From positions 1 to 60,450 of the forward strand of contig NZ_JAJSON010000001.1 in NCBI RefSeq assembly GCF_022410465.1: 60,450 nt of DNA. Reading direction: 5' to 3'. Source of the DNA: Christiangramia crocea (GTDB lineage Bacteria > Bacteroidota > Bacteroidia > Flavobacteriales > Flavobacteriaceae). The translations under genes were made by a program, and so were the position numbers. This document shows positions 1 through 60,450 of the stretch, piece after piece. Position 1 is the stretch's first letter. The number at the start of each line of letters is the position of its first letter. The notes below the pieces were generated by a model, which was not told the origin of the DNA, did no database searches, and worked only from the letters and a program-made list of their open reading frames with translations.

Positions 1-2051
1 ATACCGGGAAACCTAGTTATTTCAGAATTGTTCGCGAAAGTAAGCCAACGGAACCGGAGCCAACTGATAATCCCGGAGATGTATGGGATTTTGGTGCTGC
101 ACAGCTTGACAATTCCCAGTATAATAATCAATTAACTGTAGAAGTTATCAATTCCTGGTATGACGAATCTATTACTCCAGGAAGTTCCGGAAATGTTCTT
201 CCAGATTTTACTGCCGGTGACCTAAGCTGGACAGGTGGTGGAAATGATCGGTTACGAACTGTAAACACCGACCTCACCCGTTATGATGATAATATCAATG
301 ATTATGAAGATTTTAAGGGAAGGATCTATGTGAATTCGAGAGGTGCTACAGACAGATACTTCAGCATCGAACTTAATGAAGATGATAGGGTTACCCTTTG
401 GGCTTCTGGCCAGGATGGAAACGGCGAGATACATTTTGAGTACGCTGCAGATCCTGAACTACAGAATGATGTAGTTGAAACCAGTGGGGAACTAAAGGAA
501 TTGAACTTTGTGGCTAAGACCAGTGGTACTTATCATATCTATGATGGGGTTGATAAACCAAGTTACTTTAGGATCGTCCGTCAACCGGCATCTTATGTAA
601 CTCTTTCTGGAAATGTGGATATAACTGAAGCCCCCGGAATACCTGAAGATTATGCTATAGTATTTTCTATAGAGGAAGGCAAAACCTGGAGTGTGACGCC
701 TACAGATGGGAGCTACTCGCTTGAGTTACCTACAGGTTTTGAATATAGCTTATCCCTGGAAGGAGCCGATGAGTATGTTATTTCCAACGGAACCTCATTA
801 AGTTTAACTGAAAGTACAACCACTCGCGATATAACAATTGAAAAGGTTGAGCTTTATAATGTTACCGGCTCAATCCTTGGGCTTGATGATAAGATTTCTG
901 AACTGGACCTGGATTTTACTTCCAATGCTGCTGAGGCAGTTTATGTGCCGGAAGCTGTTGTGGATACTGAAGCTGGAACATATACAGTTAAACTGGAGCC
1001 TAACGTCAATTATACTATAAGTGGAGGCGTTGAAGGTTATTACATTCCAGATAATCAAATTGAAATAACCGGTGAGACAAGCCAGGATATCGTATTTGAA
1101 GCCGTACCTGATGGACCATTTGGTGATCTTGACGAGGACGGAATTTTAAATGCTGATGATAATTGTGTGTATACACCTAATCCAGATCAGGCCGATTCAG
1201 ATGAAAATGGAATTGGGGATGTTTGTGAGGATGATGATGGAGATGGAGTTATCAATTTTGATGATAATTGTCCTGATACTCCTGAAGGAGTGGTAGTTGA
1301 TGTATTTGGTTGTGAGGTGTTTGATCTTGCAGCAAATAATTACAGTATTATCGCAAATGAAGTGAGCTGTAACGGTTCAGGCGATGGTTCCATAAGTATT
1401 ACTGCAGCAGATACCAACTATACTTATAATGTAGTGGTTTCCGGACCTTCTGAAGCTTCCGCAAGCCTTTCATCATCTAACGGTTTCTCTTCAGATATTG
1501 AAGGTTTGGATGCAGGGACTTATGATGTTTGTATTACTGTTGATGGTCGAGAAGATTATGAACAATGCTTTAGGGTAACAATTGAAGGTCCTACCCCACT
1601 TGCAGCCTATTCATCTGTAGATTATGGAAATAATACCGTAGCCTTCACACTTTCAGGAGGAGATCAGTATACCATTGAACATAATGGAAAAATCACCACA
1701 ACAACCCAATCCAGAATATTTTTGGATCTTGAAAAAGGGAAGAATAAAATAAGTATCAAAGGTGATTCTGAATGCCAGGGTACTGTTTATAAGGAAGTGT
1801 TACTTTCTGAAGAGGTAGTGGTATTCCCAAATCCAACCCAGGGTGATCTAAAGGTTTATATCAACGGGGAGGATAGAAATATAGATGTTTCACTTCATGG
1901 ATTTAATGGTCAGACCTATATCTCAAAGGATATGGAAGTTCCTGAAGATCGAGTAATTAGACTGGATCTAACCACTTATCGAAACGGAGTTTATTTCCTC
2001 AATTTGAAATCGGCCCATGTAAGTAAATCTATTAAAGTTATTAAGTCATGA
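1..2051 (+). CDS. C-terminal part of a T9SS-secreted modular pectin-locus protein (5' end outside window)
   Basis: The frame is open from base 3, so the N-terminus and any catalytic domain lie upstream; about 682 residues are visible. Residues 1-15 end with PSYFRIVR, and the same phrase recurs near residue 190. A module of roughly 180 residues (starting around VWDFGA, with GGGNDRLRT and GRIYVNSRGATDRYFSIEL) is therefore present in at least two tandem copies. Next come beta-sandwich segments (about 198-370), calcium-binding thrombospondin type 3 repeats rich in D-x-D-x-D (about 373-439), another beta domain, and a final ~75-residue T9SS sorting domain (VVVFPNPTQGDLKVY onward). This suggests a large secreted or surface-anchored protein, plausibly a pectinase such as PL1 (inference from its neighbours). 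Its TGA stop overlaps the next ATG (ATGA), so the two genes are translationally coupled. Confidence 0.85.
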   Translation, partial: TGKPSYFRIVRESKPTEPEPTDNPGDVWDFGAAQLDNSQYNNQLTVEVINSWYDESITPGSSGNVLPDFTAGDLSWTGGGNDRLRTVNTDLTRYDDNINDYEDFKGRIYVNSRGATDRYFSIELNEDDRVTLWASGQDGNGEIHFEYAADPELQNDVVETSGELKELNFVAKTSGTYHIYDGVDKPSYFRIVRQPASYVTLSGNVDITEAPGIPEDYAIVFSIEEGKTWSVTPTDGSYSLELPTGFEYSLSLEGADEYVISNGTSLSLTESTTTRDITIEKVELYNVTGSILGLDDKISELDLDFTSNAAEAVYVPEAVVDTEAGTYTVKLEPNVNYTISGGVEGYYIPDNQIEITGETSQDIVFEAVPDGPFGDLDEDGILNADDNCVYTPNPDQADSDENGIGDVCEDDDGDGVINFDDNCPDTPEGVVVDVFGCEVFDLAANNYSIIANEVSCNGSGDGSISITAADTNYTYNVVVSGPSEASASLSSSNGFSSDIEGLDAGTYDVCITVDGREDYEQCFRVTIEGPTPLAAYSSVDYGNNTVAFTLSGGDQYTIEHNGKITTTTQSRIFLDLEKGKNKISIKGDSECQGTVYKEVLLSEEVVVFPNPTQGDLKVYINGEDRNIDVSLHGFNGQTYISKDMEVPEDRVIRLDLTTYRNGVYFLNLKSAHVSKSIKVIKS

Positions 2052-3901
2052 GAAAATACAATCATACATTTTATATAAAGCTACTCCTCATTTTCCTTAT
2101 TGGAGGCATAACTTTATCATGTTCAGAAGACGATGATGCGGCTATTGCTGTACCGGAAGCACCTGGTGTTGCCAGTCTGGTTCTACCCGCAGACAATACA
2201 CAATGTGAAGTAGGAGAAGTCGTGGCCAATATGGCTGAAGTCTTTTTCGAATGGGATGAGGCAGCCAATGCTGAAACATACGACCTGGTGATCACCAATT
2301 TGGAAACGCAGGAAGTGAAGCAAAGACCTAATCTCAATACCACGGAGATTATGGTTAGACTGGAACGAGGGAATGCTTATTCCTGGAAAGTAATTTCTAA
2401 AAATTCCGGTGAAGATGTTGCTGAGTCTGAAGCTTACAGGTTTTATGTGGCAGGACCACCGGGATCGAACAATGTTCCGTTTCCGGCAACCTTAACCACG
2501 CCATCTTCGGGAGCAGAGGTTTCACCTGTAGATGGGAAAATCACTCTTGAATGGGAGGCAACCCTGACCGATACAGATGGAGAACCGCTTACATTTACTT
2601 TATTTGCCGATACCGTTGACGGTGAACAGGAGCCGCTGGAAGAATGGAAAGGGCTTACCGTGAATTCCATGGAAATAGAAGTTGAGCCAAACAGTATTTA
2701 TTACTGGCATGTAGAGACCAGTGACGGTCAAAACACTGCTATAAGTAATACTTACTCATTCAGAACCGGTGAAAATACCTCTTCAATTGATGGTAAGATC
2801 GTAAGTTCAGAACAGGAAATTCTGGATGCCATTGCTTCCGCCACTGCTGGGGAGAATATTTATATACGTGGAGGAGACTACGTTTTTGATTCAACTATAA
2901 AAATTAATGCCAATGGAAGTGATGGCAACATGATTTCCCTGCTGGCTCATCCCGGTGACGACACCAGGCCAAAATTTGATTTCTCATCTATGAGTGAGAA
3001 TTCTTCAAACAGGGGAATTGAACTAAATGCAAGTTACTGGCATATTAAGGGGATCGATGTGTTCAAGGCCGGCGATAATGGGATGTATATAAGCGGTAAT
3101 GGAAACCTGATTGAATTCTGTACTTTTTCTGAATGTTCAGATACAGGACTTCAGTTAGGAAGCGGGGCTTCAGAAAATACCATCCTTAACTGCGATTCTT
3201 ATTTCAATGCCGATTCAACTTTAGAGAATGCTGATGGATTTGCAGCTAAACTGGATGTGGGAACCGGTAATAAGTTCGTAGGCTGTAGAGCCTGGAACAA
3301 CCTTGATGATGGTTGGGACGGTTACCTGAGAAGTGCCGATAATGTTACTACTACTCATGAAGACTGCTGGTCCATTCAAAACGGATATTTACAGGATGGA
3401 TCTGTAAGTGGCGGAGACGGAAATGGCTTTAAGACTGGAGGTAGTGATGATAAGGACCTGAAGCATAATGCTATCTATATCAGGTCTATTTCGGTTGGTA
3501 ACAGGTATGATGGTTTTGATCATAACAGTAACAGAGGGGAAGTGACCCTGTACAATTGTTCTGCATATGATAATGGAACTAATTATGGTTTTGGAAGTAC
3601 CAACCCGCTTGGCGCGTTGACCATTAAAAATTCTAATGTTCTTGGGGACGTGGGAAGTATCAATGCGACTACACTAGATGTTACCAACAATAGCTGGACC
3701 ATGGAAGGAGTAGAAGCTACGGTAGATGATTTTGTAAGTATAGATTATTCCGAATTAACCGGACCACGGAAACCTGACGGAAGTCTTCCTGAAGTAAGTT
3801 TTTTACATCTGGAAGCAGACAGCGATTTAATAGACAAGGGAGTTGATGTTGGTCTGCCGTATAATGGGTCTGCACCAGACCTGGGGGCATTTGAATATTA
3901 A
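2048..3901 (+). CDS. PL9-type pectate lyase lipoprotein with fibronectin-III-like domains
   Basis: A 617-residue protein predicted to cleave polygalacturonate or the RG backbone by beta-elimination outside the cytoplasm. The signal peptide ends in a lipobox (ITLSC, Cys about 25) followed by acidic SEDDD, the usual surface-export type of Bacteroidota lipoprotein. Two fibronectin-III-like beta domains occupy about residues 35-240. A right-handed parallel beta-helix follows (about 250-617) with repeated N/G-rich turns. The segment DGFAAKLDVG near residue 396, followed by NLDDGWDGY, matches the PL9 pattern in which a Lys is the catalytic base and clustered Asp residues bind calcium. It follows the T9SS protein with a 4-base overlap and is followed by a hairpin terminator. 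The assignment to PL9 rather than another beta-helix family rests on these motifs only. Confidence 0.85.
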   Translation: MRKYNHTFYIKLLLIFLIGGITLSCSEDDDAAIAVPEAPGVASLVLPADNTQCEVGEVVANMAEVFFEWDEAANAETYDLVITNLETQEVKQRPNLNTTEIMVRLERGNAYSWKVISKNSGEDVAESEAYRFYVAGPPGSNNVPFPATLTTPSSGAEVSPVDGKITLEWEATLTDTDGEPLTFTLFADTVDGEQEPLEEWKGLTVNSMEIEVEPNSIYYWHVETSDGQNTAISNTYSFRTGENTSSIDGKIVSSEQEILDAIASATAGENIYIRGGDYVFDSTIKINANGSDGNMISLLAHPGDDTRPKFDFSSMSENSSNRGIELNASYWHIKGIDVFKAGDNGMYISGNGNLIEFCTFSECSDTGLQLGSGASENTILNCDSYFNADSTLENADGFAAKLDVGTGNKFVGCRAWNNLDDGWDGYLRSADNVTTTHEDCWSIQNGYLQDGSVSGGDGNGFKTGGSDDKDLKHNAIYIRSISVGNRYDGFDHNSNRGEVTLYNCSAYDNGTNYGFGSTNPLGALTIKNSNVLGDVGSINATTLDVTNNSWTMEGVEATVDDFVSIDYSELTGPRKPDGSLPEVSFLHLEADSDLIDKGVDVGLPYNGSAPDLGAFEY

Positions 3902-3939
3902 TCCTGAAAAAAGAAATTAATCTTAACTAGTCATTTAAA

Positions 3940-3985
3940 AAAATGCACCATTGAGCTGATCTATAAACGTTTGATGGTGCATTTT
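3940..3985 (+). terminator. Hairpin terminator after the PL9 gene
   Basis: A perfect 12-bp inverted repeat, AAAATGCACCAT (3940-3951) and ATGGTGCATTTT (3974-3985), with a 22-base loop. It lies 38 bases after the lyase stop codon. The A-run and T-run ends fit an intrinsic terminator that could act in both directions, although the loop is long and the T tract is short. Confidence 0.5.
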
Positions 3986-4021
3986 GGCTATTTTCTAAAA
4001 AGGTATATAAATGCATTATAA

Positions 4022-4761
4022 ACAGAGTCAAAACTGAATCCAGAAACCGGATGGGAATATGGTACTAGTGGATCCTCAGGCACTTATATTTATGGAGACG
4101 AATTCTACGCACATACATAACTTTTGAAAACTCGGCGGGACCGGTTGGTCAGGCTCTAGCTATCTATATAGGTGGTGACAAGGCTGTTTTTAATAAATGC
4201 CACTTTCTTGGCTGGCAGGATACCATGTATGGAGGTAGGAGTAGGCAATATTTTAAGGATTGCTATATAGAAGGCTCTACCGATTTCATATTTGGACCTT
4301 CTACGGCTTTTTTCGATAGTTGCGAACTATTTACTAAAGGCGGGAGTGCTATTACGGCCGCTTCTACCGAAGAATATGTGACCTATGGCTATGTGTTCAA
4401 AAATTGTAATATAACCGGGACAGGACCTAATATCACAACCCTTGGAAGACCCTGGAGACCCTATGCAGCGGTTGCTTTTATTAATACTGAAATGTCATCA
4501 AGCATAAAACCCGAAGGATGGAATAACTGGGGTAATCCGGACAATGAAGCTACAGCAAGGTATGCTGAATATAGATCTTCTGGTGAAGGAGGTGCCACTT
4601 CACAACGTGTGGAATGGGTTGATATACTAACAAAGGAGGAGGCCGATTTGTACACGATTCAGAATGTTTTAGGTACTAAATATAATAATCCCCCAGTTGC
4701 TGATGACTGGAATCCTCTTGAGGTTATAGAAGAAACCTCTCAATATGGTAATGATAATTAA
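4022..4761 (+). pseudogene. Decayed pectin methylesterase (CE8), 5'-truncated and frameshifted
   Basis: From 4022 the second frame reads a recognisable CE8 segment (GTSGSSGTYIYGDEFYA) that hits a stop at 4118-4120. The homology continues in the first frame as ITFENSAGPVGQALA through the stop at 4759-4761, so a small indel sits near 4105-4117. Upstream of 4022 there is an immediate stop codon, and I see no signal peptide or N-terminal CE8 sequence; roughly the first 80-100 residues of a normal esterase are gone. The remainder keeps the family's key positions: the Gln of VGQA, Asp of GWQDTMY, Asp of GSTDFIFG, and the Arg/Trp of LGRPWRP. An ATG at 4225 could start a 178-residue fragment, but that would omit part of the active site. 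Pectin demethylation was presumably once encoded here. Confidence 0.8.
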
Positions 4762-4885
4762 TCTTTCTATTTTATTTAAAACTGCTAATAGCTTTATTCC
4801 AGTGAAATTTTTTATTTAAGGAAATTATATCTTGCCTTCAGAAAATATATTGCTTAAAAAACCGTAGAATTAATAAAAAGGAAAA

Positions 4886-5815
4886 ATGGGTATCATCAAA
4901 CCAAAAATATTAGTTATAATTTTCCTCTTTTTATCTCATTTACTCGCTATGGCCCAGGAGATGGAATTTGAAGAAAACTCTGATGGAATTGTACTTCTGG
5001 AAAACGGGGAACCAAGATATTTTTATCGTACTTCTCCAGTAGATACTGTTAGTCCTTTTGCACGCACAAATTATATACATCCGCTATATGGTTTGGGCGG
5101 AGAAATTCTTACAGAAGACTTTCCTATGGACCATCCTCATCACCATGGAATTTTCTGGGCCTGGCACCAGCTTTACGCAAAGGGAAAAAGAATAGCCGAT
5201 CCATGGCTAAATCAGGGTATTAAGTGGAAGATCCGGGAAACGGAAACTGAAGTAAATAATAGTGAAGCTATACTTTCTTCTCAGGTGCTCTGGCTTCTCG
5301 AAGCCACTTCAGAAGCGGTGATAAGAGAAGACCTGCAGATATCATTTGATCGAATCGGGGAAAATATTTTTAGTCTGAATTTCAGAATCAAATTAACCGC
5401 ATTGGTTGAGGGGATTGCTATAGGAGGTTCTGAGGATGCCAAAGGCTATGGCGGATTTTCGGCCAGGCTTAAATTGCCCGAAGATGTGATGTTCAGTTCG
5501 GTAAAAGGTGAAGTTGAACCAATGAATTTACCAGTTCAGGCAGGACCCTGGGTAAATATTTCAGGCCATTTTGATCCGTCTTCCAATGAATCTTCAGCAA
5601 TTGTAATTATGGGCGACCCCGAAAACTTACCTTCCTATCAGGGATGGATTTTAAGGAGCGCCAGTAGTATGCAAAATCTGGCTTTTCCAGGGAAAAATCC
5701 GGTCCCTATTGAAAAAGGTGAGAGCCTAAGCTTTAGAAATCAACTTTTAATCCATCGAAGCTTGTCCAAGACAGAAATAGCCCAATTCTACAGGCAATTC
5801 AAAAAAGTTCAATAG
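4886..5815 (+). CDS. DUF6807 (PmoA-like) secreted protein
   Basis: A 309-residue protein with a signal peptide (hydrophobic 8-21, cleavage after AMAQ near residue 24), so periplasmic or secreted. The conserved block HPHHHGIFWAWHQ near residues 90-102 and the later GYGGFSARL are typical of the DUF6807 family, which databases often call 'methane oxygenase PmoA', a name with no support for this branch. The fold is expected to be all-beta. The three consecutive histidines look like a metal or active site. Family members are frequent in plant-polysaccharide loci of Bacteroidota, but I know of no established reaction. It stands alone on the + strand and converges on the GH43 fusion gene with only 8 bases between stops. 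Confidence 0.75.
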   Translation: MGIIKPKILVIIFLFLSHLLAMAQEMEFEENSDGIVLLENGEPRYFYRTSPVDTVSPFARTNYIHPLYGLGGEILTEDFPMDHPHHHGIFWAWHQLYAKGKRIADPWLNQGIKWKIRETETEVNNSEAILSSQVLWLLEATSEAVIREDLQISFDRIGENIFSLNFRIKLTALVEGIAIGGSEDAKGYGGFSARLKLPEDVMFSSVKGEVEPMNLPVQAGPWVNISGHFDPSSNESSAIVIMGDPENLPSYQGWILRSASSMQNLAFPGKNPVPIEKGESLSFRNQLLIHRSLSKTEIAQFYRQFKKVQ

Positions 5816-5823
5816 AAACCAAA

Positions 5824-7605
5824 CTACTCATTAAGCCTGTCCAGGGTTTCTTCAGAAACTTTAAGAATGCTTCCATGCCTTATTCCGTTTGGAAAACTAA
5901 TAGTTTTAGAAACATCTTCCCATGTTTTTAGATCTGATGACCTTACGGCTCCGTATTTTTTTTCAGTGTATTTATCAAAAAACACATACCAGTAGTCGCC
6001 TATTTTGGCTGCTGTAGGTCCTTCGGCCCAGTAATCCCCTGTAATAGGTTTGCTTACATTTTTATATGGGCCTGCAATTTTTTGTGCGGTCGCTGTGCGG
6101 ATATTTTTTTGTTCCGGCTCTCTGGTTTCATCTTTCAGAAACATGTAATATTGCCCATTTGCCTTGATGAGACTAGCATCTATGATATTGAAGCCTGGAT
6201 CGAAAAGAAGCTTTGTAGGACTAAAATTTTTAAAATCTTTTGTGGTTGTATAATACATCCTGTGGTTATAACCGTCATCAGCCTCAATTTGAGTTTCAGG
6301 AAATTCACCTCTAATGGTAGTGGCCCAGTAAATCATATATTCATCATTAACATGGTCATAAGTAAGTTCAGGTGCCCAGCAATTCCTTGCCTTTTCTTCA
6401 TGTTCCATTACAGGGATATATTGTTGCTCAGACCAATTAATTAAATCTTCAGAGGACGCATAGCCAATGCCTTTTTCGGTCCAGCCTACGGTCCATACCA
6501 TATGATACCTGCCATCACCGCCTTTAATGATGCATGGGTCCCGCATGAGTTTCTCGTTTCCAAGTTGAGGTTTAAGGTAAGATTTATCATTATTAAGGGC
6601 TTTCCAATTCAGACCATTTTTACTGTAGGCAAGGTGAAGCCCATCCTCTCCATTTCCTTTAAAATATGAAAAAACAAAGACAGAATCCTGTTCTACAAGC
6701 TTATGAACCTGCATCCAGCTTTTAAACGTTTGCGGCCACTCATCGTTTGGCGCCATGGTACCAAGACCGAAACCATGACCTCCTTTTTCATAAATATGTA
6801 ATTCAGCAGGAACCTTATTATCTTTTGCCGAAAGGAAATATTGAATACTGTTTTCTACAGGCACGGCTTGGTCATCGGTTGCATGTGCCAGAAAAACAGG
6901 AGGAGTTTCAGATGAAACATTTAGCTCATTTGAGAATGTATTAATTTGCTCATCAGATGCTTTTTCTCCCAGGAGATTATTTCTGGAGCCCATATGAGTG
7001 ATATCTTTATTCATAGAAATCACCGGGTAAATAAGAGCGGAAAAAGCCGGTCGGGCACTTATTTTATCAGCTTCATAAGTTTCCAGGTCGAATTTTGTAG
7101 AAAGCGTTGCAGCAAGATGGCCTCCTGCTGAGAACCCCATCACGCCAATTTTTTCCTTGTCGAGGTTCCATTTTTCGGCATTTCCCCGGATTATTCTCAT
7201 AGCTTCCTGTGCATCTTGTAAAGGCCCGATCGCTTTATTTTCCATAATTTCATCACTGGGCATTCGATACTTTAAAACAAAGCCGGTTACTCCAAGAGAC
7301 TTTAGCCACCTGGCCACTTTGAAACCTTCTTTTTCAATAGCCAAATGTCCATATCCGCCGCCAGGCAATATGAGAACAGCTGTTCCATTGGGATTTTCAG
7401 GAGAAAAAACACTTATTTCAGGTTGGGTCACCTTACTGGTGCCAGTAAGCACTCCGTTTCTCATCACCGGTTGCTCCTGGTAATTTTTAGCTGATATAGC
7501 ACCCGGGATTTTATCTGGCCATACTGGAAGAACTTCCTCCTGGGAAAAAAACAAATTACATTGAAACAGAATAATTACTATAACTAGAAGTCTTTTATAA
7601 TCCAT
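5824..7605 (-). CDS. Fusion of an alpha/beta-hydrolase carbohydrate esterase and a GH43-type glycosidase
   Basis: A 593-residue secreted protein (signal peptide ending near FFSQ, residue 21). Residues ~45-280 form a BD-FAE/acetyl-xylan-esterase-like alpha/beta hydrolase: oxyanion-hole GGGYG, nucleophile Ser in GFSAGG (about 160), Asp in ATDDQAVP and His in GGHGFG. Residues ~290-593 form a five-bladed GH43-type propeller with the expected acid triad: Asp in MRDP (~353), Asp in DASL (~475) and Glu in AEGPT (~528). The enzyme probably deacylates and removes an arabinose- or galactose-type residue from the same side chain. The subfamily cannot be told by eye. It is last in the leftward set GH106-GH105-fusion, 5 bases after the GH105 stop. 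Confidence 0.85.
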   Translation of the reverse strand: MDYKRLLVIVIILFQCNLFFSQEEVLPVWPDKIPGAISAKNYQEQPVMRNGVLTGTSKVTQPEISVFSPENPNGTAVLILPGGGYGHLAIEKEGFKVARWLKSLGVTGFVLKYRMPSDEIMENKAIGPLQDAQEAMRIIRGNAEKWNLDKEKIGVMGFSAGGHLAATLSTKFDLETYEADKISARPAFSALIYPVISMNKDITHMGSRNNLLGEKASDEQINTFSNELNVSSETPPVFLAHATDDQAVPVENSIQYFLSAKDNKVPAELHIYEKGGHGFGLGTMAPNDEWPQTFKSWMQVHKLVEQDSVFVFSYFKGNGEDGLHLAYSKNGLNWKALNNDKSYLKPQLGNEKLMRDPCIIKGGDGRYHMVWTVGWTEKGIGYASSEDLINWSEQQYIPVMEHEEKARNCWAPELTYDHVNDEYMIYWATTIRGEFPETQIEADDGYNHRMYYTTTKDFKNFSPTKLLFDPGFNIIDASLIKANGQYYMFLKDETREPEQKNIRTATAQKIAGPYKNVSKPITGDYWAEGPTAAKIGDYWYVFFDKYTEKKYGAVRSSDLKTWEDVSKTISFPNGIRHGSILKVSEETLDRLNE

Positions 7606-7610
7606 ATCTT

Positions 7611-8750
7611 TTAATAAAAGCCGTTTTCAAGTTTATAAACTTCACTTCCTGCTAACAGGAAACATCCTAAACCATAATCTTCAAAATCAGGTACTTTATC
7701 GTAAGATAGTGGCTGTCCATCTTTTGGCTCTTTTCCTGTTGATTGCAGATAGCCTAAAAAACCGTTGTCATGAAGACCCTTTTCTGTCATTGCCCTCCAG
7801 CCTTTTTCAATAACCGGTAAATATTTCCCTTTGTCCAGGAGATCATTATTAACACCGTAAGCCATAGCATAAACGAATAATGCGGTTCCTGATAACTCCG
7901 GTCCGCCAAAATGATTTTCATCGTGTAGACTAACATTCCAAAATCCATCTTCACGCTGAACTTCAGTAAGGGCCTCAGCCATTGTTCTCAGATCATCGAT
8001 ATACTGGTCTCTGTGAGGTGCATCTTCAGGGATGATTGAAAGTACTCTGGCCAGAGCGCCGGCTACCCAGCCATTTCCACGGCTCCAATAACTATCTTCA
8101 CCATTAGGTTCGGTATAGGGAGGGTCAAAATCGGCATCACGCCACCATAATCCGTCTTCTTCATTGAACAATCCTTTTTCGCCTTCCTTATTACGAGTGT
8201 ACATATACATTTCATACATCTTCTGGAAGTAACGAGGATCCTTTTCCAGAACTCCCATTTTAGAAAAAACTGGCATTCCCATCTGGATGGCATCTATCCA
8301 GTCCCAGTCGCCATTTTGTGGGGTATGCAGGAATTTCTGCATACAAGCCCTGGTATTTTTCAGCTTTTCTGAATCAGGTTCCAGATTATAAAGATCAATA
8401 TAGGTTTGCGCCGCACAGTAGTCATCCGCATTTCTGGTTTCGTTACCACTGCGGAAGCCCCAGTCATGAAAATTTGCCCAATCTAATGCATACTGGTAAT
8501 ACTCCTTTTTGGGATAAATTTCATGAAGCGCCATTAAGCCTTCGTAGTAAACAGCGCGTGTCCAGATGTTGCTGGGACGCTCTTTATTGGTAATGATTGT
8601 TTTGCCTACATCAGGCCATTTTTGCATAAAGTAATTATTGGCCAGTTGCATTTGTTTTAAAACTTGTGTACGGTCAAAACTTTCCTGTGCAATAATAATG
8701 CTGGAAAAACTCAGTAAAAAGGTAAAAACTATAAATGATTTTGCTTTCAT
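7611..8750 (-). CDS. GH105 unsaturated rhamnogalacturonyl hydrolase
   Basis: A 379-residue secreted (probably periplasmic) enzyme with a signal peptide ending at IIIAQ. It is an (alpha/alpha)6-barrel. Family landmarks are NADDYCAAQTYIDLY, DWDWIDAIQMGMPVF (catalytic Asp near residue 152, in the same context as the Asp of Bacillus YesR) and WSRGNGW. GH105 enzymes hydrate the 4,5-unsaturated uronate left by lyases and so release it from rhamnose; this fits the PL26 lyase encoded in the same locus. The length is normal for the family. It lies 9 bases downstream of the GH106 gene and shares its promoter. Confidence 0.92.
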   Translation of the reverse strand: MKAKSFIVFTFLLSFSSIIIAQESFDRTQVLKQMQLANNYFMQKWPDVGKTIITNKERPSNIWTRAVYYEGLMALHEIYPKKEYYQYALDWANFHDWGFRSGNETRNADDYCAAQTYIDLYNLEPDSEKLKNTRACMQKFLHTPQNGDWDWIDAIQMGMPVFSKMGVLEKDPRYFQKMYEMYMYTRNKEGEKGLFNEEDGLWWRDADFDPPYTEPNGEDSYWSRGNGWVAGALARVLSIIPEDAPHRDQYIDDLRTMAEALTEVQREDGFWNVSLHDENHFGGPELSGTALFVYAMAYGVNNDLLDKGKYLPVIEKGWRAMTEKGLHDNGFLGYLQSTGKEPKDGQPLSYDKVPDFEDYGLGCFLLAGSEVYKLENGFY

Positions 8751-8759
8751 GTTTAAATA

Positions 8760-11510
8760 TTAATTCTGTTTAATGAGAGGGGTTAAGGTTACTGGTCCTA
8801 ATAATCCTGAAGGAGTAGGAGACCATTTAGTTGCATCAAATTTTTTATAATCCTTATCTACCATATTTATTTCATAAAAAATCTTCCATTCTTCACCTCT
8901 TTGCTCCAGGTTTCTGAGGCGGTTTGCAGCAAGATTAGTGACCTCAACGCGAATGCTGTTCTCTCCCGGTTTTAATTCATCTATTCTAAGCTGAAAGGGA
9001 TTAGACCAGGCCGTTCCTATAAATTTTTCATTAATCCATACTTTAGCACTTTCCCGCACATCCCCAAGCTCAAGAAGCCATGCATCTGCATTTGAGTCCG
9101 GTTTTTCAAATTTTGAAGTGTAGGCTGCTGTTCCTGAAAAGGCTTCTGCTGTTTCGCTCATTTCAACCCAGGATTCAGGTTTCTCTATTGTAGTATTTTC
9201 TGGTAAATTTGGTCCGCCTTTTAAAAATTCTATATTCCAGGAATTATCAATCTCATATTTTACTGCCGATGTTTCATAATATGGCCATTCTACCAGATCT
9301 TCCGCAGGATCTGTTATAAAAAATATAGATTCGCCAGGCAAGATTTTTGCTTTTACACTAATTCCGTTTTTCAGGTCCTGTAATTCAGCCAGGCCCTTTT
9401 CGCCGGTTTCTGGATTAAAAATTGCAACCACTTCTGAATTTACATTTAGGGGAAGGTATCCGTTAAAGGCTTTTGAAGTATGATTAACAACAAAATAGAT
9501 TGTCTGGCTGTCTTTTTTTCTTCTAATAAATTTTAAGCCGGTCTCTACAAGGGTTTCAGGATAAATATTTATTTTTTTCAGGGCTGAAACAACATCTGTA
9601 TCAGGTCTCGTCAGGTTTTGATTGGAGTTGATAAGTTGTTTAAGTTCTTTGTTTTTTGATTCGAACTGAAAAAGTCCAGGCACAGACTCCGGAATGCCTT
9701 TAAAAATGATACTTCCTCCTTTTTTTTTTAACTGAAGCAGTTTTTGTAGAGTTTCCAGAGGCATCTTATCTGAGGCCGGAACTACAATACTTTTATAACT
9801 ACCTCCCGGAAGTTGAATTTTACCATTTTGCACGGTGGCCTTTTCTATAAAATCATCAGAAATAAAATCCAGGCTATAACCCTTTTTCATCAGATCTGTG
9901 GCGGTGGTATAGAAGTCCCTTCCATGTAACCATTCATTTAGGGAATGGATTTTAAACTGGAAAAAGAGCGAACCGTCTAAATAATCATCCCAAACATCAT
10001 AAATCGGCCAGTAAAGCAGTAAATCGTTATCCGGTTTTCCAGATTGAAGCAGGGTCTGGCAATTAGTTAGATAAGAAAACATTGCCGGTGCATCTTCCCA
10101 TATGGTATTTATGGGAGAAAAATTAACGGAGGCATAAAACTTCCATCCCGGCCATTCGGCCCTTTCGGGAGAATAAGTGGTGCCGTGAAAGAAGATATGG
10201 TTTATCCCGTTTAATAGTAATTCTTCCGCTTCAGGTTTGGTTTGCGATAGGGCGGTTTTAAAATGGTCACGTAACCAGGTGAAACTCTCGGAGGATGTTA
10301 ATGGTTTGCCTGATATATTTGCTGCAGAGGATGAGAATTTTAGCATTACCGGGTCGGCATCCCCCTCCCGGATATTGTTCGCTTCTCTCCGAAGTCCTGG
10401 AATATCAAAAGGCATGGATCCAAAAGTTTCACACTCGGGAATATCTGCCCCGGCATAAAGGTCAATGAGGTTGCCGGGTGAACCGTGAGCCTGCAGCCTG
10501 GTTTTTAGATTTTTTTTGTTTGCCCATTCTGTCCAATCTTCTTCAAAATTGTAAAGCAGCAATTCTGATATGGTCTGGCGGTAATCACTCCTTACCCGGC
10601 TTGCTTTTTCATTATTTTTTTCTTTACTAATTAGCAAAGGCAAGAATGGCTTAAGATCATATCCACGCCTATTTTTAAATTCCTCAAAGAATTGGGGCGT
10701 GAAATCTGTATCATATACTTCGTAACTGTCATTAAATACTGCCCTGGGCTTATTATCCAAATGCTTAAAAGCCTCATTATAAGGCTCAATATAATCCCGA
10801 AAAGCCTCGCTGGAATAGTGGTCTAATGTAAAACCCTGACCACCAGGAGCCGCTCTTTTTACTTTTTGTCCGGTTTTACCTGCAAACACGGCGTATATAA
10901 CGTAATTATCTTTTTTTGCTTTCCAGTTAAGATGATTATCTTTAGTTAATATAGAAGAGAGGTCTTTATATGAGCCTTCATTGCCGTAGGCCAGTACATA
11001 CAAAAGATCTGCAGGTTGTTTCTCTTTAGTGGTATCGGGAATAATTTTTTGTTTTAAACGCCTACCTTTTTGCAATTCATATTTTCTCACCACAAGTTTT
11101 GTAGCAGCATATTCTCTTTCTACCTGTGGCCCGCCATATGGCCAGCCAGTTCCAAGGACCATGTCCACTCCCATTTCAAGACTGTCTGCCACATGAATCG
11201 TATGGTCTACAATATCCAGCCATTCCGGGGATAAATGGTCTAAAAAATTTTCTTCTTCTCCTTTCACACCATAGATGGGTGTGATCTCAACCCCACCAAT
11301 CCCTGCGCTATCTAGAGCAATAAGATTCGTTCTTATGTTTTCCTTATCTACGGCATTACCCATCCACCACCAGCGGGTCCAGGGCTTTTTTATATGGGTT
11401 ATTTCAGAAAGTTTTTTATTAGGAGGTTCCTGACAATTATAATTTTGAAAACACAAAATACTTAAAGCTAAAAAGGAAATAAACTTTTTATGAAAAGTTC
11501 GAAGTTTCAT
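8760..11510 (-). CDS. GH106 alpha-L-rhamnosidase
   Basis: A 916-residue exported enzyme that removes terminal alpha-L-rhamnose. The N-terminal motif KPWTRWWWMGNAVDKENI followed by AGIGGVEITPIYG is characteristic of GH106. The TIM-barrel region continues through LGTGWPYGGPQV and the C-terminus carries a galactose-binding-like beta-sandwich (WLLELGDVRESAKVWINEKFIGTAWSNPF). The export signal is clear, but whether it is a lipoprotein is not: the Cys near residue 26 lacks a good lipobox. It is first in the leftward operon with GH105 and the GH43 fusion, about 112 bases downstream of the transcription start predicted from the operator/-7 pair at 11627-11674. Confidence 0.9.
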   Translation of the reverse strand: MKLRTFHKKFISFLALSILCFQNYNCQEPPNKKLSEITHIKKPWTRWWWMGNAVDKENIRTNLIALDSAGIGGVEITPIYGVKGEEENFLDHLSPEWLDIVDHTIHVADSLEMGVDMVLGTGWPYGGPQVEREYAATKLVVRKYELQKGRRLKQKIIPDTTKEKQPADLLYVLAYGNEGSYKDLSSILTKDNHLNWKAKKDNYVIYAVFAGKTGQKVKRAAPGGQGFTLDHYSSEAFRDYIEPYNEAFKHLDNKPRAVFNDSYEVYDTDFTPQFFEEFKNRRGYDLKPFLPLLISKEKNNEKASRVRSDYRQTISELLLYNFEEDWTEWANKKNLKTRLQAHGSPGNLIDLYAGADIPECETFGSMPFDIPGLRREANNIREGDADPVMLKFSSSAANISGKPLTSSESFTWLRDHFKTALSQTKPEAEELLLNGINHIFFHGTTYSPERAEWPGWKFYASVNFSPINTIWEDAPAMFSYLTNCQTLLQSGKPDNDLLLYWPIYDVWDDYLDGSLFFQFKIHSLNEWLHGRDFYTTATDLMKKGYSLDFISDDFIEKATVQNGKIQLPGGSYKSIVVPASDKMPLETLQKLLQLKKKGGSIIFKGIPESVPGLFQFESKNKELKQLINSNQNLTRPDTDVVSALKKINIYPETLVETGLKFIRRKKDSQTIYFVVNHTSKAFNGYLPLNVNSEVVAIFNPETGEKGLAELQDLKNGISVKAKILPGESIFFITDPAEDLVEWPYYETSAVKYEIDNSWNIEFLKGGPNLPENTTIEKPESWVEMSETAEAFSGTAAYTSKFEKPDSNADAWLLELGDVRESAKVWINEKFIGTAWSNPFQLRIDELKPGENSIRVEVTNLAANRLRNLEQRGEEWKIFYEINMVDKDYKKFDATKWSPTPSGLLGPVTLTPLIKQN

Positions 11511-11626
11511 ACTGGCTTGAAATTTTTACGGGATTTAATCAAAAGGACTAATTTTGGCTTCTTAAAACTATAGCATTTTTCTAATCTTTTCAGAGATTCC
11601 TGATCTAAACATCTTGAATTAGGAGA

Positions 11627-11674
11627 GAAAATTATCAGAAATATGGATATTTTGTATCCTGTGCCGTCCTGTTA
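11627..11674 (-). promoter_or_regulatory. Predicted operator and -7 box for the GH106-GH105-GH43 operon
   Basis: On the minus strand the half-site GCACAGGAT (11664 to 11656) matches the locus consensus GTACAGGAT at 8 of 9 positions and is preceded by a weaker left half ending CAGGAC. After exactly 21 bases comes TAATTTTC (11634 to 11627), 5 of 6 fixed positions of TAnnTTTG. Confidence 0.6.
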
Positions 11675-11718
11675 ACCCTTCATATTTACATTCTTTTACG
11701 TAGCCGGCTAAACAGTTC

Positions 11719-11766
11719 TCACAGTAAAGTACAGGATGCTAACCAAAAGATGCCACTGTAAATTTA
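11719..11766 (+). promoter_or_regulatory. Predicted operator and -7 box for the sulfatase gene
   Basis: Operator TCACAGTAAAGTACAGGAT at 11719-11737, then 21 bases, then TAAATTTA at 11759-11766 (5 of 6 of TAnnTTTG). The expected start is near 11771, leaving a leader of about 93 bases before the sulfatase ATG. Confidence 0.65.
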
Positions 11767-11863
11767 GATGTGAAAACTGAAATCCAGGATATTTCCTTAA
11801 TGATATAGTAATTAAAATGCTTTTACCTTTTGAGAAAAGCATAAAGATGAAATTAAGAGACTC

Positions 11864-13255
11864 ATGAAAAATTCACAATTTTACCTTAAGTTCATAATTT
11901 TCTTAATTCTCCTGGCAGGTGTGGGGTGTGAAGGTTCCAGTAAGGAGGAGAGTAAAGTTAGGAGTGATTCCAAGCCAAACGTAATTTTAATCATTGCCGA
12001 TGACGCAGGCTGGAATGATGTCGGCTATCACGGTTCAGAGATTAAGACACCAAATATTGATAATCTTGCAAAAAACGGAGTTCAGCTTAACCGGTTTTAT
12101 GTTTATCCCACCTGTTCTCCTACCAGGGCAAGTCTTATAACCGGTTTGCCAGCCAGCCGACTGGGAATTGTTGCGCCTATAAGTGGGAGAAGTGAAATGA
12201 CTCTCCCTGATAGTATCAGGACGCTGCCCCAAATTTTACAAAGGGGAGGTTATTCTACAGCTCTATTAGGGAAATGGCATTTAGGTTTAAAAGCGAAGAG
12301 CGGTCCAAGTGCCTATGGTTTTGATTATTCCTATGGGTTTTTACATGGTCAGATTGATCAATACGAACATACTTATAAAAACGGTGATTCCAGTTGGCAT
12401 AGGAATGGTAGTTTTATAACAGAAGAAGGCCATGTGACTGATTTATTAGGTGCGGAAGCAATTGAATGGATTGACCGGAAAAGTTCGGATTCCTCGCCTT
12501 TCTTTTTGCAATTGGCTTATAGTGCTCCTCATGTTCCATTGCAAGAACCTAAAAAGTGGAGAGAGATATATCGACAGATAGTTACAGATAGTTCACGTCT
12601 AGATTATGCGGCGGCAATGACCCATATGGATCAATCAATCGGCAATGTACTTCAAAAAATTCAGGAGGAAAATCTGGAAGATGATACCATCATAATTTTT
12701 ATAAGTGATAATGGTGCTCAGAAAAACTGGTATCCGGATACACAGTATAATGGAAGGTTTGGTCCTAATCCAACTTTGGGAAGTAATTATCCATTTAGAG
12801 ATTATAAAACTTCAAATTATGAAGGAGGCATAAGAGTACCTGCACTAATCTACTGGAAGAATCACTTATCCAGCGGGATTAACAATAACTATATCTCTGT
12901 AATTGATTTAATGCCTACAATATTATATATGACGGGTATTCAATCCTCGGTTCCATATGGAGAGGGTACAAATATGTGGAATTCTATTGCTGACAAAAAA
13001 AACATACCGAATACTATATACACTCGTGGCCATCTTCAGGAAAGTATAATAAAGAATCCCTGGAAACTTATCAGGACCAGACACCTTGAAGGACCTTCAG
13101 ATTTTGAATTATACAATATTGAAAAAGATCCGGAAGAACAAAAAAACAGGATCAGTGAAAATCCTGAAATATTTAGTAAGCTTAAAGATCTGATGCAAAA
13201 GCAATTCACTTTGGATCCTCAAGAGGTAAATGTAGGATTGGGAATTACCAATTAA
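11864..13255 (+). CDS. S1-family (formylglycine) sulfatase, exported
   Basis: A 463-residue sulfatase with an N-terminal signal and a Cys after LAGVG (about 22), so probably a lipoprotein. The formylglycine motif CSPTRASLITG begins at Cys84; maturation needs a formylglycine-generating or anaerobic maturase enzyme, which is not in the window. Metal-binding DDAGWND near 46, GKWHLG near 139, SAPHVPLQEP near 218 and the SDNGA motif near 281 complete the arylsulfatase core. It resembles arylsulfatase-B-like S1 enzymes; subfamily and substrate cannot be read from sequence alone. Sulfate esters are not expected in land-plant RG-I, so it hints at a marine substrate. It has its own operator-type promoter and precedes susC by 281 bases. 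Confidence 0.88.
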   Translation: MKNSQFYLKFIIFLILLAGVGCEGSSKEESKVRSDSKPNVILIIADDAGWNDVGYHGSEIKTPNIDNLAKNGVQLNRFYVYPTCSPTRASLITGLPASRLGIVAPISGRSEMTLPDSIRTLPQILQRGGYSTALLGKWHLGLKAKSGPSAYGFDYSYGFLHGQIDQYEHTYKNGDSSWHRNGSFITEEGHVTDLLGAEAIEWIDRKSSDSSPFFLQLAYSAPHVPLQEPKKWREIYRQIVTDSSRLDYAAAMTHMDQSIGNVLQKIQEENLEDDTIIIFISDNGAQKNWYPDTQYNGRFGPNPTLGSNYPFRDYKTSNYEGGIRVPALIYWKNHLSSGINNNYISVIDLMPTILYMTGIQSSVPYGEGTNMWNSIADKKNIPNTIYTRGHLQESIIKNPWKLIRTRHLEGPSDFELYNIEKDPEEQKNRISENPEIFSKLKDLMQKQFTLDPQEVNVGLGITN

Positions 13256-13341
13256 CAAGTAGTTGCCGCCTTCACTTAAAAACTAAATTTATCTTAATTA
13301 AGGCGATCAAAATTAATCAAAAACTTAAAATATTAAGACTT

Positions 13342-13389
13342 ATCCAGTACAGTACAGGATACTTAAAATGACATTCCTGAATATATTTG
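13342..13389 (+). promoter_or_regulatory. susC: Predicted operator and -7 box of the susC promoter
   Basis: ATCCAGTACAGTACAGGAT (13342-13360) is the best copy of the locus operator. It is a near-perfect palindrome around 13351, the only mismatch being the fifth base of each half. After exactly 21 bases comes a full -7 consensus, TATATTTG (13382-13389). No TTG-type -33 element is visible, which suits an activator-dependent promoter. The leader to the susC ATG would be about 140 bases. Confidence 0.7.
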
Positions 13390-13408
13390 ATTGAAATTCT
13401 TATTAGCG

Positions 13409-13418
13409 CAATCGATTG
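13409..13418. promoter_or_regulatory. CAATCGATTG palindrome just downstream of the susC start
   Basis: A perfect 10-bp palindrome with a central CG, the shape usual for LacI-family operators. It lies about 20 bases after the -7 box, where a repressor could block transcription. The same AATCGATT core occurs in front of kduI (59563-59576). With only two short copies, chance cannot be excluded. Confidence 0.35.
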
Positions 13419-13536
13419 AAATTTCAGGGTTACAAACTTTCGATTAGAATAGACTTCACATCGTATATAAGGACCTGGCTAAAAAAGTGTTAATAGAGAA
13501 TTAATAAAATTGGAAAGGCTAACTAAAAATTAAATT

Positions 13537-16518
13537 ATGAATCAAAACAAGATTTCTTTTAAGACTTTGGCGTGTTTTCTCACCATGGTCTTTTTCTTAA
13601 GCGGATATGCTCAGGAGAGCACAGTGACTGGAACAGTCATTTCTGCTGATGGAGTTCCTTTACCTGGAGTGAACGTTATTCAAAAAGGGACTTCCAACGG
13701 TGTGGTTACCGATTTTGATGGAAATTATTCAATTAATCTCGAAGCAGATGCAACACAGGTTCTGGTTTTTTCTTTTATCGGATTTCAAACCCTTGAAGAA
13801 CCTGTGAATAACCGATCAACTGTTAACGTGACCTTGCAAGATGGTAGTGAATTGGATGAAGTGGTGGTGATAGGTTATGGTACGCAAAGAAGGAGTGATG
13901 TAACGGGTGCTATATCTTCTATTGGTGCTGAAAGTATTCAGGATGCACCACCCGTTGCACCAGAACAAATTTTACAAGGTAAAGTAACAGGGGTCAATAT
14001 CGTTCAGAATAGTGGGCAGCCTGGATCTGGTTCAACAGTGAGAATTAGAGGTATTAGTTCTATTTCTGCTGGTAATAATCCTTTATACGTAGTAGATGGG
14101 GTTCCTTTGCAGTTCGGGAGTGCCAATAACACGGTGCAATTGGGTCCTCAGGGCGGAACTACTGCATTCTCTAATGAAGTTGCAAACCCGTTAAATATTA
14201 TAAACCCTGCAGATATTCAAAGTATAGATGTTTTGAAAGATGCTTCTGCAACTGCAATTTACGGTTCAAGGGGTGCAAATGGAGTTATTATTATAACTAC
14301 AAAAAATAAGGAGGGACTTGATGAAACACTTTCCTATGATAACTATTTCGGGGTGGCAAATGTGAGGGAAACCTTACCATTCTTATCTGCAGAGCAGTAT
14401 AGGAATTATGCCGAAAGTATTAATGAACCATATCCTGACCTTGGAGCTAATACAAACTGGCAGGAAGAAATATTCAGGTCGGCTTTTACGCAGAATCATA
14501 ATCTTTCTTTCTCTGGCGGGTCGCAGACTACAAAATTCAGGGCTTCTTTTGGATATACTTCTCAAGAAGGTGTCATTCTTTCGAATGAACTGGAAAAATA
14601 TACTGGAAGATTTAACGGTACTCATAGGGCTTTAGACGGAAGACTTCGAATAGGGGTTAACATGACTTATGCTAATCTTATTGATGATAAGGTTGCCATT
14701 TCATCAAGTATAAATAATGAAGGTGGGAATATTTTAAAAGATGCCTTAAGATGGGCGCCAACCCTACCGGTATACAATGACGACGGTAGTTTTTATCAGG
14801 TAGGGGAATTGAGGATTAACCCGGTTTCCTGGGTAGAAGTGGAAGACCTTAACAAGACTGATTATTTTATAGGTAATACAGATGTGAAATTTGATATAAT
14901 CGAAGACCTGACATTTGGGTTAAATCTAGGATACTCTAATGAAAGAGTAGATAGATATACTCTTGCACCTGAAACTCATCCTTCTGCAGAATCTGAAGGA
15001 GGTCGGGCCTCAATCAGTAAATTTAAAAATACCACTGCATTAATTGAGACTACACTTAATTATGACAAACAAATCAATGAGGATAATTATCTAAGTATGT
15101 TGGTGGGTTATTCCTTTCAAAGGTTTCAGAATGAAAACACATTTACTCAGGCGAATCAGTTTGTTTCCACAGCAACAAAATGGAATTTAATTCAATCAGG
15201 AAACACACTGGCGAATACATCTTTTAAAGACGCAAACAGATTGGCATCTTATTATGGGAGGGTTAACTATAAACTAAAAGATAGATACCTTCTTACTTTT
15301 ACTTTAAGGAGAGATGGTTCAAGCAGGTTTGGACCAAATAACCGTTGGGGTACATTTCCTTCTGGAGCCTTTGCATATAATATTTCAAATGAAGAATTTA
15401 TGGAGGACAGTAAAGTTAGTAATCTTAAATTCAGATTGGGTTATGGTATAACTGGTAACCAGGAGATACCTAATAATTTATATAGAGAGCAACTTTCTAT
15501 TGCTGGATCCAGCGTGTATGTTTTTGGAGGTCAAGCTATTCCTAGTGTATTGCCTACTAATTATGCAAACCCCAATTTACAATGGGAAGAAACCAGTCAA
15601 TTAAATGTCGGTGTTGATTTCGGATTTTTCGATCAGAGGCTAACAGGTACTATGGATTATTATCAAAAGAAAACAGATAATTTATTACTGAACTTTTCTA
15701 CAGCTGCTCCATCTGTGGTTTCTTCTCAATGGGCGAACGTTGGTGAAGTAGAAAATAAAGGTTTTGAATTTGGAGTAACCGGAGACATTGTTGAATCAGA
15801 TAATTTTTCTTGGACTTCTAATTTGAACTTTTCAACCAACGAAAATGAGGTAATTAGTCTTTCTAATGAAAACTTTCAAAGAGATGAAATCAGAACAGTA
15901 GATGGTTCTGGTGTAGTTGGTTTTCAAACTGGGATCCAGATTATTAGACCAGGATTACCTATCGGATCATTTTACGGAAGAAAGTTTACTGGATTGGATA
16001 GTGAGGGAATGGAAACCTTTCTTGACGAAGACGGAGATGGTGAAGCAGATCTTCTTGTTATAGGAAATGCAAACCCCGATCTCGTTTATGGATTTAATAA
16101 TAATTTCAGATATAAACAATTTGATGCCGCTGTAAATATTCGTGGGGTATTAGGAAATGATATTTATAATAATACGGCTGCAGAATTTTCATATCCAGTT
16201 TCAGCACCCGGCCTTAATGTACTTGAATCGGCCCTTACGAATGGATTAAGCAGAGACGAACAGGCAGAGTTTTCTTCCAGATGGTTAGAGGATGGAAGCT
16301 ATCTAAGACTGGATAATCTGAGTGTGGGATATACTTTTAAAACTGAGAATATCTCTCTGTTGAAAAAAGCTAGAATTTATGTTACCGGTAAAAACCTTTT
16401 TGTGATAACCGATTATTCCGGGTATGATCCTGAGGTTAATACAAGAGCGGTTGGAGTAGATTATCTGGCTTATCCAAGACCTACCACATATTTAATTGGA
16501 GGTAGTGTAACATTTTAA
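13537..16518 (+). CDS. susC: SusC/RagA-type TonB-dependent outer-membrane oligosaccharide transporter
   Basis: A 993-residue outer-membrane importer that takes up pectic oligosaccharides with SusD, using TonB energy. The signal peptide ends near GYAQ (residue 26). A carboxypeptidase-D-like regulatory domain (TVTGTVISADGVPLPGVNVIQKGTSNG) follows, then the TonB-box region ELDEVVVIGYGTQ (about 106), the plug (GKVTGVNIVQNSGQPGSG to SATAIYGSRGANGVIIITTK), and a 22-strand barrel ending in the aromatic GGSVTF. The length is normal for RagA proteins. SusD begins 18 bases downstream. Expression is predicted from the operator promoter at 13342-13389. Confidence 0.97.
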   Translation: MNQNKISFKTLACFLTMVFFLSGYAQESTVTGTVISADGVPLPGVNVIQKGTSNGVVTDFDGNYSINLEADATQVLVFSFIGFQTLEEPVNNRSTVNVTLQDGSELDEVVVIGYGTQRRSDVTGAISSIGAESIQDAPPVAPEQILQGKVTGVNIVQNSGQPGSGSTVRIRGISSISAGNNPLYVVDGVPLQFGSANNTVQLGPQGGTTAFSNEVANPLNIINPADIQSIDVLKDASATAIYGSRGANGVIIITTKNKEGLDETLSYDNYFGVANVRETLPFLSAEQYRNYAESINEPYPDLGANTNWQEEIFRSAFTQNHNLSFSGGSQTTKFRASFGYTSQEGVILSNELEKYTGRFNGTHRALDGRLRIGVNMTYANLIDDKVAISSSINNEGGNILKDALRWAPTLPVYNDDGSFYQVGELRINPVSWVEVEDLNKTDYFIGNTDVKFDIIEDLTFGLNLGYSNERVDRYTLAPETHPSAESEGGRASISKFKNTTALIETTLNYDKQINEDNYLSMLVGYSFQRFQNENTFTQANQFVSTATKWNLIQSGNTLANTSFKDANRLASYYGRVNYKLKDRYLLTFTLRRDGSSRFGPNNRWGTFPSGAFAYNISNEEFMEDSKVSNLKFRLGYGITGNQEIPNNLYREQLSIAGSSVYVFGGQAIPSVLPTNYANPNLQWEETSQLNVGVDFGFFDQRLTGTMDYYQKKTDNLLLNFSTAAPSVVSSQWANVGEVENKGFEFGVTGDIVESDNFSWTSNLNFSTNENEVISLSNENFQRDEIRTVDGSGVVGFQTGIQIIRPGLPIGSFYGRKFTGLDSEGMETFLDEDGDGEADLLVIGNANPDLVYGFNNNFRYKQFDAAVNIRGVLGNDIYNNTAAEFSYPVSAPGLNVLESALTNGLSRDEQAEFSSRWLEDGSYLRLDNLSVGYTFKTENISLLKKARIYVTGKNLFVITDYSGYDPEVNTRAVGVDYLAYPRPTTYLIGGSVTF

Positions 16519-16536
16519 TAAAATATTGAAGAGATT

Positions 16537-18105
16537 ATGAAAGCAATTAAAACTAAATTTAGAATAAAGGTGATCGCGGCCCTGAGTATGGCCATGCTCG
16601 TTCTAGGTTCTTGTTCTCTTGAGGAGGAAACCTATTCAATCTACACACCAGAAAGTTTTTACTCTAATGATTTTCAAGTATTATCATCTCTTTCTGGAAT
16701 ATATCGAAATTTTGCGGGTATTACCGGAATGGGAGTGGAATACCGTACCCTCGAATTGTCAGCAGATCAGGTTGTTGTGCAGGCAAAGATCCAAGGCTGG
16801 TGGGGAGGTGATAATTTCTGGCAGCTTATGGAACATGACTGGAACCCCGATCACGCATATATATCAGGTACCTGGGATACCTTTTTTGAAACAGTGGGGC
16901 AAACAAATGCGCTTCTAAGCTCTTTAGAGGATTCTTCTTTAGACGTTACAGGGCCTATAGGGGAACTAAGAGCTTTAAGAGCATATGCCTACTTTTTTCT
17001 AATGGATCTTTTTGGGAACGTACCAATATTTACAGAACCAAAAGTTGACCCTCTAAATTTACCAACACAAAACTCCCGTACTGAAGTTTTTGAATTCGTA
17101 ACTTCAGAACTCAAGGCAGCTGCCGAAGCACTTCCTTCAAAATCTGAAGCCGGAAGTGATTATTATGGAAGATTAACTAAAGAAGCAGCCTGGTCTTTAT
17201 TGGCGACAATTTACCTGAATGCTGAAGTATATACCGGTACTCCAATGTACGCCGAGGCAGAAGAATATGCCGATAAAGTTATAAACTCAGGTTCCTACAG
17301 TCTTTTACCTAACTTCTTTGATAATTTTGTACCTGATAATCAAAATAATGCTGAATTCATTTTCGGTGCAGTTTATACTCCGGAAGTGGCTGGAGGGATT
17401 GGACACCCGCTGGTTCAAAAAGTACTTCCGGGAATTTCTGGAGGTCTATTTGGATTGCCTTATACACCGCAAAACGGATTTGCTACAAGACCATCTATCT
17501 ATAACGCCTATACAGATCAGGATGTAAGAAAAGATGTATTTATAGGCTATGGTCCCTTGATTGACCCTCGAAATGGAGAAACGGTAATGGTAGAAAGAAT
17601 TGTTCCTGATAATAATTCTGCATTATATGTGCCAGGAGTTTCTACTGAAGGACCGGTGCCTTATGAGATAATTCCAGCTACCGGTATTAGAAGCCAGCCA
17701 ATGAATGCTGGTATAAAATGGATTAAATGGCAGATAGACCCTAACACTCAGGGAGGAAACGCAGGTAATGATATTGCTTTTATCAGATATGCGGATATTC
17801 TTTTAATCAAAGCTGAAGCTATGGCGCGCCAGGGAGATCTTGAAGGTGCCAAAGCATATGTTAATATGGTTAGAGAACGAAGTAATGCTGAAGCTTTTAC
17901 TTCAATTACCCTGGAAGATATTCTTGAAGAAAGAAATAGGGAATTAGCATTTGAGATGACCAGAAGAAGAGACCTGATAAGGTTTGGGGAATTCACTGAA
18001 GCCTGGGAATGGAAACCAGCTTCAGAGCCTTTTAGAACTTTATACCCAATACCACAAAGAGCTATAAATGCCAACCCTAACTTAGAACAGAATCCTGGCT
18101 ACTAA
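16537..18105 (+). CDS. susD: SusD/RagB-type surface glycan-binding lipoprotein
   Basis: A 522-residue lid lipoprotein that binds the oligosaccharide over the SusC barrel at the cell surface. The lipobox is VLGSC (Cys about 27), followed by acidic SLEEE, consistent with surface export. TPR-like helical segments (GELRALRAYAYFFLMDLFGNVPIFTEP; RLTKEAAWSLLATIYLNAEVY) and the C-terminal signature ADILLIKAEAMARQGDLEGAKAYVNMVRERSNAEAF and LEERNRELAFEMTRRRDLIRFG are typical of SusD. It follows susC by 18 bases and is followed by a hairpin that may reduce read-through into the enzyme genes. Confidence 0.97.
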   Translation: MKAIKTKFRIKVIAALSMAMLVLGSCSLEEETYSIYTPESFYSNDFQVLSSLSGIYRNFAGITGMGVEYRTLELSADQVVVQAKIQGWWGGDNFWQLMEHDWNPDHAYISGTWDTFFETVGQTNALLSSLEDSSLDVTGPIGELRALRAYAYFFLMDLFGNVPIFTEPKVDPLNLPTQNSRTEVFEFVTSELKAAAEALPSKSEAGSDYYGRLTKEAAWSLLATIYLNAEVYTGTPMYAEAEEYADKVINSGSYSLLPNFFDNFVPDNQNNAEFIFGAVYTPEVAGGIGHPLVQKVLPGISGGLFGLPYTPQNGFATRPSIYNAYTDQDVRKDVFIGYGPLIDPRNGETVMVERIVPDNNSALYVPGVSTEGPVPYEIIPATGIRSQPMNAGIKWIKWQIDPNTQGGNAGNDIAFIRYADILLIKAEAMARQGDLEGAKAYVNMVRERSNAEAFTSITLEDILEERNRELAFEMTRRRDLIRFGEFTEAWEWKPASEPFRTLYPIPQRAINANPNLEQNPGY

Positions 18106-18144
18106 ATTTCTTGAATTAGTTTAATATAGTTTAGTTGAATTGTG

Positions 18145-18177
18145 AAAAGGGGCTGTGGATTATCATGGCCCTTTTTT
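18145..18177 (+). terminator. Hairpin with T tract after susD
   Basis: AAAAGGG (18145-18151) pairs with CCCTTTT (18169-18175) across a 17-base loop, followed by more T. It is a probable partial terminator, which would keep susCD transcript above that of the downstream enzymes. Confidence 0.5.
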
Positions 18178-18194
18178 ATTGAAAAATAAGAATC

Positions 18195-19499
18195 ATGATA
18201 TCAAAAAAAATAATTAGTAAAATTTACAAGGCTTTTTTATCTAGAAGTAAAAATATATGTTTGGTGATCTTTATTTTTTCCTGCATTCAGCTTAGCTCTG
18301 CCCAAACGGTGGAAGGAAGGGATTATTCTTCGAGGGCTAATGTAGACCATACTTTTGATATGGCAGGTGAGGATATCTTTGGACAACGTTTTCCTTCAGA
18401 GAATTTCACTTATGAAGATAAGGCTACAGGAGTCAAAATAAATGCGCTTACTACCTCCAGGCATAGTAGTTCCAAAATGTATCAAACGCATCCACAATGG
18501 ACGTCAGATGGAAGATATATTGTGTTTTCTTCAAATAGGACTGCCCGTGAAGGCAGGGGCCGTCAGTATTATGCCATATCTATGGATGATTATGAGATCG
18601 TCCAGATCACAACCGGTGATAGATCCAGGAGTTTCCATTTAGGCTGGAAAAGTGGGAATGCTTATTTCATTGATAATAATAATATTATAGAACTGGATCT
18701 GGATCGCTTGCTGGCGGATAGTGAAAAACAATCGGTGGGTCTGCCCGGAGAATATGAGAAAATTATTGCCAGTATACCGCTAGATATAGATCCCTCAGGA
18801 ATAGGATTGGATGCTGAAGAAGATAGGGTCTTTTATTCTACCAGAATTGATGAAAATACTTCGGCCATTTACAGTACTGAGTTCAGTTCTGGAAAAACCA
18901 TAAAATTAAAAGAAGTACCTTTTCGCATAGGTCACCTGCAGGCTAACCCTTATGTATCGGGTGAAATGATGTATTGCTGGGAAACAGGAGGTGATTCGCC
19001 ACAAAGGATATGGTACTTAAGTGTAGGTGAAAACGGTGAGATTAATAACAGGCCACTTTTCGAGGAATCTGAATCCGATTGGGTTACTCATGAAGTTTTC
19101 ATGGGACCAGATCATGTGGCTTTTAACGTGATGGGGCATCTGGACCGGCTTAAAAAAAACAGAACGGGTATTTTTTCCCTGAATTTACGAAATGGTGATT
19201 TAAAGTTTCACGGGCAAACTGATGGAGGTGGTTACTGGCATACCAGTGCTACTAAAGATGGTAAATGGATCGCTGGTGATACTTTTGATGGCAGATTATT
19301 CCGTATAAATGCAAATGACACTTCAGATGTTACTCTACTTACACAGGGTCACAGATTGTTAAGTAAAAGTCCCTTCTCCGAAGAAGCTCATATGCATCAG
19401 TCCGTAAGCCCAGATGGTAGATGGGTACTTATCAATTCAAGTTATTTTACAGATAATGATATCATGTTGGTGCCTTTACACCCTCAAGAAAAGAAATAG
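18195..19499 (+). CDS. PL22-like oligogalacturonate lyase family beta-propeller, copy 1
   Basis: A 434-residue exported protein (signal hydrophobic 22-33, ending LSSAQ near 37). The seven-bladed propeller carries blade motifs such as THPQWTSDGRYIVFSSNR (~97). The family's functional segments are RIGHLQANPYV (~245), CWETGGDSPQRIW (~260) and SDWVTHEVFMGPDHVAFNVMGH (~294); in characterised PL22 enzymes, His and Gln residues of such segments hold the metal. Classic oligogalacturonate lyases are cytoplasmic, whereas this one is secreted. Its true substrate may therefore be an RG-derived oligosaccharide. A second copy lies at 26952-28334. It is preceded by the hairpin after susD and lies 21 bases before PL26. 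Confidence 0.75.
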   Translation: MISKKIISKIYKAFLSRSKNICLVIFIFSCIQLSSAQTVEGRDYSSRANVDHTFDMAGEDIFGQRFPSENFTYEDKATGVKINALTTSRHSSSKMYQTHPQWTSDGRYIVFSSNRTAREGRGRQYYAISMDDYEIVQITTGDRSRSFHLGWKSGNAYFIDNNNIIELDLDRLLADSEKQSVGLPGEYEKIIASIPLDIDPSGIGLDAEEDRVFYSTRIDENTSAIYSTEFSSGKTIKLKEVPFRIGHLQANPYVSGEMMYCWETGGDSPQRIWYLSVGENGEINNRPLFEESESDWVTHEVFMGPDHVAFNVMGHLDRLKKNRTGIFSLNLRNGDLKFHGQTDGGGYWHTSATKDGKWIAGDTFDGRLFRINANDTSDVTLLTQGHRLLSKSPFSEEAHMHQSVSPDGRWVLINSSYFTDNDIMLVPLHPQEKK

Positions 19500-19520
19500 T
19501 CTTAACTCAATCTCTAACAT

Positions 19521-22226
19521 ATGAAAAATGATATCTCCATTCCTTTACTTCTAAAATTTGTTTTGGGTATACTTGTTTTTGGAGCTTTTCAAAATACCTA
19601 TTCACAGGAAGCCCCTGTTGTAAAATTAGATTGGTTAGGGGAGGATACCTCGGCAATGGCTACAGGAGTAAGCTGGGGAGTTCCTTTTAATAAAGGAATT
19701 GTAAAAACCGGAGATTCTTTTAGTTTGAAAGATCCTAAAGGGAGTGAACTTCCAATACAATCTTGGGATCTGGCATACTGGCCAGATGGATCTTTAAAGT
19801 GGGTAGGCTTTGCTTCTGTTGTTCAGGCTGGGGACGATGATCTGAGACTGGAGTTGGCCAGTAAACATCATGGTACTGCTAAAAAGACATTGCAGGTTCA
19901 GGAGAATCCCACAAACTTTATAATTGATACAGGAGTTTCGGAATTTATGATTCAAAAAAAAGGCGACAGGATGATTGAATCTATTTTCGTAAAAAATAAA
20001 AAAATAAGTTCGGGAGGACGTTTAATCTGTATTAAGCAGGAAGGTCCTGATGTAGAAATTGGAACTCCACCAGTTCTAAAGAAATATATAGGAGAAATTT
20101 CAAAGGTCTCTGTTGAGCAAAGCGGACCTGTTCGTGCTGTCCTGAAAATTGAAGGAAATCATGAAGGTGAGAACGGGGAAAGTTGGCTGCCATTCGTTGT
20201 GAGGCTTTATTTTTATTCCGGTCTGGAATCGGTAAAAATGGTTCACACAATTATCTATGATGGAGACCAGTATAATGATTTTATTCGGGGTCTTGGTGTA
20301 AGCTTTGAATTACCTTTGGATGAAGAAATTCATAACAGGCACGTTCGATTTTCAGGTGATAATAAAGGTTTCTGGGATGAGCCAGCGCAACCTGTAAATG
20401 GTAGGGTCAAACTGTATCAGGATAGTACAAATCTCTATGAGAAGCAGCTTAAAGGGAAGCGATTGCCTAATAGGGATGAATTTTCAGAACGGAAACAAAT
20501 CCTGCTAGATCATTGGGCATCTTGGAACGACTTCAAGCTGGTGCAGAACAACGCCGAAGGTTTTGTTATAAAAAAAAGAACTAATGATCAAAGTTCCTGG
20601 ATAGATGCAGGTGCTGGTGAAAGATCCCGAGGACTCGTATTTGCAGGAGATGTTTCAGGAGGGCTTGCTGTTACTATTAGGAATTTCTGGCAATCTTACC
20701 CCAGTGCTCTTGAGGTAAGAAATCTCAAAACTGATAAAGCCGAAATTAGGGCCTGGCTTTGGTCTCCCGAAGGTCCGGCAATGGACTTAAGGCCATATGA
20801 TACACTTGCGTGGGGGCATTCTCTAGAAGCCAGTTATGAAGATGTGCAACCCGGGCATAGCACTCCGGAAGGGATTGCAAGAACGAGTGAGCTTTTACTC
20901 TTTGCAACTCCGGAAGTACCTTCTTTGGAAAAATTAAATGCCATTGCCAAAATGGGGAATAATCCACCGTTGTTAACTGCCTCTCCCCAATATATTCATA
21001 GTATCCCTGTTTTTGGAGCATGGAGTTTGCCAGATCACTCATCAAAAGGCAAAATATGGCTTGAGAATCAGTTGAAAAAAGCTTTTGATTTTTACCAGGC
21101 CCAGGTGGAACAACGTAACTGGTACGGCTTCTGGGATTATGGGGATGTAATGCATGGTTATGATGAAGATCGTCATGAATGGAAATACGACATGGGTGGT
21201 TATGCCTGGGATAATACTGAATTAATGCCCAATATGTGGTTGTGGTATCAATACTTAAGAACAGGAAAGCAAGATGTCTTCCGCATGGCTGAGGCCATGA
21301 CAAGACATACTGGCGAAGTAGATGTTTATCACGCCGGCCCATTTAAAGGATTAGGATCAAGACATAATGTACTGCACTGGGGAGGAGGAGCTAAGGAAGT
21401 TAGGATAGCTCAGGCCGCGCTTGGCAGGTTTTATTATTATCTCACCACAGATGAACGAACCGGAGATTTGATGAGGGAATCAGTAGAAGCTTCAAACAAT
21501 GCTATAGGAGAACTTGATCCGCTACGGTTGATTTTGGACAAAAGTGAGTACCCTACACATGCAAGAGTGGGGCCCGATTGGCTGGCCCTTGTAGGTAATT
21601 GGATGACAGAATGGGAACGTACTGGAGATAATAAATACCGGGATAAGATTTTAACGGGAGTAGAGAGTTTTTCAAAAATGCCATATGGATTCTTTTCAGG
21701 AAAAGAAGGTGCGTTCGGTTATGACCCGGAAAGTGCAAAATTGTATCAATTGGAACCAGATCATATTGGAGAATCACATTTATCTGTTTTAATGGGTGGG
21801 CCAGAGATCGCTTATGAATTAACGCCGCTGCTTGAAAATAAGAAATGGAGCGAATTGTGGTTGCAATTTAGTAAATTGTACGGTGCACCAGTTGTAGAAG
21901 TAAAAAAGGAATTTAATCGTGAAGTTAAATTGGGAGACGTCGCACCATGGTACTCCAGACTTGCTGCCTATTATTATAGTAAAACTGGCAATGAAAAATA
22001 TGCCCGAAGAGCATGGGAGACTTTTCTCGCGGACAATCCTTGGGGTGATTATACTACTTTTAATTCCACAATATACGATGAACCGGAAAGTCTTGAACCG
22101 GTTGATGAGGTGAAAGGTGTATCTACAAATAACACTGCACAATGGTCTTTGAATGCCATTCAACTTTTAGAGCTTGTGGGAGATCAGTTTCCAGAAGATC
22201 ATCCCCGGTTCAAAGATTCTGAATAA
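19521..22226 (+). CDS. PL26-type exo-rhamnogalacturonan lyase (PcRGLX/YetA-like)
   Basis: A 901-residue secreted protein (signal ending NTYSQ near 29). It has the three-part build of the PcRGLX/YetA family: an N-terminal RIFT-barrel-like domain (PVVKLDWLGEDTSAMATGVSWGVPF), a central beta-sandwich, and a C-terminal alpha/alpha toroid with the strongly conserved stretch WYGFWDYGDVMHGYDEDRHEW followed by YDMGGYAWDN, about 535-570. Family members release unsaturated galacturonosyl-rhamnose from the RG-I backbone in exo fashion; GH105 enzymes then split the product. The neighbours (PL22-like, DUF4861, DUF6250, GH105, RhaM) support an RG-I role. The length fits the family. Confidence 0.88.
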   Translation: MKNDISIPLLLKFVLGILVFGAFQNTYSQEAPVVKLDWLGEDTSAMATGVSWGVPFNKGIVKTGDSFSLKDPKGSELPIQSWDLAYWPDGSLKWVGFASVVQAGDDDLRLELASKHHGTAKKTLQVQENPTNFIIDTGVSEFMIQKKGDRMIESIFVKNKKISSGGRLICIKQEGPDVEIGTPPVLKKYIGEISKVSVEQSGPVRAVLKIEGNHEGENGESWLPFVVRLYFYSGLESVKMVHTIIYDGDQYNDFIRGLGVSFELPLDEEIHNRHVRFSGDNKGFWDEPAQPVNGRVKLYQDSTNLYEKQLKGKRLPNRDEFSERKQILLDHWASWNDFKLVQNNAEGFVIKKRTNDQSSWIDAGAGERSRGLVFAGDVSGGLAVTIRNFWQSYPSALEVRNLKTDKAEIRAWLWSPEGPAMDLRPYDTLAWGHSLEASYEDVQPGHSTPEGIARTSELLLFATPEVPSLEKLNAIAKMGNNPPLLTASPQYIHSIPVFGAWSLPDHSSKGKIWLENQLKKAFDFYQAQVEQRNWYGFWDYGDVMHGYDEDRHEWKYDMGGYAWDNTELMPNMWLWYQYLRTGKQDVFRMAEAMTRHTGEVDVYHAGPFKGLGSRHNVLHWGGGAKEVRIAQAALGRFYYYLTTDERTGDLMRESVEASNNAIGELDPLRLILDKSEYPTHARVGPDWLALVGNWMTEWERTGDNKYRDKILTGVESFSKMPYGFFSGKEGAFGYDPESAKLYQLEPDHIGESHLSVLMGGPEIAYELTPLLENKKWSELWLQFSKLYGAPVVEVKKEFNREVKLGDVAPWYSRLAAYYYSKTGNEKYARRAWETFLADNPWGDYTTFNSTIYDEPESLEPVDEVKGVSTNNTAQWSLNAIQLLELVGDQFPEDHPRFKDSE

Positions 22227-22262
22227 TAATATGTATTAAACTGAAAATAAAGATTATTAACA

Positions 22263-23558
22263 ATGAAAAAAACAACAATAGTTGTAATTCTGCTTATTTG
22301 CATAATTTCAATTCAATGTAAAGATCAGGAGGGAAAAAATAGAGTAGCAGAATCTAAAGAGGTAATATTGAAAAACCTGTCTCCAGATACCTTATCCAGT
22401 AAGCCAGTTGTAATTCAACGATCTCAGCTAAAAATTGAAGATTCTTCCCGGTTTCCGGTTTTGAGCTTTCAGGGTAAAAGAATTCCGATTCAGTTATCTG
22501 ATAATGATGGGGATAACAATTGGGATGAAATTTTCCTGGTTACCGACTTTGCTCCTGAAGAGACTAAAAATCTTCAATTGGAATGGGTTGATGAAGAGCC
22601 GGAATACGAGGTTAAAACCAGTGCTAGATTTGGAAAAAGAGATTCGAAAGATGAGAAAGTAATGCCAGCTACCGAAACCAGCCTTACTAAAGATGAAATG
22701 CCGGAAAAACAAGGATTTCAGAAGTATCAAACAGATGGTCCTACATGGGAAAATGATAAGGTTGGGTTCAGGCAATACCTTGATGGAAGATTTTCCAAGG
22801 ATATTTTTGGAAAAAAAATATCCGATATTTCTCCAGAAGATGTAGGCATTAATGAGGAAGGCGCAGTTGAAGATAATTACCATGTGATGGAAGATTGGGG
22901 ACGGGATATCCTGGCAGTAGGGAATTCAGTTGGTGTTGGCGGGTTTGGTTTATTCGTTAATGATACGGTTAGACGGCTGGGTGCATTAGTGACCGATACG
23001 GTTAGTAATGTCGAAAAAACAGATTTCAAAATCCAGGAAGAAGGACCTGTAAAATCAGTTCTTAAGTACAATTATGAGGACTGGTCTGCAGGTGGTAACT
23101 CCTATGATGTTGAAGAATTAACCACAATATGGCCGGGGATTTATGGCTTTAAAAACTCTGTAAGCGTTTCTGGTTTAAAAGGAGAGGAAAAGCTGGCTGT
23201 TGGAATGGTTAGTATTAATAATCAAAACCCCGTGAAAGAGGTTGAGATAAATGATGATTGGGTAGCCCTTTTAACTCATGACCATCAAACTTATGAGCGG
23301 GAGTGGATTTTAGGGCTCGCTCTAATTCTTCCGAAAGGAAATTATACTGGTTATACAGAAGCACCAAAAGAAGGTAAATTAACCGACTCTTATCTGGCAA
23401 AATTGAATATAGAGAATGGTAAACCCGTTGAATATTACGTCATAGCCGGCTGGGAATTAAGCCAGGAAGAACGATTTGCCGATTCTGAATTTTTTGAAGA
23501 ATATGTCCTGAAAACCGTAAATCAGATTTCTTCGGAAATAGAAGTGGAGGTTAATTAG
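22263..23558 (+). CDS. DUF4861 lipoprotein of pectin loci
   Basis: A 431-residue protein with an N-terminal signal and a Cys after IISIQ (about 20), so probably a lipoprotein. The DUF4861 core is visible: FQKYQTDGPTWENDKVGFRQYLDGR, DIFGKK, YHVMEDWGRDILAVGNSVGVGG and a C-terminal YYVIAGWE. The fold is expected to be all-beta, resembling galactose-mutarotase/lyase sandwiches. I know of no settled activity. Repeated occurrence beside RG lyases and GH105 suggests an enzyme acting on unsaturated or esterified RG oligosaccharides (inference). It starts 36 bases after PL26, and the next gene starts one base after its stop codon. Confidence 0.78.
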   Translation: MKKTTIVVILLICIISIQCKDQEGKNRVAESKEVILKNLSPDTLSSKPVVIQRSQLKIEDSSRFPVLSFQGKRIPIQLSDNDGDNNWDEIFLVTDFAPEETKNLQLEWVDEEPEYEVKTSARFGKRDSKDEKVMPATETSLTKDEMPEKQGFQKYQTDGPTWENDKVGFRQYLDGRFSKDIFGKKISDISPEDVGINEEGAVEDNYHVMEDWGRDILAVGNSVGVGGFGLFVNDTVRRLGALVTDTVSNVEKTDFKIQEEGPVKSVLKYNYEDWSAGGNSYDVEELTTIWPGIYGFKNSVSVSGLKGEEKLAVGMVSINNQNPVKEVEINDDWVALLTHDHQTYEREWILGLALILPKGNYTGYTEAPKEGKLTDSYLAKLNIENGKPVEYYVIAGWELSQEERFADSEFFEEYVLKTVNQISSEIEVEVN

Positions 23559-23559
23559 G

Positions 23560-24288
23560 ATGAAAGGGATGAGAAGATATATCTGGATATTTTGTTTGAG
23601 TGTAGTTTGCTTTTTTGTTTCCTGTAAGTCCCAAAACCTTGTGAAGCTGGGAAGTTTTAACGTGGAAAAAAATAGTCTGCTTTACCAGGATTCTTTTGAA
23701 AATGGATTGGATAAATGGGTGGTGGAAAAGGAATCGGTCGGCAATTCTGAAGTTTTTACAGAAAATGACAGGTTGATTATTGATGTTGGCGGTGGAGCAA
23801 CTGTTTGGTTTCATGAAAAAATTGATTCCCCGAATATTCTTATTCAATACGATAGAACAGTGATTATTAATAATGGGGAAAATGACAGGCTTTCAGATCT
23901 TAATCAGTTCTGGATGGCCAAAGATCTCGGCAATAAAAATCTATTTACCCGCTCCGGCTCGTTTAGAGAATATGATTCTTTAAGAATGTACTATGCCGGA
24001 ATAGGAGGAAATAGAAATTCGACAACCAGGTTCAGGAAGTATCATGGTGACGGGGAACGTGAATTAATTCACGATTTGAAAACTGAGAAATATTTGCTTG
24101 AACCAAACAAGTCTTATTTTGTTCAGATTTTGGTGTTGGACGGTGTTACAAAAGTTTTTGTGAACGGCGAAGAATACCTCTCCTACCTTGATAAAGATCC
24201 CTTAACCGAAGGTTACTTTGGTTTTAGAACCGTACAGTCGCATCAGAAAATTGATGATTTCAAGGTATTTTCTATAAATCAAAAATAA
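23560..24288 (+). CDS. DUF6250 lipoprotein (concanavalin-like beta-sandwich)
   Basis: A 242-residue protein with a lipobox (VSCKSQ, Cys about 22). The segments LLYQDSFENGLDKWVVE, LIIDVGGGATVWFHEK, NDRLSDLNQFWMAKD and TEGYFGFRTVQSHQKIDDFKV correspond to the DUF6250 family, a lectin-like jelly roll found in plant-polysaccharide loci. It could be a glycan-binding protein or a small lyase/hydrolase; no catalytic residue can be named. It begins one base after the DUF4861 stop and ends 10 bases before the CBM9-PKD gene, so the three are almost certainly co-translated. Confidence 0.7.
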   Translation: MKGMRRYIWIFCLSVVCFFVSCKSQNLVKLGSFNVEKNSLLYQDSFENGLDKWVVEKESVGNSEVFTENDRLIIDVGGGATVWFHEKIDSPNILIQYDRTVIINNGENDRLSDLNQFWMAKDLGNKNLFTRSGSFREYDSLRMYYAGIGGNRNSTTRFRKYHGDGERELIHDLKTEKYLLEPNKSYFVQILVLDGVTKVFVNGEEYLSYLDKDPLTEGYFGFRTVQSHQKIDDFKVFSINQK

Positions 24289-24298
24289 ATTTAAGCAT

Positions 24299-25405
24299 AT
24301 GATGATTAGCCTGCTAACACTAAAAGAGAAGATACTGTCAAATAAATCTTATTACCTGCTTTTATTCTTTCTCTACTCGTTAACCAGCTGGTCACAAGAT
24401 AACAGAAGCTTCAAAATTTTCCAGTTTCCAGTCGATAAAATTCCAGCAATTAATGGAGATACAAAAGACTGGGATATAGTTCCTGCCAGTTATATAGTTG
24501 GTATGGATGAGCTTTGGGAAGATAGCGGAAAGCATAAAGAAGTTGATTCTTCTAATCTGGCTGTACAGGTAACCGTAGGTTGGGTTAAAGGATTGAACAG
24601 GTTATACTTTCTTTACGAAGCTTATGATGATTATTGGGATTTTTCGCTGCCAGGACTTCATAATGATACTTTTGAAGTAATTGTAGATGGCGACCAGTCC
24701 GGTGGACCATTTATTGATCGTTTTCATCCGAATAGAAACATGGATATCATGGATGCCTTTTATTCTTTCCACGGAGTACATGCTCAGAATTATCATATTT
24801 TCACCCCCGCAAAAGGAAAAGACTGGACAATGGTTTGGGGCAGTCAGCCATGGATAAAAGATTTACCCTATTCCAATGCGGCTTACTCTTATGATTTTGA
24901 GGCTGGTGGAAATGGGAAGCTAATTCTTGAATTTTGGATCACCCCTTTTGATTATGCCGGCAATGACCCTTCCCGTGCCGTAAAATCTATTCTGAAGGAA
25001 AATAAAAACATTGGTCTGTCCTGGGCAGTGATCGATTACGATGATGTGGAGAAAAAGTCTAACAATGGTTTCTGGAATCTTTCAAAAGAGCATACTATGT
25101 ATGGCAATGCATCCTATGCTTTACCTTTTCAGTTAATGCCACTGGAAGCTCAATTTCAAGCTGATCTATTAGCAGACTGGTCTTTTAAGATTTTAAATAT
25201 GAGCCGGCGACAGGTAGCCTTTTTTGACAAATCTCATGGAGAGATAACATCTTGGGAATGGGCTTTCGGTGATGGCCGGACTTCAACTGAAAAGAATCCT
25301 ATTCATACCTATGAAAAAGGCGGAAAATATGTGGTAGTACTTATCGTAAAAGGTCCAGAAGGAGAGTCCCGAAAATCTAAAGTTTGGGATGTTGTAGTGA
25401 AATAA
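24299..25405 (+). CDS. Secreted CBM9-like and PKD-domain protein
   Basis: A 368-residue exported protein (signal ending LTSWSQ near 33). Residues ~45-270 form a CBM9-like sugar-binding beta-sandwich (PAINGDTKDWDIVPAS, NRLYFLYEAYDDYWD, NDTFEVIVDGDQSGG). Residues ~285-368 form a PKD domain (ITSWEWAFGDGRTSTEKNPIHTYEKGGKYVVVLIV). There is no catalytic motif; a surface or periplasmic pectin-binding role is the best guess. ATG occurs twice in succession at the start, and either gives the same signal peptide. It ends the tight PL26-DUF4861-DUF6250 run. Confidence 0.72.
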   Translation: MMISLLTLKEKILSNKSYYLLLFFLYSLTSWSQDNRSFKIFQFPVDKIPAINGDTKDWDIVPASYIVGMDELWEDSGKHKEVDSSNLAVQVTVGWVKGLNRLYFLYEAYDDYWDFSLPGLHNDTFEVIVDGDQSGGPFIDRFHPNRNMDIMDAFYSFHGVHAQNYHIFTPAKGKDWTMVWGSQPWIKDLPYSNAAYSYDFEAGGNGKLILEFWITPFDYAGNDPSRAVKSILKENKNIGLSWAVIDYDDVEKKSNNGFWNLSKEHTMYGNASYALPFQLMPLEAQFQADLLADWSFKILNMSRRQVAFFDKSHGEITSWEWAFGDGRTSTEKNPIHTYEKGGKYVVVLIVKGPEGESRKSKVWDVVVK

Positions 25406-25480
25406 CACAGGATAGAACGGGACAGATTTCTAATGTTAGACAAGTATCTTACTAAACTTTTATAATAACCTAAAATAAAA

Positions 25481-26821
25481 ATGATGAAATATAAGCAGTT
25501 TCTGTTATTGTTTGCCGGGGTATTTTTTCTGGTATCATATAATGTTAATGGTCAGGTTACTGATGCAAATACCCCATTACATCTTTTAAAACCGGATTAT
25601 CCTACACTCTATAGTGCACCGGAAATAGTAGAGGTCAAGGAGGTGCTGGACAGGGTTTACAAGTTTTTGGACAAAGCTACTCCTGCAGGTGTAATTAGTT
25701 TAAAAGATAGCTCTGAGGTTAAAGATTTTAAAAATCTGGATGGGAATATAGCATTTGCGCCAGCATCTTTCCGTTTAACAAGTTATGAATGGGGAGTCAC
25801 TTATGCAGGAATGTTACTTGCTGGAGAGGCTACCGGCAAAGACTATTTTAAAGAGTATACATACGATAGAGTATCATTAATTGCAGAGATAGCTAACCAG
25901 CACAGAGGTAAATCCTTTAAAAGTTCTCCGGTCCATTCCGTTTTGCAGCCGGGAGCTTTGGATGATTCAGGTGCGATTTGTGCGGCTATGATTAAGGCGC
26001 AAATCCAGGGACTAAATGCAAATTTAGACCCGGTCATTGAGAATTTCATAGATTATATAAGTAACAAACAATTCCGTTTTGAAGATGGGACCCTGGCAAG
26101 AAACAGGCCGCAGGATAATACCTTATGGCTTGACGATTTGTTTATGAGTGTGCCTGCTCTTGCACAAATGGGAAAACGGACCGGAAATAAGAAATATTTT
26201 GATGATGCTGTAAAACAGGTTAAGCAATTCTCTGAAAGAATGTTTAATGAAGATAAAGGTTTATACATGCACGGATGGGTGCAGGCAATGGAAGAAAGAC
26301 CTCAGTTTCACTGGGGAAGAGCCAATGGCTGGGCAATTATGGCTATTGTGGAATTACTGGAAGTGCTGCCAAAAGATCATTCGGGGTATGACTATGTATT
26401 GAGCCAGCTACAGGCTCACGTAAAAGGTTTGTCTAAATATCAGGACGGAACGGGATTCTGGCATCAACTTATCGACAGGAATGACACATACCTGGAAACT
26501 TCAGCTACCGCTATTTTCGCCTATTCCATACTCAGATCTATCAATCGTGGCTATATAGATAAAATGTCTTATTCACCTATGGCTATCTTAGCCTGGAATG
26601 CAGTTTCTACAAAGGTAAATGAACAAGGCCAGGTTGAAGGTACCTGTGTTGGAACAGGAATGGGGTTTGATCCGGCTTTTTACTACTATCGCCCAATAAA
26701 TAAATATGCCGCTCACGGTTATGGTCCTGTTTTGCTTGCCGGAGCGGAGATGATAAACCTGTTAAAAGCAAACGATTTTGAAATAAACGACAGTTCACTT
26801 CAGCTTAAAGTAAATAAGTGA
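25481..26821 (+). CDS. GH105-type unsaturated rhamnogalacturonyl hydrolase, second copy
   Basis: A 446-residue exported protein (signal ending YNVNGQ near 25) with an (alpha/alpha)6 barrel. Landmarks are RPQDNTLWLDDLFMSVPALAQMGK (catalytic Asp near 216), FHWGRANGWAIMAIVELLEVLP and the C-terminal HGYGPVLLAGAEM. It is longer than the GH105 at 7611-8750 and clearly divergent, so the two probably accept different unsaturated oligosaccharides. The gap to the previous gene is 75 bases and contains a weak operator-like ACAGGAT that I do not count as a site. Confidence 0.88.
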   Translation: MMKYKQFLLLFAGVFFLVSYNVNGQVTDANTPLHLLKPDYPTLYSAPEIVEVKEVLDRVYKFLDKATPAGVISLKDSSEVKDFKNLDGNIAFAPASFRLTSYEWGVTYAGMLLAGEATGKDYFKEYTYDRVSLIAEIANQHRGKSFKSSPVHSVLQPGALDDSGAICAAMIKAQIQGLNANLDPVIENFIDYISNKQFRFEDGTLARNRPQDNTLWLDDLFMSVPALAQMGKRTGNKKYFDDAVKQVKQFSERMFNEDKGLYMHGWVQAMEERPQFHWGRANGWAIMAIVELLEVLPKDHSGYDYVLSQLQAHVKGLSKYQDGTGFWHQLIDRNDTYLETSATAIFAYSILRSINRGYIDKMSYSPMAILAWNAVSTKVNEQGQVEGTCVGTGMGFDPAFYYYRPINKYAAHGYGPVLLAGAEMINLLKANDFEINDSSLQLKVNK

Positions 26822-26951
26822 AAATTTTAAAGGCTTCACTTAATCCTTTTTTCGTCTGTATTGTTTTTGGAACATACCGGGCACTGGATCAGCATAACGA
26901 AGTTGATTAGATATTAATTAAAATTAGATTAATAACGGTAAAACTAGAGAA

Positions 26952-28334
26952 ATGAAATTCAGCTTCGTCATAATTACTATAATTTCAGTATTTACAATTT
27001 TTCCGGTATCAGCACAAATTGGAAAAAGATTTCCTTCGGAAAGAAAAATAGTTAAAGATCCGGTCACCGGAACTGAATTAATTTTTTTGACCAGTACGCC
27101 GGCAGGTGATTCCAAAATATATCCAACACATCCACAATGGACAGCTGATGGCAATTGGCTTATTTTTCGCTCTAATAGAGTTAAAGGGGAAGCAATGGCA
27201 GTGAACGAAAAAACAGGGGATCTGGTACAGGTTACAGAAGGAGGATATTCCGGAATGCTGAATATTGCTCAAAATTCTATGAAATTATATTATATGCGGC
27301 CAGTTGGAGAGTGGGACGGAAATTGGCGCAGCAAACGTTCTCTTGAAATAATAGAAACCGATTTAGCCGGGCTTTTTGCCGATAGTGAGGCATGTAAAAT
27401 GAAATCTGCCGAAACATACCAGAGAGTTTGCGGCATCACTCCTGAAGAGATGGGGGCAGGTGGAGATATGGCTCTGGATGCAGATGAAAACTGGGTCTAT
27501 TTCAGGGTAGGTAAGGAAGAAGCGGAAAAACATCTGGATCCGGATGTTACCATAGAAGAAAATTTTGGTCCGCGTAATATGGGGGCAGGTCCTGGGGGAA
27601 TTGCCAAAATGAACGTTAACACCGGCGAGATTCAACATGTAGTTTCAGTGCCTTTTCAGGTAGGACATATCCAGGCAAATCTATGGAACCCGGGAGAAAT
27701 AGTATTTTCCTGGGAGACTGGTGGGAAATCACCACAAAGAACATGGAAGGTTATGGCAGATGGTACTGGCTTACGTCCCCTTTATCCTGAAGCCGATTAT
27801 GAATGGGTAACTCATGAAGCGGTTATTTCTAAAGATGAAGTGGCCATGGCCATTATGGGGCACAGAGATGTTGATATTGAAGAACATCCTCTTGAAGAAG
27901 CAACTACCAGCACTGCAGTTAGAAATCCGGAAAATCCCGGACAGGAAACAAGCTGGGGACCCTCCGGAACCAGGGAAAAACCTACAGGTCTTGCAATTGT
28001 TAATCTGAGAACCAGGGAAATGGTCATTGCCGGGCAAACTTCCAAAGGGAGTGGATTGTGGCATGTACATGGTTCACCCGATGGCAGATGGGCAGTAGGT
28101 GACGATTTTTCCAGAAGTCTTTATCTTATAGACAGGAATAATAGGGAAATGAAAATGCTTACCACTGGTCATAAACAAACCGCAGCAGATCATCTTCATC
28201 CAACTTTTAAACCGGATGGTACAAAAATACAGATTCAGTCTGCCATGCTTTCTGAAGATGGGAGATCAATGAATATTGTAATAGTGCCTGTTCCTGAAGA
28301 ATGGTTGCAAAGAACATATCCCAGTAAAATTTAA
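26952..28334 (+). CDS. PL22-like oligogalacturonate lyase family beta-propeller, copy 2
   Basis: A 460-residue exported protein (signal ending PVSAQ near 23), paralogous to 18195-19499. Shared blocks are THPQWTADGNWLIFRSNR (~57), FQVGHIQANLWNPGE (~234), SWETGGKSPQRTW (~250), WVTHEAVI (~285) and MGHRD (~300). It has an insertion after MGHRD (EEHPLEEATTSTAVRNPENP) that copy 1 lacks, and an extra NFGPRNMGAGPGGIAKMN segment, so substrate range may differ. As in copy 1, export to the periplasm is unusual for PL22. It lies 9 bases before rhaM. Confidence 0.75.
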   Translation: MKFSFVIITIISVFTIFPVSAQIGKRFPSERKIVKDPVTGTELIFLTSTPAGDSKIYPTHPQWTADGNWLIFRSNRVKGEAMAVNEKTGDLVQVTEGGYSGMLNIAQNSMKLYYMRPVGEWDGNWRSKRSLEIIETDLAGLFADSEACKMKSAETYQRVCGITPEEMGAGGDMALDADENWVYFRVGKEEAEKHLDPDVTIEENFGPRNMGAGPGGIAKMNVNTGEIQHVVSVPFQVGHIQANLWNPGEIVFSWETGGKSPQRTWKVMADGTGLRPLYPEADYEWVTHEAVISKDEVAMAIMGHRDVDIEEHPLEEATTSTAVRNPENPGQETSWGPSGTREKPTGLAIVNLRTREMVIAGQTSKGSGLWHVHGSPDGRWAVGDDFSRSLYLIDRNNREMKMLTTGHKQTAADHLHPTFKPDGTKIQIQSAMLSEDGRSMNIVIVPVPEEWLQRTYPSKI

Positions 28335-28343
28335 ATTTAAAGA

Positions 28344-28658
28344 ATGGAATCCAAAGCTTTTAAAATGAAACTCCTCCCGGGTTTTGAAAAAGAATATAAA
28401 AAAAGGCACGATGCAATCTGGCCGGAATTAAGCCGGCTTCTTGCGGAAAAAGGCATTTATGATTACAGTATTTTTCTTGATGAAGAGACTTTAACGCTTT
28501 TTGCAGTACAAAAAATTAAAGCAGATGCTGAAGTAGATAAACTTTTTGACGAACCGGTATTGAGAAAATGGTGGGATTATATGGCCGATATCATGGAAAC
28601 CAATCCGGATAACTCCCCGGTTGAAAGACCCTTGAAAATGTTATTCCATATGGACTAA
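28344..28658 (+). CDS. rhaM: L-rhamnose mutarotase
   Basis: A 104-residue cytoplasmic enzyme (no signal peptide) that interconverts alpha- and beta-L-rhamnopyranose, feeding the isomerase. The family pattern is complete: MKLLPGFEKEYKKRHDAIWPEL with the active His near 22, YSIFLDEETLTLFA, and WWDYMADIMETNPDNSP ending LKMLFHMD. Length and motif order match RhaM/RhaU. Its position among extracellular enzymes, away from the other rhamnose genes, shows that the locus expects rhamnose as a main product. Confidence 0.93.
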   Translation: MESKAFKMKLLPGFEKEYKKRHDAIWPELSRLLAEKGIYDYSIFLDEETLTLFAVQKIKADAEVDKLFDEPVLRKWWDYMADIMETNPDNSPVERPLKMLFHMD

Positions 28659-28709
28659 ACAAGATTATGGTCTAAGTTTCCTAATAAATAAATATTTAAA
28701 AGATACTGA

Positions 28710-30314
28710 ATGAATATAAGTAGAAGAATTCCTCAAAATATGAAACATTATTTCCTTTGTCTTTTTATTGTACTTACCTCAATGCTAAGTTTTGCTACAG
28801 AAAAACACAACATCAAGGATTATGGAGCTGCAGGAGATGGTAAAACGCTGGATACTGAAGCAATTAATAAAGCCATTATGGCAGCGGCAGAGGATGGTGG
28901 TGGTATGGTTTACTTTCCAGCAGGCACTTATCTTAGTTACTCCATTAGATTAAAAAGTAACATCCATCTTTACCTGGAAGCCGGAGCTGTTTTAAAGGCG
29001 GCAGGGAAGAATGATGGAGGAGTTTATGATGATCCAGGAACAGGTGCAGGGAATGAATATCAGGATTACGGGCATAGTTACTGGAGAAATAGTCTTATTT
29101 GGGGAGAAGACCTTAACAATATTACTATTTCCGGTCCCGGAACTATTCTTGGGGAAAATTTAAGCCGGGGGTTTTATGATTATCAGAGATGGGATGAAAA
29201 AGGAATTCCGGCGGGAAATCTGATGTGGGAAGGTGGAGGAAATAAAGCCATTGCCCTGAAGCTTTGTACAAATGTAGTTCTGAAGGATTTTACCATCATT
29301 AAAGGCGGCCATTTCGGAATACTCGCCACCGGGGTGGATAATTTTACAATTGATAATCTTAAAATTGACACGAACCGGGATGGGATAGATGTAGATGTGT
29401 GTAAAAATGTTAGAATTTCCAACTGTACGGTGAATTCTCCTAACGACGATGCAATTGTACTAAAAAGTTCCTTTGCGTTAGGCTACGCCAGAGCTACTGA
29501 AAATGTAACCATAACCAATTGCCAGGTTTCAGGGTATGATGTAGGAACATTAATTGACGGTACTTTTAAAACTGAAGAAGGGCACCTGGTACCGGATCAG
29601 GAGGGACCAACGGGTAGAATTAAATTTGGAACCGAATCCAACGGCGGGTTCAAAAATATCAGTATCAGCAATTGTGTTTTTGACCACTCACGGGGTCTAG
29701 CTCTGGAGACAGTGGATGGAGGTTTGCTTGAGGATGTTACCATAAATAATATTACCATGCGGGATCTTACAAATTCTCCGTTTTTCCTTCGTTTGGCTGG
29801 AAGAATGCGTGGGCCCGAGAATACAAGTATTGGAGAATTAAGAAGAGTAAATATTAGCAACATCAATGTTTATAATGCCGATTCGCATTTTTCCAGCATT
29901 GTGAGTGGAGTTCCTAACCATAAAATTAAGGATGTGCGTTTCAGTAATATTAATATCTGGTACAAACCACTTGATTCTGCAAAAACTCAAATACAGAAAG
30001 TGGTTCCTGAACATATTGAAACCTACCCCGAACCAGCAAAAATGGGAATTATGCCTTCTTATGGTTTTTTCATAAGACACGCACAAAATATTGAAATGCA
30101 CAATATCAATATTTACCATTTAGGAGAAGAAACAAGGCCAGCGCTAATTTTTGATGATGTTGATGAAGTAGAATTATTTAATGTAGATGCTCAAAAAGCT
30201 AAAGGGGCACCAGTGCTTAGAATTAAAGATTCTGGAAATATGGAAATATTAGGTAGTAAAGGCCTGGAAGAGCAAACAATACGCAATATAACTACAGGAG
30301 ATTATGGGACTTGA
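28710..30314 (+). CDS. GH28 polygalacturonase / rhamnogalacturonan hydrolase, copy 1
   Basis: A 534-residue exported beta-helix glycosidase. It begins NIKDYGAAGDGKTLDTEAINKAI, the standard GH28 opening. Catalytic acids are seen in NRDGIDVD (~222) and NDDAIVLKS (~245); the GxG/RIK-type region reads GRIKFGTESNGG (~307). The helix then continues into a ~180-residue C-terminal part. An in-frame ATG at 28740 would give a more compact signal peptide (MKHYFLCLFIVLTSMLSFA) and could be the true start. Exo-galacturonase and RG hydrolase cannot be told apart by eye. The 3' end overlaps the next gene by 11 bases. Confidence 0.9.
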   Translation: MNISRRIPQNMKHYFLCLFIVLTSMLSFATEKHNIKDYGAAGDGKTLDTEAINKAIMAAAEDGGGMVYFPAGTYLSYSIRLKSNIHLYLEAGAVLKAAGKNDGGVYDDPGTGAGNEYQDYGHSYWRNSLIWGEDLNNITISGPGTILGENLSRGFYDYQRWDEKGIPAGNLMWEGGGNKAIALKLCTNVVLKDFTIIKGGHFGILATGVDNFTIDNLKIDTNRDGIDVDVCKNVRISNCTVNSPNDDAIVLKSSFALGYARATENVTITNCQVSGYDVGTLIDGTFKTEEGHLVPDQEGPTGRIKFGTESNGGFKNISISNCVFDHSRGLALETVDGGLLEDVTINNITMRDLTNSPFFLRLAGRMRGPENTSIGELRRVNISNINVYNADSHFSSIVSGVPNHKIKDVRFSNINIWYKPLDSAKTQIQKVVPEHIETYPEPAKMGIMPSYGFFIRHAQNIEMHNINIYHLGEETRPALIFDDVDEVELFNVDAQKAKGAPVLRIKDSGNMEILGSKGLEEQTIRNITTGDYGT

Positions 30315-31365
30315 TAAAATAAGTGTGGAAACAAATATAATATATTCGGGAAAAGGTCCTTATTTTCTGACTTTTTTCTTACTGGCCTTATTCTTTATGC
30401 CTGTTATGGCCCAGGAAAATAAATCTGGAAACCTGGCTGAAAAACCCTTATACCGCGATCCGGTTTTTGACGGTGCTGCAGATCCGGTTGTGATCTGGAA
30501 CCCCGCAGAAGAAAAACATTTTATGTTCTATACAAATCGCCGCGCCACAGCTGACACCTTGCCGGGAGTGAGTTGGGTACATGGAACAAAAATAGGAATT
30601 GCAGAATCGGAAAATGGTGGAGCCACCTGGGATTATAGGGGAACGGCAAATATCAATTATCCCCTCCTGGAAGATTCTGAAGTTACTTACTGGGCGCCAG
30701 ATGTAATTGAACACAACGGAAGGTATCATATGTATCTTACTATCGTGCCAGGGGTTTTTGAAGATTGGTATCATCCACGAAGCATAGCTCATTTTACAAG
30801 TGAAGATCTGCTTAATTGGAATTATGAATCGAGTTTGGAACTTTCTTCAGAAAGGGTTATTGATGCCAGTGTTTTTAGGTTGCCTGATGGGAGCTGGCGT
30901 ATGTACTATAACAATGAGAATGATGGAAAGTCCATTTATTATGCGGATAGTGAAGACCTGTACCATTGGCAGGACAGTGGAAAAAAGGTAATTGGTGACA
31001 GGGGAGAAGGTGCGAAAATTTTTACATGGAAAGGAAAGAATTGGTTGATACTGGATAGTTGGGATGGTCTAAGTGTTTACCATTCAGAAGATTTTGAAAA
31101 CTGGGAAAAGCAGCAGCGAAATATTCTAAAAGAACCAGGCTCCGGGAAAGATGATAAGGTGAAGGGAGGACATCCGGATGTGGTGGTGAAAGGAGATCGG
31201 GCGTTTGTGTTCTACTTCACCCATCCAGAGAGGACACGGGAAAATAAGGAAGTGGATAATTATAAAACAAGGAGAAGCTCAATCCAGGTGACCGAACTTC
31301 AATATAAAGATGGAGAAATTTTAGTAGACAGGAATAAAGAAATACGTATTAATTTAAAAAGGTGA
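30304..31365 (+). CDS. GH43-like five-bladed propeller glycosidase
   Basis: A 353-residue exported protein (signal ending PVMAQ near 37, after a long N-terminal stretch). It starts with YRDPVFDGAADPVVIWN and shows the acid triad typical of the GH43/GH117-like propellers: Asp in ADPVV (~60), Asp in IDASVF (~187) and Glu in GEGAK (~235). The repeated YYADSEDLYHWQ and SVYHSEDFENWE blades fit. Similarity to the GH43 part of the fusion at 5824-7605 is only general, so family placement is uncertain; GH43 or a related family is likely. The 11-base overlap with GH28 implies coupled translation and possibly joint action on the same oligosaccharide. Confidence 0.78.
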   Translation: MGLDKISVETNIIYSGKGPYFLTFFLLALFFMPVMAQENKSGNLAEKPLYRDPVFDGAADPVVIWNPAEEKHFMFYTNRRATADTLPGVSWVHGTKIGIAESENGGATWDYRGTANINYPLLEDSEVTYWAPDVIEHNGRYHMYLTIVPGVFEDWYHPRSIAHFTSEDLLNWNYESSLELSSERVIDASVFRLPDGSWRMYYNNENDGKSIYYADSEDLYHWQDSGKKVIGDRGEGAKIFTWKGKNWLILDSWDGLSVYHSEDFENWEKQQRNILKEPGSGKDDKVKGGHPDVVVKGDRAFVFYFTHPERTRENKEVDNYKTRRSSIQVTELQYKDGEILVDRNKEIRINLKR

Positions 31366-31408
31366 TTACTTTCCTCTACATATTTGGGAACATGAAACAT
31401 TAAAGGTT

Positions 31409-34099
31409 ATGAAAGTACTGATAAGTAATTTTATCTTCAAAAAGCAGTTTTATCCATTTTTCCTCCTTCTATGTTTGCAGAGCTGGGCGCAAGAAGAGAA
31501 CCAGGCTCCCGTGAACGTTAATATTTCAGCAACTTTAGTAGAAAGGCAGCCTTCGTATAGATGGTTTGGCCATGAGGAACCTAATTATACATATACGAAA
31601 AACACGAAAAATTCTACTGATAAACCGGTAGATCATCCGCATGAAACAGGATGGCTTTTTAGTACAGCTGCTGTAGGAGAAAATCTTAAAGATACCCAGA
31701 TCTGGAGAAATGATATTTATGATTTTACTGATTCAAAAACTGGGGATTTTAGTATTCATTACGCTGTGGATAAGCAAGATATTGGAGCGGTTGGTTTTAC
31801 CCCGGGTATGTTTTTAAATAATTGGTCTCTAGATAAGGAATATCAATTAGAAATGTGGCTAAAATTTCAAAATGCCTCAAAAATAGACGGCCTTAGTCTT
31901 GCTCTTATAGATACTGAAGGACGAAGAGCTGTTATATCTATTGATAAGGATAAAGAGCTGACCTGGCTCAGATTAAAAATTCCAATAAATTCGCTTAGAA
32001 CACAAGCTAATTTTAATTGGAAGGAAATTAAATCACTACAGCTGGAAGGGAATTTTGAAGAAGGCTTTGAAATATGGTTTGATGGAGTAAAATTTACTTC
32101 TTCAGATTCTGAAGAAATTGGTATTACTGACAAAAATATTGTTCAAAGAATGGCTGAAGCCAAGGCTACCCGGTCTTCAAGAGTAAATATGGCTTTTGAG
32201 AAAGCTAAAACAGATGGATCAGAAAAAGACCTGAATACTTATTTCGCTAAACTCTGGCTCGGAGAAGATTTGGATGAAGTTAATCAGACTCTTTTGGAAA
32301 TTTTCACCACTGAAGATCGTGAACGGCAAAGGGCCTATTCTATACACGATGACTGGAGTCTGAATTTAAAACCGATGCTCCTACGAATGTATTTCAATTT
32401 TGGTTCGACAAGTAAAGTTCTTCCTGGTAGACTAGAGAAACAAACAGAAGAAGCTTTACTGGATTTGCTTTGGGAAAAGACAAAACTGATCAATGATATT
32501 CACCTGGCCCGCAAAAGTACGTGGTGGCTCATAGGGAGCGAAAATCATGATATAAATGCTAAGGTAGCCGCTCTGCTAACTTCGCAGATTTTCAAAAATA
32601 AACCTGAATTTTCCAGTCGTAATTATCCTGATAAAGGAAAGGGTGGAGGAAGTGGTTATTGGTTTCACCAGATGTATGCAAATTCTTCTAACAAAGGTCC
32701 TGAAGGAAATGCGAACTGGGCCGATGGGAAACAATATAATGCAGAAGACCATTATAAGGAATGGGTGAAATTTTGGGATGAATATATTTCGGAAAGAGCC
32801 AAAAAAGGTTTTTTTCTGGAGGTAGCTTCCCCAAAATACATGAAGCACACCATTCCTTTCCTTATGAATATTTATGATTTCTGCGAAGATCAAGCCCTGA
32901 AAAAAAAGATGGGGATGTTTCTGGATTTAATATGGGCGGAATGGGCACAGGATCAGTTAGCTTCAGTTAGAGGCGGTGCGAAAACGAGATGGGGTTATGA
33001 AGAGAGAACCCCAATGTGGGAAGCCTCACGTTTTTATTTAGGTGGTCCCGGGGATGCCAATCATAATTGGTATTCCCAGGCGCAAAGTTCTTACGAATGG
33101 CCGGAAGCGGTCTGGAGACTAGCTTTAAACCGAAAGGGAAAAGGGGAGTATGCTTACAGTTCCAGAAAGCCTGGTGAAGAACAGCCAGAATTGCAACCAA
33201 GACCAGATGGTCTGGAAAGAACCTTAGCAGTAGATACAGAGGCGAGATTGCATCGATATAGCTGGGTTACTCCAGATTATATTTTAGGAACTCAAATGGA
33301 TCATCCTTTGGCTCTTCAAAGTCATTTAAGCGCACAAAACCGATGGCAGGGTATAAATTTTGTTTCTGATATCAGCGCTTTTATAGCCCCCGTAGGAATA
33401 GAAATTAAGGAAGATGGAGAATGGAAAAGGACGGATGCTTTTTACAGAAGTGTTCAACATGAAAATATTCTAATTACTCAGCAGAATAGGAGATGGATGC
33501 AACAGCAGCCATCATGGTATCCTTCCAAAAATATTTATGAAAGGGAATTTGGTATCTGGTTTCACGGTAATTTGGATACAATAATTGAGCGTGATGGATG
33601 GGTTTTTGTAAATGAAGGAAATGCTTACGTGGCATTGAGGCCATTGATGGGTGAATATGAATTTAATCCTGAAAATTGGGGAGGCACCGGGAGTAATGAT
33701 TTATACTCTCTTATTAGAACTGATACTTACGATTGGAATGAAGACAAAACATTCCTGAAATTTAAAGACAAGTTTAGCCCTTTAATAATCGAAGCAGGCA
33801 TAAAAGAAGATTTTAACGAATTTAAAGATTTTCAGAATTATATATTGCAGAAAAGCCTGAAATTGCAGAAAACAGTTGCTCCTGGGTGGTATATTCTAAG
33901 GTACGGTGATGGTACTGCTGAATCAGCAGAGATTTATTTCAATGCTTCCAACAATGAAATTCCCAAAGTGAATGGTAAGCATATAGATTACATTCCCAGA
34001 AATACTTTTAAAAGTCCGTTTATAAAAAGTGCATACAATAGCGGAATCATTGAAATTAATGTGGATGGTTTAAGAGAGGTTTGGGATTTTAATGAGTGA
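31409..34099 (+). CDS. Large exported protein of unknown family, alpha/alpha-toroid and beta-sandwich build
   Basis: An 896-residue exported protein (signal ending QSWAQ near 28) in a tight rightward run. Residues ~30-235 look like a beta-sandwich resembling a carbohydrate-binding module (EYQLEMWLKF, GFEIWFDGVKF). A helical middle (~240-620) carries STWWLIGSENHDINAKVAALL (~370), GGGSGYWFHQMYANSSNKG, NANWADGKQYNAEDHYKEW and TRWGYEERTPMWEASRFYLGG, with clustered aromatic, His, Asn and Glu residues like the clefts of toroid lyases or hydrolases. A beta-rich C-terminus follows. I do not recognise the family. Alternatives are a distant PL8-, PL27- or heparinase-II/III-like lyase, or a new CAZyme family. 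Function is not assigned. Confidence 0.7.
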   Translation: MKVLISNFIFKKQFYPFFLLLCLQSWAQEENQAPVNVNISATLVERQPSYRWFGHEEPNYTYTKNTKNSTDKPVDHPHETGWLFSTAAVGENLKDTQIWRNDIYDFTDSKTGDFSIHYAVDKQDIGAVGFTPGMFLNNWSLDKEYQLEMWLKFQNASKIDGLSLALIDTEGRRAVISIDKDKELTWLRLKIPINSLRTQANFNWKEIKSLQLEGNFEEGFEIWFDGVKFTSSDSEEIGITDKNIVQRMAEAKATRSSRVNMAFEKAKTDGSEKDLNTYFAKLWLGEDLDEVNQTLLEIFTTEDRERQRAYSIHDDWSLNLKPMLLRMYFNFGSTSKVLPGRLEKQTEEALLDLLWEKTKLINDIHLARKSTWWLIGSENHDINAKVAALLTSQIFKNKPEFSSRNYPDKGKGGGSGYWFHQMYANSSNKGPEGNANWADGKQYNAEDHYKEWVKFWDEYISERAKKGFFLEVASPKYMKHTIPFLMNIYDFCEDQALKKKMGMFLDLIWAEWAQDQLASVRGGAKTRWGYEERTPMWEASRFYLGGPGDANHNWYSQAQSSYEWPEAVWRLALNRKGKGEYAYSSRKPGEEQPELQPRPDGLERTLAVDTEARLHRYSWVTPDYILGTQMDHPLALQSHLSAQNRWQGINFVSDISAFIAPVGIEIKEDGEWKRTDAFYRSVQHENILITQQNRRWMQQQPSWYPSKNIYEREFGIWFHGNLDTIIERDGWVFVNEGNAYVALRPLMGEYEFNPENWGGTGSNDLYSLIRTDTYDWNEDKTFLKFKDKFSPLIIEAGIKEDFNEFKDFQNYILQKSLKLQKTVAPGWYILRYGDGTAESAEIYFNASNNEIPKVNGKHIDYIPRNTFKSPFIKSAYNSGIIEINVDGLREVWDFNE

Positions 34100-34128
34100 T
34101 CGCAAAATAGATCCGGTTAATATAAATT

Positions 34129-34896
34129 ATGAAAATGAAAAAAGCTCTGTTTATAACCCAATTATTTATTTGCACAATTCTACTTTCAAGGCCTTTAAGT
34201 ATGGTTGCTCAGGGAAATGATGCTGAATTATATCCTACTGATTCCATAGTTTCAAAATACCATAATGACTGGACACAAAATCACTATCGAAAAAGAATAG
34301 AAATCTTCCGGAAGAATCCACTTCAATATAATGAAATCGTTTTTATAGGGAACAGTATAACAGAGCAGGGTAGAGATTGGGGTGATAAATTCGGAATGAG
34401 TAATATTCGAAACAGAGGTATATCGGGAGATCTAACAGACGGAGTTTTAAAAAGACTTGAAGAAATCGTTCATTTTGAGCCAAATGCTGTTTTTCTATTG
34501 ATTGGCATCAATGATCTCTTTAATATGTATCATAAGATAGATAACGCTCGTAATTTGAAATATGACAAAATAGTTCCTTCAGTAGCTTTTATAGGTAAAA
34601 ACATACTGGAGATTTCGAAAATAATTAAAAAGGAAAGTCCTTTAACTAAGGTTTTTGTACGTACAGTACTGCCTACCCAAAGAGAATTTTTGAAGGATGA
34701 TATTATTAAGCTGAATAATATAATACGGGAAAATGAAAATAAAGGATATTATAAAGTTATTGATCTTTATAAGGGTTTTGTGGACCGAGATGGATTTCTG
34801 AACAAAAAATTAACTATAGATGGAGTGCATCTATCCCCTGAAGGTTATACCAAATGGGTGGCCCTGGAAAAACCTATTTTAAAAACGCTGAACTAA
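34129..34896 (+). CDS. SGNH/GDSL-type esterase
   Basis: A 255-residue exported hydrolase with a long signal region ending near SMVAQ (28). The four SGNH blocks are present: Ser in FIGNSITEQ (~75), Gly in NRGISGD (~100), Asn in IGINDLF (~125) and the Asp-His pair in DGVHLSPEGY (~235). In this setting deacetylation of oligosaccharides is the likely job, but it is closer to general GDSL acylhydrolases than to CE12. It ends the rightward run and converges on the GH2 gene with 13 bases between stops; no terminator hairpin is seen there. Confidence 0.88.
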   Translation: MKMKKALFITQLFICTILLSRPLSMVAQGNDAELYPTDSIVSKYHNDWTQNHYRKRIEIFRKNPLQYNEIVFIGNSITEQGRDWGDKFGMSNIRNRGISGDLTDGVLKRLEEIVHFEPNAVFLLIGINDLFNMYHKIDNARNLKYDKIVPSVAFIGKNILEISKIIKKESPLTKVFVRTVLPTQREFLKDDIIKLNNIIRENENKGYYKVIDLYKGFVDRDGFLNKKLTIDGVHLSPEGYTKWVALEKPILKTLN

Positions 34897-34909
34897 ATAT
34901 TACTTTTTA

Positions 34910-37348
34910 TCATATTTCAGAATCTTTCGCTTCAGCTGTTAGAGTTATTTTTCCATCTTTCACTCCTTTTCCTTTTACCTTAAGGTCTATTTTACCAGTT
35001 TTTTCGTTTGATTTGACCAGCACCACTAATTTACCACTAAAAGCTTTCATGGTTGGTAAGTGGAACATTTCCAGAGAGGTAGGGTCTCCATTACAGGCCG
35101 CACGATATTCACCGGCTCCGCTTACCTCAAAATTTAATTGAATTGTAGCATTTGGGCATAAATTTCCGTCCTTGTCTACTACCGAAACCGTTACAAAACT
35201 GATATCTTCACCGTCAGCGATGATTGTATTTCTATCTGCTTCCAGCTTCAAATGATGAGGTTTTCCCGCGGTAACCACTTCTTTTTCTATCGCTGGTTCT
35301 CCGTTCTCATCATAAGCAATGACCTTTAATTTACCAGGTTCATAAACAATGTCTTTCCACATTAATCTATAACGTTCTAAGAGTGAATCCTTTTTCTTTT
35401 CCCTAATTCCCTGACTTTTTCCGTTGAAAAATAATTCAGCTTTATCATAATTCGTGTAAACAAAAACCGGCGTAACCTCACCTTCACGGCCTTCCCAGTT
35501 CCAATGGGGGAGTATGTGCAGGGTTTCATCTTCAGTATTCCATCTGCTTCGATATAAATAATACCGGTCTTTAGGTATCCCAGCCAGGTCAACCATTCCA
35601 AAATAGGAACTTCTGCTAGGCCAATAATTATCATAGGGAGTAGGCTCTCCTAGATAATCAAAACCTGTCCATACAAATTCACCTAAAACCCAGTCATGAT
35701 CATCCTGTTCTACAAAATCCACTTCGGGAATATTAGACCAGCTGCAGTATTCCAGATCATAAGAAGAGGACTGCATATCGGGATAGGTCATATTATATCC
35801 TTTTTGAACGGGAAACTTGTATATTCCGCGTGAACTTACAGTAGATGCTGTTTCTGATCCCAGAATAAAGCCCTGCGGAAATTTTTCGTAAGCCTCATCA
35901 TATAAGTGAACACGATAATTTAAGCCTGGAATGTCCAGAACTGAACCAAAGCCACTTTCCATTACTGCTTTAACCTGGTCCATTCCAACAGTTACCGGTC
36001 TGGTTGGGTCTTCCCGGTGAAATATATCCTGTAGCCAATGCAAACGCTTTACACCTTCGCTTCCATGCTGATCCGGCACCTCATTTCCTGCACTCCACAT
36101 CACGATACTTGGATGATTTTTTGTCGCTCTAACCAGGTTTTCTACATCTCTTTCTGCCCATTTATCAAAATGTTTATTGTACCCATTTTGAACTTTTGGT
36201 CTTTTCCATTCATCAAAGCTTTCGGCAATTACCAGGAACCCCATTTCGTCACATAATTCCAGTTGTTCTAGCGAAGGCATATTATGGGCAGATCTTATGG
36301 CGTTACATCCCAAATCCTTCAAAATCGATAGTTGTCTTTTCAGGGCTGCCCTATTGATCGCTGTTCCCAGGGGTCCAAGATCATGGTGTAAACAAACCCC
36401 TTTAAATTTCGTGACTTCGCCATTAAGCTTAAATCCTTCAGTAGTATATTCAATTTCCCTTATTCCGAAGTTTATCTCCTGCTGATCTTTTAATTCTTCA
36501 TTCTGAAACAATTTTACCTCAGCCGTATATAGATAAGGATTTGATGGAGACCATAACTCCGGGTTATTTACCTTAATATTTTGTTCAATTTCATCTCCAA
36601 ATTGCTGGCAATTGGAATTAGTTGCAACTGTCTTTCCTTCAATATCTTTAATGATGGTTTCTACACAGATATTGTCGCCGTTAACCTTTGATTTAATTTG
36701 AACCTTAGCCATATCTTCATCGATAATTGGAGTGGTAATTGTATGTCCCCAATGCTGAAAGGATACCGGGTTTTTGGTTATTAATTGCACCTTCCGGTAT
36801 AGCCCCGCACCCGGATACCATCTGGAAGATCTTGGTTCGTTTTCCAATCTTACAGCAATAATATTCTCTTCGTTTATTTTGAGTTTGTCGCTTACATCAA
36901 AATAAAAATAACTGTAACCGTAAGGTCGACCTCCAATTTTCTTACCATTTAGAAAAACCTCTGCATTACTCATTGCACCATCAAAAGTTAAAAGTAATTG
37001 CTTTCCCTGCGCTGATTCTGGAACCTTTAATTTTGTCCTATACCAGCCGGTACCAATAAAAGGAAGCGCTCCGGTTCTACCTGTTTTTTCGGTAGCTTTC
37101 TCTTCATTGTTCTGTTCAATTTTTACAACCTGTTTATCTACCTCTTTATCAAAAGGACCATAGATTGCCCAGTCGTGCGGGACGATGACTTCCTGCCATG
37201 AGGAATCATCGAAATTAGTTTGATAGGCATTTTGATTTTCTCCCTGATAAAACTTCCAGCTTTCCAATTCCTGAATTTCACGAGTTTGAGAAAATAAGTA
37301 GGTTTGTGCGATTAAAAATAAGAGGGAGATATAGAATTTCAGATTCAT
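34910..37348 (-). CDS. GH2 beta-galactosidase-type glycosidase, copy 1
   Basis: An 812-residue exported enzyme (signal ending YLFSQ near 21). The order is a sugar-binding jelly roll (GTGWYRTKLKVPE, NAEVFLNGKKIGGRPYGYSYF), an Ig-like domain, the TIM barrel, and C-terminal beta domains. The acid/base Glu lies in VMWSAGNEVPDQ (~420), the nucleophile in ILGSETAS (~497), and FKGVCLHHDLG (~315) is a standard GH2 segment. Release of beta-galactose from galactan or arabinogalactan side chains is the expected role. It is the last gene of the leftward operon that starts at 49006, 13 bases after GH115. Confidence 0.9.
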   Translation of the reverse strand: MNLKFYISLLFLIAQTYLFSQTREIQELESWKFYQGENQNAYQTNFDDSSWQEVIVPHDWAIYGPFDKEVDKQVVKIEQNNEEKATEKTGRTGALPFIGTGWYRTKLKVPESAQGKQLLLTFDGAMSNAEVFLNGKKIGGRPYGYSYFYFDVSDKLKINEENIIAVRLENEPRSSRWYPGAGLYRKVQLITKNPVSFQHWGHTITTPIIDEDMAKVQIKSKVNGDNICVETIIKDIEGKTVATNSNCQQFGDEIEQNIKVNNPELWSPSNPYLYTAEVKLFQNEELKDQQEINFGIREIEYTTEGFKLNGEVTKFKGVCLHHDLGPLGTAINRAALKRQLSILKDLGCNAIRSAHNMPSLEQLELCDEMGFLVIAESFDEWKRPKVQNGYNKHFDKWAERDVENLVRATKNHPSIVMWSAGNEVPDQHGSEGVKRLHWLQDIFHREDPTRPVTVGMDQVKAVMESGFGSVLDIPGLNYRVHLYDEAYEKFPQGFILGSETASTVSSRGIYKFPVQKGYNMTYPDMQSSSYDLEYCSWSNIPEVDFVEQDDHDWVLGEFVWTGFDYLGEPTPYDNYWPSRSSYFGMVDLAGIPKDRYYLYRSRWNTEDETLHILPHWNWEGREGEVTPVFVYTNYDKAELFFNGKSQGIREKKKDSLLERYRLMWKDIVYEPGKLKVIAYDENGEPAIEKEVVTAGKPHHLKLEADRNTIIADGEDISFVTVSVVDKDGNLCPNATIQLNFEVSGAGEYRAACNGDPTSLEMFHLPTMKAFSGKLVVLVKSNEKTGKIDLKVKGKGVKDGKITLTAEAKDSEI

Positions 37349-37361
37349 GCTAATAATTCAT

Positions 37362-40229
37362 TCAGGGTTTAGTTTCAGGTAGAATACTATACGGTAAAGA
37401 TTGATCTAATAAATTTAAATAAATAAAATCAATGGCGACTCCTTCATCAATCATATAAATCCTTAGCGTATGTTTTCCCTTTTTTCCAATGTTTACATTG
37501 ATATTTTTTTTCGCAAGATTGCGAAGCACATTTTGTTTCCATTCTTCGCTTCGGCCGTATGTTTTAAAATCTATAATTTTAACAGGATTATCGTCCCATT
37601 GTACACCAATTCTGAGGCTGTGATTATTGGTAAGAGGATGAGTTGGGAGGGCATTGACGATTAATTCGGCGTCCTCAGCAAGAGTTTCAGTATAAATATC
37701 GTACTCTAGGTAAGGATTCTTTTCTGCAATCTGAAAAGTATCAAGTGGGTTTTCGTTTAGAGGTAAGCTCTGCATCAAATTTTTGCTGTAACTTAAGCCT
37801 GCCATTTTCTCCCAGCCAAACTCTCCGGAATCCCTTTTATCAGAGTAGTTTTCGGCATATATGGAAACTATTCCGTTTTTTTCAATAAAAGTATTCTTTG
37901 AATTTCCATTGATATTGTAAGAATGAATTTCTATAGTTAAACGAATAGTTTTTGATGAGTTAATGCTTAGTTCTGAATAGCGGGGAGCACCTGACTCTTT
38001 CCACTTTTCCCAGTCAATACTGACTTTTATTCTTTCAGAAGGATTAGCGGAATCCAAACTGCCTTGAGATTTGGTTAATAGTAACCAGTCAGGTTTATTT
38101 CCAATTTGCCAGTCAATTGATTTTGCAGCTTTTATAAATAGATCAAAAAAGTACGAATCTTTTGCTCCCTGGTAAAATATGGGCAATTGTGATTTTTTCG
38201 ATTTTCCGCTATGTTCCACAGAAATACCAAGCTCATCATCCGAAACTTCCGAATTATTAAGTTTAATTTCGGGTTTTAGATAAACCGGTAAGCCTCTTGG
38301 TTGCATGTCCATCATATCTTGCCATTTTCCTTCAGCAATATCCTCATTATATCTTTCAGTTAAGGCAACAATACTATCATAATATTGTAAAGAGAGTTCT
38401 TTATAATTTTGAGCTTCCAGCCTTTTTTCCTGATTATATTTAATGGCGAGGTCCCTAAACAAAAACTTTTTATTCATAAAAGAAGCTCCTTTTACAGGAT
38501 AATATACTAACTGGAAAAAGGCATCCTGATATTTTTCAGGTAGTTTTTGCTGAATTTCTTCAACTTTTTTCTCAAGAGTATCGTACTCGTTAATTCTCGC
38601 AGTTACTTCATCTCCCCATGAAAAAGGTGAGTAAGCAGTAGTGTCTATGGAAGTGGTTGGCTCGGTCTGGCTCCATCCCATAAATTCAGGTTTACGTTCA
38701 AAAGCCAATTGGTAGTAATTCGTTTTAAGATCAGCTATTTCTTTTGCAAAATTTCCATCAAAAACTGATTTATAGAATGACTCTAAGTGCTTATCTACAT
38801 ATTGAGGATCTTCAAATCTTGACACATCATAAGCCATATCCATAAAAAGCTGCATATTGTATTCTGCAGGTTTTATATCCCCCACATTCAGGATCCATAT
38901 CTTTTTGTCCCCTGTTTTGTAAGCTTTCATCATTTCTTCCCGAATCAAACCAGGATGGGTAGAACTCAGCCACAAATAATCATGTGGTCTACCCCAGTAG
39001 GATGCATGATAGTAAACTCCGCCACCACCGGCTCTTTGACGCTCATTTTCGTCACTCAATCTCCTTATGTAGCCATAATTATCATCGGTCCAGATGATGG
39101 TAATGTCATCTGGAATATCCATTCCTGAATCGTAAAGATCTAAGACCTCCTTGTAAACCGTAAAGGCCTGGGGAATTTCAGAAATCGGTTCTGAACTATA
39201 TTGTTCTAAGAGTTTACGTTGATCTTTGATAACGCCTGAAAGTACCTGAGCAGCCTGTTCAACACTTTTTACACCTTCCATACCGCTATCGTGAACACCG
39301 CGCATTCCAATAGTATATATCGCATCCAGTTGAGAGGATTCTTTTACTCGCTCTTCCCAATAATTATAGACATTTTCCTCATTAGAAACATAACTGAAGT
39401 CTCCCATGGTATTATGTTTCCATTCATCCACATTATTACGTAACATGGGCTCTGCGTGTGAACTTCCTAAAACTATATGATATTTTGAAGCCATATCGGG
39501 ATTACCCGGATAATGAAAAAAAGCTCTTGTACTGGGGTGCATGGCAGGCCAGATGGTATTTGCCTTTAAACGGAGTAATAATTCAAAGATTTTTGAATAA
39601 GTTTTAGGTCCAATATCACCCACTTCAGGCTCAAAGGTATGTTCAGCCCAGGGCTGTAGTCCCCAGTCTTCATCGTTTAAAAATATCCCTCTGTATTCAA
39701 CGGATGGTTCTTTAGAATAAAAATCTGTTGATTCAACAAAAATTTCTTGCTGCTTTTGAACCGGGACGTCAGCCCACCAGTTCCATGGCGATACACCTAG
39801 TTTTTCTGAAAGATTAAAGACCCCAAATGCCGTACCCCTGGGATCTGTACCTGCAATAATTAAAATTTTTTTATTACCCTGATTAATTACTTTGTAAAGA
39901 AAACTTTCTTTTTGATTTTTGAATTCTTCCGAAACGGCATTTGGATCCAGGAATTTAGTAATCATTGGTGATTCCAATTCGCCAATTAAGATGTAGTTTA
40001 CCTGATCTTTTCCAATGCTCGTGCTAACTTCAGGCTTTTTATTGGTGATCTTTAATATGTCTTCAGCAAAAAGATAAGCCGATATGGAATCCAGGGAAGA
40101 ACCATTTTCATCATAAATTATAGATGAGATTTCATCTTTTCCCGCTATCTCAAATTCCTTTTTCGATTCTTGCCCAATTCCTGAAAAACTGGAATAGAGC
40201 AGGATGAAAAAAATAACCTTTCTATTCAT
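37362..40229 (-). CDS. GH115 alpha-glucuronidase
   Basis: A 955-residue exported enzyme (signal ending SGIGQ near 20). GH115 landmarks are GTDPRGTAFGVFNLSEKLGVSPWNWWADVPV, RGIFLNDEDWGLQPW, LLLRLKANTIWPAMHP, HIVLGSSHAEPMLRN and TIGMRGVHDSGMEG, then WTDDNYGYIRRL. The family removes (4-O-methyl-)glucuronic acid from xylan or arabinogalactan. With no xylanase here, a glucuronate-capped arabinogalactan or RG-I side chain is the more likely substrate. It overlaps the upstream GH2 gene by 8 bases. The length is normal for the family. Confidence 0.9.
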   Translation of the reverse strand: MNRKVIFFILLYSSFSGIGQESKKEFEIAGKDEISSIIYDENGSSLDSISAYLFAEDILKITNKKPEVSTSIGKDQVNYILIGELESPMITKFLDPNAVSEEFKNQKESFLYKVINQGNKKILIIAGTDPRGTAFGVFNLSEKLGVSPWNWWADVPVQKQQEIFVESTDFYSKEPSVEYRGIFLNDEDWGLQPWAEHTFEPEVGDIGPKTYSKIFELLLRLKANTIWPAMHPSTRAFFHYPGNPDMASKYHIVLGSSHAEPMLRNNVDEWKHNTMGDFSYVSNEENVYNYWEERVKESSQLDAIYTIGMRGVHDSGMEGVKSVEQAAQVLSGVIKDQRKLLEQYSSEPISEIPQAFTVYKEVLDLYDSGMDIPDDITIIWTDDNYGYIRRLSDENERQRAGGGGVYYHASYWGRPHDYLWLSSTHPGLIREEMMKAYKTGDKKIWILNVGDIKPAEYNMQLFMDMAYDVSRFEDPQYVDKHLESFYKSVFDGNFAKEIADLKTNYYQLAFERKPEFMGWSQTEPTTSIDTTAYSPFSWGDEVTARINEYDTLEKKVEEIQQKLPEKYQDAFFQLVYYPVKGASFMNKKFLFRDLAIKYNQEKRLEAQNYKELSLQYYDSIVALTERYNEDIAEGKWQDMMDMQPRGLPVYLKPEIKLNNSEVSDDELGISVEHSGKSKKSQLPIFYQGAKDSYFFDLFIKAAKSIDWQIGNKPDWLLLTKSQGSLDSANPSERIKVSIDWEKWKESGAPRYSELSINSSKTIRLTIEIHSYNINGNSKNTFIEKNGIVSIYAENYSDKRDSGEFGWEKMAGLSYSKNLMQSLPLNENPLDTFQIAEKNPYLEYDIYTETLAEDAELIVNALPTHPLTNNHSLRIGVQWDDNPVKIIDFKTYGRSEEWKQNVLRNLAKKNINVNIGKKGKHTLRIYMIDEGVAIDFIYLNLLDQSLPYSILPETKP

Positions 40230-43206
40230 AAAATTCTATCTCTACAATACGCAGTTGTCCTTTTGCATTAGCAGCTTCTTTATCCTTGTACAAATCCAGT
40301 TCTTTTGTTGGATCTACTTCAACAATATCCCCAAAAGCATCCTCTTCAGTATTCGCACCAATAAGCTCAATTTTTACATTTTCCGTGATTCCGGTGTCTA
40401 CGGGGATATGAAGATAACCTAAGTTTCTTCTTGTTTCACCTTTATAGATTTCTTGACCATCTGCAGTTATTCGAATCGGATAACTCTTGGTTCTCCATCC
40501 TGTAAGTTTTATGGATATTTCGGATATTTCCGAAGGCTTGGCTAGTTCATAATTAATCCATCCGGTATTAATTCTACCGTCATTCGTCCATTCGCTTAAC
40601 TCATTATCATCAAAACTTTTATAAACTTCGTCTTCATTCGAACCTGCCGTAGCGCTGGAGATAAATACGGTATTTCTCTTTTTGGTATAAGACGGTGTAG
40701 ATGGAGTAGGACCACGTTCCAGGTTAGAGGGAAGTCCCTGCCCGGGAAGGTGCTCAGCAAGACCGTTTTGGGTTTCAAATGGATTGGTTTGCAGATTAAT
40801 CGAAGCAGACTCCAATCCATCAGACTTTGCTTTAACTATAATTTCGCCTGCTTTAACAAGAGATTGAATCATTACACGATTTATTCCGTTGGTCACGGCA
40901 AGATCTTTTGAAAGAATATCGTTTCCGGGTCCATAACCTATTCCTCCCAGCCACTTTCCGGGACCTTCAATTTCAAAATTTATTTCAGAATTATCTATCG
41001 GAACCCGATTACCATCTGCATCTACTACTTCCACATCTATCAAAGCGATATCTGCCCCATTGGCTTTAAAACCGGTTGGAGATACACGCGGAGTAAGTTT
41101 TATGGCGGTTGCTTCCCCAGCGGTCTTAAATTCAGCCTCGCTAAGGATGTTATCTTCAGTATCATAACTTACCGCTTTCAAAGTGCCCGGCTCAAAAGCT
41201 ACATTTTCAAAAGTGAATAAAAAGCCATAACTCTTTTCACCAAAACCAAGTGACTTATCATTTAGGAAAAGTTCAACCTTATCTCCGGTAGAAATGACAT
41301 ATTCATTTTTAACGATGGTATCGTTATAGTTCCAGTGTCCCAGAATATGGCTGCCATGATCTTCAATGTCAACCCAACCATCCCACATTACCTGATGAGC
41401 GTAAAAACCATCTTTCGGGATTCTCATTGGATCAACCTCTCCGCTTCCGCGATAATTTCCCTCTCCGCGATAATGTGTATTAGAATCTGAAAATATGATA
41501 TTTACCCCGCCAGAGCTTACTCGCTCACCAGTTCCTGGTCTTTCACGAAAATAATCATACCATCGCACCACATTTTCAATAGCATGGGCATCTTGGTTAT
41601 GGTTATAAGCACGGGCTGGTTCCCCTTTATAAAGTGGCCCGTCCCCCTCTTCATGAAAAGGAGGAGTGTATTCGTCCCAGTATTTTCGTAATCCTTCATC
41701 CCTGGAATATTCTGTAGCCCACATAGGTATATGCGCACTTTTGTTGATATAAAGCATTTCCCCTCCGTATTCTGCTTCCCTGCTATCCAACATTTCGCGA
41801 GAACCGGCAGCACGTCCACCATAAGGATCGTATGTATCGCGTAAACTCTTCATTTCATGCATATGGGGTTCGCTAATAGCATCATTTCCGGACTCATAAA
41901 AAATGATGCTAGGATTATTTCTATTGTATATAATAGCATCCCGCATTAATCTGACTCGTTGTTTCCAATTATCGCCTTTAGAATCACCTTCAGCATCACC
42001 TGCAGGCATGGCTTGCATCAATCCAACGCGATCCAGACTTTCCACATCCTGTTTCCACGGAGTAATATGCATCCATCTAACAAGATTGGCATTGCTTTCC
42101 ACCATTAACTGATTACTAAAATCACTCATCCAGGCTGGAACAGACATGCCCACAGCAGGCCATTCATTGCTGGTTCGCTGAGCGTATCCTTTTACCTGAA
42201 TCACCCTATCGTTAAGCCAGATTTTTCCATCTTTAAAATTTGTTTTTCTGAAACCTGTTGTAGTCACAACTTCGTCTAAGGTGTTTCCATTTTCTTTAAT
42301 TCGAGTGATAACGTCATAAAGGTATCCGTAACCCCAACTCCAGAAATTTAGATCTTCCATCATTTTATCGGCTTTCAGAATTTTAGTTTCTCCGGATGCT
42401 AAAGTTTCAGCTTCGCTTTGGAATTTCCCAACTGAATTTCCTTCCATGTCAAGAATTTCAACTTCCATCGAAATTTGCTTATCTGAAGGACTTTCATTTC
42501 GTATCTGGGATTCTACATTAACTTTTGCCGTTTTATTTTCGATATTAAAATCGGAAGGATAGACATAAATACCGGTAGTTTCTAAGTTAGAGTAGAGCGG
42601 TAAGGTTTGATAAACGTTATTGGTGATATGCAGCATTACGTTTTTTGTAATCCCACCGTAATTTGCATTGAAGTTTTTATCATTCCAGCGATATTTGGCA
42701 TTGGTAGCTTTCTCCCTATAATCCCAACTATTGTCTATGCGAAGTGCGATGGTGTTCTCCTTATTCCCGGTGTTTATTATATCTGAAATATCCAGGCCAA
42801 AAGCCATAGCTCCATTTTCATGAATACCAATTTTTTGCCCGTTCAAAAATATTTCTCCACCCTGTCTAATCCCTTCAAATTCCAGGAATACTTTCTTGCC
42901 TTCCGCTTCTTCGGGCACTTTAAAATCTTTGCGATACCATACTATTCCGGTGGTATGCTCATAAATGGATTTTTCAAAAGCTTCTTCCTGATTATAGGCA
43001 TGAGGGAGCGTAACTTTTATCCACTTACTATCATTAAAATTAGGTTTTTCTGCACCCTTGATGTCTCCCTGCTTTAGTTTCCAGTCTGAATTAAAGTTGT
43101 ATTCTTTTCTTTCAAAATCCTGTGCATTAAGGTTTAAATAATTTAATATAAAAAGTAAAAACGTTAATGTTTTTATAGGCTTGAATGTTTTTTTCTTGAA
43201 ATTCAT
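40222..43206 (-). CDS. GH2-family glycosidase with an unusual acid/base position, copy 2
   Basis: A 994-residue exported enzyme (signal ending NLNAQ near 29). GH2 architecture is clear: jelly roll (GIVWYRKDFKVPEEAEGKKVFLEFEGI), Ig-like domain, barrel, Big-type domains (TAIKLTPRVSPTGFKANGADIALIDVEVVD) and a C-terminal F5/8- or malectin-like sugar-binding domain. The barrel strand that normally ends in Asn-Glu reads FYESGNDAISEPHMHEM (~440), so Asp stands where the acid/base Glu is expected. Glu in MWATEYSRDEG (~497) is the likely nucleophile. A specialised GH2 clade or altered specificity is possible. It shares one base with the upstream CE12 stop (TAATG). Confidence 0.85.
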   Translation of the reverse strand: MNFKKKTFKPIKTLTFLLFILNYLNLNAQDFERKEYNFNSDWKLKQGDIKGAEKPNFNDSKWIKVTLPHAYNQEEAFEKSIYEHTTGIVWYRKDFKVPEEAEGKKVFLEFEGIRQGGEIFLNGQKIGIHENGAMAFGLDISDIINTGNKENTIALRIDNSWDYREKATNAKYRWNDKNFNANYGGITKNVMLHITNNVYQTLPLYSNLETTGIYVYPSDFNIENKTAKVNVESQIRNESPSDKQISMEVEILDMEGNSVGKFQSEAETLASGETKILKADKMMEDLNFWSWGYGYLYDVITRIKENGNTLDEVVTTTGFRKTNFKDGKIWLNDRVIQVKGYAQRTSNEWPAVGMSVPAWMSDFSNQLMVESNANLVRWMHITPWKQDVESLDRVGLMQAMPAGDAEGDSKGDNWKQRVRLMRDAIIYNRNNPSIIFYESGNDAISEPHMHEMKSLRDTYDPYGGRAAGSREMLDSREAEYGGEMLYINKSAHIPMWATEYSRDEGLRKYWDEYTPPFHEEGDGPLYKGEPARAYNHNQDAHAIENVVRWYDYFRERPGTGERVSSGGVNIIFSDSNTHYRGEGNYRGSGEVDPMRIPKDGFYAHQVMWDGWVDIEDHGSHILGHWNYNDTIVKNEYVISTGDKVELFLNDKSLGFGEKSYGFLFTFENVAFEPGTLKAVSYDTEDNILSEAEFKTAGEATAIKLTPRVSPTGFKANGADIALIDVEVVDADGNRVPIDNSEINFEIEGPGKWLGGIGYGPGNDILSKDLAVTNGINRVMIQSLVKAGEIIVKAKSDGLESASINLQTNPFETQNGLAEHLPGQGLPSNLERGPTPSTPSYTKKRNTVFISSATAGSNEDEVYKSFDDNELSEWTNDGRINTGWINYELAKPSEISEISIKLTGWRTKSYPIRITADGQEIYKGETRRNLGYLHIPVDTGITENVKIELIGANTEEDAFGDIVEVDPTKELDLYKDKEAANAKGQLRIVEIEFYE

Positions 43207-44750
43207 TATTTTTTATTTTCCTGTCCTTTCTTTGATTGGTTCTTCGGGATAAAAATGTAATCTCTTATACCGCTTCCTTTTAATTGATTCAGGGACTTTG
43301 CAACAACCAGCGCATTTAATTCTGCACCCTCAAGGTTCGTATGCGTATGGTCTTTAGGGAAGAATTCTTTTACCTTCTGTCTGCCCATATCTTCATATCT
43401 ACTAGCAATGGAATCATTAAGATCTACAAAATAGCCTCCTGCTTCTTCAACCGCTTCTTTAGCCCATTTGGCATAAGAATCATCGTTGCGTTCCACTTTG
43501 TCACCATGCCAGATGTTTCTGGGAATCATACTCAAAACAATTGGCGTGGCTCCTTTTTCTTCTGCTTCATCAATATATTTCTTCATATACCAGCCATAAG
43601 TATGAACTACTTCGGTACTGTCTTCGCTAAATTCAACAGTTTGAGTTTCATCTCCCATACCTTTCAGTGAACCTCTATATTTCGGCTTATCTATATGTCC
43701 GCCGTCATTGTGTCCAAACTGAATTAGTAAAAAATCACCTTCATCAAGACTATCCAAAACTGCCTGCCACAGACCTTCACCTCGGAATGTTCGGCTGCTT
43801 CTTCCGCCGCGCGCTTTGTTATAAACATTCACTCGAGTAGTATCAAAATATCTATCAATAGGTACACCCCACCCAACAAGCGTATCATTATTACTAGCTA
43901 CGGTGGAATCCCCTATAATATAGACGTCTTTTTTAGCAGGAAGTTTAATCTGCGGATTTTCTAGTAGATAACTATTTAATGAATTTTCGCTTTCCTGAAT
44001 TCCTTCAGCGACAAGAGTGGCGGCCAGCACGGCTCCTTTAGCAGAGGTATGCGTATGATCCCTTTCATAAAAAAATGTTCCGGTAACATTTTTTTCGCCA
44101 ATTTCTTCCATTTCCGAAGCCATTTTTTCATTCAGGTCAATGAAGGTCACGTTTTCTTCTTCTGCAACTTTTTTTGCCCATCCTCCATAAGAATTCTTGT
44201 TTCTGGGGACGTTTCCATTATTCCAATCATTTCGTGGAATAGGAGACATGACCAGCGGAATAGCTCCTTTTTCCTTTGCGTCTTTGATCACTTTCCGAAT
44301 ATACCAGCCATAGGAATGCACCGTTTCATGTTTCCCTGTAAGCATATTATCAATTTCCTCGCTTTCATCACCGGTTCCTTTTATAGTTCCCCTTGCCCGA
44401 AAGTCATCATTAATAGGTCCCGAGTCATTATGCCCGAACTGTATAAGTACATAATCCCCTTTCTGAAGGCTGTTTTTTACCGGTTTCCAGAGCCCTTTGG
44501 TTTGAAATGTCCGGCTGCTAGTGCCTCCCAGGGCATGGTTTTCTACTTCTACTTTAGAGGTATCCAGGAACTGGCCAATATAGTCGCCCCACCCCCAGAG
44601 ACCGCCGGAACCATCACCCCGACCGTTTTTTACGGTAGAATCTCCCACTAAATAAACGGTAGGTTTGTTTTCTTCAGATGTGTTCTGGTTACAACTAAGC
44701 AGTAAAATTGCAATAGAAAGCTGAAAAAAGATTTTTAATAATTTCATCAT
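43206..44750 (-). CDS. Tandem CE12 rhamnogalacturonan acetylesterase lipoprotein
   Basis: A 514-residue lipoprotein (lipobox LLLSC, Cys20) made of two complete CE12 SGNH domains. Domain 1: GDSTVKNG with Ser38, GGTSSRTF, QFGHNDSGP, and RDHTHTSAKGA. Domain 2: GDSTVASN with Ser about 281, GGRSSRTF, QFGHNDGGH, and KDHTHTNLEGA. Both keep the Ser, Gly, Asn and Asp-x-x-His residues, so both should be active. CE12 enzymes remove acetyl groups from galacturonate in RG-I. Most family members have one such domain; the duplication may allow action on neighbouring acetyl groups. It lies between two GH2 genes in the leftward operon. Confidence 0.92.
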   Translation of the reverse strand: MMKLLKIFFQLSIAILLLSCNQNTSEENKPTVYLVGDSTVKNGRGDGSGGLWGWGDYIGQFLDTSKVEVENHALGGTSSRTFQTKGLWKPVKNSLQKGDYVLIQFGHNDSGPINDDFRARGTIKGTGDESEEIDNMLTGKHETVHSYGWYIRKVIKDAKEKGAIPLVMSPIPRNDWNNGNVPRNKNSYGGWAKKVAEEENVTFIDLNEKMASEMEEIGEKNVTGTFFYERDHTHTSAKGAVLAATLVAEGIQESENSLNSYLLENPQIKLPAKKDVYIIGDSTVASNNDTLVGWGVPIDRYFDTTRVNVYNKARGGRSSRTFRGEGLWQAVLDSLDEGDFLLIQFGHNDGGHIDKPKYRGSLKGMGDETQTVEFSEDSTEVVHTYGWYMKKYIDEAEEKGATPIVLSMIPRNIWHGDKVERNDDSYAKWAKEAVEEAGGYFVDLNDSIASRYEDMGRQKVKEFFPKDHTHTNLEGAELNALVVAKSLNQLKGSGIRDYIFIPKNQSKKGQENKK

Positions 44751-44757
44751 TGGATTT

Positions 44758-47628
44758 TTATTCTTGGTTTTTTCTAAAGTCGAACCATAAATTCATGGTG
44801 ATACCATCATCGCCACTTTTTATCCGAATATTAGTCGGCTGGCTACTTGGTCCCTGGTGCGATAAAGGTTTAAATGCACGCATCGCAGGAATTTCATACA
44901 TAAACGAAATATTGCCCTCGGGAAATTCAGGTTGAGGATGAGCATTCGAAATCATGTTTTTGGGTTCATCGGGTGTGAACAACCTTAAAAACATCTTATC
45001 ATTTTCACTGAAAACCCTGAAGCTGTTGTTACCGGCATCCAGATAGCCACCCAGGAAGTTGGCATGATAACCTTTAAATTCAGGATAGATAAGGTTCTCA
45101 AAGCTTTCTCCGGTAATGGTCTGGTTATAGTCTTTTTGCCAGATAGAGTATTCGGTTCCTTTAAGCCTGTTTTTCCAAACCCTGTAAGGGCCTTTTCCGA
45201 ACCATTTAAAACCATTAACTCCTTCTTCCGGAAAATCGAAAGTGATTCCGAATTTATCGATATTTCCTTCATAGAAGGCACCGTCAAATCCGTCACCACC
45301 ACGGGCATTTTTCAGGGCAGTCATTTCCATATGAAGGCGACCATCAGGATACATGGTCCAGACAATATCTTCTATACCTCCGGCATACTTCATTGCAAAA
45401 ATAGCTTTATCACCATCCTGTTTTATCTTTACCTCCTGGAATTCTACTTTCATACCTATAGGCCTTGGACCGTTAACCAGCGGAATTTCACTTTTTCCGT
45501 TTGAGACAGAAGTTATATGGCCTGAATTTTTATCAAAAGTTACTTTTACATCACCCCCTGAAAGAGTGATTTTATTCCCATTTTCTTCAGCAAAAGCAGC
45601 TTTTTTGTTCTCTTTTTTCAGAAGGAATTTATCAGCAAAGTAATCAGCGCGATGAATAGGCCAGGTCCATGTATAGATCTCTCTTCCGTGCTGATCTGCA
45701 GCGGTAATTTCGAGCCAGTCGCCTTCAAAGAAATTATCGCCTAATCCAAACTTGATTTTACGTCTTTCCCCAGGTTCTGCATCCGGTAAATCTATTGCTC
45801 CGGAAGCTATTTGGCTTGGCCCTGAATCACTGTAAAAGACCTCTTTTGGTGCTTTCATAACACGGTAATTCATAGTTGCGGAGTTAAGATTGCTGAAAAG
45901 AAAGTTGTTCGTTACTAAAAAAGTACCGTCAAAAGTTTCGGTAATTAGCCTGGGCTCAAACTGTATAGGAGCCCATACTTCTTTAATTGTAAAGAAACTA
46001 CCTTCCTTTTCGCGGTGAGGTCCTAAGATGCCGTCAGGAGCTAAATTCCCTTTTGAATCATATTTTCGATCCCCTTCCCAGTCGGTTCGTAATACAGCGG
46101 CATCATTGAAAACCCACAGGAAGCCCCCGGCAAAAAGCGGACTTTCTTTATACCTGTTCCAGAAATCATCCAATCCGGCGCCGTGGCCATTATCATAGGT
46201 TCCGTGCATAAATTCAGTAGGAAAAAATACATTTTCTCCGGCTCCAAAGCGGTGTACTCCTGTTTGATATGTGGGATAGTGATGGGTATCCCATCCGTTA
46301 AAATCGGCCCAGGGATGAATTACAATTCGTTTTTGTAGGTCATACTCATGAAAAACAGCGTCCAGTTCATAATTCCAGCCTCCTTCATTCCCCTGGTCCC
46401 AAATGATTATTGAAGGGTGGTTTACATCACGTTTAACCGTTTCTTTTACCAGCTGCCTGCCGGTTTTAGTATCATATGGATTTTGCCAGCCCGCAACTTC
46501 ATTTAAAACAAACAGGCCTAAGGAATCACAGGCTTCAAGAAAATGCTTGTCTGGCGGATAGTGAAACCGGACTGCATTCATGTTCATATCTTTGATGAGG
46601 TTCACATCCATGATACTTATCCTTTTGCTGGTACTTCTGCCAGATTCGGGATAGATGGTGTGTCGGTTGACACCTTTCATCAGTATTTTAGTCCCGTTCA
46701 CATAGATGCCGTCCTTTTTGCGGAATTCCAGAGTTCTGAAACCTATGCGATCTGAAACTTCATGAATTGTTTTTCCGTTTTGGGTTAACTTAAATTGAAG
46801 CTCATATAAATTAGGTTGCTCAGGATTCCAGGGCTTTATATTTTCCCATTTAGCCTCAATAATCTTTTTTTCTGTATTAGTTGCTATTGGAAAACTATAA
46901 GTTTTATAATCACTATCTGTTTCGCCAACTGGAGAAATTGTAGCTTCTATTTGTGCATTTTCGGGAATATTTTTCAGGTCAAGTTCTGCGGTTAGAGAGC
47001 CATCCATTTTAGCGTCTACGGCAAAATGATCAATGTTGGTTCGCGGTTTTACCTCCAGCCATACGGGTCTATAAATCCCACCAAACAACCACCAGTCGGC
47101 ATAACGTTCCGCACGATTTACATTGTGATTTTCAGAATGTTTCCATACGTGAACCTCCAGAAGATTTTTTTCTCCGAATTTCAGAAAGTCAGTTATATCA
47201 TACTCAAACTGATAAAAACCTCCATGGTGTTTCGGGCCTACTTTTTCCCCGTTTATTTTAACCTCCGTATCGGTCATTACTCCCCCAAAGACTATTTTCA
47301 CCGATTTATCTTTATACTCTTCAGGAACCTCAAATTCATATTTGTAAAATCCTTCTTCCTTGCTTGGCTCTTCCTGTTCCAACTCTTTATACCAGCGGCC
47401 GTAGGTGTAAGTGCCAAATCCTTCCAGTTCCCATTGATTTGGAACATCAATCTTAGACCATTCATTGCTGTTCATTCCATCGGTGACCATGAAATCCCAT
47501 TCTACAGTATGTTCAAAATCCTTTCCAGAGAGATAAATTTCTTTTGTCTCCTGGGCCCTTAGTTGGGACGCAAGGAAAATCAGGATTAGAAAGTTTAAAA
47601 GTCTTAAATTCAAATGCTTTATTTTCAT
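44758..47628 (-). CDS. GH2 beta-galactosidase, LacZ-like, copy 3
   Basis: The start chosen is the ATG at 47628 (956 residues) because it begins the signal peptide MKIKHLNLRLLNFLILIFLASQLRAQ. The frame is open up to an ATG at 47718, but that would overlap the preceding esterase gene by 86 bases and put 30 residues before the signal. Jelly roll (GFGTYTYGRWYKELEQEEPS), Ig and TIM-barrel domains are followed by the C-terminal small-chain beta domain of LacZ-type enzymes. The acid/base Glu lies in IIIWDQGNEGGWN (~411) and the nucleophile Glu in FFPTEFMHGTYDNGHG (~471). The expected activity is removal of beta-galactose from pectic galactan. Confidence 0.9.
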   Translation of the reverse strand: MKIKHLNLRLLNFLILIFLASQLRAQETKEIYLSGKDFEHTVEWDFMVTDGMNSNEWSKIDVPNQWELEGFGTYTYGRWYKELEQEEPSKEEGFYKYEFEVPEEYKDKSVKIVFGGVMTDTEVKINGEKVGPKHHGGFYQFEYDITDFLKFGEKNLLEVHVWKHSENHNVNRAERYADWWLFGGIYRPVWLEVKPRTNIDHFAVDAKMDGSLTAELDLKNIPENAQIEATISPVGETDSDYKTYSFPIATNTEKKIIEAKWENIKPWNPEQPNLYELQFKLTQNGKTIHEVSDRIGFRTLEFRKKDGIYVNGTKILMKGVNRHTIYPESGRSTSKRISIMDVNLIKDMNMNAVRFHYPPDKHFLEACDSLGLFVLNEVAGWQNPYDTKTGRQLVKETVKRDVNHPSIIIWDQGNEGGWNYELDAVFHEYDLQKRIVIHPWADFNGWDTHHYPTYQTGVHRFGAGENVFFPTEFMHGTYDNGHGAGLDDFWNRYKESPLFAGGFLWVFNDAAVLRTDWEGDRKYDSKGNLAPDGILGPHREKEGSFFTIKEVWAPIQFEPRLITETFDGTFLVTNNFLFSNLNSATMNYRVMKAPKEVFYSDSGPSQIASGAIDLPDAEPGERRKIKFGLGDNFFEGDWLEITAADQHGREIYTWTWPIHRADYFADKFLLKKENKKAAFAEENGNKITLSGGDVKVTFDKNSGHITSVSNGKSEIPLVNGPRPIGMKVEFQEVKIKQDGDKAIFAMKYAGGIEDIVWTMYPDGRLHMEMTALKNARGGDGFDGAFYEGNIDKFGITFDFPEEGVNGFKWFGKGPYRVWKNRLKGTEYSIWQKDYNQTITGESFENLIYPEFKGYHANFLGGYLDAGNNSFRVFSENDKMFLRLFTPDEPKNMISNAHPQPEFPEGNISFMYEIPAMRAFKPLSHQGPSSQPTNIRIKSGDDGITMNLWFDFRKNQE

Positions 47629-47632
47629 AAAT

Positions 47633-49006
47633 TTAATTTCCATCAGGTTTAGTATTTTCAAATCGGGGACTAAGGGGAACTTTCCAGCTGGAAAGTTCGT
47701 TTGGTTTTTCAGGATCATATCCTGGGGTCTCCTTCTTCAAATATTCGGAAAGAGATGAATTTTGCTCACGTAAGCCTTGGATAAATGCCAGTGCAATTTC
47801 GTTCGCTCCAAAATTATTAAAATGGGTATTGTCTTCCAGCTTCTTATCCTGTCCGGGAAAAGTGTGAGCCGGATATTGAACAAAAGCTTTTTTTGATTCT
47901 TCCACCCCCCAGGCTTCGTACATTTTGGTAGTCATTTTGGTCAAATCGATAAGCGGCACATTCATATCTCTTGCAACCTTTCTTATCGCGGCCGGGTAAT
48001 CTCCATGTGTGGGAATTAATTTTCCGTCTTTCTTAAAAAGTCTTCTTTGAGCAGGAGTAATTAGAATAGGTTCAGCTCCTTTACTCCTGGCGGTCAGTAT
48101 AAATTCCTTTAAAAGATCGGTATAAGATTGCCAGGGGCCAATCCCTTCACCTTTTCTTTTCTCATCGTTATGAGCAAAGCCAATAACCAGGTAATCCCCG
48201 GGTTTTATTTGTTCCTCTATTTTTTCAAGGCGTTTTCTGCCTTTAAAAGAAGCAAGTGAAGCGCCTGAAAAAGCATGATTGGCAATCGCTATTTCCTTAT
48301 TGAAATATTGTGTAACTGCCTGTCCCCAAGAGGCCCAGGGTTCAAGGTCCTGGTCGGTCATGGTGGAGTCCCCCGCCAGATAAAGGGTCTTGAAGTCATT
48401 TAAGGGAGTGATGCAAATTTTTTGAACAGCAACATCCCCAGAAAACTCCAGGGTAAGTTTATCATCCCAGTCTAAATCATCTAATTCCCGGTTTTTAAGG
48501 CTTGCAGTTCCTCCATCTTTCATTTCAGGTTTTCGTACATTCACTATAAAGCTTTCAGATCTTTGCCCGCCCTTTTTTACGGGAATCCTGTCGTAAAAAA
48601 TTCTCTTGGATTCAGCTTTTATAGTTGTTTCTGAAGCCTTTTTATCTAAACCCAGTATTATTTCAATTTTATAATTTCCTTCCGGAACTTTAGTGGAGAA
48701 ATAGACCGGTGCTTTGGAGGTGAAACCTGTGGGGCCAATCTCGACTTTTTGGGAGGTGCCAAAATCAAAACCATAAGCTTTTTCTGATTGAAATTCTACA
48801 GGATAATCAATAAGAATAGCCGAAGAATCAGGGCTCTTTCCGAAAGTGAATTTCAGTACCTTGGATGACTGAGCTAAAACCTCATTACAATGCAGGATTA
48901 TGAAAACAAATATTAATTTTAATCCTGCCTTGGAAATAAATATTATCCTTGTTTTTAGAGGGTTATATTTTATCCAGTCGAAAAGAGCTTGGTTCTGATC
49001 TATCAT
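47633..49006 (-). CDS. CE12-type rhamnogalacturonan acetylesterase with N-terminal beta domain
   Basis: A 457-residue exported protein; the signal hydrophobic stretch lies at 28-40 and ends VLAQ (46), after an unusually long N-region with no other start available. Residues ~50-200 form a beta-sandwich like that preceding YesT-type esterases. Residues ~205-430 form the SGNH domain: Ser in LAGDSTMTD (~212), Gly in HAFSGAS, Asn in GFAHNDEKR and Asp-x-x-His in DNTHFNNFGA. It is the first gene of the leftward operon (esterase, GH2, tandem CE12, GH2, GH115, GH2), starting about 24 bases after the transcription start predicted from the operator at 49064-49082. Confidence 0.9.
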   Translation of the reverse strand: MIDQNQALFDWIKYNPLKTRIIFISKAGLKLIFVFIILHCNEVLAQSSKVLKFTFGKSPDSSAILIDYPVEFQSEKAYGFDFGTSQKVEIGPTGFTSKAPVYFSTKVPEGNYKIEIILGLDKKASETTIKAESKRIFYDRIPVKKGGQRSESFIVNVRKPEMKDGGTASLKNRELDDLDWDDKLTLEFSGDVAVQKICITPLNDFKTLYLAGDSTMTDQDLEPWASWGQAVTQYFNKEIAIANHAFSGASLASFKGRKRLEKIEEQIKPGDYLVIGFAHNDEKRKGEGIGPWQSYTDLLKEFILTARSKGAEPILITPAQRRLFKKDGKLIPTHGDYPAAIRKVARDMNVPLIDLTKMTTKMYEAWGVEESKKAFVQYPAHTFPGQDKKLEDNTHFNNFGANEIALAFIQGLREQNSSLSEYLKKETPGYDPEKPNELSSWKVPLSPRFENTKPDGN

Positions 49007-49034
49007 TGGTGGTCTCAGGAATTGATAATAATAT

Positions 49035-49082
49035 CTAAACTACCTAAGATCGCCAGAAAAGGTATCCTGTACTGTTATGGCT
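49035..49082 (-). promoter_or_regulatory. Predicted operator and -7 box of the leftward GH2/CE12/GH115 operon
   Basis: On the minus strand AGCCATAACAGTACAGGAT (49082 to 49064) has the full half-site GTACAGGAT. After 21 bases comes TAGTTTAG (49042 to 49035), 5 of 6 of TAnnTTTG. It sits between the regulator gene and the operon, giving the operon its own promoter. Confidence 0.65.
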
Positions 49083-49090
49083 GTATAATA

Positions 49091-50143
49091 CTATACCGAA
49101 TTACGTTCAATATAATTGAAAACATTTTTTACTTTTTCCTTTTTATTTTTTAATACCATATAGGCGGCAGTTTCTCCCATAGTTTTAAAATCGGTACTAA
49201 TTACTGAAATACCTAATAATTCCTTCAAAGGGGTTTCATTGTACGAAATGATACCAATATCCCTTCCTAGTACCAGGTTCTTCTTTCTGGTCTGCCGTAC
49301 AAGATTCACCAGGTCCCGTTCCTGAATGGTAACATATACATCTTTACTTTGTAGTTCCATATCATCATAGATTTCGTGCAAAATTTCATAATCAAAATTA
49401 TTTTCCGCACAAAACTTAATAAAACCAGTTCGAATTCTTCGGGGATATGGATTAGCCGATTTTTCTGGATATACCAGAATCACCTTGTCATACTTCTTTA
49501 TTCTTTCTAATCCTTCAGTAAGAGCTTTGAAAATATCCTGTTCAAAGTCTTGATAAATAGAACCATAATTACCTTTTAGAACATCTTTTACATTATCGAG
49601 CATAATTAAACTGTCTGTAGGGATCTGCCTCAGGATTTTAAGTACTTCTGGCGTGAAGGTCACATGATGGGAATTATCATCTCTAAAGTGAGGCATGATC
49701 ACATAATAATTATAGGCTCCGATATTGCGTTCTAAAGTTTTTATAAATAGAGATTCATCACAATGATATATATACATGTCTACATGACTGTTAACCCCAA
49801 GAGCGTTCACAAAGGAGTTATAGGTAATCATTTTATAAGTGCTGGGTTTGTTTACCATGAATAAAATGTTGACCCTTGAAATCAAATCGGTTTTGGACGT
49901 GTAGAAACCTTTGCCTTTTACGGAAACTATAATTTTCCTTTCTTTTAAAAGCCTATATGCTTTCTCTACCGTATCTCGTGAGAGAAGGAGATGCTCACTA
50001 AGTTCGTTGATTGAGGGGATTTTTTCTCCAACCTTGATCTTACCATGGGAAATACCGGAAATGATCGAATCTACAATCTGTTTATATTTAGGTATTCTGG
50101 AATCTTCTTTAATCTCTATTTCAATTGGCTGAATTATCTTCAT
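49091..50143 (-). CDS. GntR-family transcriptional regulator with LacI/periplasmic-binding-like sensor domain
   Basis: A 350-residue DNA-binding protein, AraR-like in build. The winged helix-turn-helix of GntR type occupies residues ~15-75 (KYKQIVDSIISGISHGKIKVGEKIPSINELSEHLLLSRDTVEKAYRLLKERKIIVSVKGKGFY). A two-lobed sugar-binding-like domain follows (~80-340: VNILFMVNKPS, YYVIMPHF, SLIMLDNV, KVILVYPEKS, IISYNETPLKELLGISVISTDFKTMGETAAYMV). It is the only regulator in the window and lies between the side-chain operon and the rhamnose operon, so it is the first candidate to bind the shared operator, with rhamnose or an RG fragment as effector (inference). An operator centred near -42 would make it an activator, which is less usual for GntR proteins. 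Confidence 0.9.
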   Translation of the reverse strand: MKIIQPIEIEIKEDSRIPKYKQIVDSIISGISHGKIKVGEKIPSINELSEHLLLSRDTVEKAYRLLKERKIIVSVKGKGFYTSKTDLISRVNILFMVNKPSTYKMITYNSFVNALGVNSHVDMYIYHCDESLFIKTLERNIGAYNYYVIMPHFRDDNSHHVTFTPEVLKILRQIPTDSLIMLDNVKDVLKGNYGSIYQDFEQDIFKALTEGLERIKKYDKVILVYPEKSANPYPRRIRTGFIKFCAENNFDYEILHEIYDDMELQSKDVYVTIQERDLVNLVRQTRKKNLVLGRDIGIISYNETPLKELLGISVISTDFKTMGETAAYMVLKNKKEKVKNVFNYIERNSV

Positions 50144-50223
50144 TAGAATGAGCTCTTTTGTTAAAGAATTGTAAATTTAAATAATAAATATTTGGTTTTC
50201 CCCCTTAAAGGAAATCTTTTCCT

Positions 50224-50271
50224 AAGCAGCATACTACAGGATAGCCTCTACATCTTTTAAGACTAAATTTG
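50224..50271 (+). promoter_or_regulatory. Predicted operator and -7 box of the rhaEW operon
   Basis: Operator AAGCAGCATACTACAGGAT (50224-50242), a weaker copy (8 of 9 in the right half), then 21 bases, then a full -7 consensus TAAATTTG (50264-50271). The predicted start near 50276 gives a leader of about 24 bases. The region is shared with the divergent regulator gene. Confidence 0.65.
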
Positions 50272-50299
50272 GAGAAAATGCTAAGCTTTAACAATTATC

Positions 50300-52396
50300 A
50301 TGGAAAAAACTTTTAAATACGTAGACTATCTCTGGGATGAGCAAAAAGCAGCTTCAATGGGTGATGACCAGGTAGCGCTTTTTCTTTACCGATCTAATAT
50401 TTTAGGAGCAGATTTAAGAATCACCAATTATGGAGGAGGTAATACCAGTTGTAAAACTATTGAAAAAGACCCTCTAACCAATGAAGATGTAGAGGTAATG
50501 TGGGTAAAAGGATCAGGAGGCGACATTGGTACCCTAACCAGGGAAGGAATTGCTGGATTATATACAGAAAGACTGAGAAACCTCAAGAATGTTTATCAAG
50601 GAATTGAGGATGAAGATAGAATGGTAGGCTTGTTTAATCATTGTATCTACGATCTTAACAGTAAGGCTCCTTCAATAGACACTCCGTTACATGGTCTTTT
50701 GCCATTTAGCCATATAGATCATTTGCATCCCGATGCACTTATTGCCGTTGCAGCTGCCAAAGACAGTGAACAGGTTACCAAAGAAATTTGGGGTGATACA
50801 ATGGGATGGGTTCCCTGGCAACGTCCGGGTTTTGATCTTGGTCTTCAACTGGAGAAGTGCCTGAAAGAGAATCCTGGCATCAGGGGTATTGTTCTTGGTA
50901 GTCATGGACTTTTTACCTGGGGTGATACTTCTTATGAATGTTATATGAATAGCCTTGAGGTAATTGAGCAGGCATCTGAATATATAGCTAAGAAAATTGA
51001 AGAAAAAGGAGAAGTTTTTGGAGGTAGGAAAATAGAAAGTTTATCTGCGGAAGAACGAAAAAATAAAGCTGCAGAATTAATGCCGTTATTGCGTGGTCTG
51101 GCCTCTTCTGAGAATCAAATGATTGGTCATTTTACTGATAGTGATACAGTATTACAATATATTAACAGTAATGATCTGGAAAGGCTGGCACCTATGGGAA
51201 CTTCCTGCCCTGATCATTTTCTCCGTACAAAAATTCAACCATTGATTTTAAACCTGGAAACTTCTGAAGATATTTCAGATACAGAGAAAGTTTTAGAAAA
51301 ATTAACTCCAGATTTTGATCAGTACCGTAAAGAATATAAGGAGTATTATGAGAACTGCAAGCATGATAACAGCCCCGCAATGCGTGATCCAAATCCGGTA
51401 ATAATTATCTATCCGGGAGTTGGAATGTTCAGTTTTGCAAAAAATAAACAAACTGCCCGGGTGGCAAGTGAATTTTATGTAAATGCCATCAATGTGATGC
51501 GAGGTGCAGAGGCGATTAGTGAATATACCTCCTTGCCGCGACAGGAAGCATTTGATATTGAGTACTGGTTATTAGAAGAGGCTAAGCTTCAACGCATGCC
51601 TGCTGAAAAACCTCTTTCCCGGAGAGTAGCACTTGTGACCGGAGCCGGAGGTGGAATAGGGAAGGCCATAGCCGATAAATTAGTTGCTGAAGGTGCCAAT
51701 GTTGTACTTACCGATATTAATGAGGATAATCTAAATGAGGCTGTATCTACTTACAAACGAGATCTGGTTGAAGGAGTACTTTGTGATGTAACTAAAGAGG
51801 AATCTATCGATGCGGCTTATAAAAAAGCTAATTTGTCTTTCGGTGGGGTGGATATAGTGATACATTCTGCAGGATTAGCAATTTCTAAGTCTTTAGAAGA
51901 CACCACTCAAAAGGATTGGGATCTCTTACAGGATATTTTGGTTAAAGGTCAGTTCTTAATGGCTCAAAAAGGAGTGGAAATCATGAAAAAACAAGGGCTG
52001 GGAGGTGATATTGTAAATATTGCGAGTAAGAATGGATTGGTCGCCGGGCCAAATAATGTAGGTTATGGAACTGCCAAGGCAGCTCAGCAGCACATGACCC
52101 GTCTTCTGGCAGCGGAACTTGGGAGGGATCATATTAGGGTAAATACTGTAAACCCTGATGGTGTTATTGTAGGAAGTAAGATATGGGAAGGTGAGTGGGC
52201 CGAAGGCAGAGCCAAGGCACACGGGATTGAAGTAAAAGATCTTCCTAAACATTACGCCAAAAGAAATCTACTGCAGGAGATTATTCTTCCTGAAGATATT
52301 GCCAACGGTGTATTCGTTTGTGTGGGAATTCTGGAAAAAAGTACTGGAAATACTATTAATGTTGATGGTGGTATGGCCAATGCTTTTGTAAGATAA
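50300..52396 (+). CDS. rhaEW: Bifunctional L-rhamnulose-1-phosphate aldolase / L-lactaldehyde dehydrogenase
   Basis: A 698-residue cytoplasmic fusion. Residues ~20-420 form a class II aldolase domain: ITNYGGGNTSCK (phosphate/substrate loop), HIDHLHPDA (zinc His pair) and GSHGLFTWG (third His). Residues ~430-698 form a short-chain dehydrogenase: VALVTGAGGGIGKAIADKL (NAD site), HSAGLA, and the catalytic Tyr-x-x-x-Lys in GYGTAKAAQ. Known RhaEW enzymes split rhamnulose-1-phosphate into DHAP and L-lactaldehyde and oxidise the latter to L-lactate. The downstream rhaI, kinase and lactate dehydrogenase-type genes agree. It is followed by a strong internal hairpin. Confidence 0.92.
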   Translation: MEKTFKYVDYLWDEQKAASMGDDQVALFLYRSNILGADLRITNYGGGNTSCKTIEKDPLTNEDVEVMWVKGSGGDIGTLTREGIAGLYTERLRNLKNVYQGIEDEDRMVGLFNHCIYDLNSKAPSIDTPLHGLLPFSHIDHLHPDALIAVAAAKDSEQVTKEIWGDTMGWVPWQRPGFDLGLQLEKCLKENPGIRGIVLGSHGLFTWGDTSYECYMNSLEVIEQASEYIAKKIEEKGEVFGGRKIESLSAEERKNKAAELMPLLRGLASSENQMIGHFTDSDTVLQYINSNDLERLAPMGTSCPDHFLRTKIQPLILNLETSEDISDTEKVLEKLTPDFDQYRKEYKEYYENCKHDNSPAMRDPNPVIIIYPGVGMFSFAKNKQTARVASEFYVNAINVMRGAEAISEYTSLPRQEAFDIEYWLLEEAKLQRMPAEKPLSRRVALVTGAGGGIGKAIADKLVAEGANVVLTDINEDNLNEAVSTYKRDLVEGVLCDVTKEESIDAAYKKANLSFGGVDIVIHSAGLAISKSLEDTTQKDWDLLQDILVKGQFLMAQKGVEIMKKQGLGGDIVNIASKNGLVAGPNNVGYGTAKAAQQHMTRLLAAELGRDHIRVNTVNPDGVIVGSKIWEGEWAEGRAKAHGIEVKDLPKHYAKRNLLQEIILPEDIANGVFVCVGILEKSTGNTINVDGGMANAFVR

Positions 52397-52417
52397 TAGT
52401 TTGTGTTTAGCTTAATT

Positions 52418-52448
52418 AGGGATTTTCAATTATTGAAAATCCCTTTTT
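52418..52448 (+). terminator. Strong intrinsic terminator between rhaEW and rhaI
   Basis: A perfect 12-bp stem, AGGGATTTTCAA (52418-52429) with TTGAAAATCCCT (52433-52444), a 3-base loop and a T run to 52448. It lies inside the gene run, so read-through would set a lower level for the downstream genes. Confidence 0.8.
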
Positions 52449-52470
52449 ACTAACTAATTTTTGATGATGT

Positions 52471-53751
52471 ATGAAAATTGATAAAAATAGTATTTCAGAT
52501 TATAACAGTCAGTATAAAGATACATTTGAACAAGAATTCAGATTTGTTTCAGACAGCCTGGAACAGAAAGGATTGAATGTTGAAAGTGTTGTAAAGAAAA
52601 TCAGCGATTTTCAGGTAGCTATCCCCAGTTGGGCTTTGGGCGCAGGAGGTACACGTTTCGGACGTTTTTCTTATGGTGGTGAGCCTTCTTCTCTTGAGCA
52701 AAAACTGAATGATATAGGGGTTTTAAATGCCTTAACAAAATCGGCAGGAGCAGTATCACTGCACATTCCTTGGGATATACCGGATGATACGCAGGCGATC
52801 AAGGAAATAGCTGAAAGTCACGGGATCGCTTTCGATGCGATGAACTCGAATACATTTCAGGATCAACCAGGAGCGGAGGAGACTTATAAATTCGGTTCAT
52901 TGAATAATACAAGTAAAAATGTTAGGGACTATGCCATACAGCATAACCTGGATGTGATAAGGATAGGAGAGGAGCTCGGCTCTAAAAGCTTAACGGTTTG
53001 GCTTGCTGATGGGGCTAACTTTCCCGGTCAGTTAAATTTTCAAAATGCTTTGAAGTACACTGAAGATAGTTTGAAAAGCATATACCAATACCTGCCTGAA
53101 GATTGGAGAATGTTTATTGAATATAAACCTTACGAACCAAATTTTTACAGTACCACAATACAGGATTGGGGAACTTCTTTTATGTTAGCGAATGCGTGCG
53201 GAGAAAAGGCCTTTACACTGGTAGATCTTGGTCACCACCTGCCGAATACTAATATTGAACAAATAGTGGCTACTTTGTTGTTGAAGGGAAAGCTGGGTGG
53301 TTTTCATTTTAATGATAGTAAATATGGTGATGATGATGTTACTGTAGGGTCAATAAAACCTTATGCTTTGTTCCTTATATTTAATGAGCTGGTTTACGGG
53401 ATGGAAAATAATCCTCAAAACCCTTCTTTGGCCTGGATGATAGATGCTAGTCACAACATAAAAGATCCTCTTGAAGATTTATTGCAATCGATAGAAGCTA
53501 TTCTTATCGCCTATGCCCAGGCCCTTCTAATTGATCAAAAAGATCTGAGGGAAGCACAGTTACAAAATGATGTAGTGAAATGTCAGGAAATTCTTCAGGA
53601 TGCTTACCGTACAGATGTTAGACCACTGGTAAAAGCTGCAAGATTAAAGGCTAATGCAGCCTTAAATCCTCTGGATGCTTACCGCAGTTTTGAAGTTCGG
53701 AAAGAGCTGATAAAAGAAAGAGGAAATAAAACGATAGCTACAGGGCTATAA
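52471..53751 (+). CDS. rhaI: L-rhamnose isomerase (RhaI type)
   Basis: A 426-residue cytoplasmic TIM-barrel isomerase converting L-rhamnose to L-rhamnulose, of the Pseudomonas-type RhaI group rather than Escherichia RhaA. Landmarks are VAIPSWALGAGGTRFGRF near the start, VSLHIPWD, and the metal-ligand segments FIEYKPYEPNFY, TLVDLGHHLPN and GGFHFNDSKYGDDDVTVGS. The length matches RhaI (about 430). It follows the terminator after rhaEW by 23 bases and precedes the kinase by 10 bases. Confidence 0.9.
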   Translation: MKIDKNSISDYNSQYKDTFEQEFRFVSDSLEQKGLNVESVVKKISDFQVAIPSWALGAGGTRFGRFSYGGEPSSLEQKLNDIGVLNALTKSAGAVSLHIPWDIPDDTQAIKEIAESHGIAFDAMNSNTFQDQPGAEETYKFGSLNNTSKNVRDYAIQHNLDVIRIGEELGSKSLTVWLADGANFPGQLNFQNALKYTEDSLKSIYQYLPEDWRMFIEYKPYEPNFYSTTIQDWGTSFMLANACGEKAFTLVDLGHHLPNTNIEQIVATLLLKGKLGGFHFNDSKYGDDDVTVGSIKPYALFLIFNELVYGMENNPQNPSLAWMIDASHNIKDPLEDLLQSIEAILIAYAQALLIDQKDLREAQLQNDVVKCQEILQDAYRTDVRPLVKAARLKANAALNPLDAYRSFEVRKELIKERGNKTIATGL

Positions 53752-53761
53752 AGAAAAAAGA

Positions 53762-55138
53762 ATGAGTCAGAATAAAGTAACGGCTGTTTTCGATATAGGG
53801 AAGACTAACAAAAAATTCTTTTTATTCGATGAAGAGTTTCAGGAAGTCCATAGGGAATACATCCGTATTGATGAAATTAAGGACGAAGATGGGTTTCCAA
53901 CAGAAAATCTTGAGGCTTTAAAGAACTGGATGAAAAAAGTTTTTAATGATATCCTGAAGACCGATAGATTTGATATTACTGCTATAAATTTCTCAACCTA
54001 TGGAGCAAGTTTGGTGCATTTGGATGAAAATGGCAACGTACTGACTCCTTTATATAATTACACAAAACAGATAGATGAATCGGTAATTGATTCTTTTTAC
54101 CAAAAATATGGTCCTGAAGAAGATTTTGAGCAAATTACCGGATCACCAAAATCTGGCATGCTGAATTCAGGCATGCAGTTATACTGGATTAAAAAGAATA
54201 AGCCAGAGGTTTTTAAAAGGATAAAATATTCCCTTCACCTGCCACAATATCTTAGTTATATTTTCACCGGCATTCCAATAAGTGAATATACCAGTATTGG
54301 CTGCCATACGGCTCTCTGGGATTATAATAAAAGAGATTATCATAGATGGGTATATGATGAGAAAATCCATCTAATTCTACCGCCAATTGTTTCTACAGAA
54401 ACCAGTTTTAATATGAATTACAATGGGAAACGTATTAAAATTGGGGTAGGGATACATGATAGTTCAGCTGCTCTTCTCCCTTACGTAAGGAGTGTAAAGG
54501 AAGATTTTATTCTCGTTTCTACTGGAACCTGGAGTATATCTTTCAATCCCTTTTCTGATTCAAAGCTTTCAAAAGAGGAAGTTGAGAACGGATGCATAAA
54601 CTATATGCGTATTAACGGAAAAGCTGTGAAGGCCTCAAGAATATTTTTAGGTAATGAATATAAAAGACAAATAGAGTTTCTTTCAGAATACTATAAGGTT
54701 CCAAGGGATTTCCATAAAAACATCATCTTCGATTATGACATTTACTATGAAATTACCAAGGACTTTGAACCTATGTTTAGATGGGAAAGTTTAGAAACAG
54801 AGACTATGCCCCGTAAAACCATCCTTAAATATCCTAATATAGAAGAGGCCTATCATCAGTTAATGATAGAGCTTGTTACTATTCAGGCTGAAAGCATCAA
54901 AATAGTGGCTGGAAATACAAAGAGTTATAAACTATTTGTAGACGGGGGCTTTACCGATAATAACGTATACATCCAGTTATTATCCCATTACCTCCGCAAT
55001 ATGTCGCTAAGAACAACTAAGGCATCTCTGGGCTCTGCACTGGGTGCGGCTATTGCTATTTCTGATAAAAAATTAAATTCAAAATTTTTAAAGAAGAATT
55101 ACTCTTTAAAAAAGCATGTCCCATTTATAATTAAATAA
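53762..55138 (+). CDS. rhaB: Rhamnulokinase-like FGGY sugar kinase
   Basis: A 458-residue cytoplasmic kinase expected to phosphorylate L-rhamnulose. FGGY features are the N-terminal phosphate loop VFDIGKTNKKFFLFD, NFSTYGASLVHLDE, HDSSAALLPY and STGTWSISFNPF (ATP site region), and a C-terminal FVDGGFTDNNVYIQLLS. It is rather divergent from the Escherichia rhaB enzyme, so the substrate is assigned mainly from its place between rhaI and the lactate gene. Two bases separate its stop from the next ATG. Confidence 0.85.
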   Translation: MSQNKVTAVFDIGKTNKKFFLFDEEFQEVHREYIRIDEIKDEDGFPTENLEALKNWMKKVFNDILKTDRFDITAINFSTYGASLVHLDENGNVLTPLYNYTKQIDESVIDSFYQKYGPEEDFEQITGSPKSGMLNSGMQLYWIKKNKPEVFKRIKYSLHLPQYLSYIFTGIPISEYTSIGCHTALWDYNKRDYHRWVYDEKIHLILPPIVSTETSFNMNYNGKRIKIGVGIHDSSAALLPYVRSVKEDFILVSTGTWSISFNPFSDSKLSKEEVENGCINYMRINGKAVKASRIFLGNEYKRQIEFLSEYYKVPRDFHKNIIFDYDIYYEITKDFEPMFRWESLETETMPRKTILKYPNIEEAYHQLMIELVTIQAESIKIVAGNTKSYKLFVDGGFTDNNVYIQLLSHYLRNMSLRTTKASLGSALGAAIAISDKKLNSKFLKKNYSLKKHVPFIIK

Positions 55139-55140
55139 CA

Positions 55141-56286
55141 ATGGCTATTAATTCCAAATACCCTTCTGTAGAAGATCTACGTAAAAAAGCTAAAAAAAGA
55201 GTTCCTGAATTTGCTTTTGAATATTTGGATGGAGGTTGTAATGAAGATGTAAATATTAGCAGGAATACCAGTGAAATAAGAGAGGTACAACTGCAACCAC
55301 GGTATTTAAGAAATTATGGTAATAGCTCAATGAAAACCAAAATTTTAGGAATGGAGTTCGATGCTCCCTTCGGGATTGCTCCTGTAGGCTTACAGGGACT
55401 TATGTGGCCAAATTCGCCTCAAATCCTTGCAGCTTCAGCTTACAAGCACAATATTCCATTTGTTTTGAGTACAGTAACTACTATGGATATTGAACAGGCG
55501 AGCCGACTTACTGATGGACAGGCCTGGTTTCAGTTATATAATCCCGTGGAAGATTCCGTAAGAAATGATATTTTAAACAGGGCAAAAGATGCCGGATGTC
55601 CTGTACTCGTATTGCTATGCGATGTTCCTACTTTTGGTTACCGGCCCAGAGATATCCGAAATGGTCTGGCCCTACCTCCAAAAATGTCAGTTAAAAATAT
55701 CTTACAAATTTTAGGAAAACCTAGATGGGCTTTGAATACCTTGAAATATGGTCAGCCTACTTTTGAAAATCTGAAGCCTTATACACCAGAAGGTTTAAAC
55801 CTGAAGCAACTTGGACAATTTATGGATAAAACATTTTCAGGTCGTTTGAATGAAGAATTGATAAAGCCTATCAGGGATAAATGGAAAGGTAAGCTGGTAT
55901 TAAAGGGAGTGGCATCTGAACAGGATACTGAAGATGCTATAAAAATGGGCTTTGATGGTATTATAATCTCAAATCACGGAGGGCGACAGTTGGATGCAGG
56001 TGAATCAACCATCCATTCCCTTCAGAATATTGCAAAAAAATATAGTGACAAGATTGAAATAATGATGGATAGCGGATTAAGGTCAGGTCCCGATATTGCG
56101 CGTACAATTGCCTCTGGAGCAAAATTCACTTTTATGGGCAGATCTTTTATGTATGGCGCCGCCGCATTAGGAAAATATGGAGGAGATCATACCATTAGTA
56201 TGCTGAAAACTCAATTTCAGCAGGTAATGGATCAGTTATGCTGTGAAAAAGTAGAAGATTTGCCTAAACATTTAATTAAGAATTAA
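55141..56286 (+). CDS. lldD: FMN-dependent alpha-hydroxyacid dehydrogenase, probably L-lactate dehydrogenase
   Basis: A 381-residue flavoenzyme of the LldD/glycolate-oxidase family. It shows DAPFGIAPVGLQGLMWP (FMN site), AWFQLYNP, the Lys of KLVLKGVAS and the catalytic His in IISNHGGRQLD, then MMDSGLRSGPDI and FMGRSFMYG at the phosphate site. It should oxidise the L-lactate made by RhaEW to pyruvate, passing electrons to the quinone pool, and so completes rhamnose breakdown. Other 2-hydroxyacids are possible by family. It lies 2 bases from the kinase and 12 bases from the permease. Confidence 0.88.
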   Translation: MAINSKYPSVEDLRKKAKKRVPEFAFEYLDGGCNEDVNISRNTSEIREVQLQPRYLRNYGNSSMKTKILGMEFDAPFGIAPVGLQGLMWPNSPQILAASAYKHNIPFVLSTVTTMDIEQASRLTDGQAWFQLYNPVEDSVRNDILNRAKDAGCPVLVLLCDVPTFGYRPRDIRNGLALPPKMSVKNILQILGKPRWALNTLKYGQPTFENLKPYTPEGLNLKQLGQFMDKTFSGRLNEELIKPIRDKWKGKLVLKGVASEQDTEDAIKMGFDGIIISNHGGRQLDAGESTIHSLQNIAKKYSDKIEIMMDSGLRSGPDIARTIASGAKFTFMGRSFMYGAAALGKYGGDHTISMLKTQFQQVMDQLCCEKVEDLPKHLIKN

Positions 56287-56298
56287 ACTGAAAATAGT

Positions 56299-57717
56299 AT
56301 GACTATATATAATCAGGAGGAAGTTGTCATAGAAGAAATATCCGGAGGTGAATTTGAGCGTGAGCCTGTTCCTTATTCTAATTGGAAAAGCTGGAAAAGC
56401 TTTCTTGGTATGTATGCGGGGGAACATGCAGCTGGAACAGAATTCGTGATAGGACCACTATTTCTTACCACAGGAGTTAGTGCATTTGATCTAATTTTTG
56501 GACTTCTGCTTGGAAACCTGATGGCAGTTTTAAGCTGGCGATTTTTGACTGCTGAAATAGGAACTAAATTTAGATTCACTTTATACTATCATTTAGAAAA
56601 AATATGTGGGAAACGCTTAGTAACCCTATATAACTTGGCAAATGGGATGCTATTTTGTTTTCTGGCCGGTGCAATGATAACTATTTCAGCTACAGCGGTA
56701 GGAATTCCATTCGATATGGAAATGCCACAACTTACAGATACAATGCCAAACGGGGTGACATGGATAGTAATTGTACTTTGCATAGGGACGGTTATATCAG
56801 TAATTGCTGCAAGAGGATATTCAACAGTGGCCAAAGCTGCTAACTGGATGTCCCCAGTAATTGTTTTGGCCTTTGTGGTTTGTGGGATAGTTGCATTATT
56901 TCAATTAAATGTGAATAGCTTCTCCGACTTCTGGAATATTTGGGGAAATGGAAGTGAACCTTTTCCAGGACAGATCAAATATACTTTCTGGCATGTATTT
57001 TTATGGTCGTGGTTTGCAAATGCCGCAATGCATATAGGCATGTCTGATCTTTCAGTTTTTAGGTTTGCCAAAAAGGCAAGCACTGGATGGACAACAGCTG
57101 CCGGAATGTACATAGGTCATTTTATTGCCTGGATTGCTGCATGTCTCTTATATGCCGTTTATTTAAAATCTCCGGAAGCCCAGGTTTTCTTAAGTAATGG
57201 TCAGGCTCCGCCTGTTGCTCCAGGTCCATTGGCATATAATGCCATTGGTGTTTTTGGTATTATAGCTGTAATCCTTGCAGGATGGACAACGGCAAATCCA
57301 ACGATCTACAGAGCTGGCCTGGCATTTCAGGCTATACTTCCAAAGACCTCTACATTCTGGGTGACCCTTATTGCCGGAGGAATAGCAACTGTGGCGGGCT
57401 TATTCCCCGCTTTTGCAATGCGCTTATTAGATTTTGTAGCTTTATATGGTTTTATACTCGCACCTGTGGGAGCAGTGATCGTTTTTGAATATTTCTTTGG
57501 GGCGAAAATAGGGATTCAATCCTTTTATGCTCAAAAGACTGGTGGGCGATTTAATTTAGCAGTATTTTGGGCATGGTTAATTAGCTTTGGTATATTTTAC
57601 TTTATATCTGTTCATTACAATGTATTTCTTTCTTTTCTTACGTTGCCAGCCTGGTTGCTCTGTGGATTGCTATTCTTGTTTTTAAGCAAGTTTTATCAGA
57701 ATAAGGTATATCAATAA
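56299..57717 (+). CDS. NCS1-type (purine/cytosine permease-like) inner-membrane transporter, candidate L-rhamnose importer
   Basis: A 472-residue membrane protein with about 12 hydrophobic segments. The N-terminal GMYAGEHAAGTEFVIGPLFLTTG and later FWHVFLWSWFANAAMHIGMSDLSVFRF and GWTTANPTIYRAGLAF resemble the NCS1 nucleobase transporter fold. No purine or pyrimidine gene is nearby, and the gene sits 12 bases after lldD in the rhamnose operon, where a RhaT or MFS rhamnose transporter would be expected and is missing. L-rhamnose (or lactate) uptake is therefore the inferred role. The family assignment is firmer than the substrate. Confidence 0.82.
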   Translation: MTIYNQEEVVIEEISGGEFEREPVPYSNWKSWKSFLGMYAGEHAAGTEFVIGPLFLTTGVSAFDLIFGLLLGNLMAVLSWRFLTAEIGTKFRFTLYYHLEKICGKRLVTLYNLANGMLFCFLAGAMITISATAVGIPFDMEMPQLTDTMPNGVTWIVIVLCIGTVISVIAARGYSTVAKAANWMSPVIVLAFVVCGIVALFQLNVNSFSDFWNIWGNGSEPFPGQIKYTFWHVFLWSWFANAAMHIGMSDLSVFRFAKKASTGWTTAAGMYIGHFIAWIAACLLYAVYLKSPEAQVFLSNGQAPPVAPGPLAYNAIGVFGIIAVILAGWTTANPTIYRAGLAFQAILPKTSTFWVTLIAGGIATVAGLFPAFAMRLLDFVALYGFILAPVGAVIVFEYFFGAKIGIQSFYAQKTGGRFNLAVFWAWLISFGIFYFISVHYNVFLSFLTLPAWLLCGLLFLFLSKFYQNKVYQ

Positions 57718-57828
57718 AAAATTATAAGAATAGCTAAGACAGTTTATGGCTACTAATTAAAAATATTAGTAAGAGTTTTGCTATTTAAGAATAAATAAGG
57801 TTTCACAACTATAAAACTTCCTGATCTT

Positions 57829-59325
57829 ATGGGAAAAAGTACTATTATGCTCACTTTTCGTTTAGTTCTATTTTCTACCTTAATTTTAGTATCCTGTGAG
57901 GACAACCAAAAAGATAAGAGTACCAAAAATTCAAAGGATGAAAGCCAGGGATTTATGCCAGATTGGGTTGCTAATGCAGGAGCTAAGGAAATTGAATTTA
58001 AAGATAGTATATATTATGTTAATGATTATGATGCTATAGATGATGGCTCTGAACTCACTACAGAGGCAATTCAAATGGCTATAGACGAATGTCATGAAAA
58101 TGGAGGAGGAACAGTAGCTTTTAAACCCGGGGTTTACCTAACTGGAGCTGTATTTGTTAAGGAAGGGATAAATTTTAGAATTGATAAGGGAGTTGAAATT
58201 AGGGGAAGTGAAAATATAGAAGACTATACTTTAATTGATACACGGGTGGCAGGTATAGAAATAAAATGGCCAGCTGCTCTAATTAATGTTCGTGATCAAA
58301 AAAACGTTAGAATAAGTGGGAATGGACTTGTAGACGGTCAGGGGAAAGTCTATTGGGATTATTACTGGAAATTAAGAAAAGAATATGAATCCAAAGGTTT
58401 GAGATGGATAGTAGATTATGATGCACGGAGACCCAGAACCTTTTTAATTTCGAATTCTGAAAATGTCTTCTTAAAAGATCTTAATATTCAAAAAGCAGGA
58501 TTTTGGACTGTCCAGGTGCTTTATTCCAAATATGTAACGGTTGATGGAATTACAATTCGTAATAATATTGGAGGGCATGGACCCAGTACCGATGGAATAG
58601 ATATCGATTCCTCTCAATGGATTCTGGTTCAAAACTGCGATATTGATTGTAATGATGACAACTTCTGCTTAAAGGCCGGAAGGGATTGGGATGGTTTGAG
58701 AGTAGATAAGCCCACTCAATATGTTGTGATAAAGGATTGTATAGCAAGGCGTGGTGCAGGCTTATTTACCATTGGAAGTGAAACTTCCGGAGACATTCGG
58801 CATGTATATGTTTCAAATATTCGAGGCATTGGTACCTCTAACGGCTTAAATATAAAATCGGCAATGACCCGTGGTGGTACAGTAGAGGATATATATCTTG
58901 AAAATATAAAGATGGATAGTGTAGGGACATTTATGGAAGTTTCTATGAATTGGAATCCAAGCTATAGCTATTCCAAATTGCCGAAAAATTACGATATAGA
59001 CTCTGTCCCGGATCATTGGCGTACATTATTGAAGAGAGTGGAACCGGCTTCAAGAGGTATTCCTAAATTTCGGAATATAAGCCTTTATAACATTCAGGTG
59101 CAAAATGCCAAACGAGCGATCAATGTCAATGGGATCGATAGTTCTTTGGTAGAGAATATTACCCTGAAAGATGTACATATCCAGGGAAAAACTGCCGGAC
59201 AGATTAATTATAGTAAAAACTGGAACTTAAATAATGTAAGTCTGGATATAGAAGATGGCACCCAATTGAATATAAATAATTCCAAAAAGGTAGAATTTCC
59301 GGATTCTATATATGCTTTTAACTGA
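57829..59325 (+). CDS. GH28 polygalacturonase / rhamnogalacturonan hydrolase lipoprotein, copy 2
   Basis: A 498-residue lipoprotein (lipobox ILVSC, Cys about 24). GH28 beta-helix: YDAIDDGSELTTEAIQMAIDECHENGGGTV, GNGLVDGQGKVYWD, catalytic acids in PSTDGIDIDSS (~253) and NCDIDCNDDNFCLKAGRDWDG (~275), and TIGSETSGD (~317). The sequence around the active site differs clearly from copy 1 (28710-30314), suggesting a separate link or chain end. The 111-base gap upstream holds a short AT-rich inverted repeat (TACTAAT/ATTAGTA, 57751-57771) but no copy of the locus operator, so it may depend on read-through from the rhamnose operon or an unrecognised promoter. Confidence 0.9.
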   Translation: MGKSTIMLTFRLVLFSTLILVSCEDNQKDKSTKNSKDESQGFMPDWVANAGAKEIEFKDSIYYVNDYDAIDDGSELTTEAIQMAIDECHENGGGTVAFKPGVYLTGAVFVKEGINFRIDKGVEIRGSENIEDYTLIDTRVAGIEIKWPAALINVRDQKNVRISGNGLVDGQGKVYWDYYWKLRKEYESKGLRWIVDYDARRPRTFLISNSENVFLKDLNIQKAGFWTVQVLYSKYVTVDGITIRNNIGGHGPSTDGIDIDSSQWILVQNCDIDCNDDNFCLKAGRDWDGLRVDKPTQYVVIKDCIARRGAGLFTIGSETSGDIRHVYVSNIRGIGTSNGLNIKSAMTRGGTVEDIYLENIKMDSVGTFMEVSMNWNPSYSYSKLPKNYDIDSVPDHWRTLLKRVEPASRGIPKFRNISLYNIQVQNAKRAINVNGIDSSLVENITLKDVHIQGKTAGQINYSKNWNLNNVSLDIEDGTQLNINNSKKVEFPDSIYAFN

Positions 59326-59401
59326 GAAAAATATTCTAATAGGGTTACAATTTTCTAGCTCTCCCCTGGTTTCTTTTAATATCTTTTGGTTGTAGCTTTC
59401 C

Positions 59402-59449
59402 TGGCAGTAAAGAACAGGATGGTTATACCTTATCTAATTTTTATCTTCA
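59402..59449 (+). promoter_or_regulatory. Predicted operator and weak -7 box upstream of kduI
   Basis: Operator TGGCAGTAAAGAACAGGAT (59402-59420) matches the right half at 8 of 9. The position 21 bases on reads TATCTTCA (59442-59449), only 4 of 6 of TAnnTTTG, so this is the weakest promoter call of the set. Confidence 0.5.
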
Positions 59450-59562
59450 CAAAATATAAACTGGTTAATTCCTAAAAATTAATTATAATAATTTACAGAA
59501 ATCATTTTTTTTGGATAAAAAAGAAAGAAAAATCTAAATATTAAAAATTTTTATTATATTCG

Positions 59563-59576
59563 TGTAATCGATTGCA
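59563..59576. promoter_or_regulatory. TGTAATCGATTGCA palindrome upstream of kduI
   Basis: A 14-bp palindrome with one mismatched pair and a central CG, LacI-family-like. It begins right after TATATTCG (59555-59562), a possible second -7 box (5 of 6). The kduI ATG follows 22 bases later. It shares AATCGATT with the palindrome downstream of the susC promoter. Confidence 0.4.
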
Positions 59577-59598
59577 TAAACAATTAAAAAAAGATATT

Positions 59599-60435
59599 AT
59601 GACTCATTCAGAATTTAGATATGCACATCATCCTGAAGATGTAAAGAAATATTCCACTCAGGAGCTTCGTGAGCACTTTTTGATCCCGGAGCTTTTCAGA
59701 AAAGATGAGATCAATCTTACTTATAGTATGTACGATAGGTTTATTGCAGGAGGAGCATTTCCTGTAAGCAAACCCGTTAAGCTGGAAACCATTGACGATT
59801 TAAAATCTGAGAATTTTTTAGATCGCCGTGAACTTGGGATAATAAATGTTGGAGCAACCGGAAAGGTAACAGTAGATGGTGAATCTTATGAATTAAAACA
59901 TAAAGAGGCCCTTTATGTAGGGCGGGGAAATAAGGAAGTGATCTTTGAAAAATCAGGAGATGGTCAGCCTTATTTCTATCTTAATTCGGCTCCGGCTCAT
60001 CATGCTTATCCAACTAAAAAGGTAGGAAAGGAAGATGCTGAGGTTGTAGAGCTTGGAGATTCAAAATACGCCAATAAGAGAGTTTTAAATAAACTGATTG
60101 TCAATAGTATTGTTGAAACATGTCAGTTACAGATGGGGATGACCGAACTGGTGGAAGGAAATATTTGGAACACTATGCCTCCACATACCCATGAGCGAAG
60201 AATGGAGGTTTACTTCTATTTTGACCTGGAGGAAGGTCAGACTATCAGTCATTATATGGGTCAGCCAGACGAAACGAGACATATTTTTATGAAGAATCAT
60301 CAGGCAGTAATTTCTCCCGAATGGTCCATTCATGCCGGTGCCGGAACCTCAAATTATACATTTATCTGGGGAATGGCTGGTGAAAACCTGGATTATGGAG
60401 ATATGGATAAGGTGTCTGTTAACGAATTGAAATAG
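59599..60435 (+). CDS. kduI: 5-keto-4-deoxyuronate isomerase (5-dehydro-4-deoxy-D-glucuronate isomerase)
   Basis: A 278-residue cytoplasmic cupin-fold isomerase converting 5-keto-4-deoxyuronate, formed from unsaturated galacturonate, to 2,5-diketo-3-deoxygluconate for KduD. The ATG at 59599 (MTHSEFRYAHHPEDVKKYST) gives the family's length; a TTG nine codons earlier is less likely. Zinc ligands are visible in MPPHTHERRMEVYFYF (two His and Glu) and in SPEWSIHAGAGTSNYTFIWGMAGEN. It uses the uronate released by the locus's lyases and GH105 enzymes. A KduD partner is not in the window but probably follows. Confidence 0.95.
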   Translation: MTHSEFRYAHHPEDVKKYSTQELREHFLIPELFRKDEINLTYSMYDRFIAGGAFPVSKPVKLETIDDLKSENFLDRRELGIINVGATGKVTVDGESYELKHKEALYVGRGNKEVIFEKSGDGQPYFYLNSAPAHHAYPTKKVGKEDAEVVELGDSKYANKRVLNKLIVNSIVETCQLQMGMTELVEGNIWNTMPPHTHERRMEVYFYFDLEEGQTISHYMGQPDETRHIFMKNHQAVISPEWSIHAGAGTSNYTFIWGMAGENLDYGDMDKVSVNELK

Positions 60436-60441
60436 TTGAAA

Positions 60442-60450
60442 ATGGATATA
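60442..60450 (+). CDS. Possible start of the next gene (expected kduD), cut by the window end
   Basis: ATG GAT ATA begins 7 bases after the kduI stop. Only three codons are visible, so this rests on spacing and on the usual kduI-kduD order, not on sequence. Confidence 0.3.

Follow-up and report, generated by a model that had tools for sequence, protein, structure and literature searches.

A conserved element at a constant 21-base spacing from the -7 box in a rhamnose-polymer locus of Christiangramia crocea, and a candidate GntR/LacI-type regulator

Results

Six gene sets of the locus are preceded by a shared element

The window, by which we mean the entire stretch of 60,450 nucleotides that was analysed, contains genes for the depolymerisation of RG-I, a plant polymer rich in rhamnose, SusC-type import, and the catabolism of rhamnose and uronates. 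Upstream of six gene sets lies a site followed, 21 bases on, by a -7 box. These sites, a weaker seventh candidate and the two genes that matter most for the analysis are as follows (matrix scores refer to a matrix built from relatives only; the gene sets behind the first four sites were assigned by Pfam):

11627..11671, minus strand: site, 21-base spacing and -7 box TAATTTTC, upstream of the GH106/GH88/GH43-esterase set (11510 down to 5824); matrix score 28.8, ATG 116 bases away
11722..11766, plus strand: site and -7 box TAAATTTA, upstream of a sulfatase gene (11864-13255); score 34.0, ATG 97 bases away
13345..13389, plus strand: site and -7 box TATATTTG, upstream of susC (13537) and the genes that follow it; score 39.7, ATG 147 bases away
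49035..49079, minus strand: site and -7 box TAGTTTAG, upstream of the GDSL-esterase/GH2/GH115 set (49006 down to 34910); score 26.6, ATG 28 bases away
50227..50271, plus strand: site and -7 box TAAATTTG, upstream of the rhamnose operon headed by rhaEW (50300-57717); score 36.8, conserved in relatives
59405..59449, plus strand: site and -7 box TATCTTCA, upstream of kduI (59572-60435); score 29.0
25408..25452, plus strand: weak candidate seventh site CAGGATAGAACGGGACAG with -7 box TATCTTAC, upstream of a GH88 gene (25481); score 13.9, against a maximum of 10.6 in 20 shuffled windows, ATG 28 bases away
50300..52396, plus strand: rhaEW, a target, encoding the bifunctional rhamnulose-1-phosphate aldolase/dehydrogenase (NCBIfam NF006191 and TIGR02632)
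49091..50143, minus strand: proposed regulator, a GntR winged helix (residues 19-81) joined to a LacI/periplasmic-binding-type sensor domain (Pfam, AlphaFold, Foldseek, co-occurrence and covariation)

The product of kduI is 5-dehydro-4-deoxy-D-glucuronate isomerase (NCBIfam).

All six sites reported in the initial annotation are present at the positions given there. The core that they were said to share, GTACAGGAT, is exact at 11729, 13352 and 49072 (minus strand), but the other three sites read GCACAGGAT, CTACAGGAT and GAACAGGAT; the longer sequence CAGTAMAGTACAGGAT is exact at 11722 and 13345 but absent as an exact match from the other four. What is common to all six sites is ACAGGAT, and five of them share CAGNNNNNNACAGGAT, the exception being 49079 on the minus strand (CAT). 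The element had been given as 19 bases long; its conserved length in the rhaEW loci of relatives is 18 bp. The regulon had also been described as locus-wide, which applies to the six gene sets listed above but not to the region 330-5815 or the GH28 gene (57829), neither of which is preceded by a matrix site scoring 6 or more.

The distance between element and -7 box is fixed

We recounted the agreement of the six -7 boxes with TAnnTTTG. Of its six fixed positions, six are matched downstream of 13352 and 50234, five downstream of 11664 (minus strand), 11729 and 49072 (minus strand), and four downstream of 59412, in agreement with the earlier statement that five of the six boxes match at five or more. 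At a spacing of 21, 31 of the 36 fixed box positions are therefore matched, whereas the 60 alternative spacings reached 17 at most (mean 11.5), and none of 5000 mononucleotide shuffles, each taken at its own best spacing, attained 31. When up to two mismatches were allowed, motif plus spacing occurred six times in the window, compared with a mean of 0.08 and a maximum of 2 in 200 order-2 Markov shuffles. The matrix from relatives recovered all six window sites and the weak new one. The presence of a shared element at a fixed 21-base distance from the -7 box is thus confirmed.

The initial annotation proposed a genome scan, and held that wide occurrence of motif plus spacing before unrelated genes would speak against a regulon. 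In the organism's own genome (3.90 Mb), 10 matches were found at up to two mismatches, six of them in the window, which makes up 1.5% of the genome. One further match, on a different contig, precedes the gene of a PL11 rhamnogalacturonan lyase, which places one member of the regulon outside the locus. Relaxing the limit to three mismatches raised the count to 62 (23 with the reversed pattern), most of it background. Nine other places in the genome matching the pattern or the core were compared with the open reading frames (ORFs): seven lie inside an ORF, one lies between ORFs (C14:29128) and one at the end of an ORF (C17:686991), and neither of the last two has a matrix score above 8. The core alone has 12 matches outside the window, five of which were judged by matrix score alone, the highest being 10.5. 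The outcome of these scans, and of those in relatives given below, favours the regulon.

Element and regulator occur together in relatives

The same promoters were compared in related flavobacteria, as had also been suggested. A search of rhaEW loci that made no use of the -7 box found the core in 76 of 80 loci (41 non-redundant). A box matching at least five of six positions lies at exactly 21 bases in 75 of these 76, and in 64 the box is exact. When the exact pattern was searched in 149 genomes with the gap left free from 6 to 36, 41 matches were obtained, 31 of them at exactly 21. All 31 are in genomes that contain the regulator, which have 35 matches altogether, and the six exact matches in regulator-less genomes all have a gap other than 21.

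Of the 149 genomes, 28 encode a close relative of the regulator, and all 28 have the motif; of the 121 others, 9 have it, with one match each (Fisher 8e-23). The cut-off for a close relative (E<=1e-110) was chosen once the best hits per genome were seen to leave a gap from 1.4e-121 to 3.0e-83. Restricting the comparison to the 33 genomes with rhaEW gave 28 of 28 against 0 of 5 (p 4e-6), although these five are unclean negatives because three of them (G020, G064 and G108) carry diverged elements below the threshold. The co-occurrence is weaker at the level of the class, with a match in 8 of 15 genomes containing the regulator (E<=1e-60) and in 16 of 202 others. Two genomes from beyond the order, G179 and G242, carry the element but no TAnnTTTG box at a distance of 21, and G334, likewise from beyond it, is off.

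We analysed 135 of the 138 matches in 27 relatives, leaving out one at a contig end and two others. Of these, 133 lie outside any ORF of more than 160 aa, at a median of 36 bases from box to ORF. The first genes downstream are of the SusC type (25), rhaEW (21), sulfatase (13) and GH106 (5), and PL11, PL28 ulvan lyase and rhaM were found at least twice each; because the Pfam tallies list the 25 most frequent families out of 74 and out of 51, counts of 2 are lower bounds. Two of the nine matches in regulator-less genomes were placed, L355 being left out: L353 is in no ORF of more than 160 aa and L354 is inside a 505-aa ORF.

These data leave next to no room for the motif being a product of chance or base composition. 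It is true that -7-like boxes are common in A+T-rich DNA and that the three-mismatch matches in the own genome are mostly background. However, the shuffle tests contradict a chance motif, as do the conservation in rhaEW loci and the exact-gap counts, and in the 149 genomes the reversed pattern gave 2 matches at up to one mismatch against 152 for the real one. There is strong support for a regulon defined by a single operator that keeps a constant spacing from the -7 box. Among the genomes compared, relatives in the same family carry the element together with one sugar-sensing regulator, which probably works it.

The element is a direct repeat with a period of one helical turn

Two half-sites, arranged head to tail with a 10-bp period, make up the 18 bp of the element, which forms the direct repeat CAGKAYRS-N2-CAGGATRS. 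Scored over pairs involving the 8 positions that the search did not fix, direct period 10 gave 0.576, period 5 gave 0.551 and the best palindrome 0.400, with 0.263 for random. A palindromic reading (C-GTA-nnn-TAC-G core), plausible from the rhaEW sites alone, was rejected because position 4 is G more frequently than any other base (67 G, 48 T, 16 C and 4 A among the 135 promoter sites of relatives) and because the half-sites match head to tail. Period 5 (CAGTA CAGTA CAGGA) may form a finer substructure, since its score nearly equals that of period 10. Within sites, no coupling of positions 4-8 with 14-18 was found beyond the marginals, and the 20 bases upstream of the element show little conservation in relatives.

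The element occupies the place of the -33 box

TTG at spacers of 15-26 bases occurs only 6 times in the 135 promoters, so that a -33 TTG is nearly absent; the element occupies its place. In F. psychrophilum, the -7 box is stated to occupy -12 to -5. If this position applies here, the element spans about -49 to -32, with its centre at about -40.5 to -41. The class II activator position proposed earlier fits this geometry: such activators are centred near -41.5 at a constant distance, upstream of promoters with a weak or missing upstream element. Expression would then depend on a bound activator.

A regulator acting as a repressor on the same operator, which would cover the -33 region at about -49 to -32 and be released by rhamnose, is a less likely alternative. 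The site does overlap the -33 region; the most familiar GntR/LacI chimera, AraR, acts by repression according to the molecule name of its structure and a reference title, and a GntR-family repressor of alginate genes has, by its title, been published for Zobellia. Against this reading stand the near lack of a -33 TTG for sigma and the single exact spacing (31 of 35 exact matches in regulator genomes, 75 of 76 rhaEW promoters). The position of repressor operators is usually variable.

The candidate regulator and its recognition helix

To the initial annotation we add a likely regulator, the GntR/LacI-type protein encoded at 49091-50143. Its N-terminus is a GntR winged helix, as in the AraR subfamily (PF00392, 3.9e-12, residues 19-81), and its C-terminus matches Peripla_BP_3, a LacI/GalR-type domain (4.9e-6; 27.2 bits against a cut-off of 26.5). 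The AlphaFold model has a pLDDT of 88.7, and Foldseek matched it to LacI (1efa, E 6.5e-12) as well as PurR and RbsR; the fold search yielded the domain type alone. Autoregulation was considered and rejected for the window's own regulator gene, as no matrix site lies upstream of it. In the relative G044, a site does precede the regulator gene.

Where the recognition helix is changed from VEK to VVK, VVR or IVR, CAGAAC replaces CAGGAT in 6 of 7 loci. At position 14, 6 of 7 V-type sites have A but none of the 40 VEK-type sites do; at position 4, the corresponding counts for A are 6 of 7 and 2 of 40. Both half-sites thus shift together with the GntR recognition helix. L137 has a VVR helix yet a CAGAAC/CAGGAT hybrid element. 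The contrast comes essentially from few clades, and the covariation may therefore reflect one or two events. The helix table counts all 82 loci with regulator and rhaEW, none dropped; the 18-mers used for covariation leave out the VEK-type element of G169, whose position 14 is also G, and G127, G248 and G353, which have a VEK-type regulator and no element upstream of rhaEW.

These last three genomes would suit a different regulator, of the AraC type or a hybrid two-component system (HTCS), acting on the direct repeat with the GntR/LacI protein as a mere neighbour. AraC-type domains are suited to direct repeats one turn apart, and RhaR of Bacteroides is AraC-type. We nevertheless consider this improbable. 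None of the 36 window proteins scanned with Pfam (three without any match) belongs to the AraC or HTCS families; the motifs described for Bacteroides have a period of about 21 bp, against 10 within 18 bp here; and it is the GntR helix that covaries with both half-sites.

Discussion

Our preferred explanation, which we consider probable, is that the GntR/LacI-type protein binds the site as a rhamnose-responsive activator of a rhamnose-polymer regulon. Its operator would be the one-turn head-to-tail repeat in the place of the -33 element, and its LacI-like domain would sense L-rhamnose or a product of it. Bound to the repeat, the regulator would recruit sigma-A RNA polymerase to the TAnnTTTG box without a -33 partner and jointly turn on RG-I depolymerisation, SusC/D import and the catabolism of rhamnose and, through kduI, uronates, with the PL11 lyase elsewhere in the genome belonging to the same regulon. 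On a broader proposal our judgement is evenly balanced: a GntR/LacI-chimera family may have turned class II activator, reading a one-turn direct repeat as a substitute for the -33 box, and may, throughout Flavobacteriaceae and Chryseobacterium-like relatives, control a single rhamnose regulon (RG-I; ulvan in relatives) whose members range from sulfatase, lyase and SusC to aldolase. A paralogous clade would then have changed its operator (CAGGAT to CAGAAC) via one or two recognition-helix residues.

In most descriptions, polysaccharide loci of Bacteroidetes have locus-specific regulators, and the cytoplasmic sugar genes are left to another factor. Here, one operator ties the outer-membrane and cytoplasmic halves together and points to its regulator. 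The matrix predicts targets in other genomes, for RG-I and ulvan alike. Its naturally occurring mutants form a series in which GntR-DNA recognition can be studied, and with it activation at promoters of Bacteroidetes that lack a -33 box. As an L-rhamnose sensor, the system could also find use in algal or pectin degradation.

In the passages of the literature covered, which lay mostly outside subscription journals, we found no published account of the element, nor of any flavobacterial rhamnose regulator of the GntR/LacI type (PMC3878776, PMC3870299, PMC4494728, PMC9723704, PMC9296495, PMC12323373, PMC12858550). Several known systems resemble the present one in part. Within the Bacteroidetes, rhamnose or rhamnogalacturonan genes are also under the control of RhaR (AraC family) and the Rgu HTCS of Bacteroides, but these belong to different protein families and use 21-bp-period motifs. 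A single target operon is described there for RhaR, with the RG loci under separate HTCS, whereas here polymer and monosaccharide genes are joined by one element. The DeoR-family RhaR also controls rhamnose genes through imperfect direct repeats with a 10-11 bp period, but is of another protein family, and the text of the paper on its regulons contains no mention of flavobacteria. MocR/GabR and NanR-type GntR proteins share the use of winged helices on direct repeats; they differ in their effector domains, and long spacers are described for MocR repeats.

The architecture is that of the AraR subfamily, represented by B. subtilis AraR, in which a GntR winged helix is joined to a LacI/GalR-type sugar domain; the AraR DNA-binding domain is among the PDB matches of the window's regulator (4egy, E 9.9e-8). 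Both systems have a regulon for sugar utilisation. The AraR operator is a palindrome, a form that scores below the direct repeat here. Unlike AraR, a repressor that sugar releases, the present system combines a 10-bp direct repeat with a single promoter distance and no -33 box.

Gene content of the locus

From its Pfam and NCBIfam assignments, the window, C1:1-60450 in a genome of 3.90 Mb in 32 contigs, is predicted to be a rhamnogalacturonan-I (RG-I) locus with the following features:

330-5815, PL9-like lyase, pectinesterase piece and DUF6807
5824-11510 (-), GH43/esterase-GH88-GH106
11864-34896 (+), sulfatase, susC, susD and a long enzyme series including a PcRGLX lyase and rhaM
34910-49006 (-), GH2/GH115/GDSL
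49091-50143 (-), GntR/LacI-type regulator
50300-57717, rhamnose operon
57829, GH28
59572, kduI

The closest named relatives of its rhaEW gene belong to Gramella, Zunongwangia, Mesonia and Salegentibacter. Pfam coverage of the pectinesterase-like ORF (3990-4761, 178 aa) is confined to the model's C-terminal half, and the upstream part appears degraded. Pfam gave no family for three long window ORFs, two within the RG-I series (26952-28334, 460 aa; 31409-34099, 896 aa) and one within the rhamnose operon (56299-57717, 472 aa).

Six sites at a fixed distance from the -7 box

The initial annotation proposed that six sites share one operator, located 21 bases from a TAnnTTTG-like -7 box. All six sites and boxes lie where it placed them. 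The sequence GTACAGGAT is present exactly in just three sites, and it is the ACAGGAT core that all six share, preceded ten bases earlier by CAG in five. The fixed distance held: with a gap of 21 bases between core and box, the boxes fit TAnnTTTG at 31 of 36 fixed positions, at any other gap (0 to 60 tried) at 17 or fewer, and none of 5000 shuffles matched 31 positions at its own best gap. The whole pattern (≤2 mismatches) occurs six times in the window; 200 Markov shuffles averaged 0.08 occurrences. With a matrix built from relatives, the six sites score 26.6-39.7, followed by a weak additional site preceding a GH88 gene (25408-25452, 13.9) and then by 6.8; the highest score in 20 shuffled windows was 10.6. 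As a result against the proposal, the matrix scan of the window gave no site belonging to the regulator gene.

In the whole genome, six of the ten matches at ≤2 mismatches are inside the window. One of the four others, C17:605987-606031 (-), scores 33.7 with the matrix built solely from relatives, and a PL11 rhamnogalacturonan lyase ORF lies 307 bases on. At ≤3 mismatches there were 62 matches, versus 23 for a reversed-pattern control, and none of these 62 scored above 12.4 apart from the window six and the PL11 site. The bare core CAGN6ACAGGAT occurs 17 times, five of them in the window. Opposite the PL11 site lies a second good element (L061, C17:606129-606146 (+), 18-mer score 22.6), with a poor box, TAGTTTAA, at 20 bases rather than 21, also a result against; the next ORF, ~420 bases further, encodes a CHU_C/T9SS protein. 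A CAGGATA-like third copy is present between these two elements.

Conservation and targets in relatives

The operator and its regulon are real and family-wide. When 80 named rhaEW loci were searched for the core without using the box, it was found within 250 bases in 76, and a box of at least 5/6 stands at exactly 21 in 75 of these (exact box in 64), in keeping with the proposal that one operator at a fixed box distance defines the regulon; each of the remaining gaps tried (8 to 40) accounted for two loci at most. The four core-less loci are from Allomuricauda, with a 42% regulator and a diverged element. Conservation across 41 non-redundant rhaEW promoters covers positions 1-18 and the box, and the 19 bases between carry ≤0.55 bits each. 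With the gap left free (6 to 36), 149 family genomes contained 41 exact matches versus two for the reversed control; 31 sit at exactly 21, all in regulator-bearing genomes, and ten at scattered gaps (four in regulator-bearing genomes, six in others). Counting against the pattern, in G179 and G242 the element is present and TAnnTTTG at 21 absent, and G334 is imperfect. Chryseobacterium/Epilithonimonas loci (e.g., L094, L104, L105, L148) typically have CAGTATAGTACGGGATGC, with position 12 changed from A to G and the spacing unchanged; their regulators keep VEK wherever the recognition helix is readable.

We read 135 of 138 matches from 27 relatives. All but two (133/135) lie in no ORF >160 aa, and the median distance from the box to the start of the next ORF is 36 bases (≤150 bases in 123/135). 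The first genes include 21 rhaEW, 25 TonB/SusC-type genes, 13 sulfatases, five GH106, at least four GH88, at least three ECF sigma factors, and at least two each of PL11, PL28 ulvan lyase, rhaM and GH28. Since ulvan and RG-I have rhamnose in common, the likely signal is rhamnose or a product thereof. In several relatives (L279, L294, L313 and L349), the element lies ahead of ECF-type sigma factor-like genes (three by Sigma70 hits, L279 by the look of its sequence), which suggests a cascade.

The GntR/LacI-type protein as candidate regulator

The window's GntR/LacI-type protein, modelled as a winged helix plus a LacI/ribose-binding-type domain (pLDDT 88.7), is likely the regulator of this regulon. 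Close relatives (E≤1e-110) are encoded in 28 of the 149 family genomes, and all 28 contain the motif (≤1 mismatch; 1 to 12 matches each), as do nine of the other 121, with one match each. Among 33 rhaEW genomes, the motif is present in 28/28 with a close regulator and 0/5 without. In three of these five, rhaEW is preceded by a diverged element (CAGAAC with a box at 21 in G108; CCCTTAGCTACAGGATAC with TAAATTTG at 21 in G020; CAGTAAAGTGCAGGAAGG with TAGTTTTA at 21 in G064), so that what tracks the regulator is the element's sequence, not its bare presence. Of 217 genomes at class level, 24 contain the motif, namely 8/15 of those whose regulator reaches E≤1e-60 and 16/202 of the rest; the tight link is therefore a trait of the family and near relatives. 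Against the link, no element was found near rhaEW of G024, G037, G127, G248 and G353, and the last three encode VEK-type regulators despite this. G044, G070, G132, G134 and G002 have two or more close regulator copies, in tandem in the first three; one copy in G044 has a site in front.

In a transcriptome study of F. psychrophilum, TAnnTTTG lies at -12 to -5, which would place the element at about -49 to -32, centred at -40.5. On this numbering, its proximal half occupies the place of the -33 box, and the regulator might repress by covering that region, which we consider unlikely. The constant distance, the core box and the lack of a -33 box (TTG at spacers 15-26 occurs six times among 135 promoters) speak for a bound regulator that recruits polymerase. 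The regulator would then be a putative activator, with rhamnose or a product of it as putative ligand.

Element structure and helix covariation

Judged by its bases, the element is a CAGKAYRS-N2-CAGGATRS direct repeat. The majority bases at the unfixed positions 4-8 (G A T A G) recur at 14-18, and similarity is 0.576 for a direct period of 10, 0.551 for a period of 5 and 0.400 for the best palindrome (random, 0.263).

In 82 partly redundant loci with both regulator and rhaEW, the helix SRDTVEKAY (or IEK, VDK, SRNTVEK) goes with CAGGAT, CAGGAC or CGGGAT in the rhaEW promoter in 75/75, and VVK, VVR or IVR with CAGAAC at the adjoining rhaEW in 6/7. The exception, L137, combines a VVR helix with a CAGAAC upstream half and a CAGGAT downstream half. 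The G020 regulator has only 41% identity, yet VEK and CAGGAT are kept. Among distinct elements, outgroups included, A at position 14 is found in 0/40 VEK-type versus 6/7 V-type elements, and A at position 4 in 2/40 versus 6/7. Both half-sites thus change together, which supports binding of two copies of one DNA-binding domain to the direct repeat; independent helix/operator changes are few, limited by phylogeny.

AraR-type chimeras have palindromic operators, whereas the element here is a direct repeat. Direct-repeat binding has precedent in the GntR proteins FarR, NagQ, NanR and MocR.
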